Position numbers and translations under genes: made by a program
Notes under the pieces: model-generated
What the model was told of the DNA's origin: nothing
What the model saw: only the letters and a program-made list of their open reading frames with translations
Databases searched by the model: none
Assembly (NCBI GenBank): GCA_018105865.1
Contig: CM030867.1
Location: 4,901,869-4,965,868 of the forward strand
DNA length: 64,000 nucleotides
Direction: 5' to 3'
DNA from: Metaphire vulgaris
Lineage: Eukaryota; Annelida; Clitellata; Crassiclitellata; Megascolecidae
Shown here: one piece after another, positions 1 through 64,000 of the stretch
Numbering within the stretch: the stretch's first letter is position 1
How the letters are laid out: each line of letters begins with the position of its first letter

Positions 1-84
1 TTCACACTGATGGGCCTGGTTATCATATGACAGCCACACCAAAAAGCAGATCAATCACCTTGTTACATGCCAAAGGGACAGGAA

Positions 85-225
85 AATCTTTGAAACACTT
101 TGCATTTGCGTGGGCTTGGAGGAATATTTTGAAACTATATCTGAAATTTGGTAATTGTAAAAATGACAGCCAAAGCCACCAGTTGGTTTAGAAGTCACGT
201 GAGCAGCTAGGTTCATGCATATTAA
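85..225 (+). repeat. Left arm of a diverged inverted repeat (partner 2255-2400)
   Basis: The stretch containing AATATTTTGAAACT, ATGACAGCCAA, CACGTGAG and CTAGGTTCATGCATATTAA recurs in reverse complement at 2255-2400, with the same blocks in the same order. The arms flank about 2 kb that includes a TTAA element. They could be the terminal repeats of an older element or two inverted copies of one repeat. Bases 1-84 show nothing I recognise. Confidence 0.55.
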
Positions 226-344
226 TAAGGCTTACTTGAGCTGTTGGCTATTCTCCAGAGAGAGGTTCCATTCTCCAGCGTCACCCCTCCTTTCTTATCT
301 CTTCTTCCTATCTTGAGCTGTTTCCATTGGTGTTGAGTACTTGT

Positions 345-490
345 TCTTTATTTCAAGACAATTTCTTGAGCGCAGTAAACATGGCTATCGAAGAAAAGTC
401 AAGAGCACTTTACAAAAACGAGCTGTTAAACAAATGCATCTTCAACTGTTTCCGGAACCGATCAGGGAGTGTCTCAGTTGTCACTGTCTT
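345..490 (-). mobile_element. CR1-like LINE 3' end, minus strand
   Basis: Translated on the minus strand it contains ETLPDRFRKQLKMHLFN followed by a stop, the usual end of CR1-type ORF2 proteins ('LKTxLFxxxY'). The downstream sequence is of the 'GCGC...ATTGTC' type shared by many fragments in this window. It closely resembles the fragment at 59555-59890. It is a truncated relic of the C-terminus and 3' UTR only. Confidence 0.7.
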
Positions 491-1256
491 TGGTAGCAAT
501 TAGTAATTACTAACAGAGTTCGGCAATTTGCCGTAGGCTATTGGTTATATGGAAGAGAATTAGTGAAATGTAATTGTTAAGTATGTTTTATACACTAAGG
601 AATTATCTCTTACGGAGTCCAAAATCTGCAAATGGTTATTATGGATATTCTAGTTCGTGCATAGTTTTTAGTATAATTTTTAGTTCATCATGGTTCCTCC
701 ATTATTGAAACCCTAATAATTTTCTATTAATAACAATTGATTTGGAATTGGATGAAATTTAAATTCAAGATTGATGATTACTCCATTGCATTGAAAATCT
801 TAATCCTGTTTAGCTGGATTACGGCATGTACATTTTTACTTTAACGCGAATTAATTATTATAATCTTGCGAAAACCTTGTTGTAGGTCTCTATCAAAAAT
901 TTATTCTAAATGAACATCTCTAATCTCTTAATAGTCAAGTGACCTTCAATTTGTACAGGATGATGCCAAATGAGTGCATTCCTTCATTTCCACAAATGAA
1001 ATTAAGGAATAGTGCTTAGGCTGCTTAGCATCAATGTGACTGATGCTAAGATTGGCACTAGAAAAGTTTATGCTGCATACAGGCTCAGATAACGTGTGTG
1101 CATTAGATTGGCCTACTCCTTCTAAATCTAGCTAAGAGAATTTGACCATTTAAACAATGAGGAGTGAATGACACTGGGGTGCGTTTATTAATAAACGTAC
1201 GGTAGAAACATCTTTAATGAATACAAGTTTTGATTTTCTGTGAGTTTTATCACATG
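491..1256. other. Intergenic or intronic sequence without recognised features
   Basis: This is AT-rich sequence with no coding signal, terminal repeats or tandem array that I could recognise on either strand. Confidence 0.5.
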
Positions 1257-2258
1257 TTAACCTCTTCCAGGGGTTCGCCGTTTATAAACGGTGTGCTATA
1301 TAAGCGACTGTGTACCGCGGACCTGCAATTTTTTCAAAAATTCAACGCGGCAACCGATGCGGTTTGCACCGTTGTTGAGCATTTTTATTGCTCTTTCTAT
1401 CCATCCGTGCCAAAAGAAAAAAGTTGGTAGTAGGGACCACTCTACACCCCAAAATCGGATCCCTCCCCAACATTTTGTTCAAATTTTGATCAAAGGTCAA
1501 TAGCAAAACGTCTTCAGCGGTAAACCCCCAAATGTGAGTGATAGAGTTCTAGAGGAGTGTAATTGGAACAGAATGGTGCAAAAATTTTGAAGATCGGACC
1601 ATATTTGGGGTAATTATGAAGTTTCATACCCAAGTGCCAATTGCTGGCTGAAATGAAAATTACGCGAACGGATTTTCAATGGGAAAAACCGAACAACTCA
1701 GTATATTTCATGCTATATAGAAGCTAGAAAGATGCGGTTTGCACCATTGTTGAGCATTTTTGTTGGTCTTTCGAACCATCCGTGCAAAAAAAATTTGGGG
1801 GGTAGGGTCCCCTCTATACCCCAAAATCGGACCTTGTACGACAAAAAATTTTCAAAGCTCAATAAAAAAAATTTTCATTGATGACCCCCCAACTGTGAGT
1901 GAGAAAGTTGTAGGGATGTGTAATTGGAACAGAATAGTGCAAAAATTTTGAAGATCGGACCATATTTGGCGTAGTTATGGCCATTCTAGCCTCCGGCTGA
2001 AGATTTTTCGTATACATTTTCCAGCCTTGGTTGTTACAAAGCCAATATCTCTTGCATATATAGTCAGCGTTATTGAAAACTGTGCTGCCGCCTATCGAAA
2101 GGATGTGAACTAAATCGGTTGCCGCGTTGGAATTTTGAAAATTGTGCAGGTCCGCAGTACACAGTCACTTATATAGCGCAACGTTTTAAAACGGCGAACG
2201 CCGTTAGTCATGGTTTTCCGCCGCCGTCTTTAAACGGCGAACCCTCGGAAGAGGTTAA
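1257..2258 (+). mobile_element. TTAA-flanked non-autonomous element, copy A (two like ends)
   Basis: TTAA lies at 1257-1260 and 2255-2258. This copy is unusual because both ends are of the 'GCCGTTT' type, giving inverted repeats of roughly 100 bp that run from CCTCTTCC to the CAACGCGGCAACCGAT block (left at about 1261-1360, right at about 2114-2254). The left arm lacks about 40 bases present in the right arm. Inside are two direct copies of a unit starting GCGGTTTGCACC (near 1359 and 1734). The reading frames inside are by-products of the repeat and not genes. Confidence 0.85.
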
Positions 2259-2400
2259 TATGTATGAACCTAGCCCCTCACGTGACTAATAATGACTTGT
2301 TAGCCAACATCCATTGGCTGTCATGACAACATTAGCAAATCTCAGATACAGTTTCAAAATATGCAGCCCAGAGTGCTTTGAAATCACTGATCACATGCCA
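2255..2400 (-). repeat. Right arm of a diverged inverted repeat (partner 85-225)
   Basis: Its reverse complement shares TATTTTGAAACT, ATGACAGCCAA, CACGTGAG and CTAGGTTCATACATATTAA with 85-225. The arm abuts the TTAA element that ends at 2258, so that element probably inserted at the inner edge of this arm. Confidence 0.55.
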
Positions 2401-2880
2401 GTCATAGCATCCTTGGCAATAAAGCTGAAGAGGACAAGGGTGGGGAGCACCCTCCTCTGCCTCTTCAATGTTCAATATCTGTCCGAAAACACTGATATCT
2501 GAGCGCATTACAATTTGGTTGTGACGAATGAATTCATTTGCCTAGCAGATCTTCCTTAGGCTGTTGATTCCTAGTGGTCTTCATTCCTTTCTATCCTTGC
2601 TTAATCTGCAAAAGAAACAGTCAGATACAGGTTCACAACACAACCGTCAACTGTGTCTTCCTGAAGACACCTTCCAAATCCTCTAACAAATGTCGGAGGC
2701 TGGACTTAGAAATGATCACACTGAGAGAAGGAAGGTGCACAGAATATTCAAGATAAAGCCTTAAGCAGATAGGGCCAAATATTTATCATGAATGGCAGAC
2801 GAGGTTGAGGAGGATCTCCTCCACAATTTCACTCGATCACTGTTCAAAGCGATCAAAGCCAGACAAGACTATGCACTCAC

Positions 2881-3662
2881 CAGTGATGTTAATCCCTGTC
2901 CTGGTCCTTGTCCTTAAGGACTCCTTAAGGACCAATGTGAAGTCCTTGTCCTCGTCCTTGGGAAGTCAGTCCTCGTCCTTATCCTCGTCCTTGGAGCTCG
3001 GCCTCATCCTTATCCTCGTCCTTGCAGGTCAGTCCTTGTCCTGGTCTTTGTAACTTAGTCCTTTAAAAGTCCTTATAAGGACCAAATTACTTGTATACCA
3101 TTTTCAATTCTACTGATTATTATGTTACAAGGTAGGAGTAGTATGTGGATTTATTTTTACATACTTGTTTTGAGTTACTTTAAATGTGTAGTAATTGTTT
3201 CCTTTATAATACCAGTTGAGGAGTGTCCCTTATAATACCAGTTGAGGAGTTGATTCTTTAGCAGTATTATTTATTGGCCTGCGAGGTTGGCTCCATTTTG
3301 AACGAGTGTTTTCGCAAAGTGGTCTCATAATTAGACCTCATCGTGTGTGCTTGACTGATCAGCTGTTGGAAACACTTGTTTACTTGAAATGCAACATTGC
3401 TGTTGACTAGATTGTGTGTTACAACATTCTTTTTTTGCTTCTCTAATTTTGTGATTGAAATTCAAATTGTCTTTGATTTTTTCTTTTCTGACTTTTTTTG
3501 TCTGACAGAGGTTGGTCCTTGTCTTTGATCCTTGTCCTTAGAGGTCAGTCCTTGTCCTCATCCTTGGGGGTCGGGGTAGGTTCTTGTCCTTATTCTCGTC
3601 TTTGGGGTTGGTCCTTGTCCTTATTCTCGTCTTTGGGGGGTCGGTCCTTGTTAACATCACTG
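2881..3662 (+). mobile_element. Non-autonomous hAT-type element with GTCCTTGTCC arrays
   Basis: The element has perfect 12 bp inverted ends (CAGTGATGTTAA at 2881-2892, TTAACATCACTG at 3651-3662). Perfect 8 bp target duplications GCACTCAC sit at 2873-2880 and 3663-3670, which is diagnostic of hAT transposition. Both subterminal zones (about 2896-3080 and 3505-3655) carry an imperfect minisatellite of GTCCTTGTCC/GTCCTCGTCC units, on the same strand at both ends. The middle is unrelated AT-rich sequence and no transposase is encoded. The element sits inside a reverse transcriptase relic. Confidence 0.92.
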
Positions 3663-4379
3663 GCACTCACTGGAGGTCATTGTACCTCACCATCGTTCAC
3701 GACGATCAAAAATCAGACTTATCTTCATGCAGTTCTGCTAATGAGGTTTTGAAACAATGAAAGGAGCATTTATTCGATACCATTAACTTTTCTTCTGGAA
3801 TAAAGTCCAATGATCTTCACTCTGACATGAACATCAGCAATGATGAACCCCCTCTGGAGGAGGTGATTTCTGCTACCAAGAAACTACAGTGTAAAAGTGG
3901 CTGTGCTACAGGACAGCAGTGTTCCTCCAGAACTCCTGAGATCTGCTATAGGACCTATCAGTTTTGCCCTCAACTCCATATTTAGTCAAGTATGATGGAC
4001 TGGTCATGTGCCTGCAGACTGGAAGGATGGATTCATTTAATCTACATTGGGTAAAGGCTCAAAATGTGAATGCAGCAATTACAAGCTGATGACCTTACTA
4101 TCAGTCCCTGATAAGGTCTTTGCACTGTTATGGTTGTGATTTGCTTACTTATTTTATATACATAGATTTGCAGTCTTTGGGTTTGCTCTTCCTCTTCCGT
4201 TTTGATGTTTGTACTGATATGACACTCGAGAATTGTAAAATTTTATTAAATCAACTGATTTCTCGTCTTATAATATAACATCTCGCTCCGAGCCTCCAAC
4301 AGCACATGTTCTGCTTGCATACATCCAACTTCTGCTTCTCAAAATCTGCTGACCTCAACAATCTGGCTTCACTCCCGGA

Positions 4380-4712
4380 CAGGGTTATTTCTAGGATTGT
4401 GAATTTGGGGGGGTGTCAAGAAAATCTGGGTGGGAGGTGCCGGAATTTGGAAATTTTTGGCCAAAAAAGGCTGAAAAGCAAAAAAACGTTAAAAACGTTA
4501 TCAAGGTCTCAAAAAGGGTCTGACAAGCAAAATAAAAAAGGTCATCCGAGAATAGAAGTTGGGGGTGTACTTCTCCATTTGGGGGGGTGTTCAGGGCAAA
4601 TTAGTATGCATTTTGTATGCATACCATTGTCACATCACCAACTATTGGGGGATGTCGACCTCAAATTGGGGGGATGTTGGGGGGGTGTTAGGGGAGTGTA
4701 AAAATATCCCTG
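4380..4712 (+). mobile_element. hAT-type MITE with G/C-run ends
   Basis: The ends are CAGGGTTATTTC (4380) and GTAAAAATATCCCTG (to 4712), inverted over about 12 bp with mismatches. Flanking 8-mers CTCCCGGA (4372-4379) and TTCCTGGA (4713-4720) differ only by two C-to-T changes, as expected for a decayed target duplication. The interior has runs of G ('GGGGGGGTGT') at both ends. It interrupts the reverse transcriptase relic at 2760-4925. Confidence 0.75.
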
Positions 4713-4821
4713 TTCCTGGACATTCAGTAGTAGATGTCATCTTTTCTCTAAGACGCCTGTCTGCACAGCACAGAATTTGACCGCCCTCGGAAAGTAGCTT
4801 ACCTTGATATTATAGTAACAG

Positions 4822-4886
4822 AGAGCACAATGCATTCCAAAGAGCTTCCTGTTCAACAGGAAGCTCTTTGGAATGCATTGTGCTCT
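4822..4886. repeat. Perfect 65 bp palindrome (32 bp arms, 1 base centre)
   Basis: The arms 4822-4853 and 4855-4886 are exact reverse complements around a single C at 4854. The right arm is the genuine reverse transcriptase sequence (codons for QEALWNALCS). The left arm takes the place of the codons expected just before it. Confidence 0.95.
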
Positions 4887-4984
4887 GAAGGCATGTCAGA
4901 CATCTTTCTACAGTTGATTACATATGAACACAAAAGCCCAAGTTTCTGTTGACCATGAGGCCACTGCCAAGTTCAAGAGTTCTT

Positions 4985-5224
4985 CAGGTGTGCAACAAAA
5001 CTGTGTGTTTACCCCTGCTCTCTTCTGCATTACAAAGTTATGAGCTTCATGCAGCATTCTTTTTTATGGAATTCACTGCCTGAAAACATTACAAAAGCTC
5101 AGTTACAGTGATAGTCATGAAGAATTTAAAGACTCACTTCTATAACATTTCATAGAAGTGACTTGTGTTAAGTGCTCCCAACTTTGGCCTTCACCATGCC
5201 CACCTGCACTATAAAAGTTGTCTC

Positions 5225-5285
<61 letters not shown>

Positions 5286-5290
5286 GGTTG
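4985..5290 (+). mobile_element. CR1/L2-like LINE 3' end with an AAT tail
   Basis: A frame-shifted C-terminus is visible (FLWNSLPENITKAQ, then a decayed LKTHFYN-like motif). A short 3' UTR follows and ends in a long (AAT)n tract at about 5225-5284, the usual simple-repeat tail of these LINEs. It stops about 80 bases before the first GCP2 exon. Confidence 0.7.
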
Positions 5291-5372
5291 TATTTGATTA
5301 TATTTTTCTTTGTTTCTAATTGATATGGTTTATTTGAGAGAAAATTTTCTTGTAATAGTTTATGTGTTTCAG

Positions 5373-5465
5373 GGTCAGCTAACCTTACAGAAGTTCTGGT
5401 TCTACATGCAACCTACTATGCGAACACTCGAAATACTTGTATCAGTCGTGTCTTCAATTGATCGG
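5373..5465 (+). CDS. TUBGCP2: TUBGCP2 (gamma-tubulin complex component 2), internal exon, first seen in window
   Basis: The 31 codons start GQLTLQKFWFYMQP and end VVSSIDR, with no stop. A tttcag acceptor precedes the exon and a GTAAAG donor follows, both in phase 0. The protein matches the conserved GCP2 stretch around 'LQKLWFYIQP' in the N-terminal GRIP1 domain, roughly residue 340 of about 900 in the human protein as I remember it. GCP2 pairs with GCP3 in the gamma-tubulin small complex, which binds gamma-tubulin and nucleates microtubules at centrosomes. I found no earlier GCP2 exon in 1-5372, so the gene starts upstream of the window. The call is strong because the next seven exons continue the same protein in order and in frame. 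Confidence 0.9.
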
Positions 5466-5588
5466 GTAAAGAGATTACAAACGTAGTAGAGATGAAAACA
5501 AGGCTGCCTCCATTTATGCTTTGAATGTTAGTTAGATATGTTCATTGAGAAATGTAATGTAAAACAGGAGTTATATGGCACCTCTATA

Positions 5589-5774
5589 CAGTGGATCCCA
5601 CTTAATCGCATACCGCTTAATTGTATAACCCGCATAATCGAATAACAACATAAAAACCTGAACCAGTGTTTTGTGCGTACAATTAATTATCAGACATCCT
5701 GGATATTTGCATAGCCCAGTTAATCGCATAAGCAAGGCTTGCACGGCATCTATGCAATTAAGTGGGTTTCACTG
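5589..5774. mobile_element. TA-flanked MITE (Tc1/mariner or pogo type)
   Basis: The 186 bp element has inverted ends CAGTGGATCCCACTTAATCG and its partner ending CAATTAAGTGGGTTTCACTG, about 24 bp with few mismatches. TA dinucleotides flank it at 5587-5588 and 5775-5776. The motif TTAATCGCATA recurs in the interior. It has no coding capacity. Confidence 0.85.
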
Positions 5775-5779
5775 TATTA

Positions 5780-5985
5780 CTAATCAGGCACTCCCGACTT
5801 TGGAGTTGCTTAATAAGAAAATGATACTTTAGTCTTCGCAGTGAATTGAGTGTAGGAGTAAGAAGTGAGGCATAAGTAGATGGAGACAGTTCATTCCAGG
5901 AGAGGGTCCAGTTGCTCTGAATAACTGATTCTGGGTGAGAGTGGTATGTGATCTAGGAACATGGACAATGGTCTATAGAGTCACA
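5780..5985 (-). mobile_element. CR1-like LINE 3' end, minus strand
   Basis: The minus strand reads VTGPSLWNELSPSTYASL-like sequence, then LKYHFLIKQLQ. The fragment at 58520-58760 is the same family (VTGPSLWNALNPSIWASL). It starts directly after the TA element at 5589-5774. It represents only the last 50 or so residues. Confidence 0.65.
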
Positions 5986-5989
5986 AAAA

Positions 5990-6231
5990 TTTTGAACAAT
6001 ATTCAACGTCTTGCATTCAAGTCCATTAACCAGATTGCTCCAGGGTGCCTTCAGGGGTATTTCATACCAACAACATCACGGAAGTTAAAACTGTGCCTGC
6101 GGTCCGATGCTCAGAGTCTTATGAAAAGACCTCACTGTAAAACATCACTCGGTTTCAGGTCATTTGCAGTTTAAGTGTCGGTGCGAAAGACATGGAACAA
6201 TCTACAGATAATTCTGAAATCATCCTGTTCC
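5990..6231 (+). mobile_element. CR1-like C-terminal fragment
   Basis: The sequence around 5995-6230 reads IQRLAFKSINQIAPGCLQGY, then a Ser/Arg-rich RSDAQSLM block and VSVRKTWNNLQ after one stop. This is the order of motifs in the C-terminal domain of CR1-type proteins (R-S-x-xG...W-N-x-LP). At about 6232 it joins a different LINE fragment that starts inside the reverse transcriptase domain. Confidence 0.55.
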
Positions 6232-7310
6232 TGTAACACGTCAGCCAAATGTTCTGTCCACTGTGGAGTGCCACAAGATTCAGCTTTAGGCTCGCTCCTT
6301 TTTATCCTCTACGCAGCGGATCTGGGATGGATCGCCAGGTCATACGGGTTGAACTGGCATGATTTCGCGGATGATGGGCAGGTGTACGCCTCCTGCCATC
6401 CCTCAGATGTGGGGCACCTGCGATCTCGGTTTGAAGATTGTCTACATGAGATGATGTCATGGACCGCGACAAATCGCCTCGCACTCAATCACGGTAAAAC
6501 AGAATTGTTATGGATCAGTACTCCCAGGAAGGCTCACCTATTAGATCATTCTCCATTTACGATCGGTGACGCTGTCATCACTCCGTCTACGGAAGTGCGC
6601 CTTCTGGGTGTATTTCTTGACAACTCTCTATCTCTTGCCGGCCAAGTGAGCTCCGTAACTCGCGCCTGCTACTTTCAGCTGCGCAAGATCACAGAGATTC
6701 GACGGTACATATCTACATCAGCAGTGATCCATGTAGTCCGGGCACTAGTGCTATTCAGGTTGGATTATTGCAATAGCATTCTTCTGGGGCTTCTGAACTA
6801 CTAGCTAGACTATCTCTAATCGGTCATGGACGCTGCAGCCCGATTGATCATCTGTGCGAAATGGAGGGATCATGTGACTCCATTGCTAAAAGAAAGGCTA
6901 CACTGGCTTAAGATCTTGGAGCGTATAGTTTATAAACGTTATACGTTGACATTCCGAGCACTGAACGATCCTCTCTGCCTCGAGTATCTTTCTGCGCTCA
7001 TGCGGCGGCCGATGTCGTCAGACTGTCGGAAACAGCTGCGATCGAACAGGCGACTTCGCCTTTATGTCCCTCCCCCATCCAAGACGGTAATGCTGGGGGA
7101 AAGATCCGTAACCCGCGGCAACCCTCTTCTCTGGAATGCTCTTCCCGCCTCAGTGACATTGATTACATCCTTCGAGGCGTTTGCGACTGCCCTCAAGACG
7201 CATTTATTTCGCATATCTTATGAACATTTGTAAATCGCTCTTGATTTTAGCTCTAGCTATGTTATAGCGTTAAATAAATTATCTAAGGAATAGAATAGAA
7301 TGTTATCTGA
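6232..7310 (+). pseudogene. CR1-like LINE reverse transcriptase, 3' half
   Basis: Two open stretches (to 6801 and 6826-7230) follow each other with one break. They contain a decayed GVPQDSALGSLLFILYAADL motif (family GVPQGSVLGPLLF), FADD in place of YADD at the catalytic site, the conserved RLDYCNSILLGL block, AAARLI, LHWL, and the C-terminal LWNALPASV...LKTHLF. The fingers and the endonuclease are missing. The tail at 7240-7310 has 'TTATAGCG' and repeated AATAG units typical of these 3' ends. With D replaced upstream and a broken frame it cannot be active. Confidence 0.85.
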
Positions 7311-7512
7311 CATCCTGTAAGAAAAATCTAAAAGAACTTATTTGTTTAGAAAATCTTATTCTCTTCTGCCTTAGGTTGTTTTCCATTAATTTTTTTGATA
7401 ACTTATTTTATTTATTTTTATTGTACTCTGTAATGTGCCCTTGCTCCTAACATTTTAGTAATGTGGTGCACAAGAAATTGTCAGCTTAATAATAATAATA
7501 ATAACAACAGCA
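7311..7512 (+). mobile_element. LINE 3' tail with AAT repeats
   Basis: The segment ends in (AAT)n at about 7485-7503. Before that lies a UTR-like stretch similar to the 3' tails of the other CR1-like fragments. A short SGxL..KSxLFRK-like end can be guessed in the first 60 bases. Confidence 0.45.
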
Positions 7513-8109
7513 ACCCTCCTGTCGCAAACCTTTGGTGACAGGCAGTCAGCTGCAGCCATTCTGGAGCGATGCTATGATCCTCATCAATCAAGCGACGATG
7601 ATGATGATCATGGCCCTCATTCTTCTCAGACTACAATCACTTGATTGACAATCTAATTTCCACTCTTTGGGATTGGATATTCCTTAATTGGGGCTGGCAG
7701 TTTAATGAGATTATATGGAGTTGCATTTTTAACAAATTTTTAATGTGCCACATTTTCATCCATTTTTTAAAACTACATATGCGATTTCTGCATAAATACT
7801 CAGCAATTTTAGCCACATTTTTGCTATTTTCGTCATATATAGAGCACTTTTTCCTATTTTTAAAAAATATAGGCATAGATTTACAGGGATCAGTGCCTGT
7901 CTGGATGACCTTCTTTTGCTCGTTACCCTTTTTAAACTGAAAACACTACAATTTCCACAAACATGCAAGGTGAAATAAGCGAATAAATGGGAAATTTAGG
8001 TGCATAAATGGGAAATTTTCGCATTCTACCCCACATACTTATATTTATGCATATTTAGGACCTCTTAGTCTCCCATATTGCCCAAAAAATCACCACATTA
8101 AATCGCCTA
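7513..8109. other. AT-rich intronic sequence with short inverted motifs
   Basis: There is no coding signal. The stretch at about 7960-8070 repeats AAATGGGAAATTT and GCATAAATG motifs, partly in inverted orientation, which hints at a small decayed DNA element. No target duplication could be identified. Confidence 0.35.
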
Positions 8110-9705
8110 TCCACTAGATTTTGACTCAACCCCAACAAAACTCAGCTGGCGATTGAAGTTCTTATTAGACCTACAATGATCTTAAATGCATCGCTTGCCC
8201 AGGAAACAGTTCCATGCAATATCAAAAGGGCGATCATCTTTCCTAAACTCAAGTGGCAGAACTTGGATCCAAATGAACTAGCAAACTTCCGGCCCATATC
8301 TAACCTTTGATACCTTTCAAAGATACTTGAAAAGACGGTTGCAGCTCAGCTTGCACAGTATATAGAGGAACATCAGTACCTACCGGAAGAACAATCTTCA
8401 TATCGCCCCTATCATTCTACGGAAACGGCGCTACTTAACATTCTATCTGAAGTTTTTGATGCGGCTGATCAAGGTCAGGTAACTGCATTAGTACTTTTAG
8501 ATCTTTCTTCTGCATTCGACTGTGTTGGCCATGACATTCTACTTAAAAGACTTCAGTGTCACTACGGAACCTGCGGTTCTGCTTTACGTTGGATTACTTC
8601 CTATCTTTCAGATAGAGTGGTACAAGTGTTTTACGAAGGTGAACTGTCTAGCCCAAGACTGATGTTCATTGGCGTCCCGCAGGGTTCCATTCTCGGGCCA
8701 CTGTTTTTTTATCCTGTTTATTAGTAAGCTTCGGGAAGTCATCTGCAAATATCACCTTCGGTTCCACTTCTACACTTCTATGCTGATGATACTCAGCTTT
8801 ATCACAGTTGTTGTCCTACCGACTTGTCGGAGGTTCTACAGATACTTGCGAGCTGTATTCAGGAAATTGATTCCTGGCTGAGAAGCAGCTGGCTAAAGCT
8901 TAATCCGGGAAAAACAGAATTTATCATTCTTGGTAATCGTAAACAAACGACCAAGGCAGATTCAGTAGCACTTAACCTTTGGAATAATGTTATCAAAAGA
9001 TCCGAGCAAGTTAAAGATCTTGGAGCTAATCTCGATGAAAATCTTACGATGGCGAATCACATTAGTAAAATAGCATCAGGATGTTTCTACCTGCTTCGAC
9101 AACTACGGGTAGTAATTGACTCTCTGTCGCAGGAATCAGTGCAAGTATTGTACCATGCATTCATAGCATCTCGTCTCGATTACTGTAATAGCCTACTTAC
9201 ATGTACAGCCAGAAACCAAATATATAGACTCCAACTTGTTCAGAATGCCGCTGCACGACTCATCACGTGGACCTCAAGGCGGCAACACATCACCTCTGTT
9301 CTGCAACAACTCCACTGGTTGCCGGTACATAAGCGAATATCGTACAAGCTGCTTTCGCTAGTCGACAGATGTCTAAGAAAAGAAGCTCCGCAGTATCTTA
9401 TTCGAGGCTGTAAACTGTTGTCTGATATAGCTCTCACTCGAACGATGGTCACACGTTCCAATTCCACCAGGACATTATCCGTGCCACGCACTCGTACCAG
9501 AATGGGAGAGCGTGCGTTCAGGGCGATTGGTCCATCACTCTGGAATCAGCTTCCATATCCTCTTAGAGATGGAATTTTAAACCGTGATATTTTTCTCGCT
9601 CGACTTAAAACATATATGTTTGGCCTGGCAACCAAGGTGCATTTGTAATAATTGCGCCTAGTAAATGAACTTTATGTATGTATGTATGTATGTATGTATG
9701 TATGG
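8110..9705 (+). pseudogene. CR1-like LINE with most of the reverse transcriptase domain
   Basis: The domain can be followed from NFRPISNL (about 8290, one stop inside) through YRPYHSTETALLN, LVLLDLSSAFDCV, IGVPQGSILGPLFF (about 8670), a frameshifted YADDTQLYH (8775-8810), and then one 274-residue open frame (8824-9645). That frame has WLKLNPGKTEF, SRLDYCNSLL, AAARLIT, LHWLPV, GERAFRAIGPSLWNQLP and LKTYMFGL. The element ends in a (TATG)n tail at about 9673-9703. At least two frameshifts and one stop make it inactive. No endonuclease is left. Confidence 0.9.
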
Positions 9706-9825
9706 CTTGGTGCTATACACCTATACTCTAAATCTCAAAGACCATATTGCTCACTTATCTTGTTCCTGCTTTTACCACAAATTAGAGTAATCTGCTCCCT
9801 GCTCTTTATGTCTGCAGCATGACAG

Positions 9826-10866
9826 TTAACCTTTTAAAGGGGGAATTAAATTTTTTAAGTCATCCCCGACGGGGGAATTAATTTTTAGAATAGGCGTTTG
9901 TATGAAAACGTGAACATATACGTTATAAACTTACTATATTTCAGGCTATATAGAAGCTAGAAAGATGCGGTTTGCACTGTTGTTGAGCATTTTTATTGCT
10001 CTTTCTATCCATCCGTGCCAAAAGAAAAAAGTTGGGGGTAGGGACCACTCTACACCCCAAAATCGGACCCCTCCCCAACATTTGTTCAAATTTTGATCAA
10101 AGGTCAATAGCAAAACGTCTTCAGCGGTAAACCCCCAAATGTGAGTGATAGAGTTCTAGAGGAGTGTAATTGGAACAGAATGGTGCAAAAATTTTGAAGA
10201 TCAGACCATATTTGGGGTAATTATGAAGTTTCATACCCAAGTGCCAATTGCTGGCTGAAATGAAAATTACGCGAACGGATTTTCAATGTGAAAAACCGAA
10301 CAACTCAGTATATTTCAGGCTATATAGAAGCTAGAAAGATGCGGTTTGCACCATTGTTGAGCATTTTTGTTGGTCTTTCGAACCATCCGTGCAAAAAAAA
10401 ATTGGGGGGTAGGGTCCCCTCTATGCCCCAAAATCGGACCATGTCAGATAAAAAATTTTCAAAGCTCAATAAAAAAATTTTCAGCGGTGATCCCCCCGAC
10501 TGTGAGTGAGAAAGTTGTTGGGATGTGTAATTGGAACAGAATAGTGCCAAAATTTTGAAGATGAGACCATATTTGGCGTAGTTGTGGCCTTTCTAGCCTC
10601 CGGCTGAAGATTTTTCCTATACATTTGCCAGCCTTGGTTATTACACAGCCAATATCTCTGGCATATATAGTCAGCATTATCGAAAACGGTGCTGCCGCCT
10701 ATCGAATGGATGTGAGCTAACTCGGTTGCCGCGTTGGAATTTTGAAAATCGTGCAGGTCCGCAGTACACAGTCGCTTATATAGCGCACCGTTTATAGACG
10801 GCTAACGCCGTTTCGTTATGGTTTTCCGCCGCCGTCTTAAAACGGCTAACTCTTGGAAAAGGTTAA
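9826..10866 (+). mobile_element. TTAA-flanked non-autonomous element, copy B
   Basis: The element is bounded by TTAA at 9826-9829 and 10863-10866. The left end is CCTTTTAAAGGGGGAATT and the right end closes with CTCTTGGAAAAGG. The two ends are alike only for about 7-8 bases. Internally a unit starting TTCAGGCTATATAGAAGC occurs twice, at about 9940 and 10314, a period of 374 bp. The right subterminal zone carries GCCGTTT/AAACGGC palindromes (about 10780-10850). There is no transposase. Confidence 0.9.
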
Positions 10867-10904
10867 ATGAGGTGCATATGAAGGAACTGAAGGAACAGTA
10901 CCAC

Positions 10905-11285
10905 AATATTTATTTATTTATTTATTTATTGACAATTTATATAGCGCAGTAGACAAGGCTAAGACCTGCAACAAAAGCGCTTAACACAGTTCATATCCAA
11001 TATTAAATAAATGTGTCTTCAAATTTCTAATGAAAAGTCCAGCTGAGACTGCTCCAGTCACATTGTCTGGAAGAGAGTTCCACAGGGCGGGATTCTTCCG
11101 CGCGAATGATCTTTCCCCAAACTTAGGATTCTTGGACAGGAAGGCCGGCAGGCACAGACAGAAACGCAACGGAGTACGGCTTTTAAATGAAGGTAACGAT
11201 CCGGCACGCGCCATGGAGGATCGGTGAGTGGGATTGGGTGTGTGGATCAGTGGAGCGACTGGCATCCGGGCGCGCTCCAAGCAGC
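10905..11285 (-). mobile_element. CR1-like LINE 3' end, minus strand
   Basis: The 99-codon minus frame ends FGERSFARKNPALWNSLPDN and LKTHLFNIGYEL, the C-terminus of a CR1-type ORF2. The 3' side carries the shared GCGCTATATAAATTGTC motif and an (AATA)n tail at about 10905-10930. It abuts a plus-strand CR1 fragment head to head at about 11285. Confidence 0.8.
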
Positions 11286-11580
11286 GTCGTCGGGCCTTTC
11301 ATTTGTTGTTCCTTATTCTCGCACCGTCATTGGCACTAGTTGTTTCTCAGTGTGTGGCCCTAAGCTTTGGAATTCATTACCAATATCACTTCGTAAAACT
11401 AAAAATTTATCATCTTTTAGATTTGGTCTTAAAACTTACCTGTTTGACTTGGCTTATCCCCCTTAGACTGCTCCTCCGCTGTTCTGACTGATCTTCCGGA
11501 TTGACCTGGCTCTAATTCTATTTGGATTTGGTGCGCCATCGGCTGATGCCCTGGGCATTATGATAGTGGTGCCATAGAAG

Positions 11581-11614
<34 letters not shown>
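11286..11614 (+). mobile_element. CR1-like LINE 3' end with (TTGA)n tail
   Basis: The plus strand reads VVPYSRTVIGTSCFSVCGPK, LWNSLPISLR and FGLKTYLFDLAY followed by a stop. The tail is (TTGA)n at 11583-11614. The next base begins a truncated TTAA element, so the tail marks the insertion junction of this LINE. Confidence 0.8.
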
Positions 11615-11616
<2 letters not shown>

Positions 11617-11617
<1 letters not shown>

Positions 11618-11755
11618 ACCGCATCTTTCTAGCTTCTATATAGCCTGAAATATAGTAAGTTTATAACGTATATGTTCACGTTTTCATACGAACGCCTTTT
11701 CCCCAAATTAATTACCCTGTGGGGGATGACTTTAATTACCTCTTTAAAGGGTTAA
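11617..11755 (-). mobile_element. TTAA element, half copy C (one end only)
   Basis: The 139 bases match the AAAGGGGGAATT-type end of the family in minus orientation, running from AAACCGCATCTTTCTAGC to TCTTTAAAGGGTTAA. TTAA is at 11752-11755. The rest of the element, including the other end, is missing and replaced by the (TTGA)n tail of a LINE. Confidence 0.85.
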
Positions 11756-11756
11756 G

Positions 11757-13145
11757 AAATTGTGTGGCTAACTCTAGTCCAGTTTGAGGTTTGGAAAAAT
11801 TTCTGGAAAAGCAATGGCGTTGAATCGCTGCAGTGACAGACAATCGTTGGAAAAGGAAGCTTCCTTCCCTCTTGTCTCCGGATTGCTGAGTAAGACGACA
11901 ACCAAGCTCATTGAAAAAACATAGGGCGTCTTGATTTATGAGGCCAAGCGTCTCAAGTGCGATTGGCAAGAATGTGTGCATAGGGGTCAATCAGGCTTTG
12001 ATATTTTGCTGTTTTTCTGACATAAGCGGCTTCAGCGGCGGCTCCTGCTGGGAGAGAAGTGGATGGTAAGTAGGTGGCGGTGACTGTGTCCGCCATGGTT
12101 GCACCCCATACCAGGCTGCATCTGGCTTATCAAGGTCATACCGTTTGGTCTTCTTCCGTCAGATCTGCAAAGATCAGGCGGTTTCTTGATGGAAGGGACC
12201 CCCGCTCTAACCAGACCCCACTGCACCAGATCGTTCAGCGTGGCATAGCGAGTGGTACAACCTGGGCCCAGGGGACAGGATAGCCCATGCGAGTTGTCTT
12301 CCAGCACTTCGGCACCTCAGGGGCAGAGATGCTCCTCACATATGTTGGCGCCCATGCGAAGGCCGATGACGACTCTGATTGTTTCGTCATCCATTCGCAA
12401 GCCACAAGAGATGGGCAGCGAGTGAAGCCAATCGTTGGTGTGGCATGCCGAGACGGCTCTGAGCCGGGCTTGGTGATATTGTACTGGGTGGGCTTGGGAC
12501 AGGATGTCAATGTCCTTTTGGATGAGTGGACGGTCCCAGATGGACTGCTTGTTAAGTTGACCGGATGTGGGGCCTGGTAGTTGGCTCATGAAACACCACC
12601 GGTCCATAATTTGTGATTCATGAGAATTGGTGTTCAGGCATGCCTTCTCAAGCATGGAGGACTGGAGGGGTTGGGTACCTGCAGCTGAAGGCAGAAGGTG
12701 CAAGCATGGACACCCGACGGATCCCCAGACCCCCGCCCCTGATTGGGAGCGTCACCTGAAGCCACTGACTGTCAGACAATTTTATATTTAAGATGTTACC
12801 AAGGCCTTCTCGCATGACGGTGTCAAAGCTTTCTAGCAGCGGGTGGCCAGCACAAGGGGTGCAGCACAGTAAGTACAGGAGCTTAGAATGAGACAGAGAG
12901 CTCCTGAGGAGGAATATGGCAACCTGTTTTGATATTAATGGCAGACTACTCAATGCCGTCTGCAGCTCCACAATGCGACATGACATCACATGTTCAAAAG
13001 CAGTGGACGTGCTTAAGGGTGCGCCTAGCAAAATTGCCTCCTCTTGGCTGGTCAGTGAGAACCGGTCCATAGCCGTGTTGTTGTCTGTCTTTGGACCCTT
13101 GCAAATTACTTCACATTTCTCGTAATTAGCGGACAATCCTAGATT
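11757..13145 (-). pseudogene. Non-LTR reverse transcriptase C-terminal part with REL-endonuclease-like domain
   Basis: Minus-strand frames join in the order GLSANYEKCEVICKG, ILLGAPLS, SHSKLLYLLCCTPCAGHPLL, LPIRGGGLGIRRVSMLAPSA, GLRMDDETIRVVIGLRMGA, C-x-x-H-x-C then HGLSC, LNDLVQWGLVRAGVPS, DGRRPNGMTL and IALETLGLINQD to FLFQRLSV. The Cys-His motif followed by a PD-x-D/E-like region is the layout of LINEs with a restriction-like endonuclease (R2/NeSL/CRE group, by general knowledge). The expected PD reads PN, and the later acidic residue reads G. Its 5' side is cut at a (TA)n tract; its 3' side meets the TTAA element at 11755. Confidence 0.7.
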
Positions 13146-13147
13146 TT

Positions 13148-13151
<4 letters not shown>

Positions 13152-13197
<46 letters not shown>
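13152..13197. repeat. (TA)n microsatellite
   Basis: This is an uninterrupted TA tract of about 46 bases at the upstream boundary of the minus-strand LINE relic. 13198-13429 is intron sequence without recognised features. Confidence 0.95.
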
Positions 13198-13199
<2 letters not shown>

Positions 13200-13429
13200 C
13201 ATACTTTATTACTTTCTTATGGTTTGCATTTTTCATAGTTTCCTTAAACTCTATTTGTGGATAATCCAGACAACAGTCAACAGATTTTGTACTGTCCTGA
13301 AATTTCTATAGCAAGATTTTACTGTTTATTGCTTTGATGCATATTCAGTGCCAAATCTAATCTTTTTATTCATAGTGGTATTTGCTTGCGCTGTACTTAA
13401 ATGTTTGTTTTCATTTTGTTTGATAACAG

Positions 13430-13491
13430 TGTGAGTGTAGAGGTGGGGCAGTATTGAGCCTGCTGCACGAAAAGACAACTAATCTTATTGG
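13430..13491 (+). CDS. TUBGCP2: TUBGCP2 internal exon
   Basis: The reading is CECRGGAVLSLLHEKTTNLI plus the first two bases of a glycine codon (62 nt, phase 0 in, phase 2 out). The acceptor is ataacag and the donor GTGAGT. It continues the GCP2 protein directly after the previous exon ('...SIDR' then 'CECRGGAVLSLL'; vertebrate proteins read similarly with GECxGG and LSLLH). It lies between a 7,964 bp intron and a 6,956 bp intron, both full of transposon relics. Confidence 0.9.
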
Positions 13492-13860
13492 GTGAGTTTT
13501 TCATTGTTGCTGCATGTCTTCTAACCTATTGACTTGCTCTACTTATTTACCAGGAACATAAGCTGCAGGAATTTCTTGTGGCTGATAGCTTTGAGGTGAA
13601 TGCAATCTCCAGTCAAACTGCTTAGCTTCATAACTTATTGGATTCTTATGATATTTTTAGCATGCTTCATTACCAACCCATATAAGGACATATTCTTGAC
13701 CTTCTAGTTACCAGATTAAACTCAGAAATCATTTCCAAGGTTAATTCATAGGAAGCTTATTTGTTAGACCACTTAGCCCTCTCTGTCAGCATCATGTTGC
13801 CTCACAAAGGCCCACCAATTTACAATGAAATCACTTTTCAACACTGGTCTATGCTTAATA
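13492..13860. other. Intron sequence without recognised features
   Basis: I see no coding signal, terminal repeat or tandem array here on either strand. Confidence 0.45.
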
Positions 13861-13871
13861 CACCTATCATC

Positions 13872-14480
13872 GGTACCGTAACAAAATCGTGCAAGACAAA
13901 ATAGCGCCGACAACATTGCGCTGACAAAATCGCGACAACAAATTGGCGCTGACAAATGAGCGCTGACAAAATACCGCCGAAGTAAGAAACGATAGAAAAC
14001 TCAACTTTAACTTTGACAGGTTTTTCAAGTAATATTACACCAAAGCTAATATAACTGAGAAAAATTCCTTTTATAATATTAAATAACGTAGAAGAAAATA
14101 CTGAACGTCATGACAAATGTAATTTAGAAAAACAGTCCTTCATAACATTCAATAACATGAAACCAGTTGATAAATGTAGTAAAGAGTGTGCCGTTTATTC
14201 CATAAGTGTTCTGTCGTGTGCTTTGTCTTACTAAATCTAAAGATTGGATGAAACACAGCGCAGGTATTCCAATAACGGCCTGGTTTCATATGTTGGAATA
14301 AGAGCTCGTAGGTGGTGGTCGAATTGAACGTACTTGTTTTTACTCGCCTCCACATGACGCTCGCCGTTATTATAACGTGCAATTCTTTGTTTGACATCAC
14401 ATGATTACGTCGGTGCTATTTTGTCGGGGTTTTTGGAGCTACTTTGTCGGCGCTGTTTAGTCAGCGCTGTTTTGACTGGA
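13872..14480. mobile_element. Element with inverted arms of repeated GCGCTGACAAAAT units
   Basis: The left arm (13872-13980) repeats GCGC(T/C)GACAAAAT-like units at least five times. The right arm (14411-14480) carries the reverse complement (ATTTTGTCGGCGC-like) about four times. Similar 11-13 base flanks are present: CACCTATCATC at 13861-13871 and CACCTCTATCATC at 14481-14493. The middle (about 13985-14405) is AT-rich and non-coding. The structure is that of a non-autonomous DNA element with complex termini; I cannot assign a superfamily. Confidence 0.7.
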
Positions 14481-14869
14481 CACCTCTATCATCATAAAGT
14501 ACATTCTACCATCTGCATTATGTACCAACTCTTTATGCACAGCATCTGAGCTAACAGTTAAACTGTCATCTGTTATACTCAATGCTTAGGTAAGTTTATT
14601 TCTGGCTTTGGCAAAACAATGAAGGCTGTAGTTCAGCCCAGTAAACCTTGTTTTAGCTCTGATATTGCACTTGCCAGAATTCATTGTAGTTAACTTGAGT
14701 GGTGCTGGAAGTTTTCACGTTTGCCCTCAAATAGAGCAAAGACTAGGGGGCAGTGTCATTTTGTCAGCAGACTTAAATCCAACTACTTTTACCTAATTAT
14801 GTTTTTGAAAATTCTTAAAATCCTTGTTTGCTTTGGAAATCATTGCATAAAATGCTCGATGCTTGTATA
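14481..14869. other. Intron sequence without recognised features
   Basis: No coding or repeat structure is recognised apart from the right flank repeat at 14481-14493. Confidence 0.4.
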
Positions 14870-15026
14870 CCGTATTTTCACGCCAAATTGCCGCGGCTTA
14901 TAGATGATTTTACAAGAAGAGACCCTTTGATGTTGCCTATTATAGTAAGCGGCATATACAAAAACATTTTTACAAATAGCAGAAGACCCTTTAGCATAAG
15001 TTATTCTACCGGTAATTATAAATCTG

Positions 15027-15220
<194 letters not shown>

Positions 15221-16019
15221 TGTGAACCGGCCTCTTGCACCGTTTAATTAATCCAGCTATTAAGCAAGATTAGACAGTATTTTAAACATAATATTCAAGC
15301 AGTGGTAGCTCTGCATAATCTCAGTTCTTTATGAGAGTGACTACAATCTAATTCATCATCTGACTTAAAACTTTCCACTCTGACTAATACCACAAACAAT
15401 CCTAGAACTGGCACTAAGCCTAAACTAATCTTTCTATCCTTTATTCCAAACTCTAAATACTATACTTATGTTTTGTTTAAATATAGCCTTATAAAATATA
15501 TGCATTTATGCAGGCGTTTTATGCAGGAAATCAGCTTTGCTTTGCCAAGTTGGCCTTTTAAAGAACATATACAGCATACTCGCTGTTGTAGATTATAAAT
15601 AACTCAACCGCCAGTCATCCCTTGTAGTTTGATTTGAATTGCTACGTGAGTCGTCGAATAGTTCTTTTAACCGACCAAATGTAGGCCTATACTAAATGTC
15701 GTAGGGGTCCCTCCGTATAGTATGTACGCACTGAGATTTTTTCGTACGGCGAGGGGGAGGGTCTCAACTGATTGCGTTCGTACGCACACATTTATAAATA
15801 GCCTACGTAACAGTTAGAAAACCGCTAAGGTAGAAGACTGGTATATGTACACAAACTTTAGATTTGAAAACAATTACTTACGGTCAAACAAAGGGTAAAA
15901 AGTTTAGTAGTTCCCTCAGTTATTAAATAATTGGCCGGTGACTTGGGGGAGGGGAGCGTTTATGGGTGTGTGCAGAATGCTCGAGGGTAGCGGCCTATTA
16001 AAATAGAAGTATCCAGCAG

Positions 16020-16021
<2 letters not shown>

Positions 16022-16064
<43 letters not shown>
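16022..16064. repeat. (GA)n microsatellite
   Basis: This is a pure GA tract of about 43 bases directly before the second copy of the internal block of the surrounding TA element. Confidence 0.95.
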
Positions 16065-16067
<3 letters not shown>

Positions 16068-16282
16068 AGGAGGGTTGTGAACCAACCTCTTGGACTGTTT
16101 AATAATAATTATTAATCCAGCTATTAAGCAAGATTAGACAGCAAATAATTCGGATCGTTCATTTAACGTATTTCTCATGCCTTGGACTATAAAAATACTT
16201 GATCTAGATTAAATTTCTTGTTTTGTCTTATGAATGCTGATAAGATAGAAGATCTATTTATGTTTAATAACTCCCTCCTGTC

Positions 16283-16565
16283 TTCTCTCTCTTTCTCTGT
16301 CTCTCTCTCCCTCCCTGCGTCTCTGTCCTGTCTCTCTCTCCGTCTCTGTCTCCCTCCCTCCGTCTCTCGCCCCTCCCTCAGTCTCTCCTTCCATCTCTTT
16401 CTCTCTCCGTCTCTCTCTCTCTCTGTCTCTCTCTCTCTCTGTCTCTCTCTCTCCGTCTCTCTCTCTCTGTCTCTCTTTCCCTCTCTCTGTCTCTTTCTGC
16501 TCTCTATCTCCGTCTCTCTTGCCCTCCCTGTCTCTCTCTCTCCCTCCCTCCCCATCTCCTTCTTT
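16283..16565. repeat. Degenerate CT-rich (TCTC/TCTG) tract
   Basis: About 280 bases of CT-rich simple sequence with scattered G and CC. It lies inside the TA element copy 1 but is absent from copy 2, so it expanded locally. Confidence 0.9.
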
Positions 16566-16744
16566 CTCCATTGAGAATAACTGCACGTGTATATATAATG
16601 ATACTGCAACATCAGGGCACGTAGCCTATATTTGTGTGCGGCTTATCGATGAAAATATTTACTGGTACATGCCACTGGATTTCTGCAGCCTGTAAACGTG
16701 GAGCGGCCTATAAATGTAAATGGCGATTTGGTGTCAAAATACGG

Positions 16745-17620
16745 CAGATAAAGATACTGCTTTACCAGACAGTACTCTATTATTAGTAATGGATGTAGGA
16801 GAGAACAAGAGAAAAGATGTCAAGATCAACGGAGAGATGGTAAACAACCTGAGATTCGCAGATGACATAGACCTAATGAAAGAAAAAAGCTTACAAAAAA
16901 CCTCAATAGTGTGGTAGAAGCCGCATAACCTATGGGACTGAGGGTAAAGATAGAAAAAACCAAAGCAATGGTGTTTGGACAACAAGAGCCCACGGTAAAC
17001 ATAACAGTTAATGGAGATAAAATCACACACGTAACAGAATTCGAATACCTTGGAAGCCTGCTGACCTGGGATAACAACTGCAGCCAGGAGACAAAAAGAA
17101 GAATAACTAAAGCAACAGGATCAATGGCAGGGTTTAAAACAATATTAAAAAGCAAGGTCACGAAAGTCAAGACAAAACTGGAAATACTAAGAACATGCAT
17201 CTTCAGTGTTTTACTATACGCATCAGAAACCTGGACCATAAAGAAGAGGGACAAAGACCGACTACTAGCCTTTGAAATGAAATGCTATAGATAGGAGAAT
17301 TTTGAACATCAGATGGCAGCATACAATAAAGAACACAAGGATACGAGAAAGAATCAAGAACAAAACAATCATGCAAATATTGATACGAAGTAAAATGAAC
17401 TTCTTTGGGCACATATACAGGATGGAAGACAATAGACTGGCGAAGAAGATAATGCTGGGAACAAAGGATGGAGAAAATCGAAGAGGCAGACCAAGAAGAG
17501 AGTGGTTGGATGATATTGAAGGATGGGGGAACTGGAGCTGCACACACTGACCAGAGCAACACAGGACTGAGAAAGATGGAGACAAATTGTGAATCAGGCT
17601 GTTGACACCTATGGGTACAG
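16745..17620 (+). pseudogene. RTE-like LINE, 3' half of reverse transcriptase
   Basis: Successive plus frames carry INGEMVNNLRFADDIDLM (catalytic FADD), GLRVKIEKTKAMVFG, FEYLGSLLTWD, ETKRRITKATGSMAGFK, VLLYASETWTIKK, RSKMNFFGHIYRMEDNRLAK and RRGRPRREWLDDIEGW. These are the motifs of RTE-type endonuclease/reverse transcriptase proteins after the catalytic site. Stops and frameshifts separate the pieces. It starts directly at the edge of the TA element, so its 5' part was lost or never inserted. The copy at 49170-51165 is probably the same family and holds the 5' half. Confidence 0.8.
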
Positions 17621-17939
17621 CACCCATAGAGTTGGATGATGATGGCTCTATTATTAACTATTCTACTTGTACCTGATACCTTTACTTACTGTCCTTTTCT
17701 CTTCCTTTCTTTTTGTTGTTATTTCCTATCTTTCCATAGCCTTCTTTTCACTGAGAACTGGCCAGGACTTCTCAGTATATCATATCATCTCTTAGCCTGT
17801 AGACATCTGCCCTATACCTGCGCACCTGCATTTGAAGATCTTCCAGCTTCGAAGCTGTTGTCCCATTTGTCGTCATCAGGACTGCTGTTTAATCTATTGG
17901 CGAACAGTATCTCAGAATCTTTTTAGTTATAGTTATCGT
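17621..17939. other. Intron sequence without recognised features
   Basis: This is CT-rich, weakly biased sequence in which I found no conserved motif or terminal repeat. Confidence 0.4.
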
Positions 17940-18520
17940 TATCATAGCGCGGCACTGATCTTCGTTTGCAAGGCCCTCAGCCAGGTGACTGATGCAAGTT
18001 ACATGGTATGGGGCCAGTGTTCTCATGCAACGCACCTGTTTACTTCGCGAATTAATCCACTACTCAGTTGCCATATCCATCTGACGAAAGAAGGCCAAGT
18101 TGGCCTTAGGGCTCATGCGGAAGTTGAACCTGCAACCTTCTGCTCCATTGTCCAATGTTGTTATGACTCTGCTAACTTCCCGTCCCTAAGCATGACAAAG
18201 TTTAAGTAAAGAAGTTAAGTTTTCCAATGCCTGGATTCGAGCATTGGGGCTGGTGCTGATTTCCTGTCACTTGGGCATACAGCGAGGTGGGTGGCATACA
18301 CCATTAACCTAGAGTAGGTTGTCAGCAAAACGTCTAGGCCTGTGCTTTACTTCACAGTGAACGCTGATCCTCATTTTGATGTTATAACTGCCCTCTAGCG
18401 AGTAAGGCTGACTCGACCTTATGGGCTCCCATGGGATTTGAATGCATTTTGTCAGTGTGCCTACCCAGCGTGTAACCAATTCTGCCATCTTCCCACATTT
18501 TAAGGTTAAGAATTTTGCAT
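17940..18520 (-). mobile_element. tRNA-derived SINE-like sequences, probably two units
   Basis: On the minus strand near 18490 the sequence GATGGCAGAATTGGTTACAC resembles a pol III A box, and GCATTCAAATCCC about 40 bases on resembles a B box. A second A/B pair occurs near 18180 (TTAGCAGAGTCATAACA, then GCAGGTTCAACTTCC). The stretch between reads like a SINE body. The layout suggests a tandem or dimeric tRNA-like SINE. I could not assign the source tRNA, and neither unit folds as an intact tRNA by eye. Confidence 0.5.
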
Positions 18521-18686
18521 AAGGCAGATGACATTGATACGTGGCAGAAGTGGACATGTTAAATGCATGCGTAAAAAATCCAAAGTTGATGTGGAAATTG
18601 GACAAAGCAGAGGGATGGTTTATTTTCTAAAAATAGATTTTAAAATGCCCGTAGGGGCCATTGCTCACAGCTTTAGCTTCCAAATA

Positions 18687-19486
18687 CCGTATTCTCACGC
18701 CAATTCACCATGGCTTATAGGTGATTTTACAAGAAGAGACCCTTTGATGCGGCTTATAATAGTAAGCGGCTTATACAAAAACATTTTTACAAATAGCAGG
18801 AGGCCCCTAACATAAAATAATTCTGTCGGTAATTATAAATTCAGCAATGCCCTAACTACTAACTTAGAGCATCATGAGGCTTGTAAAAATATTTTAAATT
18901 AGAAATAGAGTCAAAAGAAAAAGTTTTTTTGTTTTACTTTATTACTAGCATTTTACCCGTGTTTCACGGTGTTGCTAGATACTTTTTTCAAAACCCACAA
19001 CCGTTGATCAAGAAAGTAGCCCAAAACCCACCTAAAGATTGTTAGTACAAAACAATTCCATAAGTAAGTAAGTAATAACTTTAATCAAAATAAGCATGAC
19101 AATCTAAATCATAAGAACTGAAATATACATTTAAAACAGGAAAATAATAGACACCAAAGGAGGGCAACGTGAAACAGAAAAGAGAAAGATTGACTTATGA
19201 AGAAAAAGTTCGGCATAGCGCCATCTAACACTAAATCCAAAGGTTCAGCGGTTTAAAAACGTTATTTATTTATTTCAGCAAAATATTCTGTCGGTAAGTT
19301 AGATCAAATCGAGAATGAATTAAAAATCAACTTATTTGGAAAAAACTATTATTACATCACGTGCTAAACAAGGAGTTTGATTGCGATGTACAGAATTCCT
19401 GATTTCGAAGTCAATGAGTCATCATGAGCCCGACAAACTTCCTGTGCCCAACAAACTTGTCTCAAAAGACAATGGGAATTTGGGAA

Positions 19487-19521
<35 letters not shown>

Positions 19522-20085
19522 CAGAGAGGGCCACGAAGCGGTTAGCCCAGTACGAGGTGGTTAGCCCAGTGCGTTCTTGCTTTTACTGGGGCGACCCTCT
19601 TCTCCCCGACCCACTTTGCTGGCCCTACTACACACTGTAGTCGCTCAAGCCATGGAGGGAGGGTTGTGAAATGCAATAGCAATTAGCGATACAGACACTT
19701 ACAACGATCCAATCAGCTGCTTCTGCTGGTCAAACGGCCTATCCACACACCAGCTATTAAGCAAGATTAAACAGGGGATTTCACAACCTTGGAATCACTG
19801 TTTCGGATCTTTCATTTAGCATATTTTTCACAGTCCTGAGCTTTAAAAATACTTCATCTAAATTAAATTTCCTTTTTTGTCTTATGTATGCTGATAACAT
19901 AGAAGATTTGTTTATGTTTAAGAAGCCACGTGGATATACCGGTAATGATACTTCGACATCATGGCACGTGGCCTATATTCGTGTGTGGCTAATCTATGAA
20001 AATATTTACATGCTACTGGATTTCTGCGGCCTGTAAATGAGGAGCAGCCTATAAGCGTAAGCGGCGATTTGGCGTGAAAATATGG
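18687..20085. mobile_element. TA-flanked inverted-repeat element, copy 2
   Basis: TA lies at 18685-18686 and 20086-20087. The ends CCGTATTCTCACGCCAATTC and GCGGCGATTTGGCGTGAAAA plus TATGG are inverted repeats. The first and last 130 bases match the copy at 14870-16744, as does the inner block around 19760-19920. The stretch 18950-19650 has no counterpart in copy 1 and may be a nested insertion. It includes a CAGA repeat near 19500 and a short duplication (GGTTAGCCCAGT, twice near 19540-19570). It has no coding capacity. Confidence 0.82.
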
Positions 20086-20447
20086 TAAATAAACATGAAC
20101 AAAAACTAATGGAGATATCACTGATTTTAGTGATTGTTATAAGTTTTGATGCAAGAACGTTGACACCACTGCAGTATGGTTGTAAATGTTTTTACACAAT
20201 ATTCTGCCCATTGGGATTGCTCAGAGTTGCTTTATGTTCTAGCTAGTATTTCTATTTAGCAAAGTTTGCTCTAGGGGTGACTTTGCTCTAAAGAAACCTG
20301 TAATTTTCTGTTTTTATGATACCTTGTTACCATCATGCTAATAATATGATAGGTTATAATTATTTCTTTATTGCCAATGTTTTTTATTTGTAGTAATGTA
20401 TTCACTGATGAATTTTATGTAAAAAATAAATGTTTATTATTTTATAG

Positions 20448-20490
20448 AGACACCAAAGGCCAACAGCTCTGTCTGTATTTGACTCAATAT
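20448..20490 (+). CDS. TUBGCP2: TUBGCP2 internal exon (short, 43 nt)
   Basis: After completing the glycine codon the exon reads DTKGQQLCLYLTQY. The acceptor is ttttatag and the donor GTGAGT. It matches the GCP2 segment '(G)DSxxQELCLYLT' that precedes 'PYFEVLEKWIYRG'. It is only 43 nt, and both phases fit its neighbours (phase 2 in, phase 0 out). The following intron is the largest in the window, 10,007 bp. Confidence 0.9.
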
Positions 20491-20550
20491 GTGAGTAAAG
20501 AATTTGAAGCTAAACAATGTTTTTTAATTTGTTACTGCTCTTTTAGCCGC

Positions 20551-21360
20551 TTAACCATCCTGTGCCCGAAATATACGGCATAAAATTGCTCATAATTGCT
20601 CATAATTGCCATAGCGCCGGAATTTTCCTAATGACACAAGGTCGCCGGCGTAGGGAATGGCATGAAGAATAAAGGTCGGCCTGTAGATAAATTTTGTGAT
20701 AATTTTAGGTGTAATTTTGTTTGAAATAAGCAATAAATTGTGATAATAAATGGTGAAACGAAAATTCTACCCCCAGCGCTTGCAATGGAGGGCAGCCAGT
20801 GGTGAACTGCCACATCTCTATCTCTTTTCTACGCAGAGCGGGTTCAAAGTTAATGTAAATAACATCAGTGCAACACAATTCTATTAAATGTTTGTCTCAC
20901 CGGACTTGGTTAGGCATCCTGCTTATCAGACAAACTTGTACGCAACACAGTTTATTCTGAGAACACATCTAGCGCCAACTTCCCGAGTTCATGCATGGGT
21001 TGGTACAGACCTAAGTGAAATGAAGAAATTCATAGGTTTGATGAAGTTGATGGGAATAATTTGTAAACCATCCCTATTAATGTATTACTTTATTTTGATA
21101 AGGTTTGAAAATTTGCTATAAGCATTCCTACCAATGCTTTGCAATGTTTTTAGAAATTATACCGAAAATTTGACATTATCACATGTATTTAATGCTTTTA
21201 TTGCTTTTAATGTTTTTAAATGTTTCTTAATAATGTTTATTTGTTTTATAGTATCTACAAACTTTCAGGCCAGTAAATTAAATAAAAAAATTTAATTGTA
21301 CAATTTCATGATGTTTACATGTGGCGTCGTGATTATTTTGGTCTCTGGCAGCGAAGCGCT

Positions 21361-21363
<3 letters not shown>
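20551..21363 (+). mobile_element. Possible piggyBac-type element relic bounded by TTAA
   Basis: TTAACCATCCTGTGCCCG at 20551 and GGCAGCGAAGCGCTTAA ending at 21363 bracket a piggyBac-type transposase fragment. The ends are only weakly alike in inverse, so the boundaries are uncertain. The region otherwise looks like decayed AT-rich sequence. Confidence 0.4.
20888..21121 (+). pseudogene. piggyBac-type transposase fragment
   Basis: The 77-codon frame contains YQTNLYATQFI, SRVHAWVGTDLSEMKKFIGL and MKLMGIICKPSLLMYY. This matches the N-terminal part of the DDE transposase domain of piggyBac-derived proteins (N-x-YA-x-Q ... W-x-x-T/D-x-x-E-x-K-x-F-x-G-L-x-x-L-M-G-I-x-x-x-P). It ends at a stop after about 77 residues, where a full protein is some 500-600. 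No catalytic aspartate is included. The TTAA elements elsewhere in the window would use this class of enzyme, though I cannot show that this one served them. Confidence 0.72.

Positions 21364-21412
<49 letters not shown>
21363..21412. repeat. (AC)n microsatellite
   Basis: This is a pure AC tract of about 50 bases that starts at the putative right end of the piggyBac relic. Confidence 0.95.
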
Positions 21413-21414
<2 letters not shown>

Positions 21415-21744
21415 CTAGGGGTGTAGGGGTTGCTGCCCCTTGGTTTTTCCCAAGTTTTCAGAGATATGATGAGTTATATCAAATGACTTAAAAACCTCTA
21501 GGGGTCCATTTACACAAATTTTGACATTTTGTGGCCATTTTTTTCTGTGGTTAATATGTTTTGTCCATTTTGCCAAAGTGACTTCGAAGTGGATAACACC
21601 CCATGAATATTCCTATTTCAAGTGATTTTCATAATTACACTGTATAACACAATTTTCATAAAGTTCTTGTATGGCAAGGTATGACTTTATATGAGTTTTT
21701 TGTGCTGATTTAAGAAATGTCAAATTTTTTCTTTCCCATCAGGA
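21413..21744. other. Intron sequence without recognised features
   Basis: A CTAGGGGT motif occurs twice (about 21414 and 21500), but no element boundaries are visible. Confidence 0.4.
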
Positions 21745-22260
21745 TTTTGTGTTATAGGCCATCTAACCCATCATCTTTTCAGTCTTCCTTTAGGTCTTCT
21801 CCCCTCTGGTTTGTTATTGAAAATTTGTTTTGGGTTTCTTATTTCTTTCATTCTGAGTATGTGTCCAGTCCGTTTCATTCTTGTCTTTCTGATTACTTCA
21901 GTGACGCTCAGTTGCAGCGTTCTCTCTAACTTCTTCATTTGTTGTATGTTCTTTGTATCCAATCTTTAGTATTCATCTATGCCATTTATTTTCTGTTGCT
22001 ATTATTTTTTCTCCAATTCTTCTTTATGGTCCAAGATTCACATCCATTTATTAGTATTGGTATTACACAAGTGTTGAGAATGCTTAGTTTTGTTTTCATA
22101 CCAATGGCATGTCTTTTAAAAACTGTTGGTATGTGGCCTGTTGAATGTATATCCTGCTATTGCTATTCTTCGTTTAATCTCCAAACCCGAACCTCTCTCT
22201 GCTTCTAATTCACTTCCCAAGTAAATAAAGTTCTTCACCATTTCAATTTCTCTTCCATTG
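21745..22260 (-). mobile_element. RTE-like LINE C-terminal fragment, minus strand
   Basis: The minus strand reads SVTEVIRKTRMKRTGHILRM and KPEGRRPKGRLKR, then decayed TKLSILNTC-like and LGSELEAE-like pieces. It matches the copy at 42395-44460 closely in content and order. The catalytic part is absent. Confidence 0.75.
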
Positions 22261-22284
22261 TGTGTTATTATTGGTTACCCAAAT

Positions 22285-22530
22285 TAAGTACAGCCATGAC
22301 AGCTTCATTATGTATTATGTCAGTGCCTACAGCAGTACAGTGCATAATTAGCTGCTGGAAGTATTGTTTTATGTGTCATAAATTTGCTGCCGGAAGTATT
22401 GTTTTATGTGTATCCAGCAGTACAGTGCCTACCACCGGAAGTAGTATTCTGTATATACAGTGGTGCAGTGCATACCTAGCCACTGGAATACAGTGAATAA
22501 CTAGCTGCCGGAAGTATTATTGCTTATACC
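22285..22530. repeat. Minisatellite with CAGTGCATACCTAGCCGCCGGAAGT-like units (left part)
   Basis: About five imperfect units contain ACAGTGCATA, CTAGC(T/C)(G/A)C and CCGGAAGTATT. The array continues at 23305-23360 after an inserted hAT-type element. Confidence 0.75.
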
Positions 22531-23304
22531 TAGGGTTGCCAGACGTCTGGCAAAAGGAGGACATGTCCCCCTTTCGGGCCTCATGTCCTCCGTCCGGCAG
22601 GCATTGAAATTATGAAATGAGAAAATGTCTGGATTTTTGCTCTCATCATGTGCTGACTTGAATTTTGGTGTACATGGCATGTAATTAGCAATAATTGCAC
22701 ATTACCATTGATGCTCAATGGACAAAGAAGAGAACCCATTGATTCTGCAAGAAGAATTCTCACCTGCAGAAAACGTCCTACATGTTGGCCTAGTTTTACA
22801 TCTACGCTGCTGGTAACGATAAGCTGCTGAGCAGAATTGTGTCCTCACGTAAACAGTAAACTGCTTATCACTGCCATGGGAGGGCATACAAGGGGTGCAA
22901 CTTCATTTCTCAAAATTATAAATTTACACAAATTACTAATAAAGTACTATTTAATTGTAATAATAATAATATAATACTAAGCCAAAGTAAGCCATGACCA
23001 ACTACAATTAAAATTTTAAAGGCTGCTTTTAGTCTGTCTTTCTTATAATTTAAAACCAATTGGTTGTGCTTTCAGGCAAATAAAACATTGCACCCTCCTG
23101 GGAAAATGTCTGTTGATGATTATGATCACTGCACCCTTCCATTAATGCACGTGCAATTTATTTGTGACTTTTGTGGTTTTAAAGTCTTCAAGGTATTTCA
23201 GTGTATGCCTTGTGAATTTTACGGGATTTTTCTTTTGTCCGGCTTTGTTCTTCTTTATGACCTTTGGTGTCCTCCTGTAGACATAGAGATATCTGGCAAC
23301 CCTT
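22531..23304. mobile_element. hAT-type element inserted in a minisatellite
   Basis: The ends TAGGGTTGCCAGACGTCT and AGATATCTGGCAACCCTT are inverted repeats. Identical 8-mers CTTATACC flank the element at 22523-22530 and 23305-23312. GGAGGACATG and GTGTCCTCC lie inverted just inside the ends. The interior shows no transposase. The outermost base differs from the usual CAG start, so the superfamily call rests mainly on the 8 bp duplication. Confidence 0.75.
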
Positions 23305-23360
23305 CTTATACCCGGCGGTACAGTGCACAACCAGCCACCGGAAGTAGTGTTATTTAATGA
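23305..23360. repeat. Minisatellite, right part
   Basis: The sequence resumes with GGCGGTACAGTGCACAACCA and CCGGAAGTAGTGTT, the same unit as in 22285-22530. Confidence 0.7.
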
Positions 23361-23566
23361 AATAACGTAGAATCTTGCTAGATTTCTCATGATGACTTTG
23401 ATTGCTAATATGGAGACATATTGAACATGGCAGTAACTGCATTTCCTGAATAACTGAATAAGCTATATGAAAATGTATATGAATTCTTGTGTGAAGATAT
23501 AGGGTATCCTGAGCTGAACTGGCTGGCACCTCCATGGGCCATTCCATCCTTACAAAGAATTCAGAA

Positions 23567-24610
23567 ATATAGATAGATAGATAATTAATTTATGAGGGAC
23601 AATGTTTACAAGTGCGCCACTGCTGCTTTATCAAAATAAAACGTCTTAAGTTTATTCAGAAAAACTGGGCTTGAGACGATTTTGATCACTTAGTGCAATC
23701 GGCAGAGCATTTCAACTCCCTGGACCAATGGCTTTAAAGGAGCGGTCTCCAATTTTATTATGAGTTCTTTTGGTAAATAATTCTGAGGTAGAAATTGCAG
23801 TCTTGAAAGCTATTAAATCAAGTTTAGACCATGGTCAAAATGTTACTGTTGCATATGAAGTTGGCAATTTATGAGGAAAAGCGATCTTAAGAGACACACC
23901 AATATGATCAGATAAATAAGTTTAACAGGGAGAGATTTTGGATATAATTGTTGAATTTGACCTGGTGATCCGGATGCCAAGGAGGTGCCCCTTATCATGG
24001 GTAGAAAAGGAAGCATGCTGATGAAGGTCAAAAGAAGTGAAAATATCATTTAAATGAGAAGATAGATTATTTTGCAAAGCCATATGAAAATTGAAGTCTC
24101 CAGATATTATTAATTCAGAGGATGAAGAGAATAATTTCCAATAGGGACTGAATTTCACAAAAATATTCAGAATGAGTGAGGGAGGTCAATATAATTTTAA
24201 AATATAATTCTCTTGTTACCAGATTCAACTACAGCCATGGCAGCTTCAAAGCTTTTTCAACAAGGAATATGGAAAGCTTCTTAATTAATTTCAGATCAGG
24301 TTAAAAAGAAATGCAACTCATGCACTGAATCAAGTTTGGCAGGGTTCATTTAGCATTTGAAAGCCAGGTGGCATATGTCTGCAAGAAACAAGTATCTGAT
24401 GGCTGTTACCAAGTCTCATTTAATGAAATAATGTCAATGTGATTTTGGCATAGAAAATTATGAAGCGAGGATGATTTGTTTCTCAGTGAACAATTATTAA
24501 GGTGGATGGTAATTAAGATATTTTGGAAATGATGACCTTGGATGACTGGGTTTTGATGAAGTAGGACCAGGAACATCCCCAGAACATTCAACATCCCCAG
24601 AGAAGACTAT
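23567..24610 (-). pseudogene. CR1-like LINE with endonuclease domain and a large internal deletion
   Basis: The minus strand begins with NKSSSLHNFLCQNHIDIISL plus NETW (24590-24406), the start of an APE-type endonuclease. It continues with LIISGDFNFHM, QHASFSTHDKGHLLGI and RITRSNS (24110-23930), the GDFN and TH...GHxLD motifs. The reverse transcriptase is missing; a C-terminal end (VFLNKLKTFYF, about 23660) follows instead. The tail is (TATC)n at 23567-23584. The internal deletion explains its 1 kb length. Confidence 0.75.
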
Positions 24611-25498
24611 AATAAAAGTAACATAGCAGTGAGATTTAATTTATTAGAATTCTTCTTGTGGATTTGGAGCATTTATGTTTGTCAAACGATATATCACATC
24701 ACTTCACTGTTTAACAACATGACCTAGCAGAAATTGACAATTCTGAATATGGGATGGAGTTAAATAAATTGAAGCAGGTGAAGTGTTTGAGTACACAACA
24801 TCTAGAGTTCAAAACTCTAACAATTCCGCAATCAAACACATAGGTTGGATGACACCAATTTAGGCAGCAGCTCGCAAGAAACAGGAATAATGCAAACAAT
24901 AACGGTTTTAATTTCATCATGTCAAAAGCAGGCAAAATAATCAAGATGTAAAAAGAGTTAAATTTTTATTCAGCTTATGCTGCAACTCACAAGCTCAGCA
25001 GGAGCTAAATAGTATCAGCTGGTATTTGGTTAGAAGCAATAATTAATTGATTTTAATTTAATGAAAGAAAAGAAAGCAGTAGCACATCAATCACCTTTTA
25101 TAACACCGCTTATAACGGCAATAAATGAGTGATAATAGCAAATCCAAAACAGCTAGTCAAGTTATAAAATAAAAACAAATGGCAAGTATAGAATAAAGAA
25201 AAAAATACTGACATAAACCAGAAAAAGTAGGTTTACAAATTATGGAAATGTCAAATATATTTCACACACAGTTTTGAGATATCACTAATAACTTAATTTA
25301 AACAAATTAAAATTTTGAAAATGAAAACTTCCATCTGCGTCACAGCCCCTGCTGTGCATTATCATGCCATTGTCGTGCCAAATCAATAGATAAATGACCT
25401 TTCGGCCATAGACTAGACCAACAGTAATAGTATGCAGCTATTACAAGTTGACAAGGAGCATTAAGTGTTATGTGGCACCATCTTTGTCTATATGTTAT
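24611..25498. other. Intron sequence, possibly the 5' part of the adjacent CR1-like relic
   Basis: A 77-codon minus frame (24944-24711) with a hydrophobic stretch (LLFALFLFLASC) could belong to the 5' region of the LINE at 23567-24610, but I do not recognise it. The rest is AT-rich and featureless. Confidence 0.3.
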
Positions 25499-25640
25499 GT
25501 TATTCAGACAATTTATACAGCGCAATAATCAAAGCAAAAACCTAATGTCAAAAGAGTGCTTTACACTTCACTTCACACACTAATGAGATGTTAACTAAGT
25601 GAGTTTTTAGTTTCTTGGCAATAGATCAATACTTGACTGT
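25499..25640 (-). mobile_element. CR1-like LINE 3' terminus, minus strand
   Basis: The segment holds the shared 3' UTR motif in reverse (CAATTTATACAGCGCAATAA) and AGAGTGCTTTACACT. The minus translation ends in a decayed LKTHLVNIS-like motif. Only the extreme 3' end is present. Confidence 0.6.
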
Positions 25641-25695
25641 AAGTAAGTAGGTATATCAAAACAATTTATTTTAATTTTGAGGGAAATGTGTGCAC

Positions 25696-26833
25696 CAGTG
25701 ATATTATTACTGAACGGTAACAAAAATTAGAACTGAAATGAAAGGAATTCATTAACGAAAACGAGAATTCAAATTAGGAATTTTTAAAGAACTGTAACTG
25801 AAATGGAAATGAAATTGCTCAATAAAAATAAAAATTGGAACTGATATAGAAATATTTTATGAACTGAATTTAACTACCGGCACCCGTCATTTATTAATGG
25901 CATCAATTTGCTTTTGCTGTGTGTAAAGTCCAGCGTGAGGCGACCGTGGGCGATTTACAAGTCGGCTCCGGCATTGCTATGTGAGTCATTCCTATCCAAC
26001 ACACACAGTCAAATATGTGCCTATCTGAAATGGGTGACTCAGGTCACCGCTGATCTATCATATGATGCTGCTGCCTGCTTGTCACAAGCAGACCCGCTGT
26101 GAGAAATTCCAGGCCCATGGGCAGAGTAGTCATGGGCCCGTAAGTGCTGATGACCGTTTTTTGCTTGTCAGTCTTTTTAGGAGGGATTTATAGGTTAAAG
26201 CCGTGGATAGCCCCGCCCCCCCAACCGCCTCCAGCATCTTTAACTCTAACCATAACTATGGCCTGCCTGGGCCCCCTACAGATCGCTGGGTCCCTGGGCA
26301 TTTGCCCTGTCGCCTCTCAGCTGCCCTGGTCACGAGGCGGCACACGGGCCTCTACCACAGTAAATTTTATTTTGCTTCCTATCAACAAGTGTAAATGGTG
26401 CTGCTTCGTTATAACGTCGGCATTAAATTAATTGAGATAATTATTTCAAGATGATTTTTAGCTAAACTGTTGGCCTGACGAAAGCGAGGTAGCACAGTTT
26501 AAGATTATTTTACATAAGATGAGAAGAAGATGAACATACATATTGTTTAGCTTTACGTTTTTGATCACTGTGTTACGGTCAGACATTACAGCTATAGAAT
26601 ACATTTTGATATTATATTAAACTCCCAATACAAAACCTGAAGTCAATGACTCAAAGTAAAATTATAAATTAAACTTAAAATATTTAAAACATAACTGAAA
26701 TTATTTTAGAACTGAAATTAGAATTGAAATAGGAATTATTTCTCGAAGTATAACTGAAATAGAAATTAAAATAAACCCTGAAATAAGAATTAAAATTAAA
26801 ATTAGCAAATAATTTAGAACTGAAATATCACTG
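25696..26833. mobile_element. Non-autonomous hAT-type element with AACTGAAAT arrays
   Basis: The ends CAGTGATATT (25696) and AATATCACTG (to 26833) are inverted. Perfect 8 bp target duplications GTGTGCAC lie at 25688-25695 and 26834-26841. Both subterminal zones (25720-25860 and 26690-26825) consist of degenerate GAACTGAAATTAG units on the same strand, as in the element at 2881-3662, whose ends are nearly identical. The GC-richer middle (about 25900-26420) differs in composition and may be a nested insertion that I cannot name. Confidence 0.9.
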
Positions 26834-26841
26834 GTGTGCAC

Positions 26842-27347
26842 TCCATTTTTTCCTTTGTGCTCTTGCCTTGTGACCTTTGTGAGCATGCACACATGTACAA
26901 AGCATAGAGGGAACAGTATTTGTCAAGTTATACCATATTTTAACTCACATTGCCTTGGGGCAGTAAGATTTTTTCCAAACAAAAATGCCAGGTATGGGCT
27001 ATGAGGAGATGCTTGCAATCTGGATCAAATTTTACAAATATTGTGTCAACAGACTGCAGCACTTTCCATTGCATCTCCGCATGCCCTTCCCGCCCATTTC
27101 CTTCCCCCCACTCCTTTCCCAATTACCCCTACCTGTGATGCTTAACAGGCAAATGCACTCAAGAAGACATCGTTGTAATGCCTGATGCAGCAGTTTCGCG
27201 CATAGCTGATTCTCTTTGGTGGAATCAAATCCCAACAAAACCTCATATGCATACTGTAAAGAATCATCAACACTCTTTTACAATTCGGTTCTCTAAGAAA
27301 CCACTGTATTTTGTTAACTGTATAATAGTGGAGTGTGTAGTTGTTAG
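26842..27347. other. Intron sequence without recognised features
   Basis: No terminal repeats, tandem units or coding motifs are visible on either strand. Confidence 0.4.
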
Positions 27348-28392
27348 TTAACCTTTTCCATGGGTTAGCCGTTTTAAGACGGCGGCGGAAAACTTTGACC
27401 AAACGGCGTTAGCCGTCTATAAACGGCGCGCTATATAAGCAACTGCGTACTGCGGACCTGCATGATTTTTAAAAATCCAACGCGGGGACCGAGATAGCTC
27501 ACATTCATTTGATAGGCGGCAGCACCGCTTTCGATAATGCTGACTATATATGCAAGGGATATTGACTGTGTAACAACCAAGGCTGGAAAATGTATAGGAA
27601 AAATCTTCAGCCGGAGGCTAGAAAGGCCATAACTACGCCGAATATGGTCCGATCTTCAAAATTTTGGCACTATTCTGTTCCAATTACACCTCCCAACAAC
27701 TTTCCCACTCACAGTTGGGGGGTCACCGCTGAAAATTTTTTTTATTGAGCTTTGAAAATTTTTTGTCGGAGATGGTCCGATTTTGGGGTGTAGAGTGGAC
27801 CCTACCCCCCAAAAATTTTTTTTGCACGGATGGTTCAAAAGCCCAATAAAAATGCTCAACAATGGTGCGAACCGCATCTTTCTAGCTTCTATATAGCCTG
27901 AAATATACCGAGTTGTTCGGTTTATCACATTGAAAATCCGTTCGCGTGATTGTCATTTCAGCAAGCAATTGGTACTTGGGTATGAAACTCCATAACTACC
28001 CCAAATGTGGTCCGATCTTCAAAATTTTTGCACCATTCTGTTCCAATTACACTCCTCTAGAACTCTATCGCTCACATTTGGGGGTTTACCGCTGAAGACG
28101 TTTTGCTATTGACCTTTGATAAAAATTTGAACAAAATGTTGGGGAGGGGTCCGATTTTGGGGTGTAGAGTGGTCCCTACCCCCAACTTTTTTCTTTTGGC
28201 ACGGATGGATAGAAAGAGCAATAAAAATGCTCAACAACGGTGCAAACCGCATCTTTCTAGCTTCTATATAGCCTGAAATTTAGTAAGTTTATAACGTATA
28301 TGTTCACGTTTTCATACGAACACCTTTTCCAAAAATTAATTCCCCCGACGCGGGATGACTTTAAAAATTTAATTCCCCCTTTAAAAGGTTAT
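27348..28392 (-). mobile_element. TTAA-flanked non-autonomous element, copy D
   Basis: The left boundary is TTAA (27348-27351) followed by the GCCGTTT-type end. The right boundary is CCCCCTTTAAAAGG followed by TTAT, a one-base decay of TTAA, at 28389-28392. The orientation is minus relative to copy B. The two internal units (reverse of GCGGTTTGCACC) end near 27874 and 28250. There is no coding function. Confidence 0.88.
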
Positions 28393-28434
28393 GAGTTGTG
28401 TTTGTTCTTATGTTGTCTGCATTTGCGAATAAAG

Positions 28435-28569
<135 letters not shown>

Positions 28570-28606
28570 GACAGGTGGGTTGCAGCAGGTGGGTTGCAGC
28601 AGGTGG

Positions 28607-29869
28607 TCTCTCCATCTTTCACGGAACTAACCTAATTTGTTTATTTAAGACTTCTCTTATGCAGTTTCCATTTAAAAGGTAAAATTACACGTATTTGAGC
28701 CATTGCTCTCAGAGAAAGCCATGAGGATTTAAGTTTATCTACTGTGAACTGTATCAAATTGCTTTGGTTGCCACAGCTGTCAGGAATGTTTTCAGCTGTC
28801 CTTTACCTAGTACTAGCATGACCCAGTGGTGTGGTGTGGGTTGGCGCCCCAGGACGGAAGAGCCATGTGAGGAGCAAAACAAAGGTCATCGGCACTAGCG
28901 GCACTAGCGTTTCTCTGGCATAGTTTTGCTTTGTTAACACTATGGGAGGATGCTATTTCTATTTCTTCCTCTTATAATTTTCCACTTTTAGCCTACAATT
29001 TTTTTACCCCTCTAAATGCTAAACGTACCTCCCGGGAAGGAACACCTCGATATCTACCCCGTCATACGCCACTGATATGACCCTATTCATACTCTACCAT
29101 AATGTGGTAGAGTATCTGCACCACAGACATGCATTGGCTTAGCTACTGGGTAGAGTCAACACAGAGTCTGAGCAGATGACCAACCCTGAGCAGCTGATGC
29201 ATGTCTACAGGTACTGTGATGACATTACTGTTTACAAAGAAAGTACCAGTTAGAGAAATCATGTGAACGCTTAAGGCTACCATGGTTGGTAGTAAAGGTC
29301 TGCACGCGGGCACAAATCCTTTCCGCCCCGCCTTGGTCAACCCCACTCTCGCTGTGTGATGGCCAATCCCGCCCCTGCCCGATGCTTTTGTCTCCTACCC
29401 TACCCATCACCATGAATACGAGGATGCAGGCTTGCTGATTCAAATTCTACAGGATATATAATTTTTGCGGGCTATATGCAGGTGCAGACTATCCGTGGGT
29501 GTGGGCAATGTGCACGAAAATACAGTAGTACAGTTGGATAGATAGGTTTTAGAGTTCCTGAATAAGGTTGTGTGTGAATGAAGTGTGGCATTAATGCCAA
29601 CTTGTGGATAAGTGGTAAGTTGGGTCAATGAGATTGATGAATGGGGAAGGATTTTCTTCATTAACTGGGTAATTTTTCTGTTAAACTCTTTTTAGGTTTT
29701 CTTGTTTTCTTGTTTTAGCTCACTTTTGTGCATACTGTTTTGTGATGAAAATCTCATTTATCTGTATTTGTGACTTAATAAGGCTGTTTTGAACTTCCTT
29801 TTATGTTTTAGTTAATATACATGGTTGCTAAAAATTTAATTAAAAGAATTAATAATTAATTATCTTACA
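28607..29869. other. Intron sequence; one small hairpin, otherwise unassigned
   Basis: An 11 bp perfect inverted repeat (ATACTCTACCA / TGGTAGAGTAT, loop 5) lies at 29089-29115. At 29495-29525 GTGCACGAAAATACAGTA resembles, in reverse, the end of the TA elements with CCGTATTTTC termini, but no partner end was found. No coding signal is seen. Confidence 0.35.
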
Positions 29870-29949
29870 TTAACCACTTTACCGGGGGCCTCGAATATAT
29901 CCGTCCATTTTACATTGAGTTACAGTTAAATGCACGGTAAAGGGGTTAA
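29870..29949. mobile_element. 80 bp TTAA-flanked mini-element (piggyBac-like MITE)
   Basis: TTAA at 29870-29873 is followed by CCACTTTACCGGGGGCC. CACGGTAAAGGGG precedes TTAA at 29946-29949. The ends are inverted over 11 bp with one mismatch (CC[A/C]CTTTACCG). The whole element is 80 bp including both TTAA sites. The CC(C)TTT...GG start is typical of piggyBac-type ends, by general knowledge. Confidence 0.75.
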
Positions 29950-30108
29950 AATATAACAATTTAGAACGATCATATTAAACAGTTTTAAGGATATTGATGT
30001 TTTCATCCATGTAATTGATTTTCTTAATTAAAGTACTTAAATTATGATATACAGCCATGACATACTTGATTGAGTAACTTTGTTAGTTACCTTGTTCTGG
30101 TTATAAAG

Positions 30109-30432
30109 CAGCGGTTCTCATACTTTTTAGGATTTCTTGTGTGGTGGCTCCTTAGAAATTTTTTTGATATCTCATGGAACTTATAAAATTAGAATTTTAA
30201 ATTACCGGTAACTGTAATTAACAAATAGACTACTTTTTTCTCAATCAATTATGTCATCAGAAAATTGCAAATCTTAGTCATCAAATTTAAATTCAAATGG
30301 AATCAGCACTTTTAGAGCCATCCGAGCATTTTGTGTTGGTGAGATATCTTGAGAAAGTAATCCATTTACAGTCCCCCTGAAACTGCTTGGCGGTCTCCTA
30401 TGGGACTGCTGACCCCAGTTTGAGAACCACTG
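30109..30432. mobile_element. hAT-type MITE (CAGNGGTTCTCA ends)
   Basis: The left end is CAGCGGTTCTCATACTTTTT and the right end CCCAGTTTGAGAACCACTG. The inverse of the latter, CAGTGGTTCTCAAACTGGG, is the classic Charlie/MER-type hAT end. The flanking 8-mers are TTATAAAG (30101-30108) and TTATAGAG (30433-30440), one mismatch. It is 324 bp and non-coding, and ends 65 bases before a GCP2 exon. Confidence 0.88.
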
Positions 30433-30497
30433 TTATAGAGGAAGTTGATGCATTGTCAGTAGTCAGTGTATTTGTGAACCACTGAGGTGTATTTTAG

Positions 30498-30569
30498 GCA
30501 TGTGTTCCATATTTTGAGATGCTGGAAAAATGGATTTATAAGGGAATTATACTTGACCCTTATTCAGAG
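30498..30569 (+). CDS. TUBGCP2: TUBGCP2 internal exon with the PYFExLEKWIY signature
   Basis: The 24 codons read ACVPYFEMLEKWIYKG and then IILDPYSE. The acceptor is attttag and the donor GTAAGT, both phase 0. PYFExLxxWIYxGxxxDPYxEF is the most recognisable signature of the gamma-tubulin complex component family, and the sequence around it fits GCP2 best. A hAT-type insertion ends at 30432, only 65 bases before the exon. Confidence 0.93.
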
Positions 30570-30722
30570 GTAAGTGCTGTCTGTCTGTCTTGCCTTTGTA
30601 AAATACGTGCCCATGTAAGTAAAGTGCAGAAGCCTATGATATGAAGTTATGACAAAAAGTTCTTGCATGACCTAGGTGTTGGCTATGACCTGCACTTGAT
30701 AATAAATCCTTGTACCTTTATA

Positions 30723-30768
30723 TTTGCATACTAAAATAACCACTTATGTGATTATTTTAGTATGCAAA
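30723..30768. repeat. Perfect 17 bp stem hairpin
   Basis: TTTGCATACTAAAATAA at 30723-30739 and its exact reverse complement at 30752-30768 are separated by 12 bases. No flanking duplication or element boundary is obvious. Confidence 0.85.
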
Positions 30769-31399
30769 ATTTGTATGTCTACATATGTGAAAAAATTTGT
30801 GGACGTTTTGTGTTTTTAAAAAAAAATTTCTGTATTGTCCTAAAGTTTCATAATTTTTTCTTGATTACAGACACTGGATTGTGCTGTTAAGAATTCAGTT
30901 ATTACTTCCTATTTTTGGCTAAGTTTGTCACAAAGCAAACATTTTAATGCTCCTTCCAAAGAGGTTGATATACAGATATTGCCTAAGAAATTTAATTGTC
31001 ATGTTACAGTTATCACAGACATATGAATGCCCTAAAGCATTATCACAGACATATATGAATGCCATAAAGCAGAGGTCTCCTAAGTTTTCAGCCGCAGGCC
31101 AAATTGCTGACTTCTGACGGCTCCACAGGCCACATGCACAAGAAATTAAATTGAGTAGAATACACTATACAGCAAATGAATAACTGACAATTACAGATTA
31201 ATTATATATTTATTGCTGAATTATGATGCACTGCATAATGCAGACTGCAGGATACCAGTTGCAATAGCGCTTATTGGCTAACCGCATTTTAGTTAAAATT
31301 AGAATTGGTAATCAGGTCACCCGCACTGCGCATGTATATATGCAAATGTGCTCTACTGTTTCGTGTCCTTTTGGAAGCCTCAAGTCAGTCTCACCGCTT

Positions 31400-32040
31400 C
31401 GTGCAGGATGTCGCCATATTGGCTATTGTTGTAGCGCCATGCGACTGATCGACGGTCGTTCCGGACTTCGCTCGAGCCTTCATCTTCACGAGGACTGCGT
31501 TCCGCTCTTCGGTTCCAACATGTCTCGTGCTGTCCTCCACCTTTCCACGTCATTCTGGAAGTTCAAGTCAGTCGCCGTCCGTCAGGTGTGCGCCAAAGTC
31601 AGCCGCATTGGCTGCCGTGTGAAAATTTGGCGGATTTGCGGTTGGCTGTCGTTCCGGACTTCGCTGGATTTTCCATCTTCGTCGGATTTGCTGATTATGA
31701 CGACGAACTATCTTCTTGCGGAAGGCCGCTTCTTTAGGAACTCACCGATGGTTACATCTGCGTGGATAACTCCTACTACCAACTCGCGGACTCTTACATC
31801 TTACATCATCTTCCGTTCCTCGTTGGCATGTCAATAGGGCTACAGTTTCTTTAAAGGACCGCTTCTAAAGGACTCTGCGCCGGACTTTTTCATGGCAGCA
31901 AAGTTCTTTCCTTCATCACAGTGGATTTTAACTTCACCACCTTCTGACCTTCATTGACATGTCAGCGTTGTCAAAGCGCTTTTGATTTTGGATTTTAAAC
32001 CATGCTTACAGCGCTATATAAATTGTCCTGGAATAAATGT
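31400..32040 (+). repeat. SINE-like or LINE-derived repeat, copy 1 (partner 57010-57640)
   Basis: The last 190 bases match the reverse complement of 57010-57200: GGACTCTGCGCCGGA / GGGCTCACTGCCCGA, CAGTGGATTTTAAC / GAGTGGATTTTGCC, TGTCAGCGTTGTC, and the end GCGCTATATAAATTGTCC. The end is shared with CR1-like LINE 3' termini here, which suggests mobilisation by CR1 machinery. The 187-codon plus frame at 31274-31837 inside has no recognisable protein motif and is not called as a gene. Confidence 0.55.
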
Positions 32041-32706
32041 GGACAGAAAATGGTTGAATGCGGGCGGTATTTTAGAAAATATTAAATACTAAATTCATGC
32101 CGTTAACTATGCTCTGCACTCAAGCCAACTTTTTAATTCAACTGATTTGCCTTTAATTTCACTACAGCGAAATTTTGCTCCTGGACAGTGTTGTATAAAA
32201 TACTTTAAATTAGTATTTTAAATACAAGTACAATTACTTTGGGGAAAAACAGGGCCGGAGCGACCCACTCCGTGAGCTCCACGAGGCAGGGGGGCGCACG
32301 CTTTTGAGGGGTGCCAAATTTTTGAAGTGATCAATTATTGAGATGACACTCTGTTAAGTCTTTAGCACAAATGATCAGCTACTTCAACCTACTATACTGT
32401 TCTTTACATAGAATTGAACTATAATACATATATTATTTAAACAAGGCGAGCAGAAGGCTTACGAATTTTTATGAACCGACGCCTAGTTAGGCTATTTGTC
32501 ACACGTGACCTGACTGCTGTTATGAATATTCATTTCTACGCGCGGTAGCACGGGTTAATGAAGTTAGAATATTGTGTTCAAATTTATGTAATCCTTGATT
32601 ACTTGATATATTATGTTGAGATGAACACATCGCATTTGTGCTCCTTTTGTTTTGACAGTTTTGTCATCCGGAAATCGCCGTCATGCCATACCCAGGGACG
32701 TTTAGG

Positions 32707-33755
32707 TTAACCCATCAACTGGGTTCGTCGTATATATACTACGTGCGTCATTCATTCCGCAAATGGGTTCGTAGTATATATACGACGCTCAACTTCAACG
32801 TCTGTTCCTCAAATGGGTTTGTCGTATATATACCTTCCAATGCAATAATTTGATTTAGTTACTATTCATTTGCAAGATGGTAGCTCACTTTTAGCTAGTG
32901 TTGCTGCCCTAAGCAAGGAAAATAGGCTTGATTTGACTGAGGGTCCGAGTTTTAGCATTGAAAAGAGACATTTCTGGGGATTGAAAAATCATAACTACGC
33001 CAAATTGGGTCCAATCTTCAAAATTTTTGAACAATTCTGTTCCAATTACACCTGCCTACAACTTTACCGCCCACACTAGGGGGTCACCGCTGAAAATATT
33101 TTGCTATTGAGCTTTTAAAGAAATTTTTGGGAGGGGGTTCGATTTTACGCTGTGGAGTGGACCCTACCCCAAAAATTTTTTTTAGCACGGATGGTTAGAA
33201 AGAACAATAAAAATGCTAAACAATGGTGCAAACCTCATCTTTTTAGCTTCTATATAGCCTGAAATATACTGAGATGTTCGCTTTTTCAGATTGAGAAATT
33301 TTTTTCTCAATATGTTCATTTCTCCGAGCAATGTGTTCTAGGGTTTGAAAAATGATAACTACCCAAAATTGGGTCTGATCTTCAAAATTTTTGAACTATT
33401 CTGTTCCAAATACACCCGCCTACAACTTTGCTGCTCACACTAGGGGGGTTACTGCTGAAAACGTTTTGCTATTGAGCTTTGAACAAAATTTGAAAAAAAC
33501 CTTGGGGAGGGGTCCTATTTTAGATTGTAGGGTGGACCCCACCCACAAAATTTTCTTTTTGGCACGGATCATTAGAAAGAACAATAAAAATGCTAAACAA
33601 CGGTGCAAACCTCATTTCTATAGCTTCTATATAGCCTGAAATATAGTAAATTTTAAACTTATATGTTCACATTTTCATATGAACGCTTTTACCCAAAATT
33701 AATTACCCAGATTCGGGAGGGTTTGTAAAATGTTATTCCCCTGTTAAAGGGTTAA
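32707..33755 (-). mobile_element. TTAA-flanked non-autonomous element, copy E (diverged subfamily)
   Basis: TTAA lies at 32707-32710 and 33752-33755. The left end is CCCATCAACTGGGTTCGTCG, with three copies of a GGGTTCGT(C/A)GTATATATAC box. The right end is TTCCCCTGTTAAAGGG. The internal duplicated unit (reverse of GAGGTTTGCACC) is present twice. With copy F it forms a subfamily that has GTATATATAC boxes where the others have GCCGTTTTAAAACGGC, and GAGGTTTGCACC in place of GCGGTTTGCACC. Confidence 0.88.
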
Positions 33756-34154
33756 CTTAAATAAAGACGGTGGCTAGATTTTGATCGCTCACTCGAATGC
33801 AGGAGAGAGAGATATAGTGTATTAATTTAATATGCTGGCAAATCAGGCCAAGATGATTGCATTGATTCAGTTTGATCACCCGATAGGAGAGATAGGGATA
33901 TTATCTCAGTAGTAATTACTAAATGCGTGAATTTACTGTGAATAAGTAAACGAATTCAACTACATTATGTACTAAGGTTACATAAATTTCTTTTCTAGAC
34001 ATATAATGAAATATTCAGAGTAAGGAAGGATGGGGTCTTTTTGGCCAGTGGGGATTTTCTGTCATGTCCATTTTGTGCCATCAATCGACAAGAGTGCAAC
34101 AAATAAATTACTGATAGGCCTACCTCCCTTTAGACCTATTAGAGTAATTAAGGT
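33756..34154. other. Unassigned sequence within the decayed hAT
   Basis: I see no coding motif, terminal repeat or tandem array here. Confidence 0.35.
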
Positions 34155-34235
34155 TGTTAACGGTTAATCGGTTAACCGGTTAACCGGTCCTAAACCAAGG
34201 ACCGGTCTTGTTGACCTTGACCGGTTAACCGTACA
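34155..34235. repeat. Palindromic AACCGGTTAACCGG cluster, likely DNA-transposon subterminal region
   Basis: GGTTAA and AACCGG units are packed in alternating orientation (GTTAACGGTTAATCGGTTAA, then CCGGTCC and GACCGGTTAACCG). Such clusters occur near the ends of some hAT elements, and a ZBED-type hAT fragment lies close by (35050-35555). At 34237 CAGTGCCGTTCATAAGTCTC follows a TA and resembles a Tc1-type end; no partner was found. Confidence 0.45.
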
Positions 34236-34542
34236 GTGCCGTTCATAAGTCTCGCATCACCCACCTGAAAAACTATTTACAGCCTTTTCTTGGCTTGCCC
34301 TTTCAATCGGACATCATAATTCCATATTATTTTATACCAATTTGTTGGAAATTCAATTCTGCACCCATTTCCGCAATCAATTTGTCTCTTTTATAAACTT
34401 TCCTATTGATTATTATGCAAGGAAGCGTTAGAGCCGGATTCTGCACAATACTGGATTCGAAGTCATCCAATGAACCTATGTCTTTCTCAACCAATTGAAG
34501 CATCAAATCCCACAGCCAATACCTGCGTGACAATTCGGTTAG

Positions 34543-35370
34543 TCAATGTTTATTAACCAGCGCACTCAGATATTCTGGGCAGTGTGGATCATAAAGGGCT
34601 CGGAAAGTGAGCCAACAACGCTTGAAAACAATACGCTGTTGAACGCGTAACCAGTGGAGGCGGTCTCTCAGCAGTGGCATGATGTGGTCATTCCAGCGAC
34701 AACCGAAGACCACTCGTGCAGCCAGATTCAGTACGGACTGAAGTCGATTTAGCTTGTTTTCCGGGAGGCCTAGCAGGACACTGTTACAGTAGTCCATTCT
34801 TAACAAGACGAAGGCCCGTACAAGCTGAACAGCCGCACTCACCGTTAGGTAGCGCCGAACCAGCTTGACCCTCCGTATCTGGTAATGACAGCATCGGATA
34901 ACGTTGTTGGTGTGTGCATCAAACGATAGCGTTTCGTCCAAAAGCACACCTAAGAGATGCACACTCGCCACAGGAACAACAATGGCATCACCCACAGTGA
35001 AAGGGACTCGACTCAACAACTTCCTTCTTCCTACCAACACTCTAGTCAAATCATCGTTAATCCCATGAGCAGTGACACCCATATAACTCTTCTTTAAGCA
35101 GCTCCAGATATCAGCAGTAGTGCAAACTGCAATCGATGCCTTGATTTGTTCCTTCACAAAGTTGACAACGTGCAAAGTCATGTCATTGATTTTATTCGAT
35201 AGGGTTGCTCGGCACATCACAGTTGATGACAGAGATAATCCTGTTATGAGTTTAATGAAGAACTGCTTTTCAACAGTTCTTAAAGGTTGAAATTCGCTAA
35301 CAACGTATTTGACAACCAAGTCGTTCACCTTCCTTTGAGTTATGGATTTTAGGGAACCTTTCTTCTGCAC
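34543..35370 (-). pseudogene. 275-codon open frame fusing a hAT transposase part to a CR1 reverse transcriptase C-terminus
   Basis: Residues 1 to about 107 (35370-35050) read VVKYVVSEFQPLRTVEKQFF, TLSNKINDM, CTTADIWSCLKKSYMGVTAH, as in ZBED-type hAT transposases (F-x-x-V-E...T-x-D-x-W-T-S...S-Y-x-G-V-T-A-H). From about residue 108 on it reads PFTVGDAIVVPVASVHLLGV, LLRMDYCNSVLLGL, AARVVFG, LHWLRVQQRIVFKR, as in the C-terminal half of CR1-type proteins. The frame is continuous over the junction near 35049. The simplest reading is a 5'-truncated CR1 inserted in frame; function is not implied. Confidence 0.8.
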
Positions 35371-35555
35371 TTTCTGTCAAGCAAAGTCAGTTGCTTTGAG
35401 GTATTCTTTCGAGCTTTTTTGCCGATCGAAGCAATTCTGGAATCATCGCTAGTATTTCCTCGTTTGCGACTGCTGTGTTGTAATTTCTTGTATTCGGTAT
35501 ATTCAGCGACTTTGCTTGGATGTGTAGTGTGCAAAGTTAAATAACAAAACAACAT
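35349..35555 (-). pseudogene. hAT transposase N-terminal fragment (after a BED-type zinc finger)
   Basis: The minus frame reads HTTHPSKVAEYTEYKKLQ, resembling the 'H..HP' end of a BED zinc finger followed by its linker, then a basic stretch. It overlaps the next frame by about 20 bases in a shifted frame, so one frameshift separates it from the hAT part at 35050-35370. The metal-binding cysteines upstream are not recognisable. Confidence 0.6.
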
Positions 35556-35639
35556 TTATAAATTATAACAATATTAAGATAAGATGATTAATTTTATAAT
35601 TTAATACAGTAGTACAAATACAGTAAAGACTACAGGCAT

Positions 35640-36047
35640 TTCATAATCGCTGCCAGAGACAGATTCTCTGCATTCACTGGTTTGACTTTGTGACCAATGA
35701 AGCAGTCTCCAAACAGACTACCTTCCTGCCAGTGACAGAAATTATCACGCGACGCCACCTGTCTCTCTTCGGTCACGTGGCTTGCCAGGACAACAATATT
35801 CAGGCCCACCGTGCTCTCGCCTGCGCTATTGCTTGACGCACCAAAACACATCCTCCTCCGAGCTGGAGAAGACCTCCTGGCAGACCACACGGTACATGGC
35901 CCCAGCAGATCAGCGATGGTCTTCCTTCCACAATTCTTCATGAATGGCACTCAGTCATCAGTCGCGGTCACAACTCGCGCAACATGAGATTGGCACAACG
36001 GACCTCCGTCGTCCATATGAACTAATGAATGAATGAATGAATGAATG
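35640..36047 (+). mobile_element. LINE 3' end with (GAAT)n tail inserted between hAT fragments
   Basis: The plus strand reads ITRRHLSLFGHVACQDNN and AHRALACAIA, then PSWRRPPGRPHGTWPQQISD. This is the C-terminal 'RR..LFGHV.R....PPGRPR.TW' pattern of some LINE proteins. A (GAAT)n tail at about 36022-36047 ends it. It separates two hAT transposase pieces. Confidence 0.7.
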
Positions 36048-36390
36048 GATCAAGAACTGAAGCAAATTGACTTGTGAAATCGGAGAGCATTAAGTCTATG
36101 ACCTCTTTTGAGCCACTAAATTGGTGCAGATGACACTCTAAATTTAGAAGTGATGGCAGAACATATGACATCGATTGTGAGTCAGTTTGAAGAACGTCAG
36201 TTGTTGTGCTGAAGGGTTCCAAAAGGTCAGTCGTCTTGTCCATCCAAACCTCCTCACTTGCTAGTAAGGTGTCAATCTTAGCTTCACCCAATATTTCATT
36301 AATGTGACTCTTAATTTCCATTAGCCTCCTTCCCAGTTGATAAGTACTATTCACCTCGTTGTGCAATCTGAAATCACCTGTCTTCCACAT
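36048..36390 (-). pseudogene. hAT transposase fragment, central to C-terminal
   Basis: The minus frame reads LHNEVNSTYQLGRRLMEIKS, WMDKTTDLLEPFSTTTDVLQ and SMSYVLPSLLNLECHL, the 'TRWNSTYxMLxRLLE...L..PF...T..LS...YP(T/V)...L' region of ZBED-type hAT transposases. On the minus strand it lies before the N-terminal pieces at 35050-35555, the reverse of their order in one protein, so two copies or a rearrangement must be involved. Confidence 0.75.
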
Positions 36391-36559
36391 TTTGCAACCA
36401 GTTTCTCCACCAAAACAGATGACTTTTTCAATTGTGCAACTAATTTTATCTCTCTGCTTTGAGAATCACTTCTATAATTATAGTTTGTTTTGGTGGCTCA
36501 ACAGGTAAGTTATGTATTTAAATCCAAAAAGACCTTTAAGAATTTTTTGGTATATGCTT

Positions 36560-36716
36560 ACAATTTCAGTTTTGGAAATAATTTTAGTTTCTATTCAGTT
36601 TCAGTTTTAGTGTTGCCTCAGTTTCTTTTCAGGTTCAGCTTTAGAAATAGTTTCAGTTTCAGTTTCAGTTAAATGTTTAAAAATAATTTCAGTTTAAGTT
36701 AACTGATATATCACTG
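36560..36716. mobile_element. One end of a hAT-type element with a TTTCAG array
   Basis: Read in reverse, the end at 36716 is CAGTGATATATCAGTTAAC, nearly the same as the ends of the elements at 2881 and 25696. Just inside it, 36565-36700 is a degenerate TTTCAGTTT array, the complement of the CTGAAA units of the 25696 element. The other end was not found. Confidence 0.6.
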
Positions 36717-36779
36717 CGTCAAAATGTGTTTTCAATGTATGCACTATATATGACATGTAAGGATTTTAAGTGTTGATCA

Positions 36780-37560
36780 GATAATGCTGATCTGTATTTG
36801 GATTTAACATACTTCATCATAGAAAATGTAATTTCACACAAATATGTAGTTCCAAAAGCAGAAATGAATTCACAAGCAAACTTTTAAATGAATAAACTGA
36901 TCACATGGAAGGCATTGATAGAATTCTGTCAAATTTTCTTACTTAAATTTGTTCTTCAGGATATCACTGGATTGCAAATCAATAATTTACATTTGCAAAT
37001 CAGAAGGTAAGTCTTCAATGACAGAGACAAAAGGATTCTAACGAGTCTTATTTTCAATGAACATGCATCCAGATCAGAGAACTGTTTCTGGAACTGTTTT
37101 CTCAAACTTGAATGATATCTTGAGCAAGCAAGCATGGAAAGTGGTCACAGCTTCTTGGCTATATTTGTCACAATGTGAAAAGTGACTGAAGCAGCTTCTT
37201 GATAACTGATTCTCTAAAAGTGCCAATTTCTGACCGAACTCTTTAACTTTGGAGTACAAATTGCAGATTAGTGCCATTTCACATTGTATTCAGATATTAA
37301 AATCATTAAGATGCATGAATAGATCTGCTGAAAATGCTATTTTTCAAAGCCATTCACTTTCTTTGTGCAACACAAGTGGACGGTTCCTGTCATTCAAGAA
37401 TATTTCAATCTTACTTCTCAAAGATCAAAATATTGAATCAGGACTTTTCCACAGTTAAGCCATCTCACTGAAGTGAAGTATTAAGCCATCTCACTCACAT
37501 TTCCATAAGGAAATCACGAAATTGTCCATGATTGAGTCCACAACTGAGACCATGAGATGT
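36780..37560 (-). pseudogene. hAT transposase C-terminal half (Charlie/ZBED5-like)
   Basis: Minus-strand pieces in order are YFTSVRWLNCGKVL (about 37470), MALICNLYSKVKEFGQKLAL with LENQLSRSCFSHF (37277-37190), FKFEKTV, and DLPSDLQMQIIDLQSSDILK with NKF (about 37010-36940), then LTEFYQCL. Proteins such as ZBED5 and FAM200 show the same order (VRWLSRGKVL ... KV..F..KL.LW...L ... LQ.ELIDLQ.D..LK..F). The N-terminal half is absent. Several stops and frameshifts are present. Confidence 0.78.
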
Positions 37561-37701
37561 TGGATATATATGGTAAAGAGTAAGACAGCTGTAATAATAT
37601 AATATTTTTGCAAATGTCATCTCTTGCCATGGGCTGGATTAAAGGCCTCAGCAGGCCATATACAGCCCGCGGGCCATACTTTGGAGACCCCGGCCTTATA
37701 T

Positions 37702-38101
37702 TTTGCTATTTGTATGTTAAGATTATAATATCAAATGATAGTTACTGAGAGGAAGCAGCCAATTCCCTGAGGACATTTTCTGAAAAGTGGTGCCTTTATC
37801 GGAAATGTAATAAATTATAAATAAAAATTAAAGCAAACAAGCCATTGGTCATCAATGAAAACATCTCTATCCCATTACTACATTGCATTGGCAGTAGCCA
37901 CTGTGGACCTTTTTTGCTCTTCAAAGATTTTGATGTGGCGGCGCCTTTTGATGTGGATTGAAAAGGTGGCACCTTTTTAGTGTGCTCACGGTTCCCCTGG
38001 AGCTAAAACCTGGTTATGCTAATGTTGAGAACATGGTATTTGCAGCAATAATAATCCAAGTATTTTACTAACTTATTTATGGACTTTCTGACTTTTTTTA
38101 G
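37702..38101. other. Intron sequence before a GCP2 exon
   Basis: No element boundary or coding motif is visible. The stretch ends in the T-rich acceptor of the exon at 38102. Confidence 0.45.
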
Positions 38102-38163
38102 TTTCTTGTTGAAGAAAATGATGCATTCCAGAAAGAGAAATTACAGGAAGACTTCAATGATGC
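38102..38163 (+). CDS. TUBGCP2: TUBGCP2 internal exon followed by a U12-type donor
   Basis: The exon reads FLVEENDAFQKEKLQEDFND plus GC, two bases of an alanine codon (62 nt). It continues DPYSE into the family's 'F(M/L)VEE' segment. The acceptor is tttttag. There is no GT or GC donor where the homology ends; the next bases are ATATCCTT, the minor-spliceosome AT-AC donor consensus. Reading straight on gives an in-frame TAA within three codons, so the exon must end here. Joined to 45444 the protein continues as N-D-A-Y-W-E-Q, as expected for GCP2 (NDxYWxxRYxI). Confidence 0.88.
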
Positions 38164-38171
38164 ATATCCTT
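38164..38171 (+). promoter_or_regulatory. U12-type (AT-AC) 5' splice site
   Basis: ATATCCTT follows the last coding base and matches the U12 AT-AC donor consensus over all eight bases. A U2-type GT donor is absent at the point where the protein homology stops. The matching 3' end is at 45424-45443. No transcript evidence is available to me. Confidence 0.85.
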
Positions 38172-39284
38172 GCTAAAAAATTTTAGTCACATTGATTGTA
38201 GAAAAATCGTTGAGTCTCACCATTTGAAGATAATCCATGAATCTACCGTATATACTCGTGGATAAGTCAAGAATTTTATGCCTAAAAATGCGCTTAAAAG
38301 TGCAGAGTCAACTTATCTGTGAGTCAATCCAATTTTCCAAAGAATTTTGTAAATAAACACATTTCTAATGAATTACAACGTTAAACCATGTTGTGCCTAC
38401 CAATGTTTAAAGACGCTTCCATCAAAAGATGCTGGACGTCTGGCTTCTTTCTTAAGTTGGCACCATCGCTCTACAACAGTTACCTTTGGTTTATCAATTA
38501 ATTAGGGACCAACCAAGTAAGCAATTTTCATTGAGTAACGAATCCAAAATGTGCCATTTGCTTGGAACCGAGTAGTACCGGTACTAGTAATGGCAATTCC
38601 GAGTCCAGAGAGAAATTAAAATTTTCTAAATCAGATTAGACATTCTAGGACGAGTATTAATATTTATTAACTTTATTTTACACACAAATTCGAATGGCAG
38701 TCGCATTCGCAAATGGAAATGGCGGAGGTCGGTGGATACCATAGACCATAATATTTAGATTAAATAGAATTATGTAGACCTATTAAAAGTTTGATTTCAT
38801 TTTCACATTTGTAACTAATTGTGTGCATATTATTTGCCGAGGCAAATACTTCCAAAAATACTAATATTCGGCCGTGGTGAATGTCCAAAGCAATTCCAAG
38901 TGATCTGAGATCTCTACAATTAACGGCATGCCAGCAAAACTATTGCTAATCAATGCTTTTCCCCTCAGGTATTACAAGCTTTAACTGGGACCACCAAAGT
39001 TTTTGAAAAGTCCCGCTTCGACCCAGTTTTACAGTCGGCGGCCCAGCTCTAGGCAACAATCATGACGCGCAATGCATTCTGGTCTAGTAAGCAATGTGCC
39101 GGCAGTCCAGATGAATCATGACACCCATTTTCCTCGCAATGCATTATGGGATATAGCATTGTTGATGATCTTATTGGGATTGCTAACGGCATAAAGACAC
39201 TTGATCTGGCGTTCCTCAATCTATTTGCGAACCAAAATTCGCTTATTAAATGGATACATTTTGCCACTGCTTATCTATGGATGC

Positions 39285-39575
39285 AAGACTGTTCTGTCCA
39301 GACTAGACTATTGCAATTCCGTTCTTGCCGGCCTTCCAAAGTCTACACTGGCCGACCTGCAGTGTGTACCAAATGCTGCTGCACGTCTGGTGCTGGACCT
39401 GAAACCTCGAGACCACGTCACTCCGGCGCTTCGTGAACTTCATTGGCTTCCAGTCCAGTCACAGATACAACACAAACTATGCACGCTGATGTTCTGTACA
39501 TGGAATGGTCTTTGTCTGACCTATCTGGCCAATTTGCTCCAGCCAACATCTGGATTCAGTAACCTAGTTTATCGA
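39285..39575 (+). mobile_element. CR1-like LINE fragment (RLDYCNSVLAGL region)
   Basis: The plus frame reads LSRLDYCNSVLAGLPKSTLA, AAARLVLDLKPRDHVTPAL and LRELHWLPVQSQIQHKLCTL. It is the same family as 47915-48310, which supplies the downstream part. It ends where a minus-strand LINE begins. Confidence 0.8.
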
Positions 39576-40800
39576 GATAGCCTTTGAATCCGTTTATTGT
39601 TTCAACTGTCACTCCCACCTCGTCCAAACTGTTCCATTTGTCCACAACCCTTGCACTAAAAAAATTTTTCTTTCTTGGACCCACCCTCTGCTTAAACAAT
39701 TTGCATTTGTGGCCTCTTGTGCTGCTATAGTGTGCCATTGTAAAGAATCGATTGTATGGCACATCTACTTTCCCAGTCATTATTTTGTATGTTTCAATCA
39801 AATCCCCTCTCTCTCTTCTCTTTTCTAATGTTGTCAGTTGTCAGTGTTGTCAGTTGTCATTGTTGTCAGTTGTCAGTCCACAGCACAGTCCGTAGCTTAA
39901 ATTATGGCACCCATTGACCATCTTCTTTGCTCATCTTTGCACTTTTTCTAAAAGCTCTATATCTTTTTTCAAGAATGGATTCCATGCCTGAACACAGTAT
40001 TCTAGATGAGGCCTTACCAATGACTTATAAAGTTTTATGCTTATATCTTTGTCTCGACTCACTATTGTCCTTTTCATCATTCACAACATTTGGTTACCCT
40101 TTTTGCTGCCTCCATGCATTGGTGAGATGGATTCATACTTCTATGGATGATTACCCCAAGTTTCTTTCTTTTTCTGTTGTGGTTAGAACCTTCCCTCTAA
40201 AGAATATCCATTACCATTATTAGATTTCCCAACATGCATTACAGAACATTTATCAATATTGAAAAGCATCTGCCAGACCACTGAAACAATTTCCTTAGAT
40301 CCTCCTGTAAAATTTTAGCATCATCCTCCAAGTCTATATTTCTACATATCTTTGTATCATCAGCAAACTTTGAAATTTTGGATAGTAATCCTTCATCTAT
40401 GTCATTTATATATATTAGAAAAAGCAATGGCCCCAGCACTGAGCCCTGAGGCACTCCACTAATAACTCTTCCCCATTCTGAATGGCCTCCCCTAATGCCA
40501 ACCAATGTCTTCTTCCCTTCAACCAATTTTGAATCCATCTGAAAATATTCCTCCTTATTCCACAGGCCTTCAGTTTGGCAGCCAGCCTTATGTGTGGTAC
40601 TTTATCAAAAGCTTTGGCAAAATCTAAATATATTATGTCTACTGCCTTGCCCTCATCTAGCTTATCAAAAACCTCCTCCAGAAAGTCCAACAGGTTGGTC
40701 AGGCATGAACGCCCCTTTGTAAATCCGTGCTGACTATCTTTATCAATTTTATGCCTAGTCAAATGTTCCAAATGCTCTCTTTCAGTATTTTTTCCATAAC
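39556..40800 (-). pseudogene. LINE reverse transcriptase of a CR1-group family, minus strand
   Basis: Minus-strand pieces read HGFTKGRSCLTNLLDFLEEV, VDIIYLDFAKAFDKVPH, WLKGRRHW, VISGVPQGSVLGPLLFLIYI with NDIDEGLLSKISKFADDTKI (catalytic FADD), then a decayed middle, and ETYKIMTGKVDVPYNRFF with RVVDKWNSLDEV at the C-terminus. The F-A-K-A-F-D and G-V-P-Q-G-S motifs are intact. The style ('SGVPQGSVLGPLLFLIYIND') fits CR1-group elements related to Rex1/Crack, which I give as a guess. The endonuclease is missing. Confidence 0.8.
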
Positions 40801-40849
40801 TTTACCGATAACAGAAGTTAGGCTCAATACCAAGGTCCACTCAGGCACA

Positions 40850-41830
40850 GCTTGGGAGTCTGATTCACAGAACTAATAAGGCCTACACTTGATCACCAGA
40901 TCTACAGCAGCGGGAATGTGAGCGGAGAGCAAGCACTAATGGAACAGTTAAGTGATTGTGTTACTAGAATTTGGGACTGGATGGCAGAGAACTGCCTAAA
41001 GCTGAATGAAGATAAGACACAAATTATTAGGCTGGGTACAAGACAACAGATTCAAAAGATTACAATAAATATCTTACGCCATCGAATTTGCTACAGTGGT
41101 CAATAACCTTGGATTACTAATTTATAGCCAACTGTGATAATGGCCAACCACGTTGCATCAGTCTGCAGGAAGTCATTTTTCCAGCTTTGCCAGCTGTGAA
41201 CAGTGAGGAACTCGCTGACCCCTGATACAACTAGGATGCTCGCTCAAGCATTCATCAGCAGCAGTAGACTCGACTACTGCAACAACATTCTTATGGCATC
41301 AGCGATCGTCTGCTACAGAGACTTCAACTTGTTCAGAATGCAGCTGCACGCTTGGTGTCCCAGAGAAGCAAGTTTGACCATATTACGCCAGTCTTACGGG
41401 AGCTCCATTGGCTCCCGGTCAGTCTACGTGTTACTTTTAAACTTGGGACCAGCCTGTTCAAGGCTCAACATAGTCTTACTTCGCCATACCTAATTGACAT
41501 GTTCTGCTTGACGGCTAAGTTACCTGGTTGGTCGCATCTGCACTCCGCCCTGACCAGCACACTCGCAGTGCCTCAAACTCGGACAGGCTATGGTGATAAC
41601 AACCTGGCCGTTGCTTGCCCAGTTGTTTGGAACAGTCTGCCAGCATCATTGCATTCCTCTGTTTCCAGCATGACACTGTTCTCTTTTAGAAAACAACTGA
41701 AGACATCTTTGTTTGATCCGGCTTGCAACTGACATTAGCGCATTTGCTGCTTTGCATTATTTGCGCTCTATAAATGCTCTTAATATTGATGACAATAATA
41801 ATGACAATAATAATAACTTGGCCAAGTACC
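40850..41830 (+). pseudogene. CR1-like LINE, 3' part, with AAT-rich tail
   Basis: The plus strand has DWMAENCLKLNEDKTQIIRL, SRLDYCNNIL in one frame, and FDHITPVLRELHWLPVSLRV, AVACPVVWNSLPASLH and FRKQLKTSLFDPAC in another. The 3' UTR has TTTGCGCTCTATAAATGC and an ATAATAATGACAATAATAAT tail. Several frameshifts are present. The catalytic motif lies upstream of what is preserved. Confidence 0.8.
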
Positions 41831-42197
41831 TTCCTTGGTCATTCCCTCCCCCTCCCTCGCGTCACTGACCATCAAGCACTCCATGAAAAACAAACACCCC
41901 AACCACTTTGGCCTGCAACCAGCTTGGAGACGGGATTGGAGAATAGAGTGGCCGTCTGTTGACCCAATTGCAATGTAGGTCATGCATAATTATACAATTC
42001 AAGAAGTCTGGGCTCCTAAAATGTTGTCAATTTATTCGCAAATTTCCTTAATTTTTCACCTAAAAACGGGGTCGAATTATCTGCGAGATTGACCTATCCG
42101 CAAGTATATACAGTAAGTAGTTGTTTTTATATATTCTTGGCTCTCATTACGCAAGTTTACACATTTTCAAAAGTTGTTAGCTTAAACACATCTAAAT

Positions 42198-42339
42198 CAG
42201 AGCTCGAATTGCTGGGGGGTTGGGGGGTTCAACCCTCCCTTTAAAATGGTATACCAGTGGTATTTACATAAGGCAGTGGGGCTGTCTCTGATAATACTCG
42301 CCATGACCCCCCTTTCATTTTCTCACAATTCGAGCACTG
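42198..42339. mobile_element. hAT-type MITE, 142 bp
   Basis: The ends CAGAGCTCGAATTG and CAATTCGAGCACTG are inverted (13 of 14). Perfect 8 bp target duplications ATCTAAAT lie at 42190-42197 and 42340-42347. G and C runs (GGGGGGTTGGGGGG / CCCCCC) lie just inside the ends, as in the element at 4380-4712. Confidence 0.92.
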
Positions 42340-42394
42340 ATCTAAATGATTCTGACATGCTGGTTTCAAATATCATCACATAACTTGCTTATTC

Positions 42395-44460
42395 AGGTCA
42401 GGTCAGGTCTTCATCCTCCAGCTGTGTCCAGCTATTGACTTCTCCACAACATCTCTCCAAAGTTCTCTGTCCCTTGCTATTTCTTCCAAAGTCATTCGGT
42501 GTCTTCCGTCTGTTTTTCCATTGAGATTCAGCCCTGCCATGTGCAGATCCTCTTCCAAACCGTCCACCCATCGTCTTTTAGGTCTTCCTTTAGAGCTTCT
42601 CCCCTCTGGTTTGTAGTTGAAAATTCGTTTTGGGTTTCTTATTTCTTCCATTCTGAGTATGTGTCCGGTCCATTTCATTCTTCTTTTTCTGATAACTTCC
42701 ATGATGCTCGGTTGGAATGTTCTCTCTCTAAATTCTTCATTTGTTATATGTTCTTTGTATCCAATCCTTAGTATTCTTCTAAGCCATTTATTTTCTGTTG
42801 CTATTAATTTTTTCTCCAGTTCTTTTTTTATGGTCCAAGATTCACATCCATAAATTAGTATTGGAATTACACAAGTGTTGAGAATTCTTAGTTTTGTTTT
42901 CATCCCAATGAAAATATGAAAATATTGGTATGTAGCCTGTTGAAGGTTGATCCTGCCATTGCTATTCTTCGTTTAATCTCCAAGTCCGAGCCTCCTTTTG
43001 CTTCCAATTCACTTCCCAAGTAAACGAAATTCTTCACTATTTCAATTTCTTTTCCGTTGTGTGATACTATTGACCATTCCCCAACTGTTTTTGTAATTGG
43101 CATAATTTTGATTTTATTAATGTTTATTTTTAGTCCAAATTTTCCACTCTCCATTATTAAGGCCAACGTTAGCTCTACAATCCTTGATAGGCATTCCGCT
43201 ATTAGACTTGTATCATCAGCATATTCTGCATCATCTATGTTACCTGGCTTTAGAGATGTTCCCAACCCATTCAGGTTTTCAATTCGTTTCATGATGTAAT
43301 CTTATATAATGTTGAAGAGTATTGGTGATAGAATACATCCTTGTCTAAATCCTGTTTTAATTTTGAACCATTCAGTTTCTTCTCCATCAATTCTGATACA
43401 TGCTAAAACTGTGCTGTATAAATTTTCAATTAGCCTTATTATTTTGACATGAATGCCATATTTCCCCAAGAGTTTCCATGCCCCTTCTCTCCAGATTGAG
43501 TCATAAGCTTGGGCAAAATCAATGAAGCACATAACCAAATGTTCATTAAATTCTAGTTTTTTCTCTCAATTAGTTGTAGAAGGATGAAGGGCCAGAGCAT
43601 CCTCTTCCTTTCCTGAATCCACACTGGTTTTCCCTGAGAGTTTCATCCACTGTGTCATTTATTCTGTTTAACTTGACTCTGGTGAAAACTTTCCCTGGTA
43701 CACTTAAAAGACTGATTCCTCTGGCGTTGTTGCATTCTTTTCTGTCTCCTTTCTTGTGTATTGGTATTATAATTGCTTTTCTCCAGTCTAATGGTGTTTT
43801 CTCGGTTTTCCATACTGCTGTCAAGACCCGATGTAGCCATCTGATTGTATATACACCAGTGGTTTGGAGCATTTCTGTTGTGATATTGCAGAGTCCTGGG
43901 GCTTTGTTTTTTTCTCATCTGTTTCACTGTCCTTTCTATCTCTTCCATTGTGATATCGTCTTCTTCCTCTAACTCATCCTCTAATTTACATCTATCCTCT
44001 GATTGATCAATTTCATTAAATGTTTCTTCTGTTTTGTTAGGGTCTTTGCGGTTTAGTATCTCATCAAAATGTTGTTTCCATCTGGCCATGATCCTTTCCT
44101 TCTCTGTTAATATTTCTCCATTTCTATCCTTAACTGGTTTAATGCTTATTATCTTTGTGATTGTGCTTCCACTTAGTTTGTGGACATTTGCAAAGAGTTT
44201 TTTGCTATCTCCTCTTTTGTAAGCATCTTCCATCTCATTTGCCATCTCTTCCAACATTTTATTCTTATCCCTGATTAATCTTTTCTTTAGCTGTATTCTT
44301 AATTCATTTAATTCAGTAGTCTTTTCAGTTCCATCCTTACCAAGATTCATGGCTGCTTCTTTAGATTTTCTTATTTCTGCCTGCAGTTCTTCTGTTTCTT
44401 TTGATATCCAGTTCCTTTTCTCAATGTTGCTTATTGGCTCAAGTTTAATTGAAAAATAAA
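42395..44460 (-). pseudogene. RTE-like LINE relic, minus strand, linker to C-terminus
   Basis: Read on the minus strand, a 274-codon frame (44479-43655) covers the linker (KRNWISKETEELQAEIRKSK, MARWKQHFDEILNRKDPN) and the DWRKAIIIPIHKKGDRKECN block. Then follow NQCGFRKGRGC, CFIDFAQAYDSIWREGAWKL with FRQGCILSPILFNI, EYADDTSLIAEC (catalytic YADD), KNFVYLGSELEAKGGS, and a 166-codon C-terminus (VIPILIYGCESWTIKKEL, RKRRMKWTGHILRMEEIRNP, KGRPKRRWVDGLEED). The 3' end has repeated CTGACCTGAC. It lacks the endonuclease; frames are broken at least four times. It closely matches 51455-53715. Confidence 0.88.
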
Positions 44461-44467
44461 GATTTGA

Positions 44468-44864
44468 GGGGCTGTTCATTAATTACATCAACAATTTAGG
44501 GGGAGGGGGATTGAAAAAGTTTGACAGGGGGAGGGGGTCAAAAGAAGTTGACTTCAACAATTTCACTTTTTACAAATAATAAAAAACTAGGGAATTTCAT
44601 GGAATACTACTTATTATAATGGAAAAAAGCATGGCAAAAAAGGTCATTACCATCACATTTTGACACTCAACGAGCAAAAAAGGGAAAAAATGGTCATCAT
44701 CGCAAACAATATTAACCTTGTTATTGGGACCTGTCATTGATCTGGGGGGTCAAAAGTTTTTGACGTAATTATGGGTGGGTTAACTGAAAGTTGACAGTTG
44801 TTGACAAGGGTGGAGGGGGTCAAAAATTGCCCAAAAATTGTTGACATAATTAATGGACAGCCCC
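44468..44864. mobile_element. Harbinger-like MITE (GGGGCTGTTCATTAATTA ends)
   Basis: The ends GGGGCTGTTCATTAATTACA and, reversed, GGGGCTGTCCATTAATTATG are inverted for about 33 bases with few changes (TCAACAATTT follows in both). TGA flanks both sides (44465-44467, 44865-44867), a 3 bp duplication of the T-N-A form expected for PIF/Harbinger. G-rich runs and GGGGTCAAAA motifs lie inside. It sits at the 5' edge of the RTE relic. Confidence 0.78.
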
Positions 44865-44867
44865 TGA

Positions 44868-45423
44868 TGTTGAAGTAATACGAATATTGTATGTTAAGTC
44901 TCAAGGGCAAACAGTTGGTCTTTATACTACATCATTAGAAAGATGACAAGTAAGTAAGTGAAATCTTGTGAATTTGTATAGTGCTTTCAAAATTAGTACC
45001 ATAGTAGCTTATTATTCCTAGGTGCTTAATCTAACTTCGAAATAAATATTAGCAAGGCTAATGGTCAGCCAGGCAAGGGTCAATATATCCATAGGATAAT
45101 GAGGTAAGCTGTATGTATTTGTTATTATTTTGTACTGGATATGTTTGGTTATTTTGAGCCTGTATAATGATTTCTATATATATGAGATGTGGTACAATTT
45201 TGGTGACTTACCTAGTGTGATAGCAAGTGCATTTTGAATATTTTGAATAGAATAGATTACAATTTGCTGATAGAACGTTTTTTGTTGAGTGTTGTTTAGT
45301 GTAGGCGGATTGATGAATGTTATATTGTTAATTGTTCAAAAGATGTTTGTCACTTGTATTCATAAAACTGTTTTGCTCTATTTTGTAGTGTCTTTTATTA
45401 TTGTTTTTGTTTAAATAATTACA
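44868..45423. other. Intron sequence before the AC acceptor
   Basis: AT-rich, no recognised element. Its end contains the U12 branch site described separately. Confidence 0.45.
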
Positions 45424-45443
45424 TTTCTTAACAAATTGGTTAC
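45424..45443 (+). promoter_or_regulatory. U12-type branch site and AC 3' splice site
   Basis: TTTCTTAAC at 45424-45432 matches the U12 branch-site consensus TTCCTTAAC in all but one base. The intron ends in AC at 45442-45443, 12 bases after the second branch A, within the short spacing typical of U12 introns. There is no pyrimidine tract directly before the acceptor. Together with the donor at 38164 this defines a 7,280 bp AT-AC intron. Confidence 0.85.
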
Positions 45444-45556
45444 CTATTGGGAACAGCATTATATAATTAGGGAGGAGAGGATACCAGTATTTCTACAACG
45501 AGTTGCTGACAAAATCCTCAATACTGGCAAATACTTAAATGTTGTTCGACAGTGTG
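45444..45556 (+). CDS. TUBGCP2: TUBGCP2 internal exon after the AT-AC intron
   Basis: One base completes alanine. The exon then reads [20 protein letters not shown] and continues [17 protein letters not shown], ending in phase 1 at a GTATGT donor. The segment '[26 protein letters not shown]' is highly characteristic of GCP2. An alternative start at 45472 after 'aattag' would lose the conserved YW residues, so the AC acceptor is preferred. Confidence 0.9.
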
Positions 45557-45558
45557 GT

Positions 45559-46331
45559 ATGTGCTTGATATTTCTTGAGCATTTGCTGTTTTTATTATTT
45601 TACTAAAATCCAACTAAGTTACTGTTTATATTAATTACTTTCTCTGGGAGTATGCAGTTTTTGCAATCATAATTTCACACAAAATTATTTCTTACAAGCA
45701 GATATACAAAAAATTTCATGAAATATTGTGCCTATCTATGAAAATCATGTTAGTATATTATTTGCTTCTTCATGCATGCTTACCAATACTTTGTGCAATC
45801 ATTGCATGGCAAAATCTGTCAAGATTGAATAAATATTTGATATTTATTATATTTTGTTTTGTTTGTGATAAAATATAAGGGGCTGGACCAGGAGACAATG
45901 CATTCATATACTGCAGGTTAAGCCTTGGCCATAAAGGTTTACAAGTAATGTTTGCTGAAGAAATTGCTATGCATTTCAGAGAAAAGTTCAATAAAAAAAT
46001 TGTATTTAGTTTAGCTTATGCTGGCATTGCTTACTTTTATAAAAAATGTCACACAAATTATACATGAAAAGTTCAAGACATGAAGTTTAATATCCATTGC
46101 TCTAAAGCAGGGGTACTCGAACCGCAGTCCGCAGTCCGGACCACAACAATGGTTCTTGAGGAAACCCCCTAGTAAACCACTTGAAATCCAGTTATTATTA
46201 TAAATATTAGCTTGCTTACTTACTGTTGTCATTGCAATCATACGTACATGTATTTCTGTTTCTATTTTCTTTCTGTTCCTGCTTTATTCCTGCTTTATTA
46301 CAGCTTTTGGTCACTCAATAATCAATCATAA
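45559..46331. other. Intron sequence; possible lone hAT end
   Basis: At about 46108 CTCTAAAG is followed by CAGGGGTACTCGAACCGCAG, which looks like a hAT target site plus left end, but no right end was found. The remainder is featureless. Confidence 0.35.
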
Positions 46332-47345
46332 TTAACCCCTTAACAGGGGAATTACATTTTAGAAGTCGTCACCAATTTGGGTAATTAATTTTTGGGAAAA
46401 GCACTCATATGGACTGTGAACATATAAGTTTTAAATTTACTATATCTCAAGCTAAAGAAATGAGGTTTGCACCATTGTTTAGCATGTTTATTGTTCTTTC
46501 TAACCATTCATGCCAAAAATTTGGGGGTAGGGTACACTCTACAGCCTAAAATCAGCCCCCTCCCAAAATTTTGTTCAAAGCTCAATAGCAACAAATTTTC
46601 AGCGGCGACCCAACTTTTGTGAACGACAAAGTTGTAGAGTGGTGTAATTGGAACAGAATAGTTCAAAAATTTAGAAGATCGGACCCAATTTGGGGTAGTT
46701 ATCATTTTTCAAACCCTAGAACTCATTGCTCGGAGAAAAGAAATTTTTTCATAAATTTTGCAAGCTGAAAAAAATTACATTTCAGTATAGTTCAGGCTAT
46801 ATAGAAGATAAAGAAATGAGGTTTGCACCGTTGTTTAGCATTTCTATTGTTCTTTCTAACCATCCGTGCAAAAAAAAATTTGGGGTAGGGTACACTCTAC
46901 AGCCTAAAATCGGACCCCCTCCAAACATTTTTTTTCAAAGCTCAATAGCAAAAAATTTCAGTGCTGACCCCACTTTTGTGAGTGACAAAATTGCAGAGTG
47001 TTGTAATTGGAACAGAATAGTTCAAAAATTTTGAAGATTGGACCCAATTTGGGGTAGTTATCATTTTTTGAACCCTAGAAATGACACTGTTGCAAAGCAA
47101 AAATCAGGCCCTCTTTCGAATAACACCTATTTTCCTAGCTTATGGTGGGCACTATAGCTAAAAAAGAGCTACCATCTACTGAATGGATAACAATTAAATC
47201 AAATTATTACATTAGAACGTTTATAAGCGGCGAACCCATTTGAGGAGTAGACGCTGAAGTTGAGCGACATGTATACATGGCAAACCCATTTGAGGTATGA
47301 TTGGCATATGATGTGTATACATGGCGAACCCAGTTAAGAGGTTAA
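46332..47345 (+). mobile_element. TTAA-flanked non-autonomous element, copy F (diverged subfamily)
   Basis: TTAA lies at 46332-46335 and 47342-47345. The left end is CCCCTTAACAGGGGAATTAC and the right end CGAACCCAGTTAAGAGG. The internal unit starting GAGGTTTGCACC occurs twice (near 46461 and 46817). The right end has three GAACCCATTTGAGG/AACCCA boxes separated by GTATACATGGC-like sequence. It is the plus-oriented sister of copy E. Confidence 0.88.
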
Positions 47346-47559
47346 AGTCTTTAAAATATGCACCAGAGCTCGCCATCTATTTCTGATAAGCTTATTACTC
47401 GAAATTTCTGCGATGGTGGCTACTCCCAAGATCCCACTACAATAACTAATGACCATGAAAACATTTTTCAGGTTTGGGAGGGCAATACCATGTCATAATA
47501 TCTAACAGTTAATATTTGCATTTGGTATTTGTCTTTGTCTTTACCTCATCTTCAGACAG

Positions 47560-47690
47560 TCATGGGGCAACGAGCCTTCTCGTACGCTGGACCCCATGCC
47601 TGGAACGCCCTTCCACCAGCGCTACAGAACATAAAGTCACCCGTCACTTTCCGTAAACATTTGAAAACACATCTGCAATAACAGTCTTTT
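47560..47690 (+). mobile_element. CR1-like C-terminal fragment
   Basis: The plus strand reads TVMGQRAFSYAGPHAWNALP, then NIKSPVTFRKHLKTHL. It is nearly identical over this length to 48120-48245, so these are two copies of one family in tandem about 560 bp apart. Confidence 0.8.
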
Positions 47691-47914
47691 AAGAGAAGCC
47701 GTAATTACCGGTACTTGTACAGTACTGGGTAGTTACCTATTATGCCATAGTAGGCACTTGAATAATAGGACTTCCATTGTAACTAATGGACCCTTGCGAA
47801 CAATGGAAGATGGAATGTGGACCGGCTTCAAAAATGGTTGAGTTCTCCTGCACTAAAGTATGGCAGTCTTGCTTTCAAAAATCTTTTGTACACTGATGGG
47901 TATGTTTACGCAAT

Positions 47915-48310
47915 CATCATCGAGACCATGTCACTCCGGCGCTTCATTGGCTTCCAGTCCAGTCACGGATACAACACAAACTATGCACGCTGATGTTCTG
48001 TGCACAGAATGGTCTTTGTCCGACCTATCTGGCCGATCTGCTCCAGCCAGCATCAACTGCCATTGGTAGACCAGGCCTACGATCAGCCTCTACCAGTCAA
48101 TACCAGAAACCTCGTCTTCGGACAGTCATGGGGCAACAAGCCTTCTCGTACGCTGGACCCCTTGCCTGGAACACCCTTCCACCAGCGCTACGGAACATAA
48201 AGTCACCCGTCGCTTTCCGTAAACTTTTGAAAACACATCTGTTTAATTGTGCTTATAATAATTGACATAATTGACATTAATTGTAATGCACTTGCTAACA
48301 TTGATTGATT
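47915..48310 (+). mobile_element. CR1-like LINE 3' end
   Basis: The 90-codon frame from 47993 reads CPTYLADLLQP, RLRTVMGQQAFSYAGPLAWN and FRKLLKTHLFNCAYNN. Upstream DHVTPA and HWLPVQSRIQHKLCTLMF are in frame. The tail includes TTGATTGATTAGGCGCAATG. It matches the family at 39285-39575. Confidence 0.82.
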
Positions 48311-48344
48311 AGGCGCAATGTAAATAGCTCATTACATTTACATC

Positions 48345-48500
48345 ATCCTGCATCTCCACCACACCGGCGCTGGGCACTGACATGGGGTTAACTGCATCCA
48401 CAAAGTCCTGTCCTGTGCGGCTCGATGTGCTTCCGGTAATGTTGTTCATCCAGGTCATTCGGGGTCTTCCTCTGCGTCTGTGTCCTTTATGTAAGCAATG
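48345..48500 (-). mobile_element. Short LINE C-terminal fragment, minus strand
   Basis: The minus strand reads GHRRRGRPRMTWMNNITGS, with DFVDAVN downstream, the R-G-R-P-x-x-T-W pattern seen at the end of several LINE proteins. It is too short to classify. Confidence 0.5.
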
Positions 48501-48696
48501 AAGTACAATATTTCAAATCTGGTTAATTTTGGCAGAATATTCTTGTATACTTTGTTTGAGGTATTAGATTTAATAGGTTTATAACTTTATAGGTAACTAA
48601 ATAGTATTATAAATTATAAACCACAATTTAATAATGTATTGGATAAAGCTTATGCAGAATTTGATGTTTATATTTTCTCTTTTCTGATACTTTCAG

Positions 48697-48847
48697 GAAA
48701 AGATATTAAGTGCCCAACTGCACAGGAAATTGTGTATACTATTAAAGAAAAACAGTATTTTGAACATATTGAAAGAGCCTATGATTATGCAAGCAAACTT
48801 CTCCTAGATTTACTGATGGAGGAAAAAGCACTGATGCCCAGATTAAG
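48697..48847 (+). CDS. TUBGCP2: TUBGCP2 internal exon
   Basis: The exon is 151 nt: glycine is completed, then KDIKCPTAQEIVYTIKEKQY, followed by a helical stretch through ERAYDYASKLLLDLLMEEKA to LMPRL. The acceptor is tttcag and the donor GTATTG. It matches the GCP2 region 'CGxDVxCPxAxEIIYTLKE...ASKxLLDFLMEEKEL'. It ends with two bases (AG); the next exon starts with C, which makes serine where I recall arginine in the vertebrate protein. Confidence 0.92.
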
Positions 48848-49169
48848 GTATTGTACTTTTAGCTCATATGCATGAGACGAATACATTACTATTTTATTTC
48901 TTCACTAGCTGTTCCCGGCGACGCATTGCTGTCGCAGAGTCGGCTCTACTGTGTAAGCAACTGCGAACAGCTGTCTCTCTTTCTCCCCCTCCCTCTCACC
49001 CTCCCTGGTGGTTGCAGCCATCCCTCTCCCAAAACTCCTCCCAAGCCCTTCTCCCCACTCCATCCCTGCCTCTTTCTCCAAATCTCACTTCCTGTAATCT
49101 CTCAAAACACCACTCCTCACCCACTATCCCGCCCCTGCTCCCTCTTTTCCTTACGGACATAGCCTAGGA
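48848..49169. other. Intron sequence with a CT-rich tract
   Basis: About 48975-49160 is C/T-rich. CTAGCTGTTCCCGGCGACGC at 48906 resembles termini of some repeat families, but I cannot name it. Confidence 0.35.
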
Positions 49170-50879
49170 TTTGCAGACCTACACCATTATACCAGATGAG
49201 AAGGCTAAAAATAGGTATTATGGGTTTAAGTGAAATGATATGGAAAGGCACAGGGCAGTTCACATCGGACAATTTTCAAATGTTCTATTCTGGGAACGAA
49301 AATATCAGAAGCAATGGTGTAGCATTTATAGTAGGCAAAAGAATGGCCAGGTCTGGGCTTCAACTCAGTTAATGACAGAATGGCTACTACAATCAGAATG
49401 CAAGGTGCACTTCTTAACTTAACAATAATTCAGGTATATGCTCCGACTAGTGGAGCTGAAGAAAAAGATGTTGGCTCGGCTCTTTCTATGAACAGCTACA
49501 AAAACTAATAGACTCAGTCCTAAAGAAGGATGTGATGTTTGTAATGGGTGATTGGAATGCTAAGGTAGGATGCAAGCAAATTCCTGGAGTGGTAGGCAAA
49601 TTTGGGCTCGGAGACTGCAACGAGGCAGGCGATCGGCTAGTGGAATTTTGCCAAGATAATACCTTGATGGTCGCAAACACTCTGTTCCAGCAGCCAGCAA
49701 GAAGATGATACACGTGGACGTCACCAAACGGACAGTATAGAAATCATATAGATTTCCTACTTTTGAGAACAACACTGGAGAAGCTCCATACAAAATGCAA
49801 AGACGATGCCTGGAGCTGATTTCGGATCAGACCATGAGTTGCTCACAGCCAAATTCCTAATCAAACTGAAAAAAGGAGTGCACTACAAGAGGCAGGCAAA
49901 ACTTGATGTCCACAATATACCATATGAATATACAGTGGAAGTGAACAACAGATTTCATGCACTTACTGGTAATCAGAACAGACCACCTGATGACTTATGG
50001 ACGGAAATGAAGGAGATAGTTACGACAGCAGCAACAAAACATGTACCAAGACTTAAAAAGACCAAGAGAACAGTATGGTTGCCTGAAGAAGCCCTAAAGG
50101 TTGCTGAAGAAAGAAAGAAAGCAAAAGGAGGCACAGACAGGACTCAATATGCCCAGCTGAATGTAAAATTTCAACGAATAGCCAGAAGAGACTAGAATTT
50201 GTTTTTGGAGACACGATATAAAGAATTAGAAGAGGATAACATAAAAGGTCAAACAAGGGAACTGTTTAAGAAAATTGAAGATCTGATGGGAGACTGTCAC
50301 CCAAGGACTGGAACAATAAAATATGAAAATGCAAAGTCCTACTGGAAACAGAGGAAATCAACAGGAGATGGGCCGACTATACCGAAGAACTCTGCAAAAA
50401 GACTGAATACACCTGACGAGAATGAGAACAGTGTTACAGATTTAGAACCGGAAATTTTGGAATCAGAAGTGAAAAAGGCTATGGAGAGTATAGCAAACAA
50501 CAAAGCACCAGGATGTGATGATATTCCTATAGAATTTCTCAAAAATGTTGAGGATTAGGCCATAAAGGTTGTCCATGCTATATGCAAACAAATGTGGAGT
50601 ACATTACAATAGCCAAGGGAATGGAAAAAATCGTTATATATCCCAATTCCAAAAAAGGAAAACTCAATGGGATGCTGAAATCATCAGACAATTGCCTTAA
50701 TACCACAATACCACATGCTAGCAAAATAATGTTGAAGGTTGTTCAGACACGAATGAGACAATACATAGATAGAGAGCTTTCATAAGAAGAGGCAGGTTTT
50801 CGGAAAGGAAGAGGCACAAGAGATCAGATCGCAAACATACGTTGGATCATAGAAAAGAGCAAAGAATGCCAGAATAGCA

Positions 50880-50918
<39 letters not shown>

Positions 50919-51165
50919 TTTATTGACTATTCGAAAGCTTTTGACTGTATGGATCATAATAAACTATGGCAGATTTTAAAAGAAATGGGAGTGCCAAAAC
51001 ACCTTATTTGCCTACTAAGAAATTTGTACACTGAACAGGAAGCAGCAGTAAGAACTCGATATGGAGCAACTGGATGGTTCACACTGGACAGGGGTGTGCA
51101 ACAAGGATGCAGTTTATCGCCTCATCTTTTCAATATATATGCAGAATACATGGTACGCGGACTAT
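49170..51165 (+). pseudogene. RTE-like LINE relic with APE endonuclease and first half of reverse transcriptase
   Basis: Plus-strand pieces in order are SNGVAFIVGKR-like sequence (49310), DVMFVMGDWNAKVG (49530, endonuclease GDxN motif), YTWTSPNGQYRNHIDFLLL (49710), ADFGSDHELL (49810, SDH catalytic motif), a linker of 129 and 119 codons ending AMESIANNKAPGCDDIPIEF, then a decayed GFRKGRGTRDQI (50795), DYSKAFDCMDHNKLWQIL (50930) and RGVQQGCSLSPHLFNIYAEY (51090). It stops before the catalytic YADD. A (TA)n tract (about 50885-50915) interrupts the reverse transcriptase. Family motifs agree with the 3' half at 16745-17620. Confidence 0.82.
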
Positions 51166-51290
51166 TGACCACAGGACGATTGACCATAAGACGATTGACC
51201 ACTGGACGATTGACCACAGCGGACTTTTGACCACTGGACAATTGACCACAGCGGACTTTTGACCACTAGACGATTGACCACAGCCGTGAT
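51160..51290. repeat. Minisatellite of GGACGATTGACCACA-like units
   Basis: Seven or so direct units share ATTGACCAC or TTTTGACCAC with a GGAC or AGAC start. The spacing varies between about 15 and 24 bases. It begins exactly where the LINE relic breaks off. Confidence 0.85.
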
Positions 51291-51454
51291 TATCAGGCTT
51301 AGCACGCTGTCTGCCGCATGCCTTCCAATGTGTGCAGAATAGACATACAACCGCAATGGCCGAAAGGCTATGTGCTTAAATAATAATTATTATATTATAA
51401 TGTTACTGAATAAAATTGGTATATTTTCCATTTTTTTAATTTTTTGCAGACGTG

Positions 51455-53715
51455 GCATTACATGAAAACATGATAGACTATATCATCAGTAGAGTAGAGT
51501 GGTTAACTTCAGTGAAATAGACAAGAGTATGCAGATCTGCAGAAATTAATTCAGATCACCACCTTGTTGTATTCGAGATAAAAGTTAAAATAAGTGAGGA
51601 AAAAAGTGCCAAGGAAAAGGTGCTTCAATACTGAAAAAATAAATCAAATGGATGTACAAAATAAATTTCAAATCAAAATCCAAAACAGACTTGAGGCACT
51701 AACAAACCTGACAGATAATGACAAAGATCCAGAAATAGAATGGGAAAATTTCAAGACAGAAATTAACAAAGTGGCAGAAGAGTAACTAGGCTACAGAAAG
51801 ATAAGGAAAAAGAAGAAACTGGAGAATTGCAGGCAGAAATAAGAAAATCTAAAGAAGGAGCCATGTATCCTGGTAAGTATGGAATTGAAAATATGACTGA
51901 CAACATGCTGGAAGAGACGGCAAATGAGATGGGAGATGCTTACAAAAGAAGAGATGGCAAAAAACTCTTTGCAAATGTCAACAAACTCAGTGAAGGCACA
52001 TTCACAAAGATGATAAACATTGAACCAATTAAGGATAGAAATGGAGAAATATTAACAGAGAAGGAAAGGATCATGGCCAGATGGAAACAACATTTTGAAG
52101 AGGTACTAAACCAAGAAGACCCTAACAAACCAAAAGAAACTTTTATTGAAATAGTCCAATCAGAGGACAGATGTAAAATAGAGGATGAGTTATGTGAAGA
52201 AGACGATATTATAATGGAAGAAATAGAAAGGGCAGTGAAACAGATGAGCCAAAACATAGCCCAGGACTCTGCAATATCACAGCAGAAATGCTCCAAAACA
52301 CTGGTGTGTATACAATCAGTTGGCTACATCGGGCCTTGACAGCGGTATTGACAACTGAGAAAACACCATTAGACTGGAGAAAAGCAATTATAATACCAAT
52401 ACACAAGACAGGAGACAGAAAGGAATGCAACAACGCCAGAGGCATGAGCCTCTTAAGCACACCAGGGAAAGCTTTCACCAGTCATGCTAAGCAGAATAAA
52501 GAATACAGTGGATGAAACTCTCTGGGAAAGCCAGTTTGATACTCAGAAAGGGAAGAGCATGTTCTGACCAAATCTTTGTCCTTTGACAACTCATGGAGAA
52601 AAAAAAACTAGAATTTAATGAAGATTTGATCATGTGCTTCATTGATTTTGCCCAAGCTTATGTCTCTATCTGGAGAGAAGGGGAAAAGGGGCATGGAAAC
52701 TCTTGGGGAAATATGGCATTCATGCCAAAATAATCAGGAAAATTGAAAATTTCTACAGCACAGTTTTAGCATGTATCAGAATTTATGGAGAAGAAACTGA
52801 GTGGTTCAAAAGCTAAACAGGATTTTGATAATGATGTGTCCTATCACCAATACTCTTCAACATTTTATTAGATTGCATCATGAGACAGATTGAAAATACA
52901 AGTGGGTTGGGAACATCTTTAAAGTCAGGAAATACAGATGATGCAGAATATACTGATGATACATGTATAATAGCAGAATGCCTCCCAAGGATTTTAGAAT
53001 TAACATTGGCCTTAATAACAAAGAGTGGAAAATTTGGATTACAAATAAGCACTAATAAAACAAAAATAATGCCAATTACAAAGAAAGTGGGAGATTGATC
53101 AATAGTAACACACTATGGAAAAGAAATTGAAAGGGTGAAGAAATTTGTTTACTTGGGAAGTGAATTGGAAGCAGAGGGAGGCTCAGACCTGGAGATCAAA
53201 AGAAGAATTAGCAATGGCAGGATCTACATTCAATAGGCTACATACCAAAATTTTCAAAAGACATGACATTGGGATGAAAACAAAACTAAAAACTCTCAAC
53301 ACTTGTGTAATACCAATATTAATATATGGACAAAGAACACATAACAAATGAAGAAGTTAGAGAGAGAGAATACTGCAACTGAGCATCATGGAAGTATTCA
53401 GAAAGAGAAGAATGAAATGGACTGGACACATACTCAGAATGGAAGAAATAAGAAACTTATAAGGAATTTTCAACTACAAGCCAGAGAGGAGAAGATCTAA
53501 AGGAAGACCGAAAAGATGATGGGTGGATGGATTGGAAGAGGATCTGCACATGACAGGGCTGAATCTCAATGGAAAAACTGACAAAAGACACTGAATGACT
53601 TTGAAAGAAATAGCAAAGGATAAAGAACTTTGGAGAGATGTCATGGAGAAGTCGATAGCTGGACACAGCTGGAGGATGAAGACCTGACCTGAGCAAGACC
53701 TGACCTGAGCAATAC
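51455..53715 (+). pseudogene. RTE-like LINE relic, second copy of the 42395-44460 family
   Basis: The plus strand starts with the end of an endonuclease (SAEINSDHHLVVFEIK). It continues with the linker (MARWKQHFEEVLNQEDPNKP), PLDWRKAIIIPIHKTGDRKE, CFIDFAQAYVSIWREG, a decayed ILSPILFNIL, EYTDDTCIIAEC (the YADD site reads YTDD), VYLGSELEAEGG, and the C-terminus RKRRMKWTGHILRMEEIRNL with WVDGLEEDLHMTGLNLNGKT. The tail repeats GACCTGACCTGA. It is frame-broken in many places and the catalytic alanine is replaced. Confidence 0.87.
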
Positions 53716-53930
53716 ATGACACATGAAGTGAGGACTGTCTAAAAATACATTGAAAATATACCAAATTCTTGAAGTTATGTTATTATTGAATAGTTGAATG
53801 ATTGATATAGTAAATGATTGGCAATACAGCTGCTTGTGAGATGATTTATAGTGGCAACATTTATGTTTTAATTTGAGTTGCTCCACTGATAGCGTAGATT
53901 GTAACATACCTTGTTGTCATTTTGTTTTAG

Positions 53931-54022
53931 CTCCATCAAGCATTACTTTCTCTTAGATCAAGGAGATTTTATTGTACAATTCATGGATATGGCTGAAGAG
54001 GAATTGAAGAAACCCATGAATG
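53931..54022 (+). CDS. TUBGCP2: TUBGCP2 internal exon, last seen in window
   Basis: The exon reads SIKHYFLLDQGDFIVQFMD and then MAEEELKKPMN, ending in phase 1 before GTTTGT. The acceptor is tttgttttag. It matches the GCP2 block 'SIKxYFLxDQGDFxxxFMDxAEEEL'. I searched the remaining 10 kb by eye for the next segment (PxRLExLLELALR) and did not find it, so the gene continues beyond the window or in an exon I missed. Confidence 0.92.
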
Positions 54023-54137
54023 GTTTGTTTCTTCCTTTCTCTCTTATTCTGCTTTATATTATTATGTGAATTTGATCAAATACCATTGAAGTTCAGGGAC
54101 TGGGTAATGGCATTAGTTTATGATGATGTGTATAACG

Positions 54138-54306
54138 TGGCCGGACAAACTGTCCGAGGACAAAATGTCACGGACAAAATGTCACGGGTTGGGGTTAGGG
54201 TTAGGCTTAGGGTTACATTTTTTCCCCATTACATCTTGGCCATGGCATTTTGTCCTCGTGACATTTTGTCCCTGATATTTTGTCCTAGGACATTTTGTCT
54301 TAGCAC
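54138..54306. repeat. Inverted arms of GGACAAAATGTC units around a TTAGGG-like core
   Basis: The left arm (54140-54186) has GGACAAACTGTCC, GGACAAAATGTCAC and GGACAAAATGTCACGG. The core at 54187-54215 reads GGGGTTAGGGTTAGGCTTAG plus GGTT. The right arm (54245-54300) has the reverse units ATTTTGTCC three to four times. It is about 170 bp. It could be a foldback-type or non-autonomous DNA element; no flanking duplication is clear. Confidence 0.7.
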
Positions 54307-54559
54307 CGTATGTGAGCCTGGAAGCAATTGTGTGATCATTATCCAATTCACTTAGCAGCATCTTTATGGGCAGACTATATGGAGTAGGTATCTGGCTAAC
54401 ACTGACATAGGCCAAGGTTCTAGAATTAGGGAGACTCCATTGCTCTTCAGACTGACATTTCCAGTACCGACTAGTGGATTTGGGTGAGCAACTGAGCATC
54501 CACAAAAAAATTTAATATTTAGGGTAATTTTGCTCCTAGGGTGATCCATTGTCAACAGT

Positions 54560-55250
54560 GGTGATAATCCAACTCAAAGCTAGCTCTCTTTAATAACATC
54601 TGGCAGCAAATCTGAGATGTTGTGTAGGTCCATTTAACAGTCATAAATAACTAAACTATTCAAATTATCAAATTCTGTGCCACTTGTATAATAAGTGTCA
54701 GCCAAACATTTTCATTAATATTCAGATCAGGAGACTGTGCCAGCCATGACAATGTCTTTATTTAGTTTCTGCTGATATTCCATTGCAGAAAATGCGTGAT
54801 AAACTGGAGCATTGTCATCATGAAAGATAAAGTCATGTTATGGAAAATACTGAGCAATCACAGGCCATAAATTGTCTCCTAAGATGTCCTCATACTTCTT
54901 GGCATTGATATTTCCTTTGACAAAAGTCAATCTCCCCACCCCTTTGAATGTAATGCATCCCCAGAGCATCACACCAAACTTCTTCTTAGGAGGTGGCGCA
55001 GTGCAAGTAGGTTGCCATTCTTCCCCAGTCTTTCCCAGATGTGGACGTGGGTATACTGATCAACTTCCTCTTTTGACTCATCATTAAATATGGTTTTCTT
55101 TCAGTAACAGGCAAATATCGGTCACCACAGGCTATGCAGCTTCTCTTGTTTGGGGTACAAATTCGTATGGCTTTGCATATGATCCGTCTTTGGAAACATG
55201 ACTTGAACAATGTATGCTGAACAGTATGCCTTGAAACATGCTGTTCACTG
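54560..55250 (-). pseudogene. Tc1-like (DD34E-type) transposase relic, minus strand
   Basis: Minus-strand pieces in order are TIFNDESKEE (first catalytic Asp), EEWQPTCTAPPPKKKFGVML, WGCITFKGVGRLTFVKGNIN, AKKYEDILGDNLWPVIAQ, DFIFHDDNAPVYHAFSA (second Asp) and SWLAQSPDLNINENVW (catalytic Glu). The distance between the last two acids is close to 34 residues, as in Tc1. The frame shifts at least three times, so the protein is dead although all three catalytic acids can be seen. Terminal repeats were not convincingly located. Confidence 0.85.
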
Positions 55251-55435
55251 TGCTGCTTAACACACTGACTGCGGCACAGTTTATTTGCCTGGCGTGGCTG
55301 CTCTTGACCAGAACAGATGCAACTACTTAGAGATAATTACCTGTTACTAGTATAATAGTTATCTCAACAATGGCGATTGAAGTATACAATGTCGCAGGTC
55401 ACGAATGCAAAGCAATGACATTGGCAATTACAATT

Positions 55436-56995
55436 CTCCGATCTACTCGCACCGTTCATCACTGCACTCTTCAATCGCTCGATGTCCGCCGGAATCGTGC
55501 CGACAACATTCAAGTCAGCCTACATAACCCCGAGACTTAAGAAATCCAACTCAGACCCCGCCGATGTGAAGTCATACAGGCCGATCTCTAACCTGACAGT
55601 TTTATCAAAGCTTCTCGAGCGGCTCGTTTCTCATCAACTCATCCGTTACCTGACAACATCCAATCTGCTTCCCGATCTACAGTCTGCATACCGCGCCTAC
55701 CACTCTACTGAAACCGCTGTGTTGAAAGTTACATCTGACATTCTCCGTGCGCTCGACAGGGGGGATGTAGCAGTCATCGTGCTGCTGGATCTTACTGCCG
55801 CCTTTGACACAGTGGACCATGGCACGCTGCTGCGTAAGATGGAAGCTTCGTTCGGAGTGGGCGGCTCAGTGCTCCAGTGGTTTGCTTCCTACCTATTGAA
55901 TCGCACGCAGCACGTACGCTGTGCCAACTCTGCTACGCCGCTGAACCAAGTATTGCGCGGGGTTCCACAGGGGTCCGTCCTGGGACCTATTCTTTTCGTG
56001 CTCTACGTTGCTGACATAGTGAGCATCGTTCAGCGGTTTGGATTGCATGCTCACCTCTATGCAGATGATACACAGGTTTACGGGAGCTGTTCCCCTGCGA
56101 CAACCGAACTGCTCCAGCAGAGAATCACGCTGTGCCTGACAGAGTTGTCCAAGTGGCTGAAGCCGCATCGGTTACAGCTCAATGCTGCTAAGACCGAGGT
56201 CCTTTGGTTGGCTGCTGAAAGACAGAAACATTTGATGCCGTCTACCTGCATACCTATCGACGGAATTGATGTGCATCCGTGTCGCCGATACGGAACCTCG
56301 GATATTCCTGGATAGCACCGTATCAATGAAGACACACGTTTGAAGACTGTGGCTGGATGTTTCAATGCCCTCAGGCTGATTAGAAGTATTCGTCGCTCAG
56401 TGTCAGCCACTGCACTCAAAACACTGGTCTCCACTCTGGTGTTGACCAAATTAGATTATGGCAATGCTACTCTCGCCGGAATACGGAAATACCTTCTCAA
56501 TCGTCTTCAGTCCGTTCTTAACGCTGCTGCTCGTATGATCTGCCATATTCCACCAGGTGAACACGTAACTCCATCGCTTCGTGATTTGCACTGGCTATCA
56601 GTGCCAGAAAGAATCCACTTCAAGCTCGCGTTATTAGCCTACCGTTGCCTGAATGGTGTCGGCCCTGTATACCTGGCGACTGAACTGGTACGAGTAGCTA
56701 ACTTGGAAGGTCGGCAACGCTTGAGATCCGCCCGTTCCACCTCACTGGTCGTTCCAAGGATGCGCCTTCGAACTGTCGGTGATCGCACGTTCCCTGTGGC
56801 CGCGTCGAGAGCGTGGAACTGTCTGCCTCCATTTGTGCAGCTCTCTCCTTCTCTCAACACCTTCAAAGAGAAGCTTAAAACCTGGCTTTTCCGCAGGAGC
56901 TACTTGTGATTTCTTGTGTTTTGTATGTGTTCACGCAGTTCTTTTAGGACGAGTTACCACATTAATCAGTACGTTGTAATAATAATAATAATACT
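55436..56995 (+). pseudogene. CR1-like LINE, nearly full reverse transcriptase, best preserved in the window
   Basis: The frame from 55482 (277 codons, in phase with homology back to 55438, DLLAPFITALFNRS) contains KSYRPISNLTVLSKLLERLV, YRAYHSTETAVLKV, VLLDLTAAFDTVDHGTLL, LRGVPQGSVLGPILFVLYVA and LYADDTQVYGSC (YADD intact). A frameshift near 56290 leads to a second frame of 189 codons with LVLTKLDYGNATLAGI, NAAARMICH, LHWLSVPERI and WNCLPPFVQL to LKTWLFRRSYL. The 3' tail is (AAT)n at about 56978-56994. The 5' part (endonuclease, ORF1) is missing. It is inactive because of truncation and the frameshift. Confidence 0.92.
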
Positions 56996-57009
56996 GCACT
57001 GAAATGGTT

Positions 57010-57640
57010 ATGGTACTAGACACCTTCTATAGCGCAGTAGCATGGCGAAAGCCAAAGTCAAAGGTGCTGTCAACAACGCTGACAAATCAACTTGGAACGG
57101 AAGATGTTGATCTTGAGGCAAAATCCACTCAGATGGCACAAAAGAGGTCACTGCCGTGTCGAAATCGGGCAGTGAGCCCTTCAGAAGGCAGTCTTCTGCA
57201 AGAAGACGTTCCGTCCAAGAGTCAGCGAAACGCAGAAAGGATGTTGAAGGACCACATGGATGCTGAGAAAAATTCTCCGCGTGGCGAAAATCAGGCAGCA
57301 AATCCTTGAGGGCGGTTGTCTGGGAGACAGTAATCCATCGCTGAATTCGACGGGAACCGACTGAAGATGGATTTTCATGCGTGAACCGGAACAGTCTCTG
57401 CCCTTTATAGCCTGTAGACTATGTCGATGGGCTGGTGGCTCAGATAAAATGGCGGACCAACCACGCCGACATGGGCGACATATATCCAATTCGTCCAGCG
57501 CAGAGAAAACGCAAAGTCGATCGCCGACCGCTTTGAAAACGATAGGTAGGCGACAGTCCATGTGATTAGCACAAAGAAATAAGTGCAAGACGTCGGTAAA
57601 ACCGCCAAGAACAGCAATATTCCGAAACATGTACAGACAC
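57010..57640 (-). repeat. SINE-like or LINE-derived repeat, copy 2 (partner 31400-32040)
   Basis: On the minus strand it ends TGTCAGCGTTGTTGACAGC, TTTGACTTTGGC and GCTACTGCGCTATAGAAGG, aligned with the 3' end of the 31400-32040 repeat over about 190 bases. Upstream of that the similarity fades. The frames inside (149 codons minus, 101 plus) have no recognisable motif. Confidence 0.55.
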
Positions 57641-58339
57641 GTGCGAGCAGCTAAAATGGCACTACCGGAACTGAAATGGACGCAATATCAATATAAATTC
57701 CAGCCTTTATTAGCAAGGAACTCAATTATCTGGTCCAAATGCCTTCCTCACACCCCAAGGAAAAAATGTCTGCTTTACTCAGTGAAAGCCTTCACAATGC
57801 AAGCAACATAATTACATGTTAACAGAAATTCTCTGGTTGTGCGGTTTGCGTTAAACAGGATGTCGTACGACGTCCCCAGCGCCCTGCAGTACCAAATTAA
57901 GGACATCAGTTGATGTCCCCACACTCAACGTGTTAATGTATTTGTGAGACTGGACAGAGGTGTTGATCTATTGGCTTTAACTTGCCTCAAAAGTCAGCTA
58001 TGACCTCTTTCTGTCAATAAATTTAGTCATCCACTTCGCGCCAGATTTTTCATATTTCCACAGTTTAGAAAACACTTTATTTGGCTTCTGACGATTTCTG
58101 TTTATACAGTTCAACAACTAAATTTTTTGCTTCAACCCATACAATTTTACGAACTTTTGCCATTGTTTGTTTTGCATGTTATTTACATTAATAGCTGGTT
58201 TAAACCATAGCAGATGATGATTCATCGAAGATGTGACGTCATTAGATTATGTCAGCAAACTTAATTCAAATAGGATTAATCATTTTATGAATGTTTAAAT
58301 TTAAAGTCGGCAGTGCAGCTGCAAAGCACTTTAGCCATA
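57641..58339. other. Sequence with palindromes and a possible TTAA-type end
   Basis: GGATGTCGTACGACGTCC (about 57859) and GGACATCAGTTGATGTCC (about 57901) are short palindromes. CCCCACACTCAACGTG precedes a TTAA at about 57932-57935, and a similar end (TTAACACACTGACTGCGGC) occurs at about 55257. These may be lone ends of another TTAA element family. No coding signal is seen. Confidence 0.3.
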
Positions 58340-58440
58340 TTGTTTCTATTCTATTCTATTCTACATGACGATTTATATAGCGCAGTAGCATAGCGAGGGC
58401 CAAAGTCAAGAGCGCTTTACATGGGACAATCGTACGATGA
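58340..58440 (-). mobile_element. CR1-like LINE 3' terminus, minus strand
   Basis: A (TTCTA)n tail at 58340-58363 is followed by the reverse of the shared 3' UTR (ACGATTTATATAGCGCAGTA and GAGCGCTTTACAT). Near 58460-58490, AACTTTTGGCACAGCACTG followed by TA looks like a Tc1-type end without a partner. Confidence 0.65.
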
Positions 58441-58519
58441 GTTGAAAAATTGTTTGTTTGTTAACTTTTGGCACAGCACTGTACATTGGTCCCTCCAGAT
58501 GTTGCTGAAGAGAACATGA

Positions 58520-58860
58520 CTGATGTAATGTAATGTAATGTAGCATTTGTATAGCGCCTCTTATATTTTTACTCAGGTGCTCCTGGCATTGGAGTTGCAT
58601 GATAAAGCAGTGAGACTTTAGCTTTTGCATTGAACAGGGCAAGGGAGTAATAAGTGAGGCCCAAATGGATGGGTTCAAGGCATTCCAGAGGGAGGGTCCA
58701 GTCACTGCAAAAGCTTGATGCTGAGTAAGAGCAGTTCGTGATCTGGGAACGTAAACATTCTTCTGATCAGTGGAGCGGAAGACGCAGTTGTGCAGTGGAA
58801 GAGGGTTTTTTTAAATGCTCAGTAAGCGAGGAACTTTAGCCACAAGATGAGCCGCAGCAT
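58520..58860 (-). mobile_element. CR1-like LINE 3' end, minus strand
   Basis: The minus strand reads VTGPSLWNALNPSIWASLIT and LKSHCFIMQLQ. A (TGTAA)n-like tract at 58518-58543 is its tail. It is the same family as 5780-5985. Confidence 0.7.
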
Positions 58861-58869
58861 ATTATTGTT

Positions 58870-59510
58870 ATTATTAGCTGGACAATTTATATAGCGCAAT
58901 AAACATGGCAACAGTGGCCAAAGACAAGAGCACTTTACATTACTGCATATATCCGATGGTGAATAGGTGAGTCTTCAGATTACTTAGGAAAAGTTTGAGA
59001 TAGTCAGAATCTGTAACATAATCCGGTAGTGAGTTTCACAGTTCTGGATTGCCCTGTGTGACCGACCTGTTCCCGAACTTAGCCGATTTAGATGGGGAGG
59101 CACTAGTAATTTGACTCGTCTACCAGATCTGAGCGGCTGATGTCGTTCCAGCGTCGTGGTCAGCTGTAGGAGGAAGGCGGTGTAGTGCGGACAAGTGGGG
59201 TTGTGTAGCACTCAGTAAGTCAACAGGCATCACTTGTAGCATTTAGGACAGATTGCAGAGGGGAGAGCAGGTTTTTGGGCAGACCAAGATAGAGAATTGC
59301 AATAGCCTAGCCTACTAGCAACAAAAGCATGAACCAGAGATTTGGCTGCAGGCAGAGAAAGTGAAGAACGAATAACTCTGATTTGCCTAAGTTGGTAAAA
59401 ACAGGATCGAGAGAGTCTAGCAAAATGCTCTTTGAAGGTCAAGTTACTGTCAAAGTAAATACCAAGGTTCTTGATACAATTTGAGAAAGAAAGTTTAGGA
59501 AAGAGAGAGA
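58870..59510 (-). pseudogene. CR1-like LINE, 3' part, minus strand
   Basis: The minus strand begins with LTFKEHFARLSRSCFYQLRQ, SLVHAFVASRLGYCNSL, then a decayed C-terminus (SSYS, RRLVDE, RF-x-x-SGNR-like). It ends in the GCGCTATATAAATTGTCC motif at about 58878 and a TTATTATTA tail. Homology begins after the catalytic motif. Confidence 0.75.
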
Positions 59511-59554
59511 GTTCAGTGAGTCATGGTCAATTTTAGTTATTATGCAAAACAATT

Positions 59555-59890
59555 TCTTAAGCACTGTAATCATAGCTATCAGAGGCCAAAGTCAAAAGTG
59601 CTTTACAAGAATGAGGTATTAAACGAGTACGTTTTCAGCTGTTTCCGAAGCCTATCCGGCAATGTCTCAGCCGTCAGTGACTTTGGGAATGAGTTCCATG
59701 AGGCGGGGCCCCCACGTCGGAAGGACCTGTCCCCAAACCCTGCTGTCTTAAGCGGCAGAGGGACAATGAAATGATTGCTAAGCCTCCAGCGTAGTTGAGA
59801 GCGACGTTCAACAGTCGAGGATCTTTCTAACAGATCGGACAGGTAGGTCGGACATAATGAGTTGTTAAGCGCCCGGTGCATAGACATTTA
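59555..59890 (-). mobile_element. CR1-like LINE 3' end, minus strand
   Basis: The 94-codon minus frame ends GFGDRSFRRGGPASWNSFPK, ETLPDRLRKQLKTYSFN and TSFL, followed by the usual 3' sequence (AAAGCACTTTTGACTTTGGC). It is close to the fragment at 345-490. A (TTA)n tract at 59888-59943 adjoins it. Confidence 0.82.
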
Positions 59891-59905
59891 TTATTATTAT
59901 TATTA

Positions 59906-59944
<39 letters not shown>

Positions 59945-60243
59945 TTACAACGTACTGATTAATGTGGTAACTTGTCTTATGAGAACTGCATGAACACATT
60001 ACAAAAAATTTGTAAAAAACACAAGAAATCACAAATCATTTAGTGTGCAGATGTTTAATACCAAGCCAGATAAGTTGAGTTTTGTCAGGATTTAGTTAAG
60101 TCTATTAGAGAACATCCAATCCCGAAGAGTTGGAATTACATTGTCTACTGATTTAGTGAGCTGAGACTGAGAAGAGTGAGGGCAGTGTCGGTACATTTGA
60201 ATGTCATCAGCATAAAGGTTCACAGTGAAACGAAACAAGCTAA
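59888..60243 (-). pseudogene. CR1-like LINE, part downstream of the MITE insertion, minus strand
   Basis: 59945-60040 is the reverse complement of a 3' UTR like that at 56900-56995 (TACAACGTACTGATTAATGTGG), with the (ATT)n tract as its tail. 60050-60243 reads FRFTVNLYADDIQMYRHCPH on the minus strand, carrying the catalytic YADD. The upstream part continues on the far side of the TTAA element, at 61290. Confidence 0.8.
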
Positions 60244-61289
60244 TTAACCTTTTAAAGGGGGAATTAAATTTTTAAAGTCATCCCGCGTCGGGGGAATTAA
60301 TTTTTGGAAAAGGCGTTCGTATGAAAACGTGAACATATACGTTATAAACTTACTAAATTTCAGGCTATATAGAAGCTAGAAAGATGCGGTTTGCACCGTT
60401 GTTGAGCATTTTTATTGCTCTTTCTATCCGTCCGTGCCAAAAAAAAAAAGTTGGGGTAGGGACCACTCTACACCCCAAAATCGGACCCCTCCCCAACATT
60501 TTGTTCAAATTTTGATCAAAGGTCATTAGCAAAACGTCTTCAGCGGTAAACCCCCAAATGTGAGCGATAGAGTTCTAGAGGAGTGTAATTGGAACAGAAT
60601 GGTGCAAAAATTTTGAAGATCGGACCATATTTCGGGTAGTTATGGAGTTTCATACCCAAGTACCAATTGCTTGCTGAAATGACAATTACACGAACGGATT
60701 TTCAATTTGCAAAACCGAACAACTCGGTATATTTCAGGCTATATAGAAGCTAGAAAGATGCGGTTTGCACCATTGTTGAGCATTTTTATTGGGCTTTCGA
60801 ACCATCCGTGCAAAAAAGAAATTTGGGGGGTAGGGTCCACTTTACACCCCAAAATCAGACCATCTCCGACAAAAATTTTCAAAGCTCAATAAAAAAAAAA
60901 TTTCAGCGGTGACCCCCCAACTGTGAGCAGGAAAGTTGTTGGGAGGTGTAATTAGAACAGAATAGTGCAAAAATTTTGAAGATCGGACCATATTCGGCGT
61001 AGTTATGGCCTTTCTAGCCTCCGGCTGAAGATTTTTCCTATACATTTTCCAGCCTTGGTCAGTCTACAGTCAAATATCCCTTGCATATATAGTCAGTATT
61101 ATCGAAAACGGTGCTGCCGCCTATCGAATGGATGTGAGCTAGCTCGGTCCCCGCATTGGAATTTTTGAAAATCGTGCAGGTCCGCAGTACACAGTCGCTT
61201 ATATAGCGCGCCGTCTATAGACGGCTAACCCCGTTTGGTCAAAGTTTTCCGCCGCCGTCTTAAAACGGCTAACCTGAGGAAAAGGTTAA
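60244..61289 (+). mobile_element. TTAA-flanked non-autonomous element, copy G, inside a LINE frame
   Basis: TTAA lies at 60244-60247 and 61286-61289. The left end is CCTTTTAAAGGGGGAATT and the right end ACCTGAGGAAAAGG. The internal unit GCGGTTTGCACC occurs twice (about 60387 and 60760), 374 bases apart. The target is a CR1-like reverse transcriptase whose frame resumes across the site once a single TTAA is counted. Confidence 0.92.
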
Positions 61290-61540
61290 AGAGCAAAGTT
61301 CAGCAGTGTACGGTATGTACAACAGAGGACCAAGCACCAAACCTTAGGGAACACAAAAAGGGACATGAAGCCAGTTTGTGCGAGAATACTCCGTAACAAT
61401 CATTTGAGATCGGTTAGAGAGATAGGATGAATACCACAGAAGGGCTTGATCAGAAATTCCAAATGAGACTTTCAGATGTTTCAACAATATGTCATGATCA
61501 ACCGTATCAAAGGCACTTTAAACATTAAAACAGACTGATG
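61290..61540 (-). pseudogene. CR1-like LINE, part upstream of the MITE insertion, minus strand
   Basis: The minus strand reads a decayed FDTVDHDILLKHLKVSFGI, SNRSQMIVTEYS, and VLGPLLYIPYTAELCSL right up to the TTAA (family GVPQGSVLGPLLF). One stop and one frameshift are present. Its continuation with YADD lies at 60050-60243. Confidence 0.8.
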
Positions 61541-61554
61541 ACGCAAGGGAGATG

Positions 61555-62650
61555 TGTCGTCTGAGGTCTCATTACAGTGCCTGTTTGACGTTTGGGTACT
61601 GCTGAGATATATGGAGCTTTCTTTGTTGGTTCTATAATTTCGCTACCAATGGACACCAATGAAGGATAAGGGCTGAATCATCTTCTTCCCGGAGGCTTTT
61701 GTTGCGGCAGCAGCCCCGAAGTCGGAGAGATATTTGGTGGCATCAGCTTTAGGAGGCAGAAAGAGGGTGGTGTCATCAGCATAGACCATGTCTTAGAAGT
61801 TATGGGAGCTGACGTTAAATCCTGAAATAGATGACATATGGTTCAGGATCCAATCAATGGCAATGCAGAACAGACCAGGAGGGAGGATACACTCCTGTTG
61901 GATGCCAGATGATATCTTAAATTTTTGGAGAGTTTTTGACCAACAAGGATGGAGGTGCCTGTGTGTTGATGAAGATCAATGATCAGTATAAGTATGATAT
62001 CAGGCATACCCTTTAAATGGAGTGCCTTATAAAGCACCTCACGATTGACCGAGTCAAATACTGCTTTGATGTTGAGGTAAGCAACGTTTGGCAGATGGTC
62101 AAATTCGTGATGCAATTTGGTGAGAAATCTCCAGGTAAGAATAGCATAGCATCTATGGTGGAGTGTCCAGGGATAAAGCCTGATTGCTGAGGTCTTTGGG
62201 TTTTTCATCTGGAGTGGTTCACTTGCGGGCCAGAAGTTCATGAGCATAGACCTTTCCAGGTACCGTCAGGAGCATTATCAATTGGTAGTTTCCACAGTCG
62301 GTCTTGGAGCCTTTTCCTTTGCATAGTGTGACAATGATTTCGTCCTTCCAGTAAGCAGGTACTTGGCCTGTTTTCCAGTCCTAGACAAACATTGAATGGA
62401 AGGTGGAACTGTTTGGTCTGATGTCATATTTCAAGATTTCTGGAGGAATCCTGTCTGGGCCCACCACATATCCACTTTTGAATTTCTTAATGGAGCGGCC
62501 CACCTCTTCTGGAGATGATTCATCTATGGGAACCTCAGCATGGTTTCAGCTCAGGTGCACCAGACCAGAATTGAGATCACTGAACGGAGTGCCAGAGGGA
62601 AAGTTGAGGGTCATTGAGAAAGGCTCTCTTCAGCGGGAGCCTCGTTGATG
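61555..62650 (-). pseudogene. LINE reverse transcriptase relic, same family as 2760-4925, minus strand
   Basis: The minus strand reads WKTGQVPAYWKDEIIVTLCK with GKGSKTDCGNYQ, LLTVPGKVYAHELLAR, FDHLPNVAYLNIKAVFDSVN, REVLYKALHLKGMPDIILI, and DMVYADDTTLFLPPKADATK with YLSDFGAAAATKASGK. YADD is intact; stops and frameshifts are several. This copy shows what the other one lost at its palindrome (N-I-K-A-V-F-D-S before the REVLY block). I do not have a firm clade for this family. Confidence 0.78.
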
Positions 62651-62755
62651 GAGGAGCAGGTGGAACCGTCTAATTTGTTGATCGAATGGGAGGACGAGGT
62701 GTGCTGGCGGCCTGCTAGAGTCTGGATTGTCTTGAAGAGTAAAGAAACACATCAA

Positions 62756-63797
62756 TTAACCTATTCCAGGGGATCACCGTTTTAAAATGGCGGTGGAGAA
62801 TCATAGCTTACAGGGAACGCCGTTTTAAAACGGCGCGGTAGATAAGCATGTGTGTACCGCGGACATACGATTTTTACATTTATCCAACGCGCCAACTGAT
62901 TTACTTACCATCCATTCGATAGGCGGCTGCACCGTTTTCGATATTATTGACTATATATGAAAGAGATATTGGCTGTGTAACGACCAAGGCTGGAAAATGT
63001 ATAGGAAAAATCTTCAGCCGGAGGCTAGAAAAGTCATAACTACGCCAAATATGGTCCGATCTTCAAAATTTTTGCACTGTTCTGTTCCAATTACACTCCT
63101 GTAAAAATCTCTTGTTCACAGTTGGGGGGGGTCACTGCTGAAAATTTTTTGTTGGCACTTTGAAATGTTTTTTCGGAAGGGGGGTCCGATTTCGGGGTGT
63201 AGAGTGGACCCTACCCCAAATTTTTTTTGCATGGATGGTTCGAAAGACCAATAAAAATGCTCAACAATGGTGCAAACCGCATCTTTCTAGCTTCTATATA
63301 GCCTGAAATATACTGAGTTGTTCGGTTTTTCACATTGAAAATCCGTTCGCGTAATTGTCATTTCAGCGAGCAATGGGTACTTGGGTATGAAAAGTCATAA
63401 CTACCACAAATTGGCTCCGATCTTCAAAATTTTTGCACTATTCTGTTCCAATTACACCTCCCTAGAACTTTCTCGCTCCCATTTGGGAGGTTACCGCTGA
63501 AGACGTTTTGCTATTGACCTTAGATCAAAATTTGAAAAAAATGTTGAGGAGGAGTTCGATTTTGGGGTGTAGAGTGGTCCCTACTCCCAACTTTTTTCTT
63601 TTGGCACGGATGGATAGAAAGAGCAATAAAAATGCTCAACAACGGTGCAAACCACATCTTTCTAGCTTCTATATAGCCTGAAATATAGTAAGTTTATAAC
63701 GTATATGTTCATGTTTTCATATGAACGCCTTTTCCAAAAATTAATTCCCCCATCGGGGGATGACTTCAAAAATTTAATTCCCCCTTTAAAAGTTTAA
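62756..63797 (-). mobile_element. TTAA-flanked non-autonomous element, copy H
   Basis: TTAA lies at 62756-62759 and 63794-63797. The left end CTATTCCAGGGGATCACCG is of the GCCGTTT type. The right end CCCCCTTTAAAAGT is of the GGGGGAATT type with one change. The orientation is minus. The two internal units end near 63280 and 63654. 63798-64000 contains nothing I recognise. Confidence 0.9.
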
Positions 63798-64000
63798 TTT
63801 TCCAATTAATTATCAGTAATAGAAATTCTTATGGCTGCCACGTGCAGGTTCCTCTATGAACCCAATCAACTGAATGGCTTTCGCACAGCTAATGACATAA
63901 AGGATTAATTGTCAACTTTTTTCAAATGTAACCAATACAAAACTGACTGCACTAAATGCTGCCTAAAATTTTGTGTAGATTAACTTTGACAAATTTTCAC

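What the first reader, a model, noticed from the sequence alone, without database searches (positions are those of the whole stretch)
1257..63797. A TTAA-flanked non-autonomous family of about 1 kb with an internal direct repeat, eight copies in 64 kb
Copies at 1257, 9826, 11617 (half), 27348, 32707, 46332, 60244 and 62756 share TTAA flanks, a CC(T/C)(T/C)TT start and unlike ends. The full ones hold two direct copies of a unit beginning near GCGGTTTGCACC, 374 bp apart in copies B and G. TTAA targets and CCYT-like ends point to piggyBac-type mobilisation. An internal dimer plus unlike termini (an AT-rich GGGGGAATT end and a palindromic GCCGTTT end) is an unusual architecture, and the local density is high.
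Basis: partly seen in the sequence, partly recalled or inferred. Interest (0 to 1): 0.8.

Follow-up and report, generated by a model that had tools for sequence, protein, structure and literature searches.

The report
Non-autonomous piggyBac transposons, locally clustered
The eight repeats are about 1-kb pieces of mobile DNA that carry no gene of their own and are very probably moved by piggyBac-type enzymes encoded elsewhere in the same animal-like genome; the kind is known, but one of their two ends seems to change its palindromes, probably enzyme-binding sites, in an unusually coordinated way.

Summary
Seven full copies (1,002-1,049 bp) and one left-end fragment lie between TTAA sites (one flank reads ATAA), show no conserved gene, and contain an old internal direct repeat. 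In the host genome (728 Mb, unnamed) 31 of 32 full copies examined have TTAA on both sides. Two empty target sites were found, one strong and one weaker.

The family is non-autonomous piggyBac. The right end has GGGTT-plus-palindrome modules at a 44-bp step, at the positions known for piggyBat's left end and piggyBac's palindrome. The left end has GGG motifs where piggyBat's right end has them. Unlike ends are thus normal here. Five of 116 scored transposase places carry copy E's right-end motif just upstream; one also has the matching left tip downstream, outlining a relative of about 3.2 kb (positions only). No helper was found for subfamily I.

Less ordinary: the right end diverges faster than the left (3-4 times in subfamily I). 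Its palindromes differ between subfamilies and between E and F, yet agree within an element, while the interior is kept. This suggests, without proving, a change of transposase. The window has about 81 times the genome's average density of left tips.

The parts
1257..2258 (+). Copy A, full length, subfamily I; its left end is an inverted right end with one palindrome module
   Evidence: TTAA at 1257-1260 and 2255-2258; left end matches model 890-987 in reverse; module deletion aligned
9826..10866 (+). Copy B, full length, subfamily I
11616..11755 (-). Copy C, left end only; breaks off in an (ATTG)n run
   Evidence: nhmmer model 1-149; sequence
27348..28392 (-). Copy D, full length, subfamily I (left flank ATAA)
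32707..33755 (-). Copy E, full length, subfamily II
46332..47345 (+). Copy F, full length, subfamily II
60244..61289 (+). Copy G, full length, subfamily I; inserted into a broken LINE reverse-transcriptase frame
   Evidence: joined flanks align ungapped over 137 aa through the junction, 45% identity to P0022
62756..63797 (-). Copy H, full length, divergent subfamily I
10830..10847 (-). Right-end palindrome P1 of copy B (position 20-37 from the outer TTAA)
   Evidence: 7 of 9 pairs
10786..10803 (-). Right-end palindrome P2 of copy B (position 64-81)
   Evidence: 6 of 9 pairs
32726..32743 (+). Right-end palindrome P1 of copy E (CGTCGTATA type)
   Evidence: 8 of 9 pairs; genome pattern
32770..32787 (+). 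Right-end palindrome P2 of copy E
   Evidence: 8 of 9 pairs
47309..47326 (-). Right-end palindrome P1 of copy F (CGCCATGTA type), weak
   Evidence: 5 of 9 pairs
47265..47282 (-). Right-end palindrome P2 of copy F
   Evidence: 7 of 9 pairs
61253..61270 (-). Right-end palindrome P1 of copy G
   Evidence: 7 of 9 pairs
61209..61226 (-). Right-end palindrome P2 of copy G
   Evidence: 8 of 9 pairs
27367..27384 (+). Right-end palindrome P1 of copy D (P2 at 27411-27428)
   Evidence: 7 of 9 pairs each
62775..62792 (+). Right-end palindrome P1 of copy H (P2 at 62818-62835)
   Evidence: 7 and 9 of 9 pairs
2222..2239 (-). Right-end palindrome P1 of copy A (P2 at 2179-2196)
   Evidence: 7 of 9 pairs each
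1276..1293 (+). Single palindrome in the right-type left end of copy A
9936..10309 (+). Internal unit 1 of copy B
10310..10683 (+). Internal unit 2 of copy B; 73% identical to unit 1
60355..60728 (+). Internal unit 1 of copy G (unit 2 at 60729-61102)
46431..46786 (+). Internal unit 1 of copy F (unit 2 at 46787-47142)

Best explanation
These are copies of one family of non-autonomous piggyBac-superfamily DNA transposons (MITE-like, about 1 kb). A piggyBac transposase made by other elements of the same genome binds the ends, cuts the element out at TTAA and inserts it into another TTAA. The right end, with two GGGTT-plus-palindrome modules 44 bp apart and a weaker third about 50 bp further in, is the strong multi-dimer binding end, like piggyBat's left end. 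The left end, with GGG motifs near bp 11 and 44 and no matching palindrome, is the weak partner, like piggyBat's right end. The internal dimer arose before the copies compared here diverged and is passive cargo as far as tested. SHOWN: TTAA duplication, empty sites, unrelated flanks, positions and covariation of the palindromes, and (by position, subfamily II only) transposase matches next to the same end motifs. INFERRED: that those transposases move this family, that the palindromes are bound by transposase C-terminal domains, and that clusters come from local re-insertion or regional tolerance.
For: TTAA on both sides in 31 of 32 full copies, ATAA/TTAA in the other; 0 similar flank pairs. 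Empty sites: G interrupts a reverse-transcriptase frame that aligns ungapped over 137 aa through the junction when its flanks are joined on one TTAA (stops read as X); L022 sits in a repeat that is uninterrupted in L049, L041 and L037 at 77-85% identity, though beyond the junction only about ten bases precede a simple repeat. Palindromes: 100 of 126 Watson-Crick pairs at P1/P2 in 7 copies; the best of the other 899 joint offsets gives 55. On 31 right ends (30 distinct; L007 left out) 26 cells have both sides changed, shuffled mean 7.9, 0 of 500 reach it, slid controls at most 9. Positions match piggyBat LE motifs at bp 11-16 and 55-60 and the pB palindrome at bp 17-33 (passages). The genome gave 118 PF13843 matches (116 of 1,520 candidates scored); 35 have an open frame of 500 codons or more without an inner stop; 14 control genomes gave 0. 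E-type site GGGTTCGYMRTRTATAYA: 77 in the genome, 1 in the reversed control. 5 of 116 transposase places have it 438-975 bp upstream on the same strand, 0.005 expected. One, C11:9468951-9469748, also has a subfamily II left tip 1.4 kb downstream on the opposite strand, span about 3.2 kb. Kolobok is contradicted: its termini are 5'-RR (PMC9587614 passage); 30 of 31 right tips here start CCY.
Against: For subfamily I, to which most window copies belong, 0 of 58 perfect right-end palindrome sites lie within 3 kb of a scored transposase, and of 100 listed left tips (of 843) only one lies near a transposase, and that one is of subfamily II type. The 3.2-kb relative was seen as positions only; its open frame is 385 codons and its domain match covers 4-253 of 349, so it may be broken or spliced. 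One further subfamily II tip lies near a transposase in the wrong arrangement (C9). The strict CC[C/T]T tip is met by 16 of 31 right ends. The first, position-free palindrome scan was not clear-cut, F's P1 has only 5 of 9 pairs and the third palindrome is weak. No excision or polymorphism was observed.
Confidence: 0.92

Rival explanations
1. Another TTAA-duplicating superfamily (Kolobok or Sola3) moves the family, and the piggyBac likeness is superficial.
For: TTAA duplication alone does not separate these superfamilies (Kolobok: PMC9587614 passage; Sola3: recalled). No subfamily I helper was found.
Against: Kolobok termini are 5'-RR; 30 of 31 right tips start CCY. End motifs sit at piggyBac/piggyBat positions and beside PF13843 matches. 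Sola3 was not tested.
Confidence: 0.04
2. The window's copies are a locally duplicated array or large segmental duplication, not independent insertions.
For: Strong clustering: about 81-fold more left tips than average; 12 adjacent pairs among 40 mapped places lie within 1.5 Mb, null mean 3.1.
Against: Flanks of the copies are unrelated, orientations are mixed, and G and L022 have empty sites.
Confidence: 0.02
3. The faster right-end change and matching palindromes reflect neutral decay, CpG loss or recombination between modules rather than a change of transposase.
For: Modules recombine: A's left end and L007 each lack one module, which could homogenise palindromes without selection. Within subfamily I the palindromes vary about as much as the whole outer right end (0.155 and 0.171 against 0.150). 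Paired sites in one element may agree by shared descent.
Against: The right end stays faster after CpG masking (0.063 against 0.016, 24 of 27 copies). Changes keep two-fold symmetry. E and F differ more in P1+P2 (21 of 36 alike) than around them (68 of 82), P = 0.0095. E-type sites are found beside transposase matches, perfect I-type sites are not.
Confidence: 0.45
4. The internal dimer encodes a short peptide or a structured RNA that is the element's real function.
For: A 20-codon block (MRFAPLLSIF...) has a raised synonymous share, 0.37 against 0.14-0.25 in the other five frames; one unit of copy G folds modestly better than shuffles on either strand (z -1.85 and -2.29).
Against: No frame is conserved beyond that block; no protein relative at E 0.1 (1 candidate scored); consensus RNA fold of 6 of the 14 units has 1 of 59 pairs compensated; no Rfam match at gathering scores.
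Confidence: 0.04

Closest known systems
piggyBat (Myotis lucifugus piggyBac element), PMC11707139, PMC13405395 (passages only)
   Same: TTAA; strong end with motif-plus-palindrome modules at a 44-bp step (bp 11-16, 55-60); weak end with truncated motifs at bp 12-15 and 44-48 and no palindrome; unlike ends, both required
   Different: piggyBat encodes its transposase; its motif is GCGGGA, here GGGTT (right) and GGGGAATTA-like (left); third module about 50 bp further here, 44 there
piggyBac of Trichoplusia ni, PMC7351741 (passages only)
   Same: TTAA; palindrome at bp 17-33 centred near bp 25 (here 16-33, axis 24.5); asymmetric ends
   Different: the 19-bp palindrome is on both ends there, on one end here; autonomous
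CMITEs of Acropora corals, PMC2872659 (parts 1-3 of 4 read)
   Same: non-autonomous piggyBac-like, TTAA, tips such as CCCTTTAAGCCCTA, interior better conserved between families than the ends
   Different: about 100 bp long there; no 370-bp internal dimer reported; interiors not compared by program here
Xmix/Xstir T2-MITEs of Xenopus, PMC6004289 (passages only)
   Same: TTAA element whose interior was amplified as repeats
   Different: Kolobok type with AGGRR tips

Membership tests
piggyBac superfamily | 4-bp TTAA target duplication | tested here: met
   31 of 32 full copies TTAA/TTAA, 1 ATAA/TTAA; empty sites
piggyBac superfamily | CC[C/T]T terminal motif in 12-19 bp TIRs (as stated in PMC2872659) | tested here: inconclusive
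   Right tips: strict motif 16 of 31, CCY 30 of 31. Left tips mostly CCTT. Left and right consensus agree at 10 of 13 outer bases (read from the consensus printed), so the TIR is imperfect.
piggyBac superfamily | DDE_Tnp_1_7 (PF13843) transposase between the same ends | tested here: met
   By position only and for subfamily II only: one C11 element with both end motifs around a PF13843 match. For subfamily I not found: 0 of 58 perfect right sites near a scored match.
piggyBac superfamily | Precise, footprint-free excision | not testable with these tools
   needs cell assay or population data
piggyBat-like end architecture | motif plus palindrome at bp 11 and 55 of one end | tested here: met
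   GGGTT or a close form at 11 and 54/55 (not counting TTAA), palindromes at 16-33 and 59/60-76/77. Among 19 neighbouring E-type site pairs in the genome the step is 44 in 9, 50 in 8, 52 in 1, 94 in 1.
MITE / non-autonomous element | no transposase, shared ends, many copies | tested here: met
   no conserved frame; 843 left tips in the genome
Kolobok superfamily | termini 5'-RR | tested here: not met
   30 of 31 right tips start CCY, the other TCT; definition from PMC9587614
Sola3 | Sola3 transposase and tips | not tested
   no search for its transposase was made
Acropora CMITE | about 100 bp length | tested here: not met
   1,002-1,049 bp in the window

The most novel reading that the evidence does not exclude
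The family is a cargo that keeps its interior and weak left end while repeatedly changing the lock on its strong right end. The half-sites of P1 and P2 turn over together (CGCCGTTTT in subfamily I, CGTCGTATA in E, CGCCATGTA in F), each set matching the C-terminal domain specificity of a different piggyBac transposase lineage in the same genome. Non-autonomous elements would thus outlive their transposases by coordinated replacement of palindromic binding sites at one end only.
Probability: 0.35. Interest if true: 0.65.

Novelty: new member of a known kind. Interest (0 to 1): 0.42.

Why it matters
The end architecture that cryo-EM and biochemistry described for piggyBac and piggyBat appears here as a natural record: hundreds of copies (843 left tips), at least three palindrome types at fixed positions, and 116 scored transposase places, some of them broken, in one genome. 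If palindrome types can be paired with transposase C-terminal domains, this would give a natural DNA-recognition code for a widely used gene-delivery enzyme, and a direct test of how non-autonomous elements switch helpers.

Tried and rejected
Searches outside the host genome found nothing: an interior pattern in viral contigs and genome contigs, left-tip and right-palindrome patterns in viral contigs, the left tip in genome contigs, copy G against phages, and a 73-aa frame of the unit against proteins. These are mostly prokaryotic, viral or word-filtered collections, so the absence says little.

A functional RNA or peptide in the internal unit was tested and not supported. TTAA density was tested as a cause of clustering: 6.77 per kb in flanks of copies, 7.46 in random stretches, so no. 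A paper search on rapid end evolution listed nothing directly on point. Naming the host failed: protein relatives of a LINE in the window are mostly unnamed metagenome sequences.

The subfamily I autonomous partner was sought with one perfect-palindrome pattern and with the first 100 listed left tips, without success; a second palindrome pattern did not complete. The first palindrome scan was not clear-cut: right-end sums of 7-21, internal windows 0-15, shuffled 95% level 14. The position-fixed tests were made after it, on the positions it suggested.
Full report
WHAT IS THERE. The window holds seven full copies and one left-end fragment of a repeat family. First to last TTAA the full copies are A 1257-2258, B 9826-10866, D 27348-28392 (left flank ATAA), E 32707-33755, F 46332-47345, G 60244-61289 and H 62756-63797; the fragment is C 11616-11755. 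They lie in both orientations. A profile made from the seven copies finds no further copy in the window. They make up 11.5% of it. No frame is conserved along them.

INTERNAL DIMER. Each full copy has two direct units whose starts are 356-377 bp apart. Unit 1 of one subfamily I copy is 91-98% identical to unit 1 of another, but only 67-75% to the unit 2s of subfamily I. The duplication is therefore older than the subfamily. E and F show the same less sharply: 81% (unit 1) and 84% (unit 2) between copies, 77-78% between the two units of one copy. The interior gave no clear sign of function: consensus folding of 6 of the 14 units has 1 compensated pair of 59, there is no Rfam match at gathering scores, and no protein relative at E 0.1 was found for a 73-aa frame of copy D. 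A 20-codon block has a raised synonymous share (0.37, the other five frames 0.14-0.25), and one unit of copy G folds modestly better than shuffles (z -1.85 and -2.29). I regard these as weak.

INSERTIONS. The flanks of copies are unrelated. Among 32 full copies (7 in the window and 25 from 28 loci outside it; L014, L020 and L027 were dropped as incomplete) 31 have TTAA on both sides and D has ATAA/TTAA. Two empty sites were reconstructed. G splits a broken LINE reverse-transcriptase frame; joining its flanks on one TTAA gives an ungapped 137-aa alignment through the junction to P0022 at 45% identity, stops read as X. L022 splits a repeat that is whole in L049, L041 and L037 at 77-85% identity; this is weaker, because beyond the junction only about ten bases precede a simple repeat.

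ENDS. Counting the outer TTAA as positions 1-4, the seven right ends have a palindrome P1 at 20-37 and P2 at 63/64-80/81, preceded by GGGTT or a close form. At these places 100 of 126 pairs are Watson-Crick; the best of the other 899 joint offsets gives 55. The weakest is F's P1, 5 of 9. Changes are symmetric: in the seven copies 12 cells have both sides changed (shuffled mean 3.5), and in 31 right ends 26 cells (shuffled mean 7.9), with 0 of 500 shuffles reaching either value. Related sequences can exceed shuffles without constraint, so the slid controls matter too: they reach at most 4 and 9 cells. An earlier position-free palindrome scan was less clear. A third palindrome, about 50 bp further in, is recognisable but weak. 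In the six left-type ends GGGGAATTA-like motifs start at 14/15 and 46-48.

HOW IT MOST LIKELY WORKS. These positions match the piggyBac superfamily. In piggyBat the left-end motif lies at bp 11-16, 55-60 and 99-104, each followed by an imperfect palindrome; two C-terminal domains bind the first, and the right end has truncated motifs at bp 12-15 and 44-48 without a palindrome (PMC11707139, passages). In piggyBac the palindrome is bp 17-33, centred near 25 (PMC7351741, passages). Here, not counting TTAA, right-end motifs are at about 11 and 55, palindromes at 16-33 and 60-77, and left-end motifs at about 11 and 44. So the right end is probably the strong end and the left end the weak one; binding itself was not tested. 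Copy A has two right-type ends, the left one with a single module. In piggyBac, symmetrical ends work poorly with native transposase and better with the hyperactive one. Whether A jumped in this state or was converted afterwards is unknown.

THE HELPER. The host genome (G000, 728 Mb, 246 contigs, unnamed) gave 118 PF13843 matches from 116 scored of 1,520 candidates; 35 of the 118 have an open frame of 500 codons or more without an inner stop (counted from the list), and 14 control genomes gave none. Two second pieces of a gene were dropped, leaving 116 places. The E-type right-end site occurs 77 times (reversed control 1). Five of 116 places have it 438-975 bp upstream on the same strand, where 0.005 would be expected. 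Of the 100 listed subfamily II left tips (578 in all with up to 1 mismatch), three lie within about 3 kb of a scored transposase: two downstream in the expected orientation (C11:9468951-9469748 at 1.4 kb, C2:9689331-9690404 at 1.7 kb) and one (C9) in the wrong arrangement. The C11 one has E-type sites on its other side, giving an element of about 3.2 kb. The C2 one (652-codon frame) has no exact E-type site within 3 kb. Five other listed left tips pair with an E/F-type site 904-1,008 bp away, the length of these MITEs. For subfamily I, 0 of 58 perfect palindrome sites lie within 3 kb of a scored transposase, and the first 100 of 843 left tips give only the C2 place again. So no subfamily I helper is identified. 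All this rests on positions; the letters could not be fetched.

UNUSUAL PART. Between B, D, G, H and E, F the left end is 74-80% identical, unit 1 76-80%, unit 2 74-83%, but the right end 49-51% (A left out). E against F shows 85, 84, 86 and 73%; H against B, D, G shows 92-93, 90-92, 82-84 and 76-78%. In 27 subfamily I copies the mean distance to consensus is 0.026 for the left end and 0.088 for the outer right end (right larger in 26 of 27); with CpG columns masked it is 0.016 and 0.063 (24 of 27). Between E and F the ratio is smaller (0.16 and 0.27). These copies were found through unit 1, which may favour conserved neighbours; E, F and H were not chosen that way and point the same way. Half-sites agree within an element (0.72-0.93) and less between E, F and the rest (0.54-0.60 over all half-sites). 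Genome-wide, 19 neighbouring pairs of E-type sites agree at position 8 in 19 of 19 (20 of 10,000 shuffles) and at all variable positions at 0.895 against 0.81 (47 of 10,000); the pattern limits which sites are seen, and shared descent could add to this. E and F differ more inside P1+P2 (21 of 36 alike) than around them (68 of 82), P = 0.0095; this is one pair of copies. Within subfamily I the palindromes vary about as much as the outer right end as a whole. I read this as possible switching between transposases of different specificity. Module recombination without selection remains a close rival.

CLUSTERING. The window has 6 left tips (up to 1 mismatch) in 64 kb against 843 in the genome, about 81-fold. 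Because the window was singled out for its copies, the Poisson value overstates the case. Independent signs: 20 stretches of 10 kb elsewhere hold none, while flanks of 28 copies outside the window (63.6 kb) hold 5 more matches, one of them weak, and 40 mapped copies have 12 adjacent pairs within 1.5 Mb (null mean 3.1, 0 of 5,000 reach 12). Of 35 of these 40 copies, 23 lie within 500 kb of a scored transposase (null mean 7.3); five were left out for want of a scored transposase or a length of their contig. TTAA density does not explain the clusters. Local re-insertion, or shared permissive regions, are both possible.

NOVELTY. A new family of a known kind. Coral CMITEs (PMC2872659, parts 1-3 of 4 read) already show better conserved interiors than ends in piggyBac-like MITEs, and Xenopus MITEs show internal amplification (PMC6004289, passages). 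In the searches, of which most papers were seen as listings only, I saw no report of coordinated palindrome change in such elements; only part of the literature is held there.

The tip-to-transposase comparison was rerun with all 100 listed tips. The confidence of the main reading was lowered from 0.93 to 0.92 and Kolobok/Sola3 raised from 0.03 to 0.04, for the missing subfamily I helper.

Noticed in passing
window 1257-1366 and 11616-11755: Copy A's foreign left end and copy C's break both fall at the same GATGCGGTTT stretch at the start of unit 1, which may be a recombination-prone spot.
   Followed up: no
L007 right end (L007:2202-2286): A copy elsewhere in the genome also lacks one right-end palindrome module, like A's left end; module loss recurs.
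   Followed up: partly
window 42398-44482 and 51767-53692: Two long inverted copies (86-91% over stretches of 222-529 bp) of a LINE-like element face each other about 8-11 kb apart.
   Followed up: no
window 6175-6804, 8311-9648, 55419-56909: Broken LINE reverse-transcriptase frames (RVT_1 in three of the frames tested; the frames at 8311-8724 and 56316-56909 were not scanned). Closest relatives of the last, at about 60% identity, are mostly unnamed metagenome proteins, two labelled as a Methylomicrobium MAG, which looks like host DNA in a bacterial bin.
   Followed up: partly
G000:C9:8159632-8159743: Three E-type sites in a row at 44 and 50 bp steps, the full three-module right end in one place.
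   Followed up: no
G000, whole genome: At least 116 piggyBac transposase places, 35 with an open frame of 500 codons or more, in one genome: a rich set.
   Followed up: partly
window 11586-11616 and about 28437-28560: Fragment C directly adjoins an (ATTG)n run, and copy D lies about 45 bp from a long (CA)n run.
   Followed up: no
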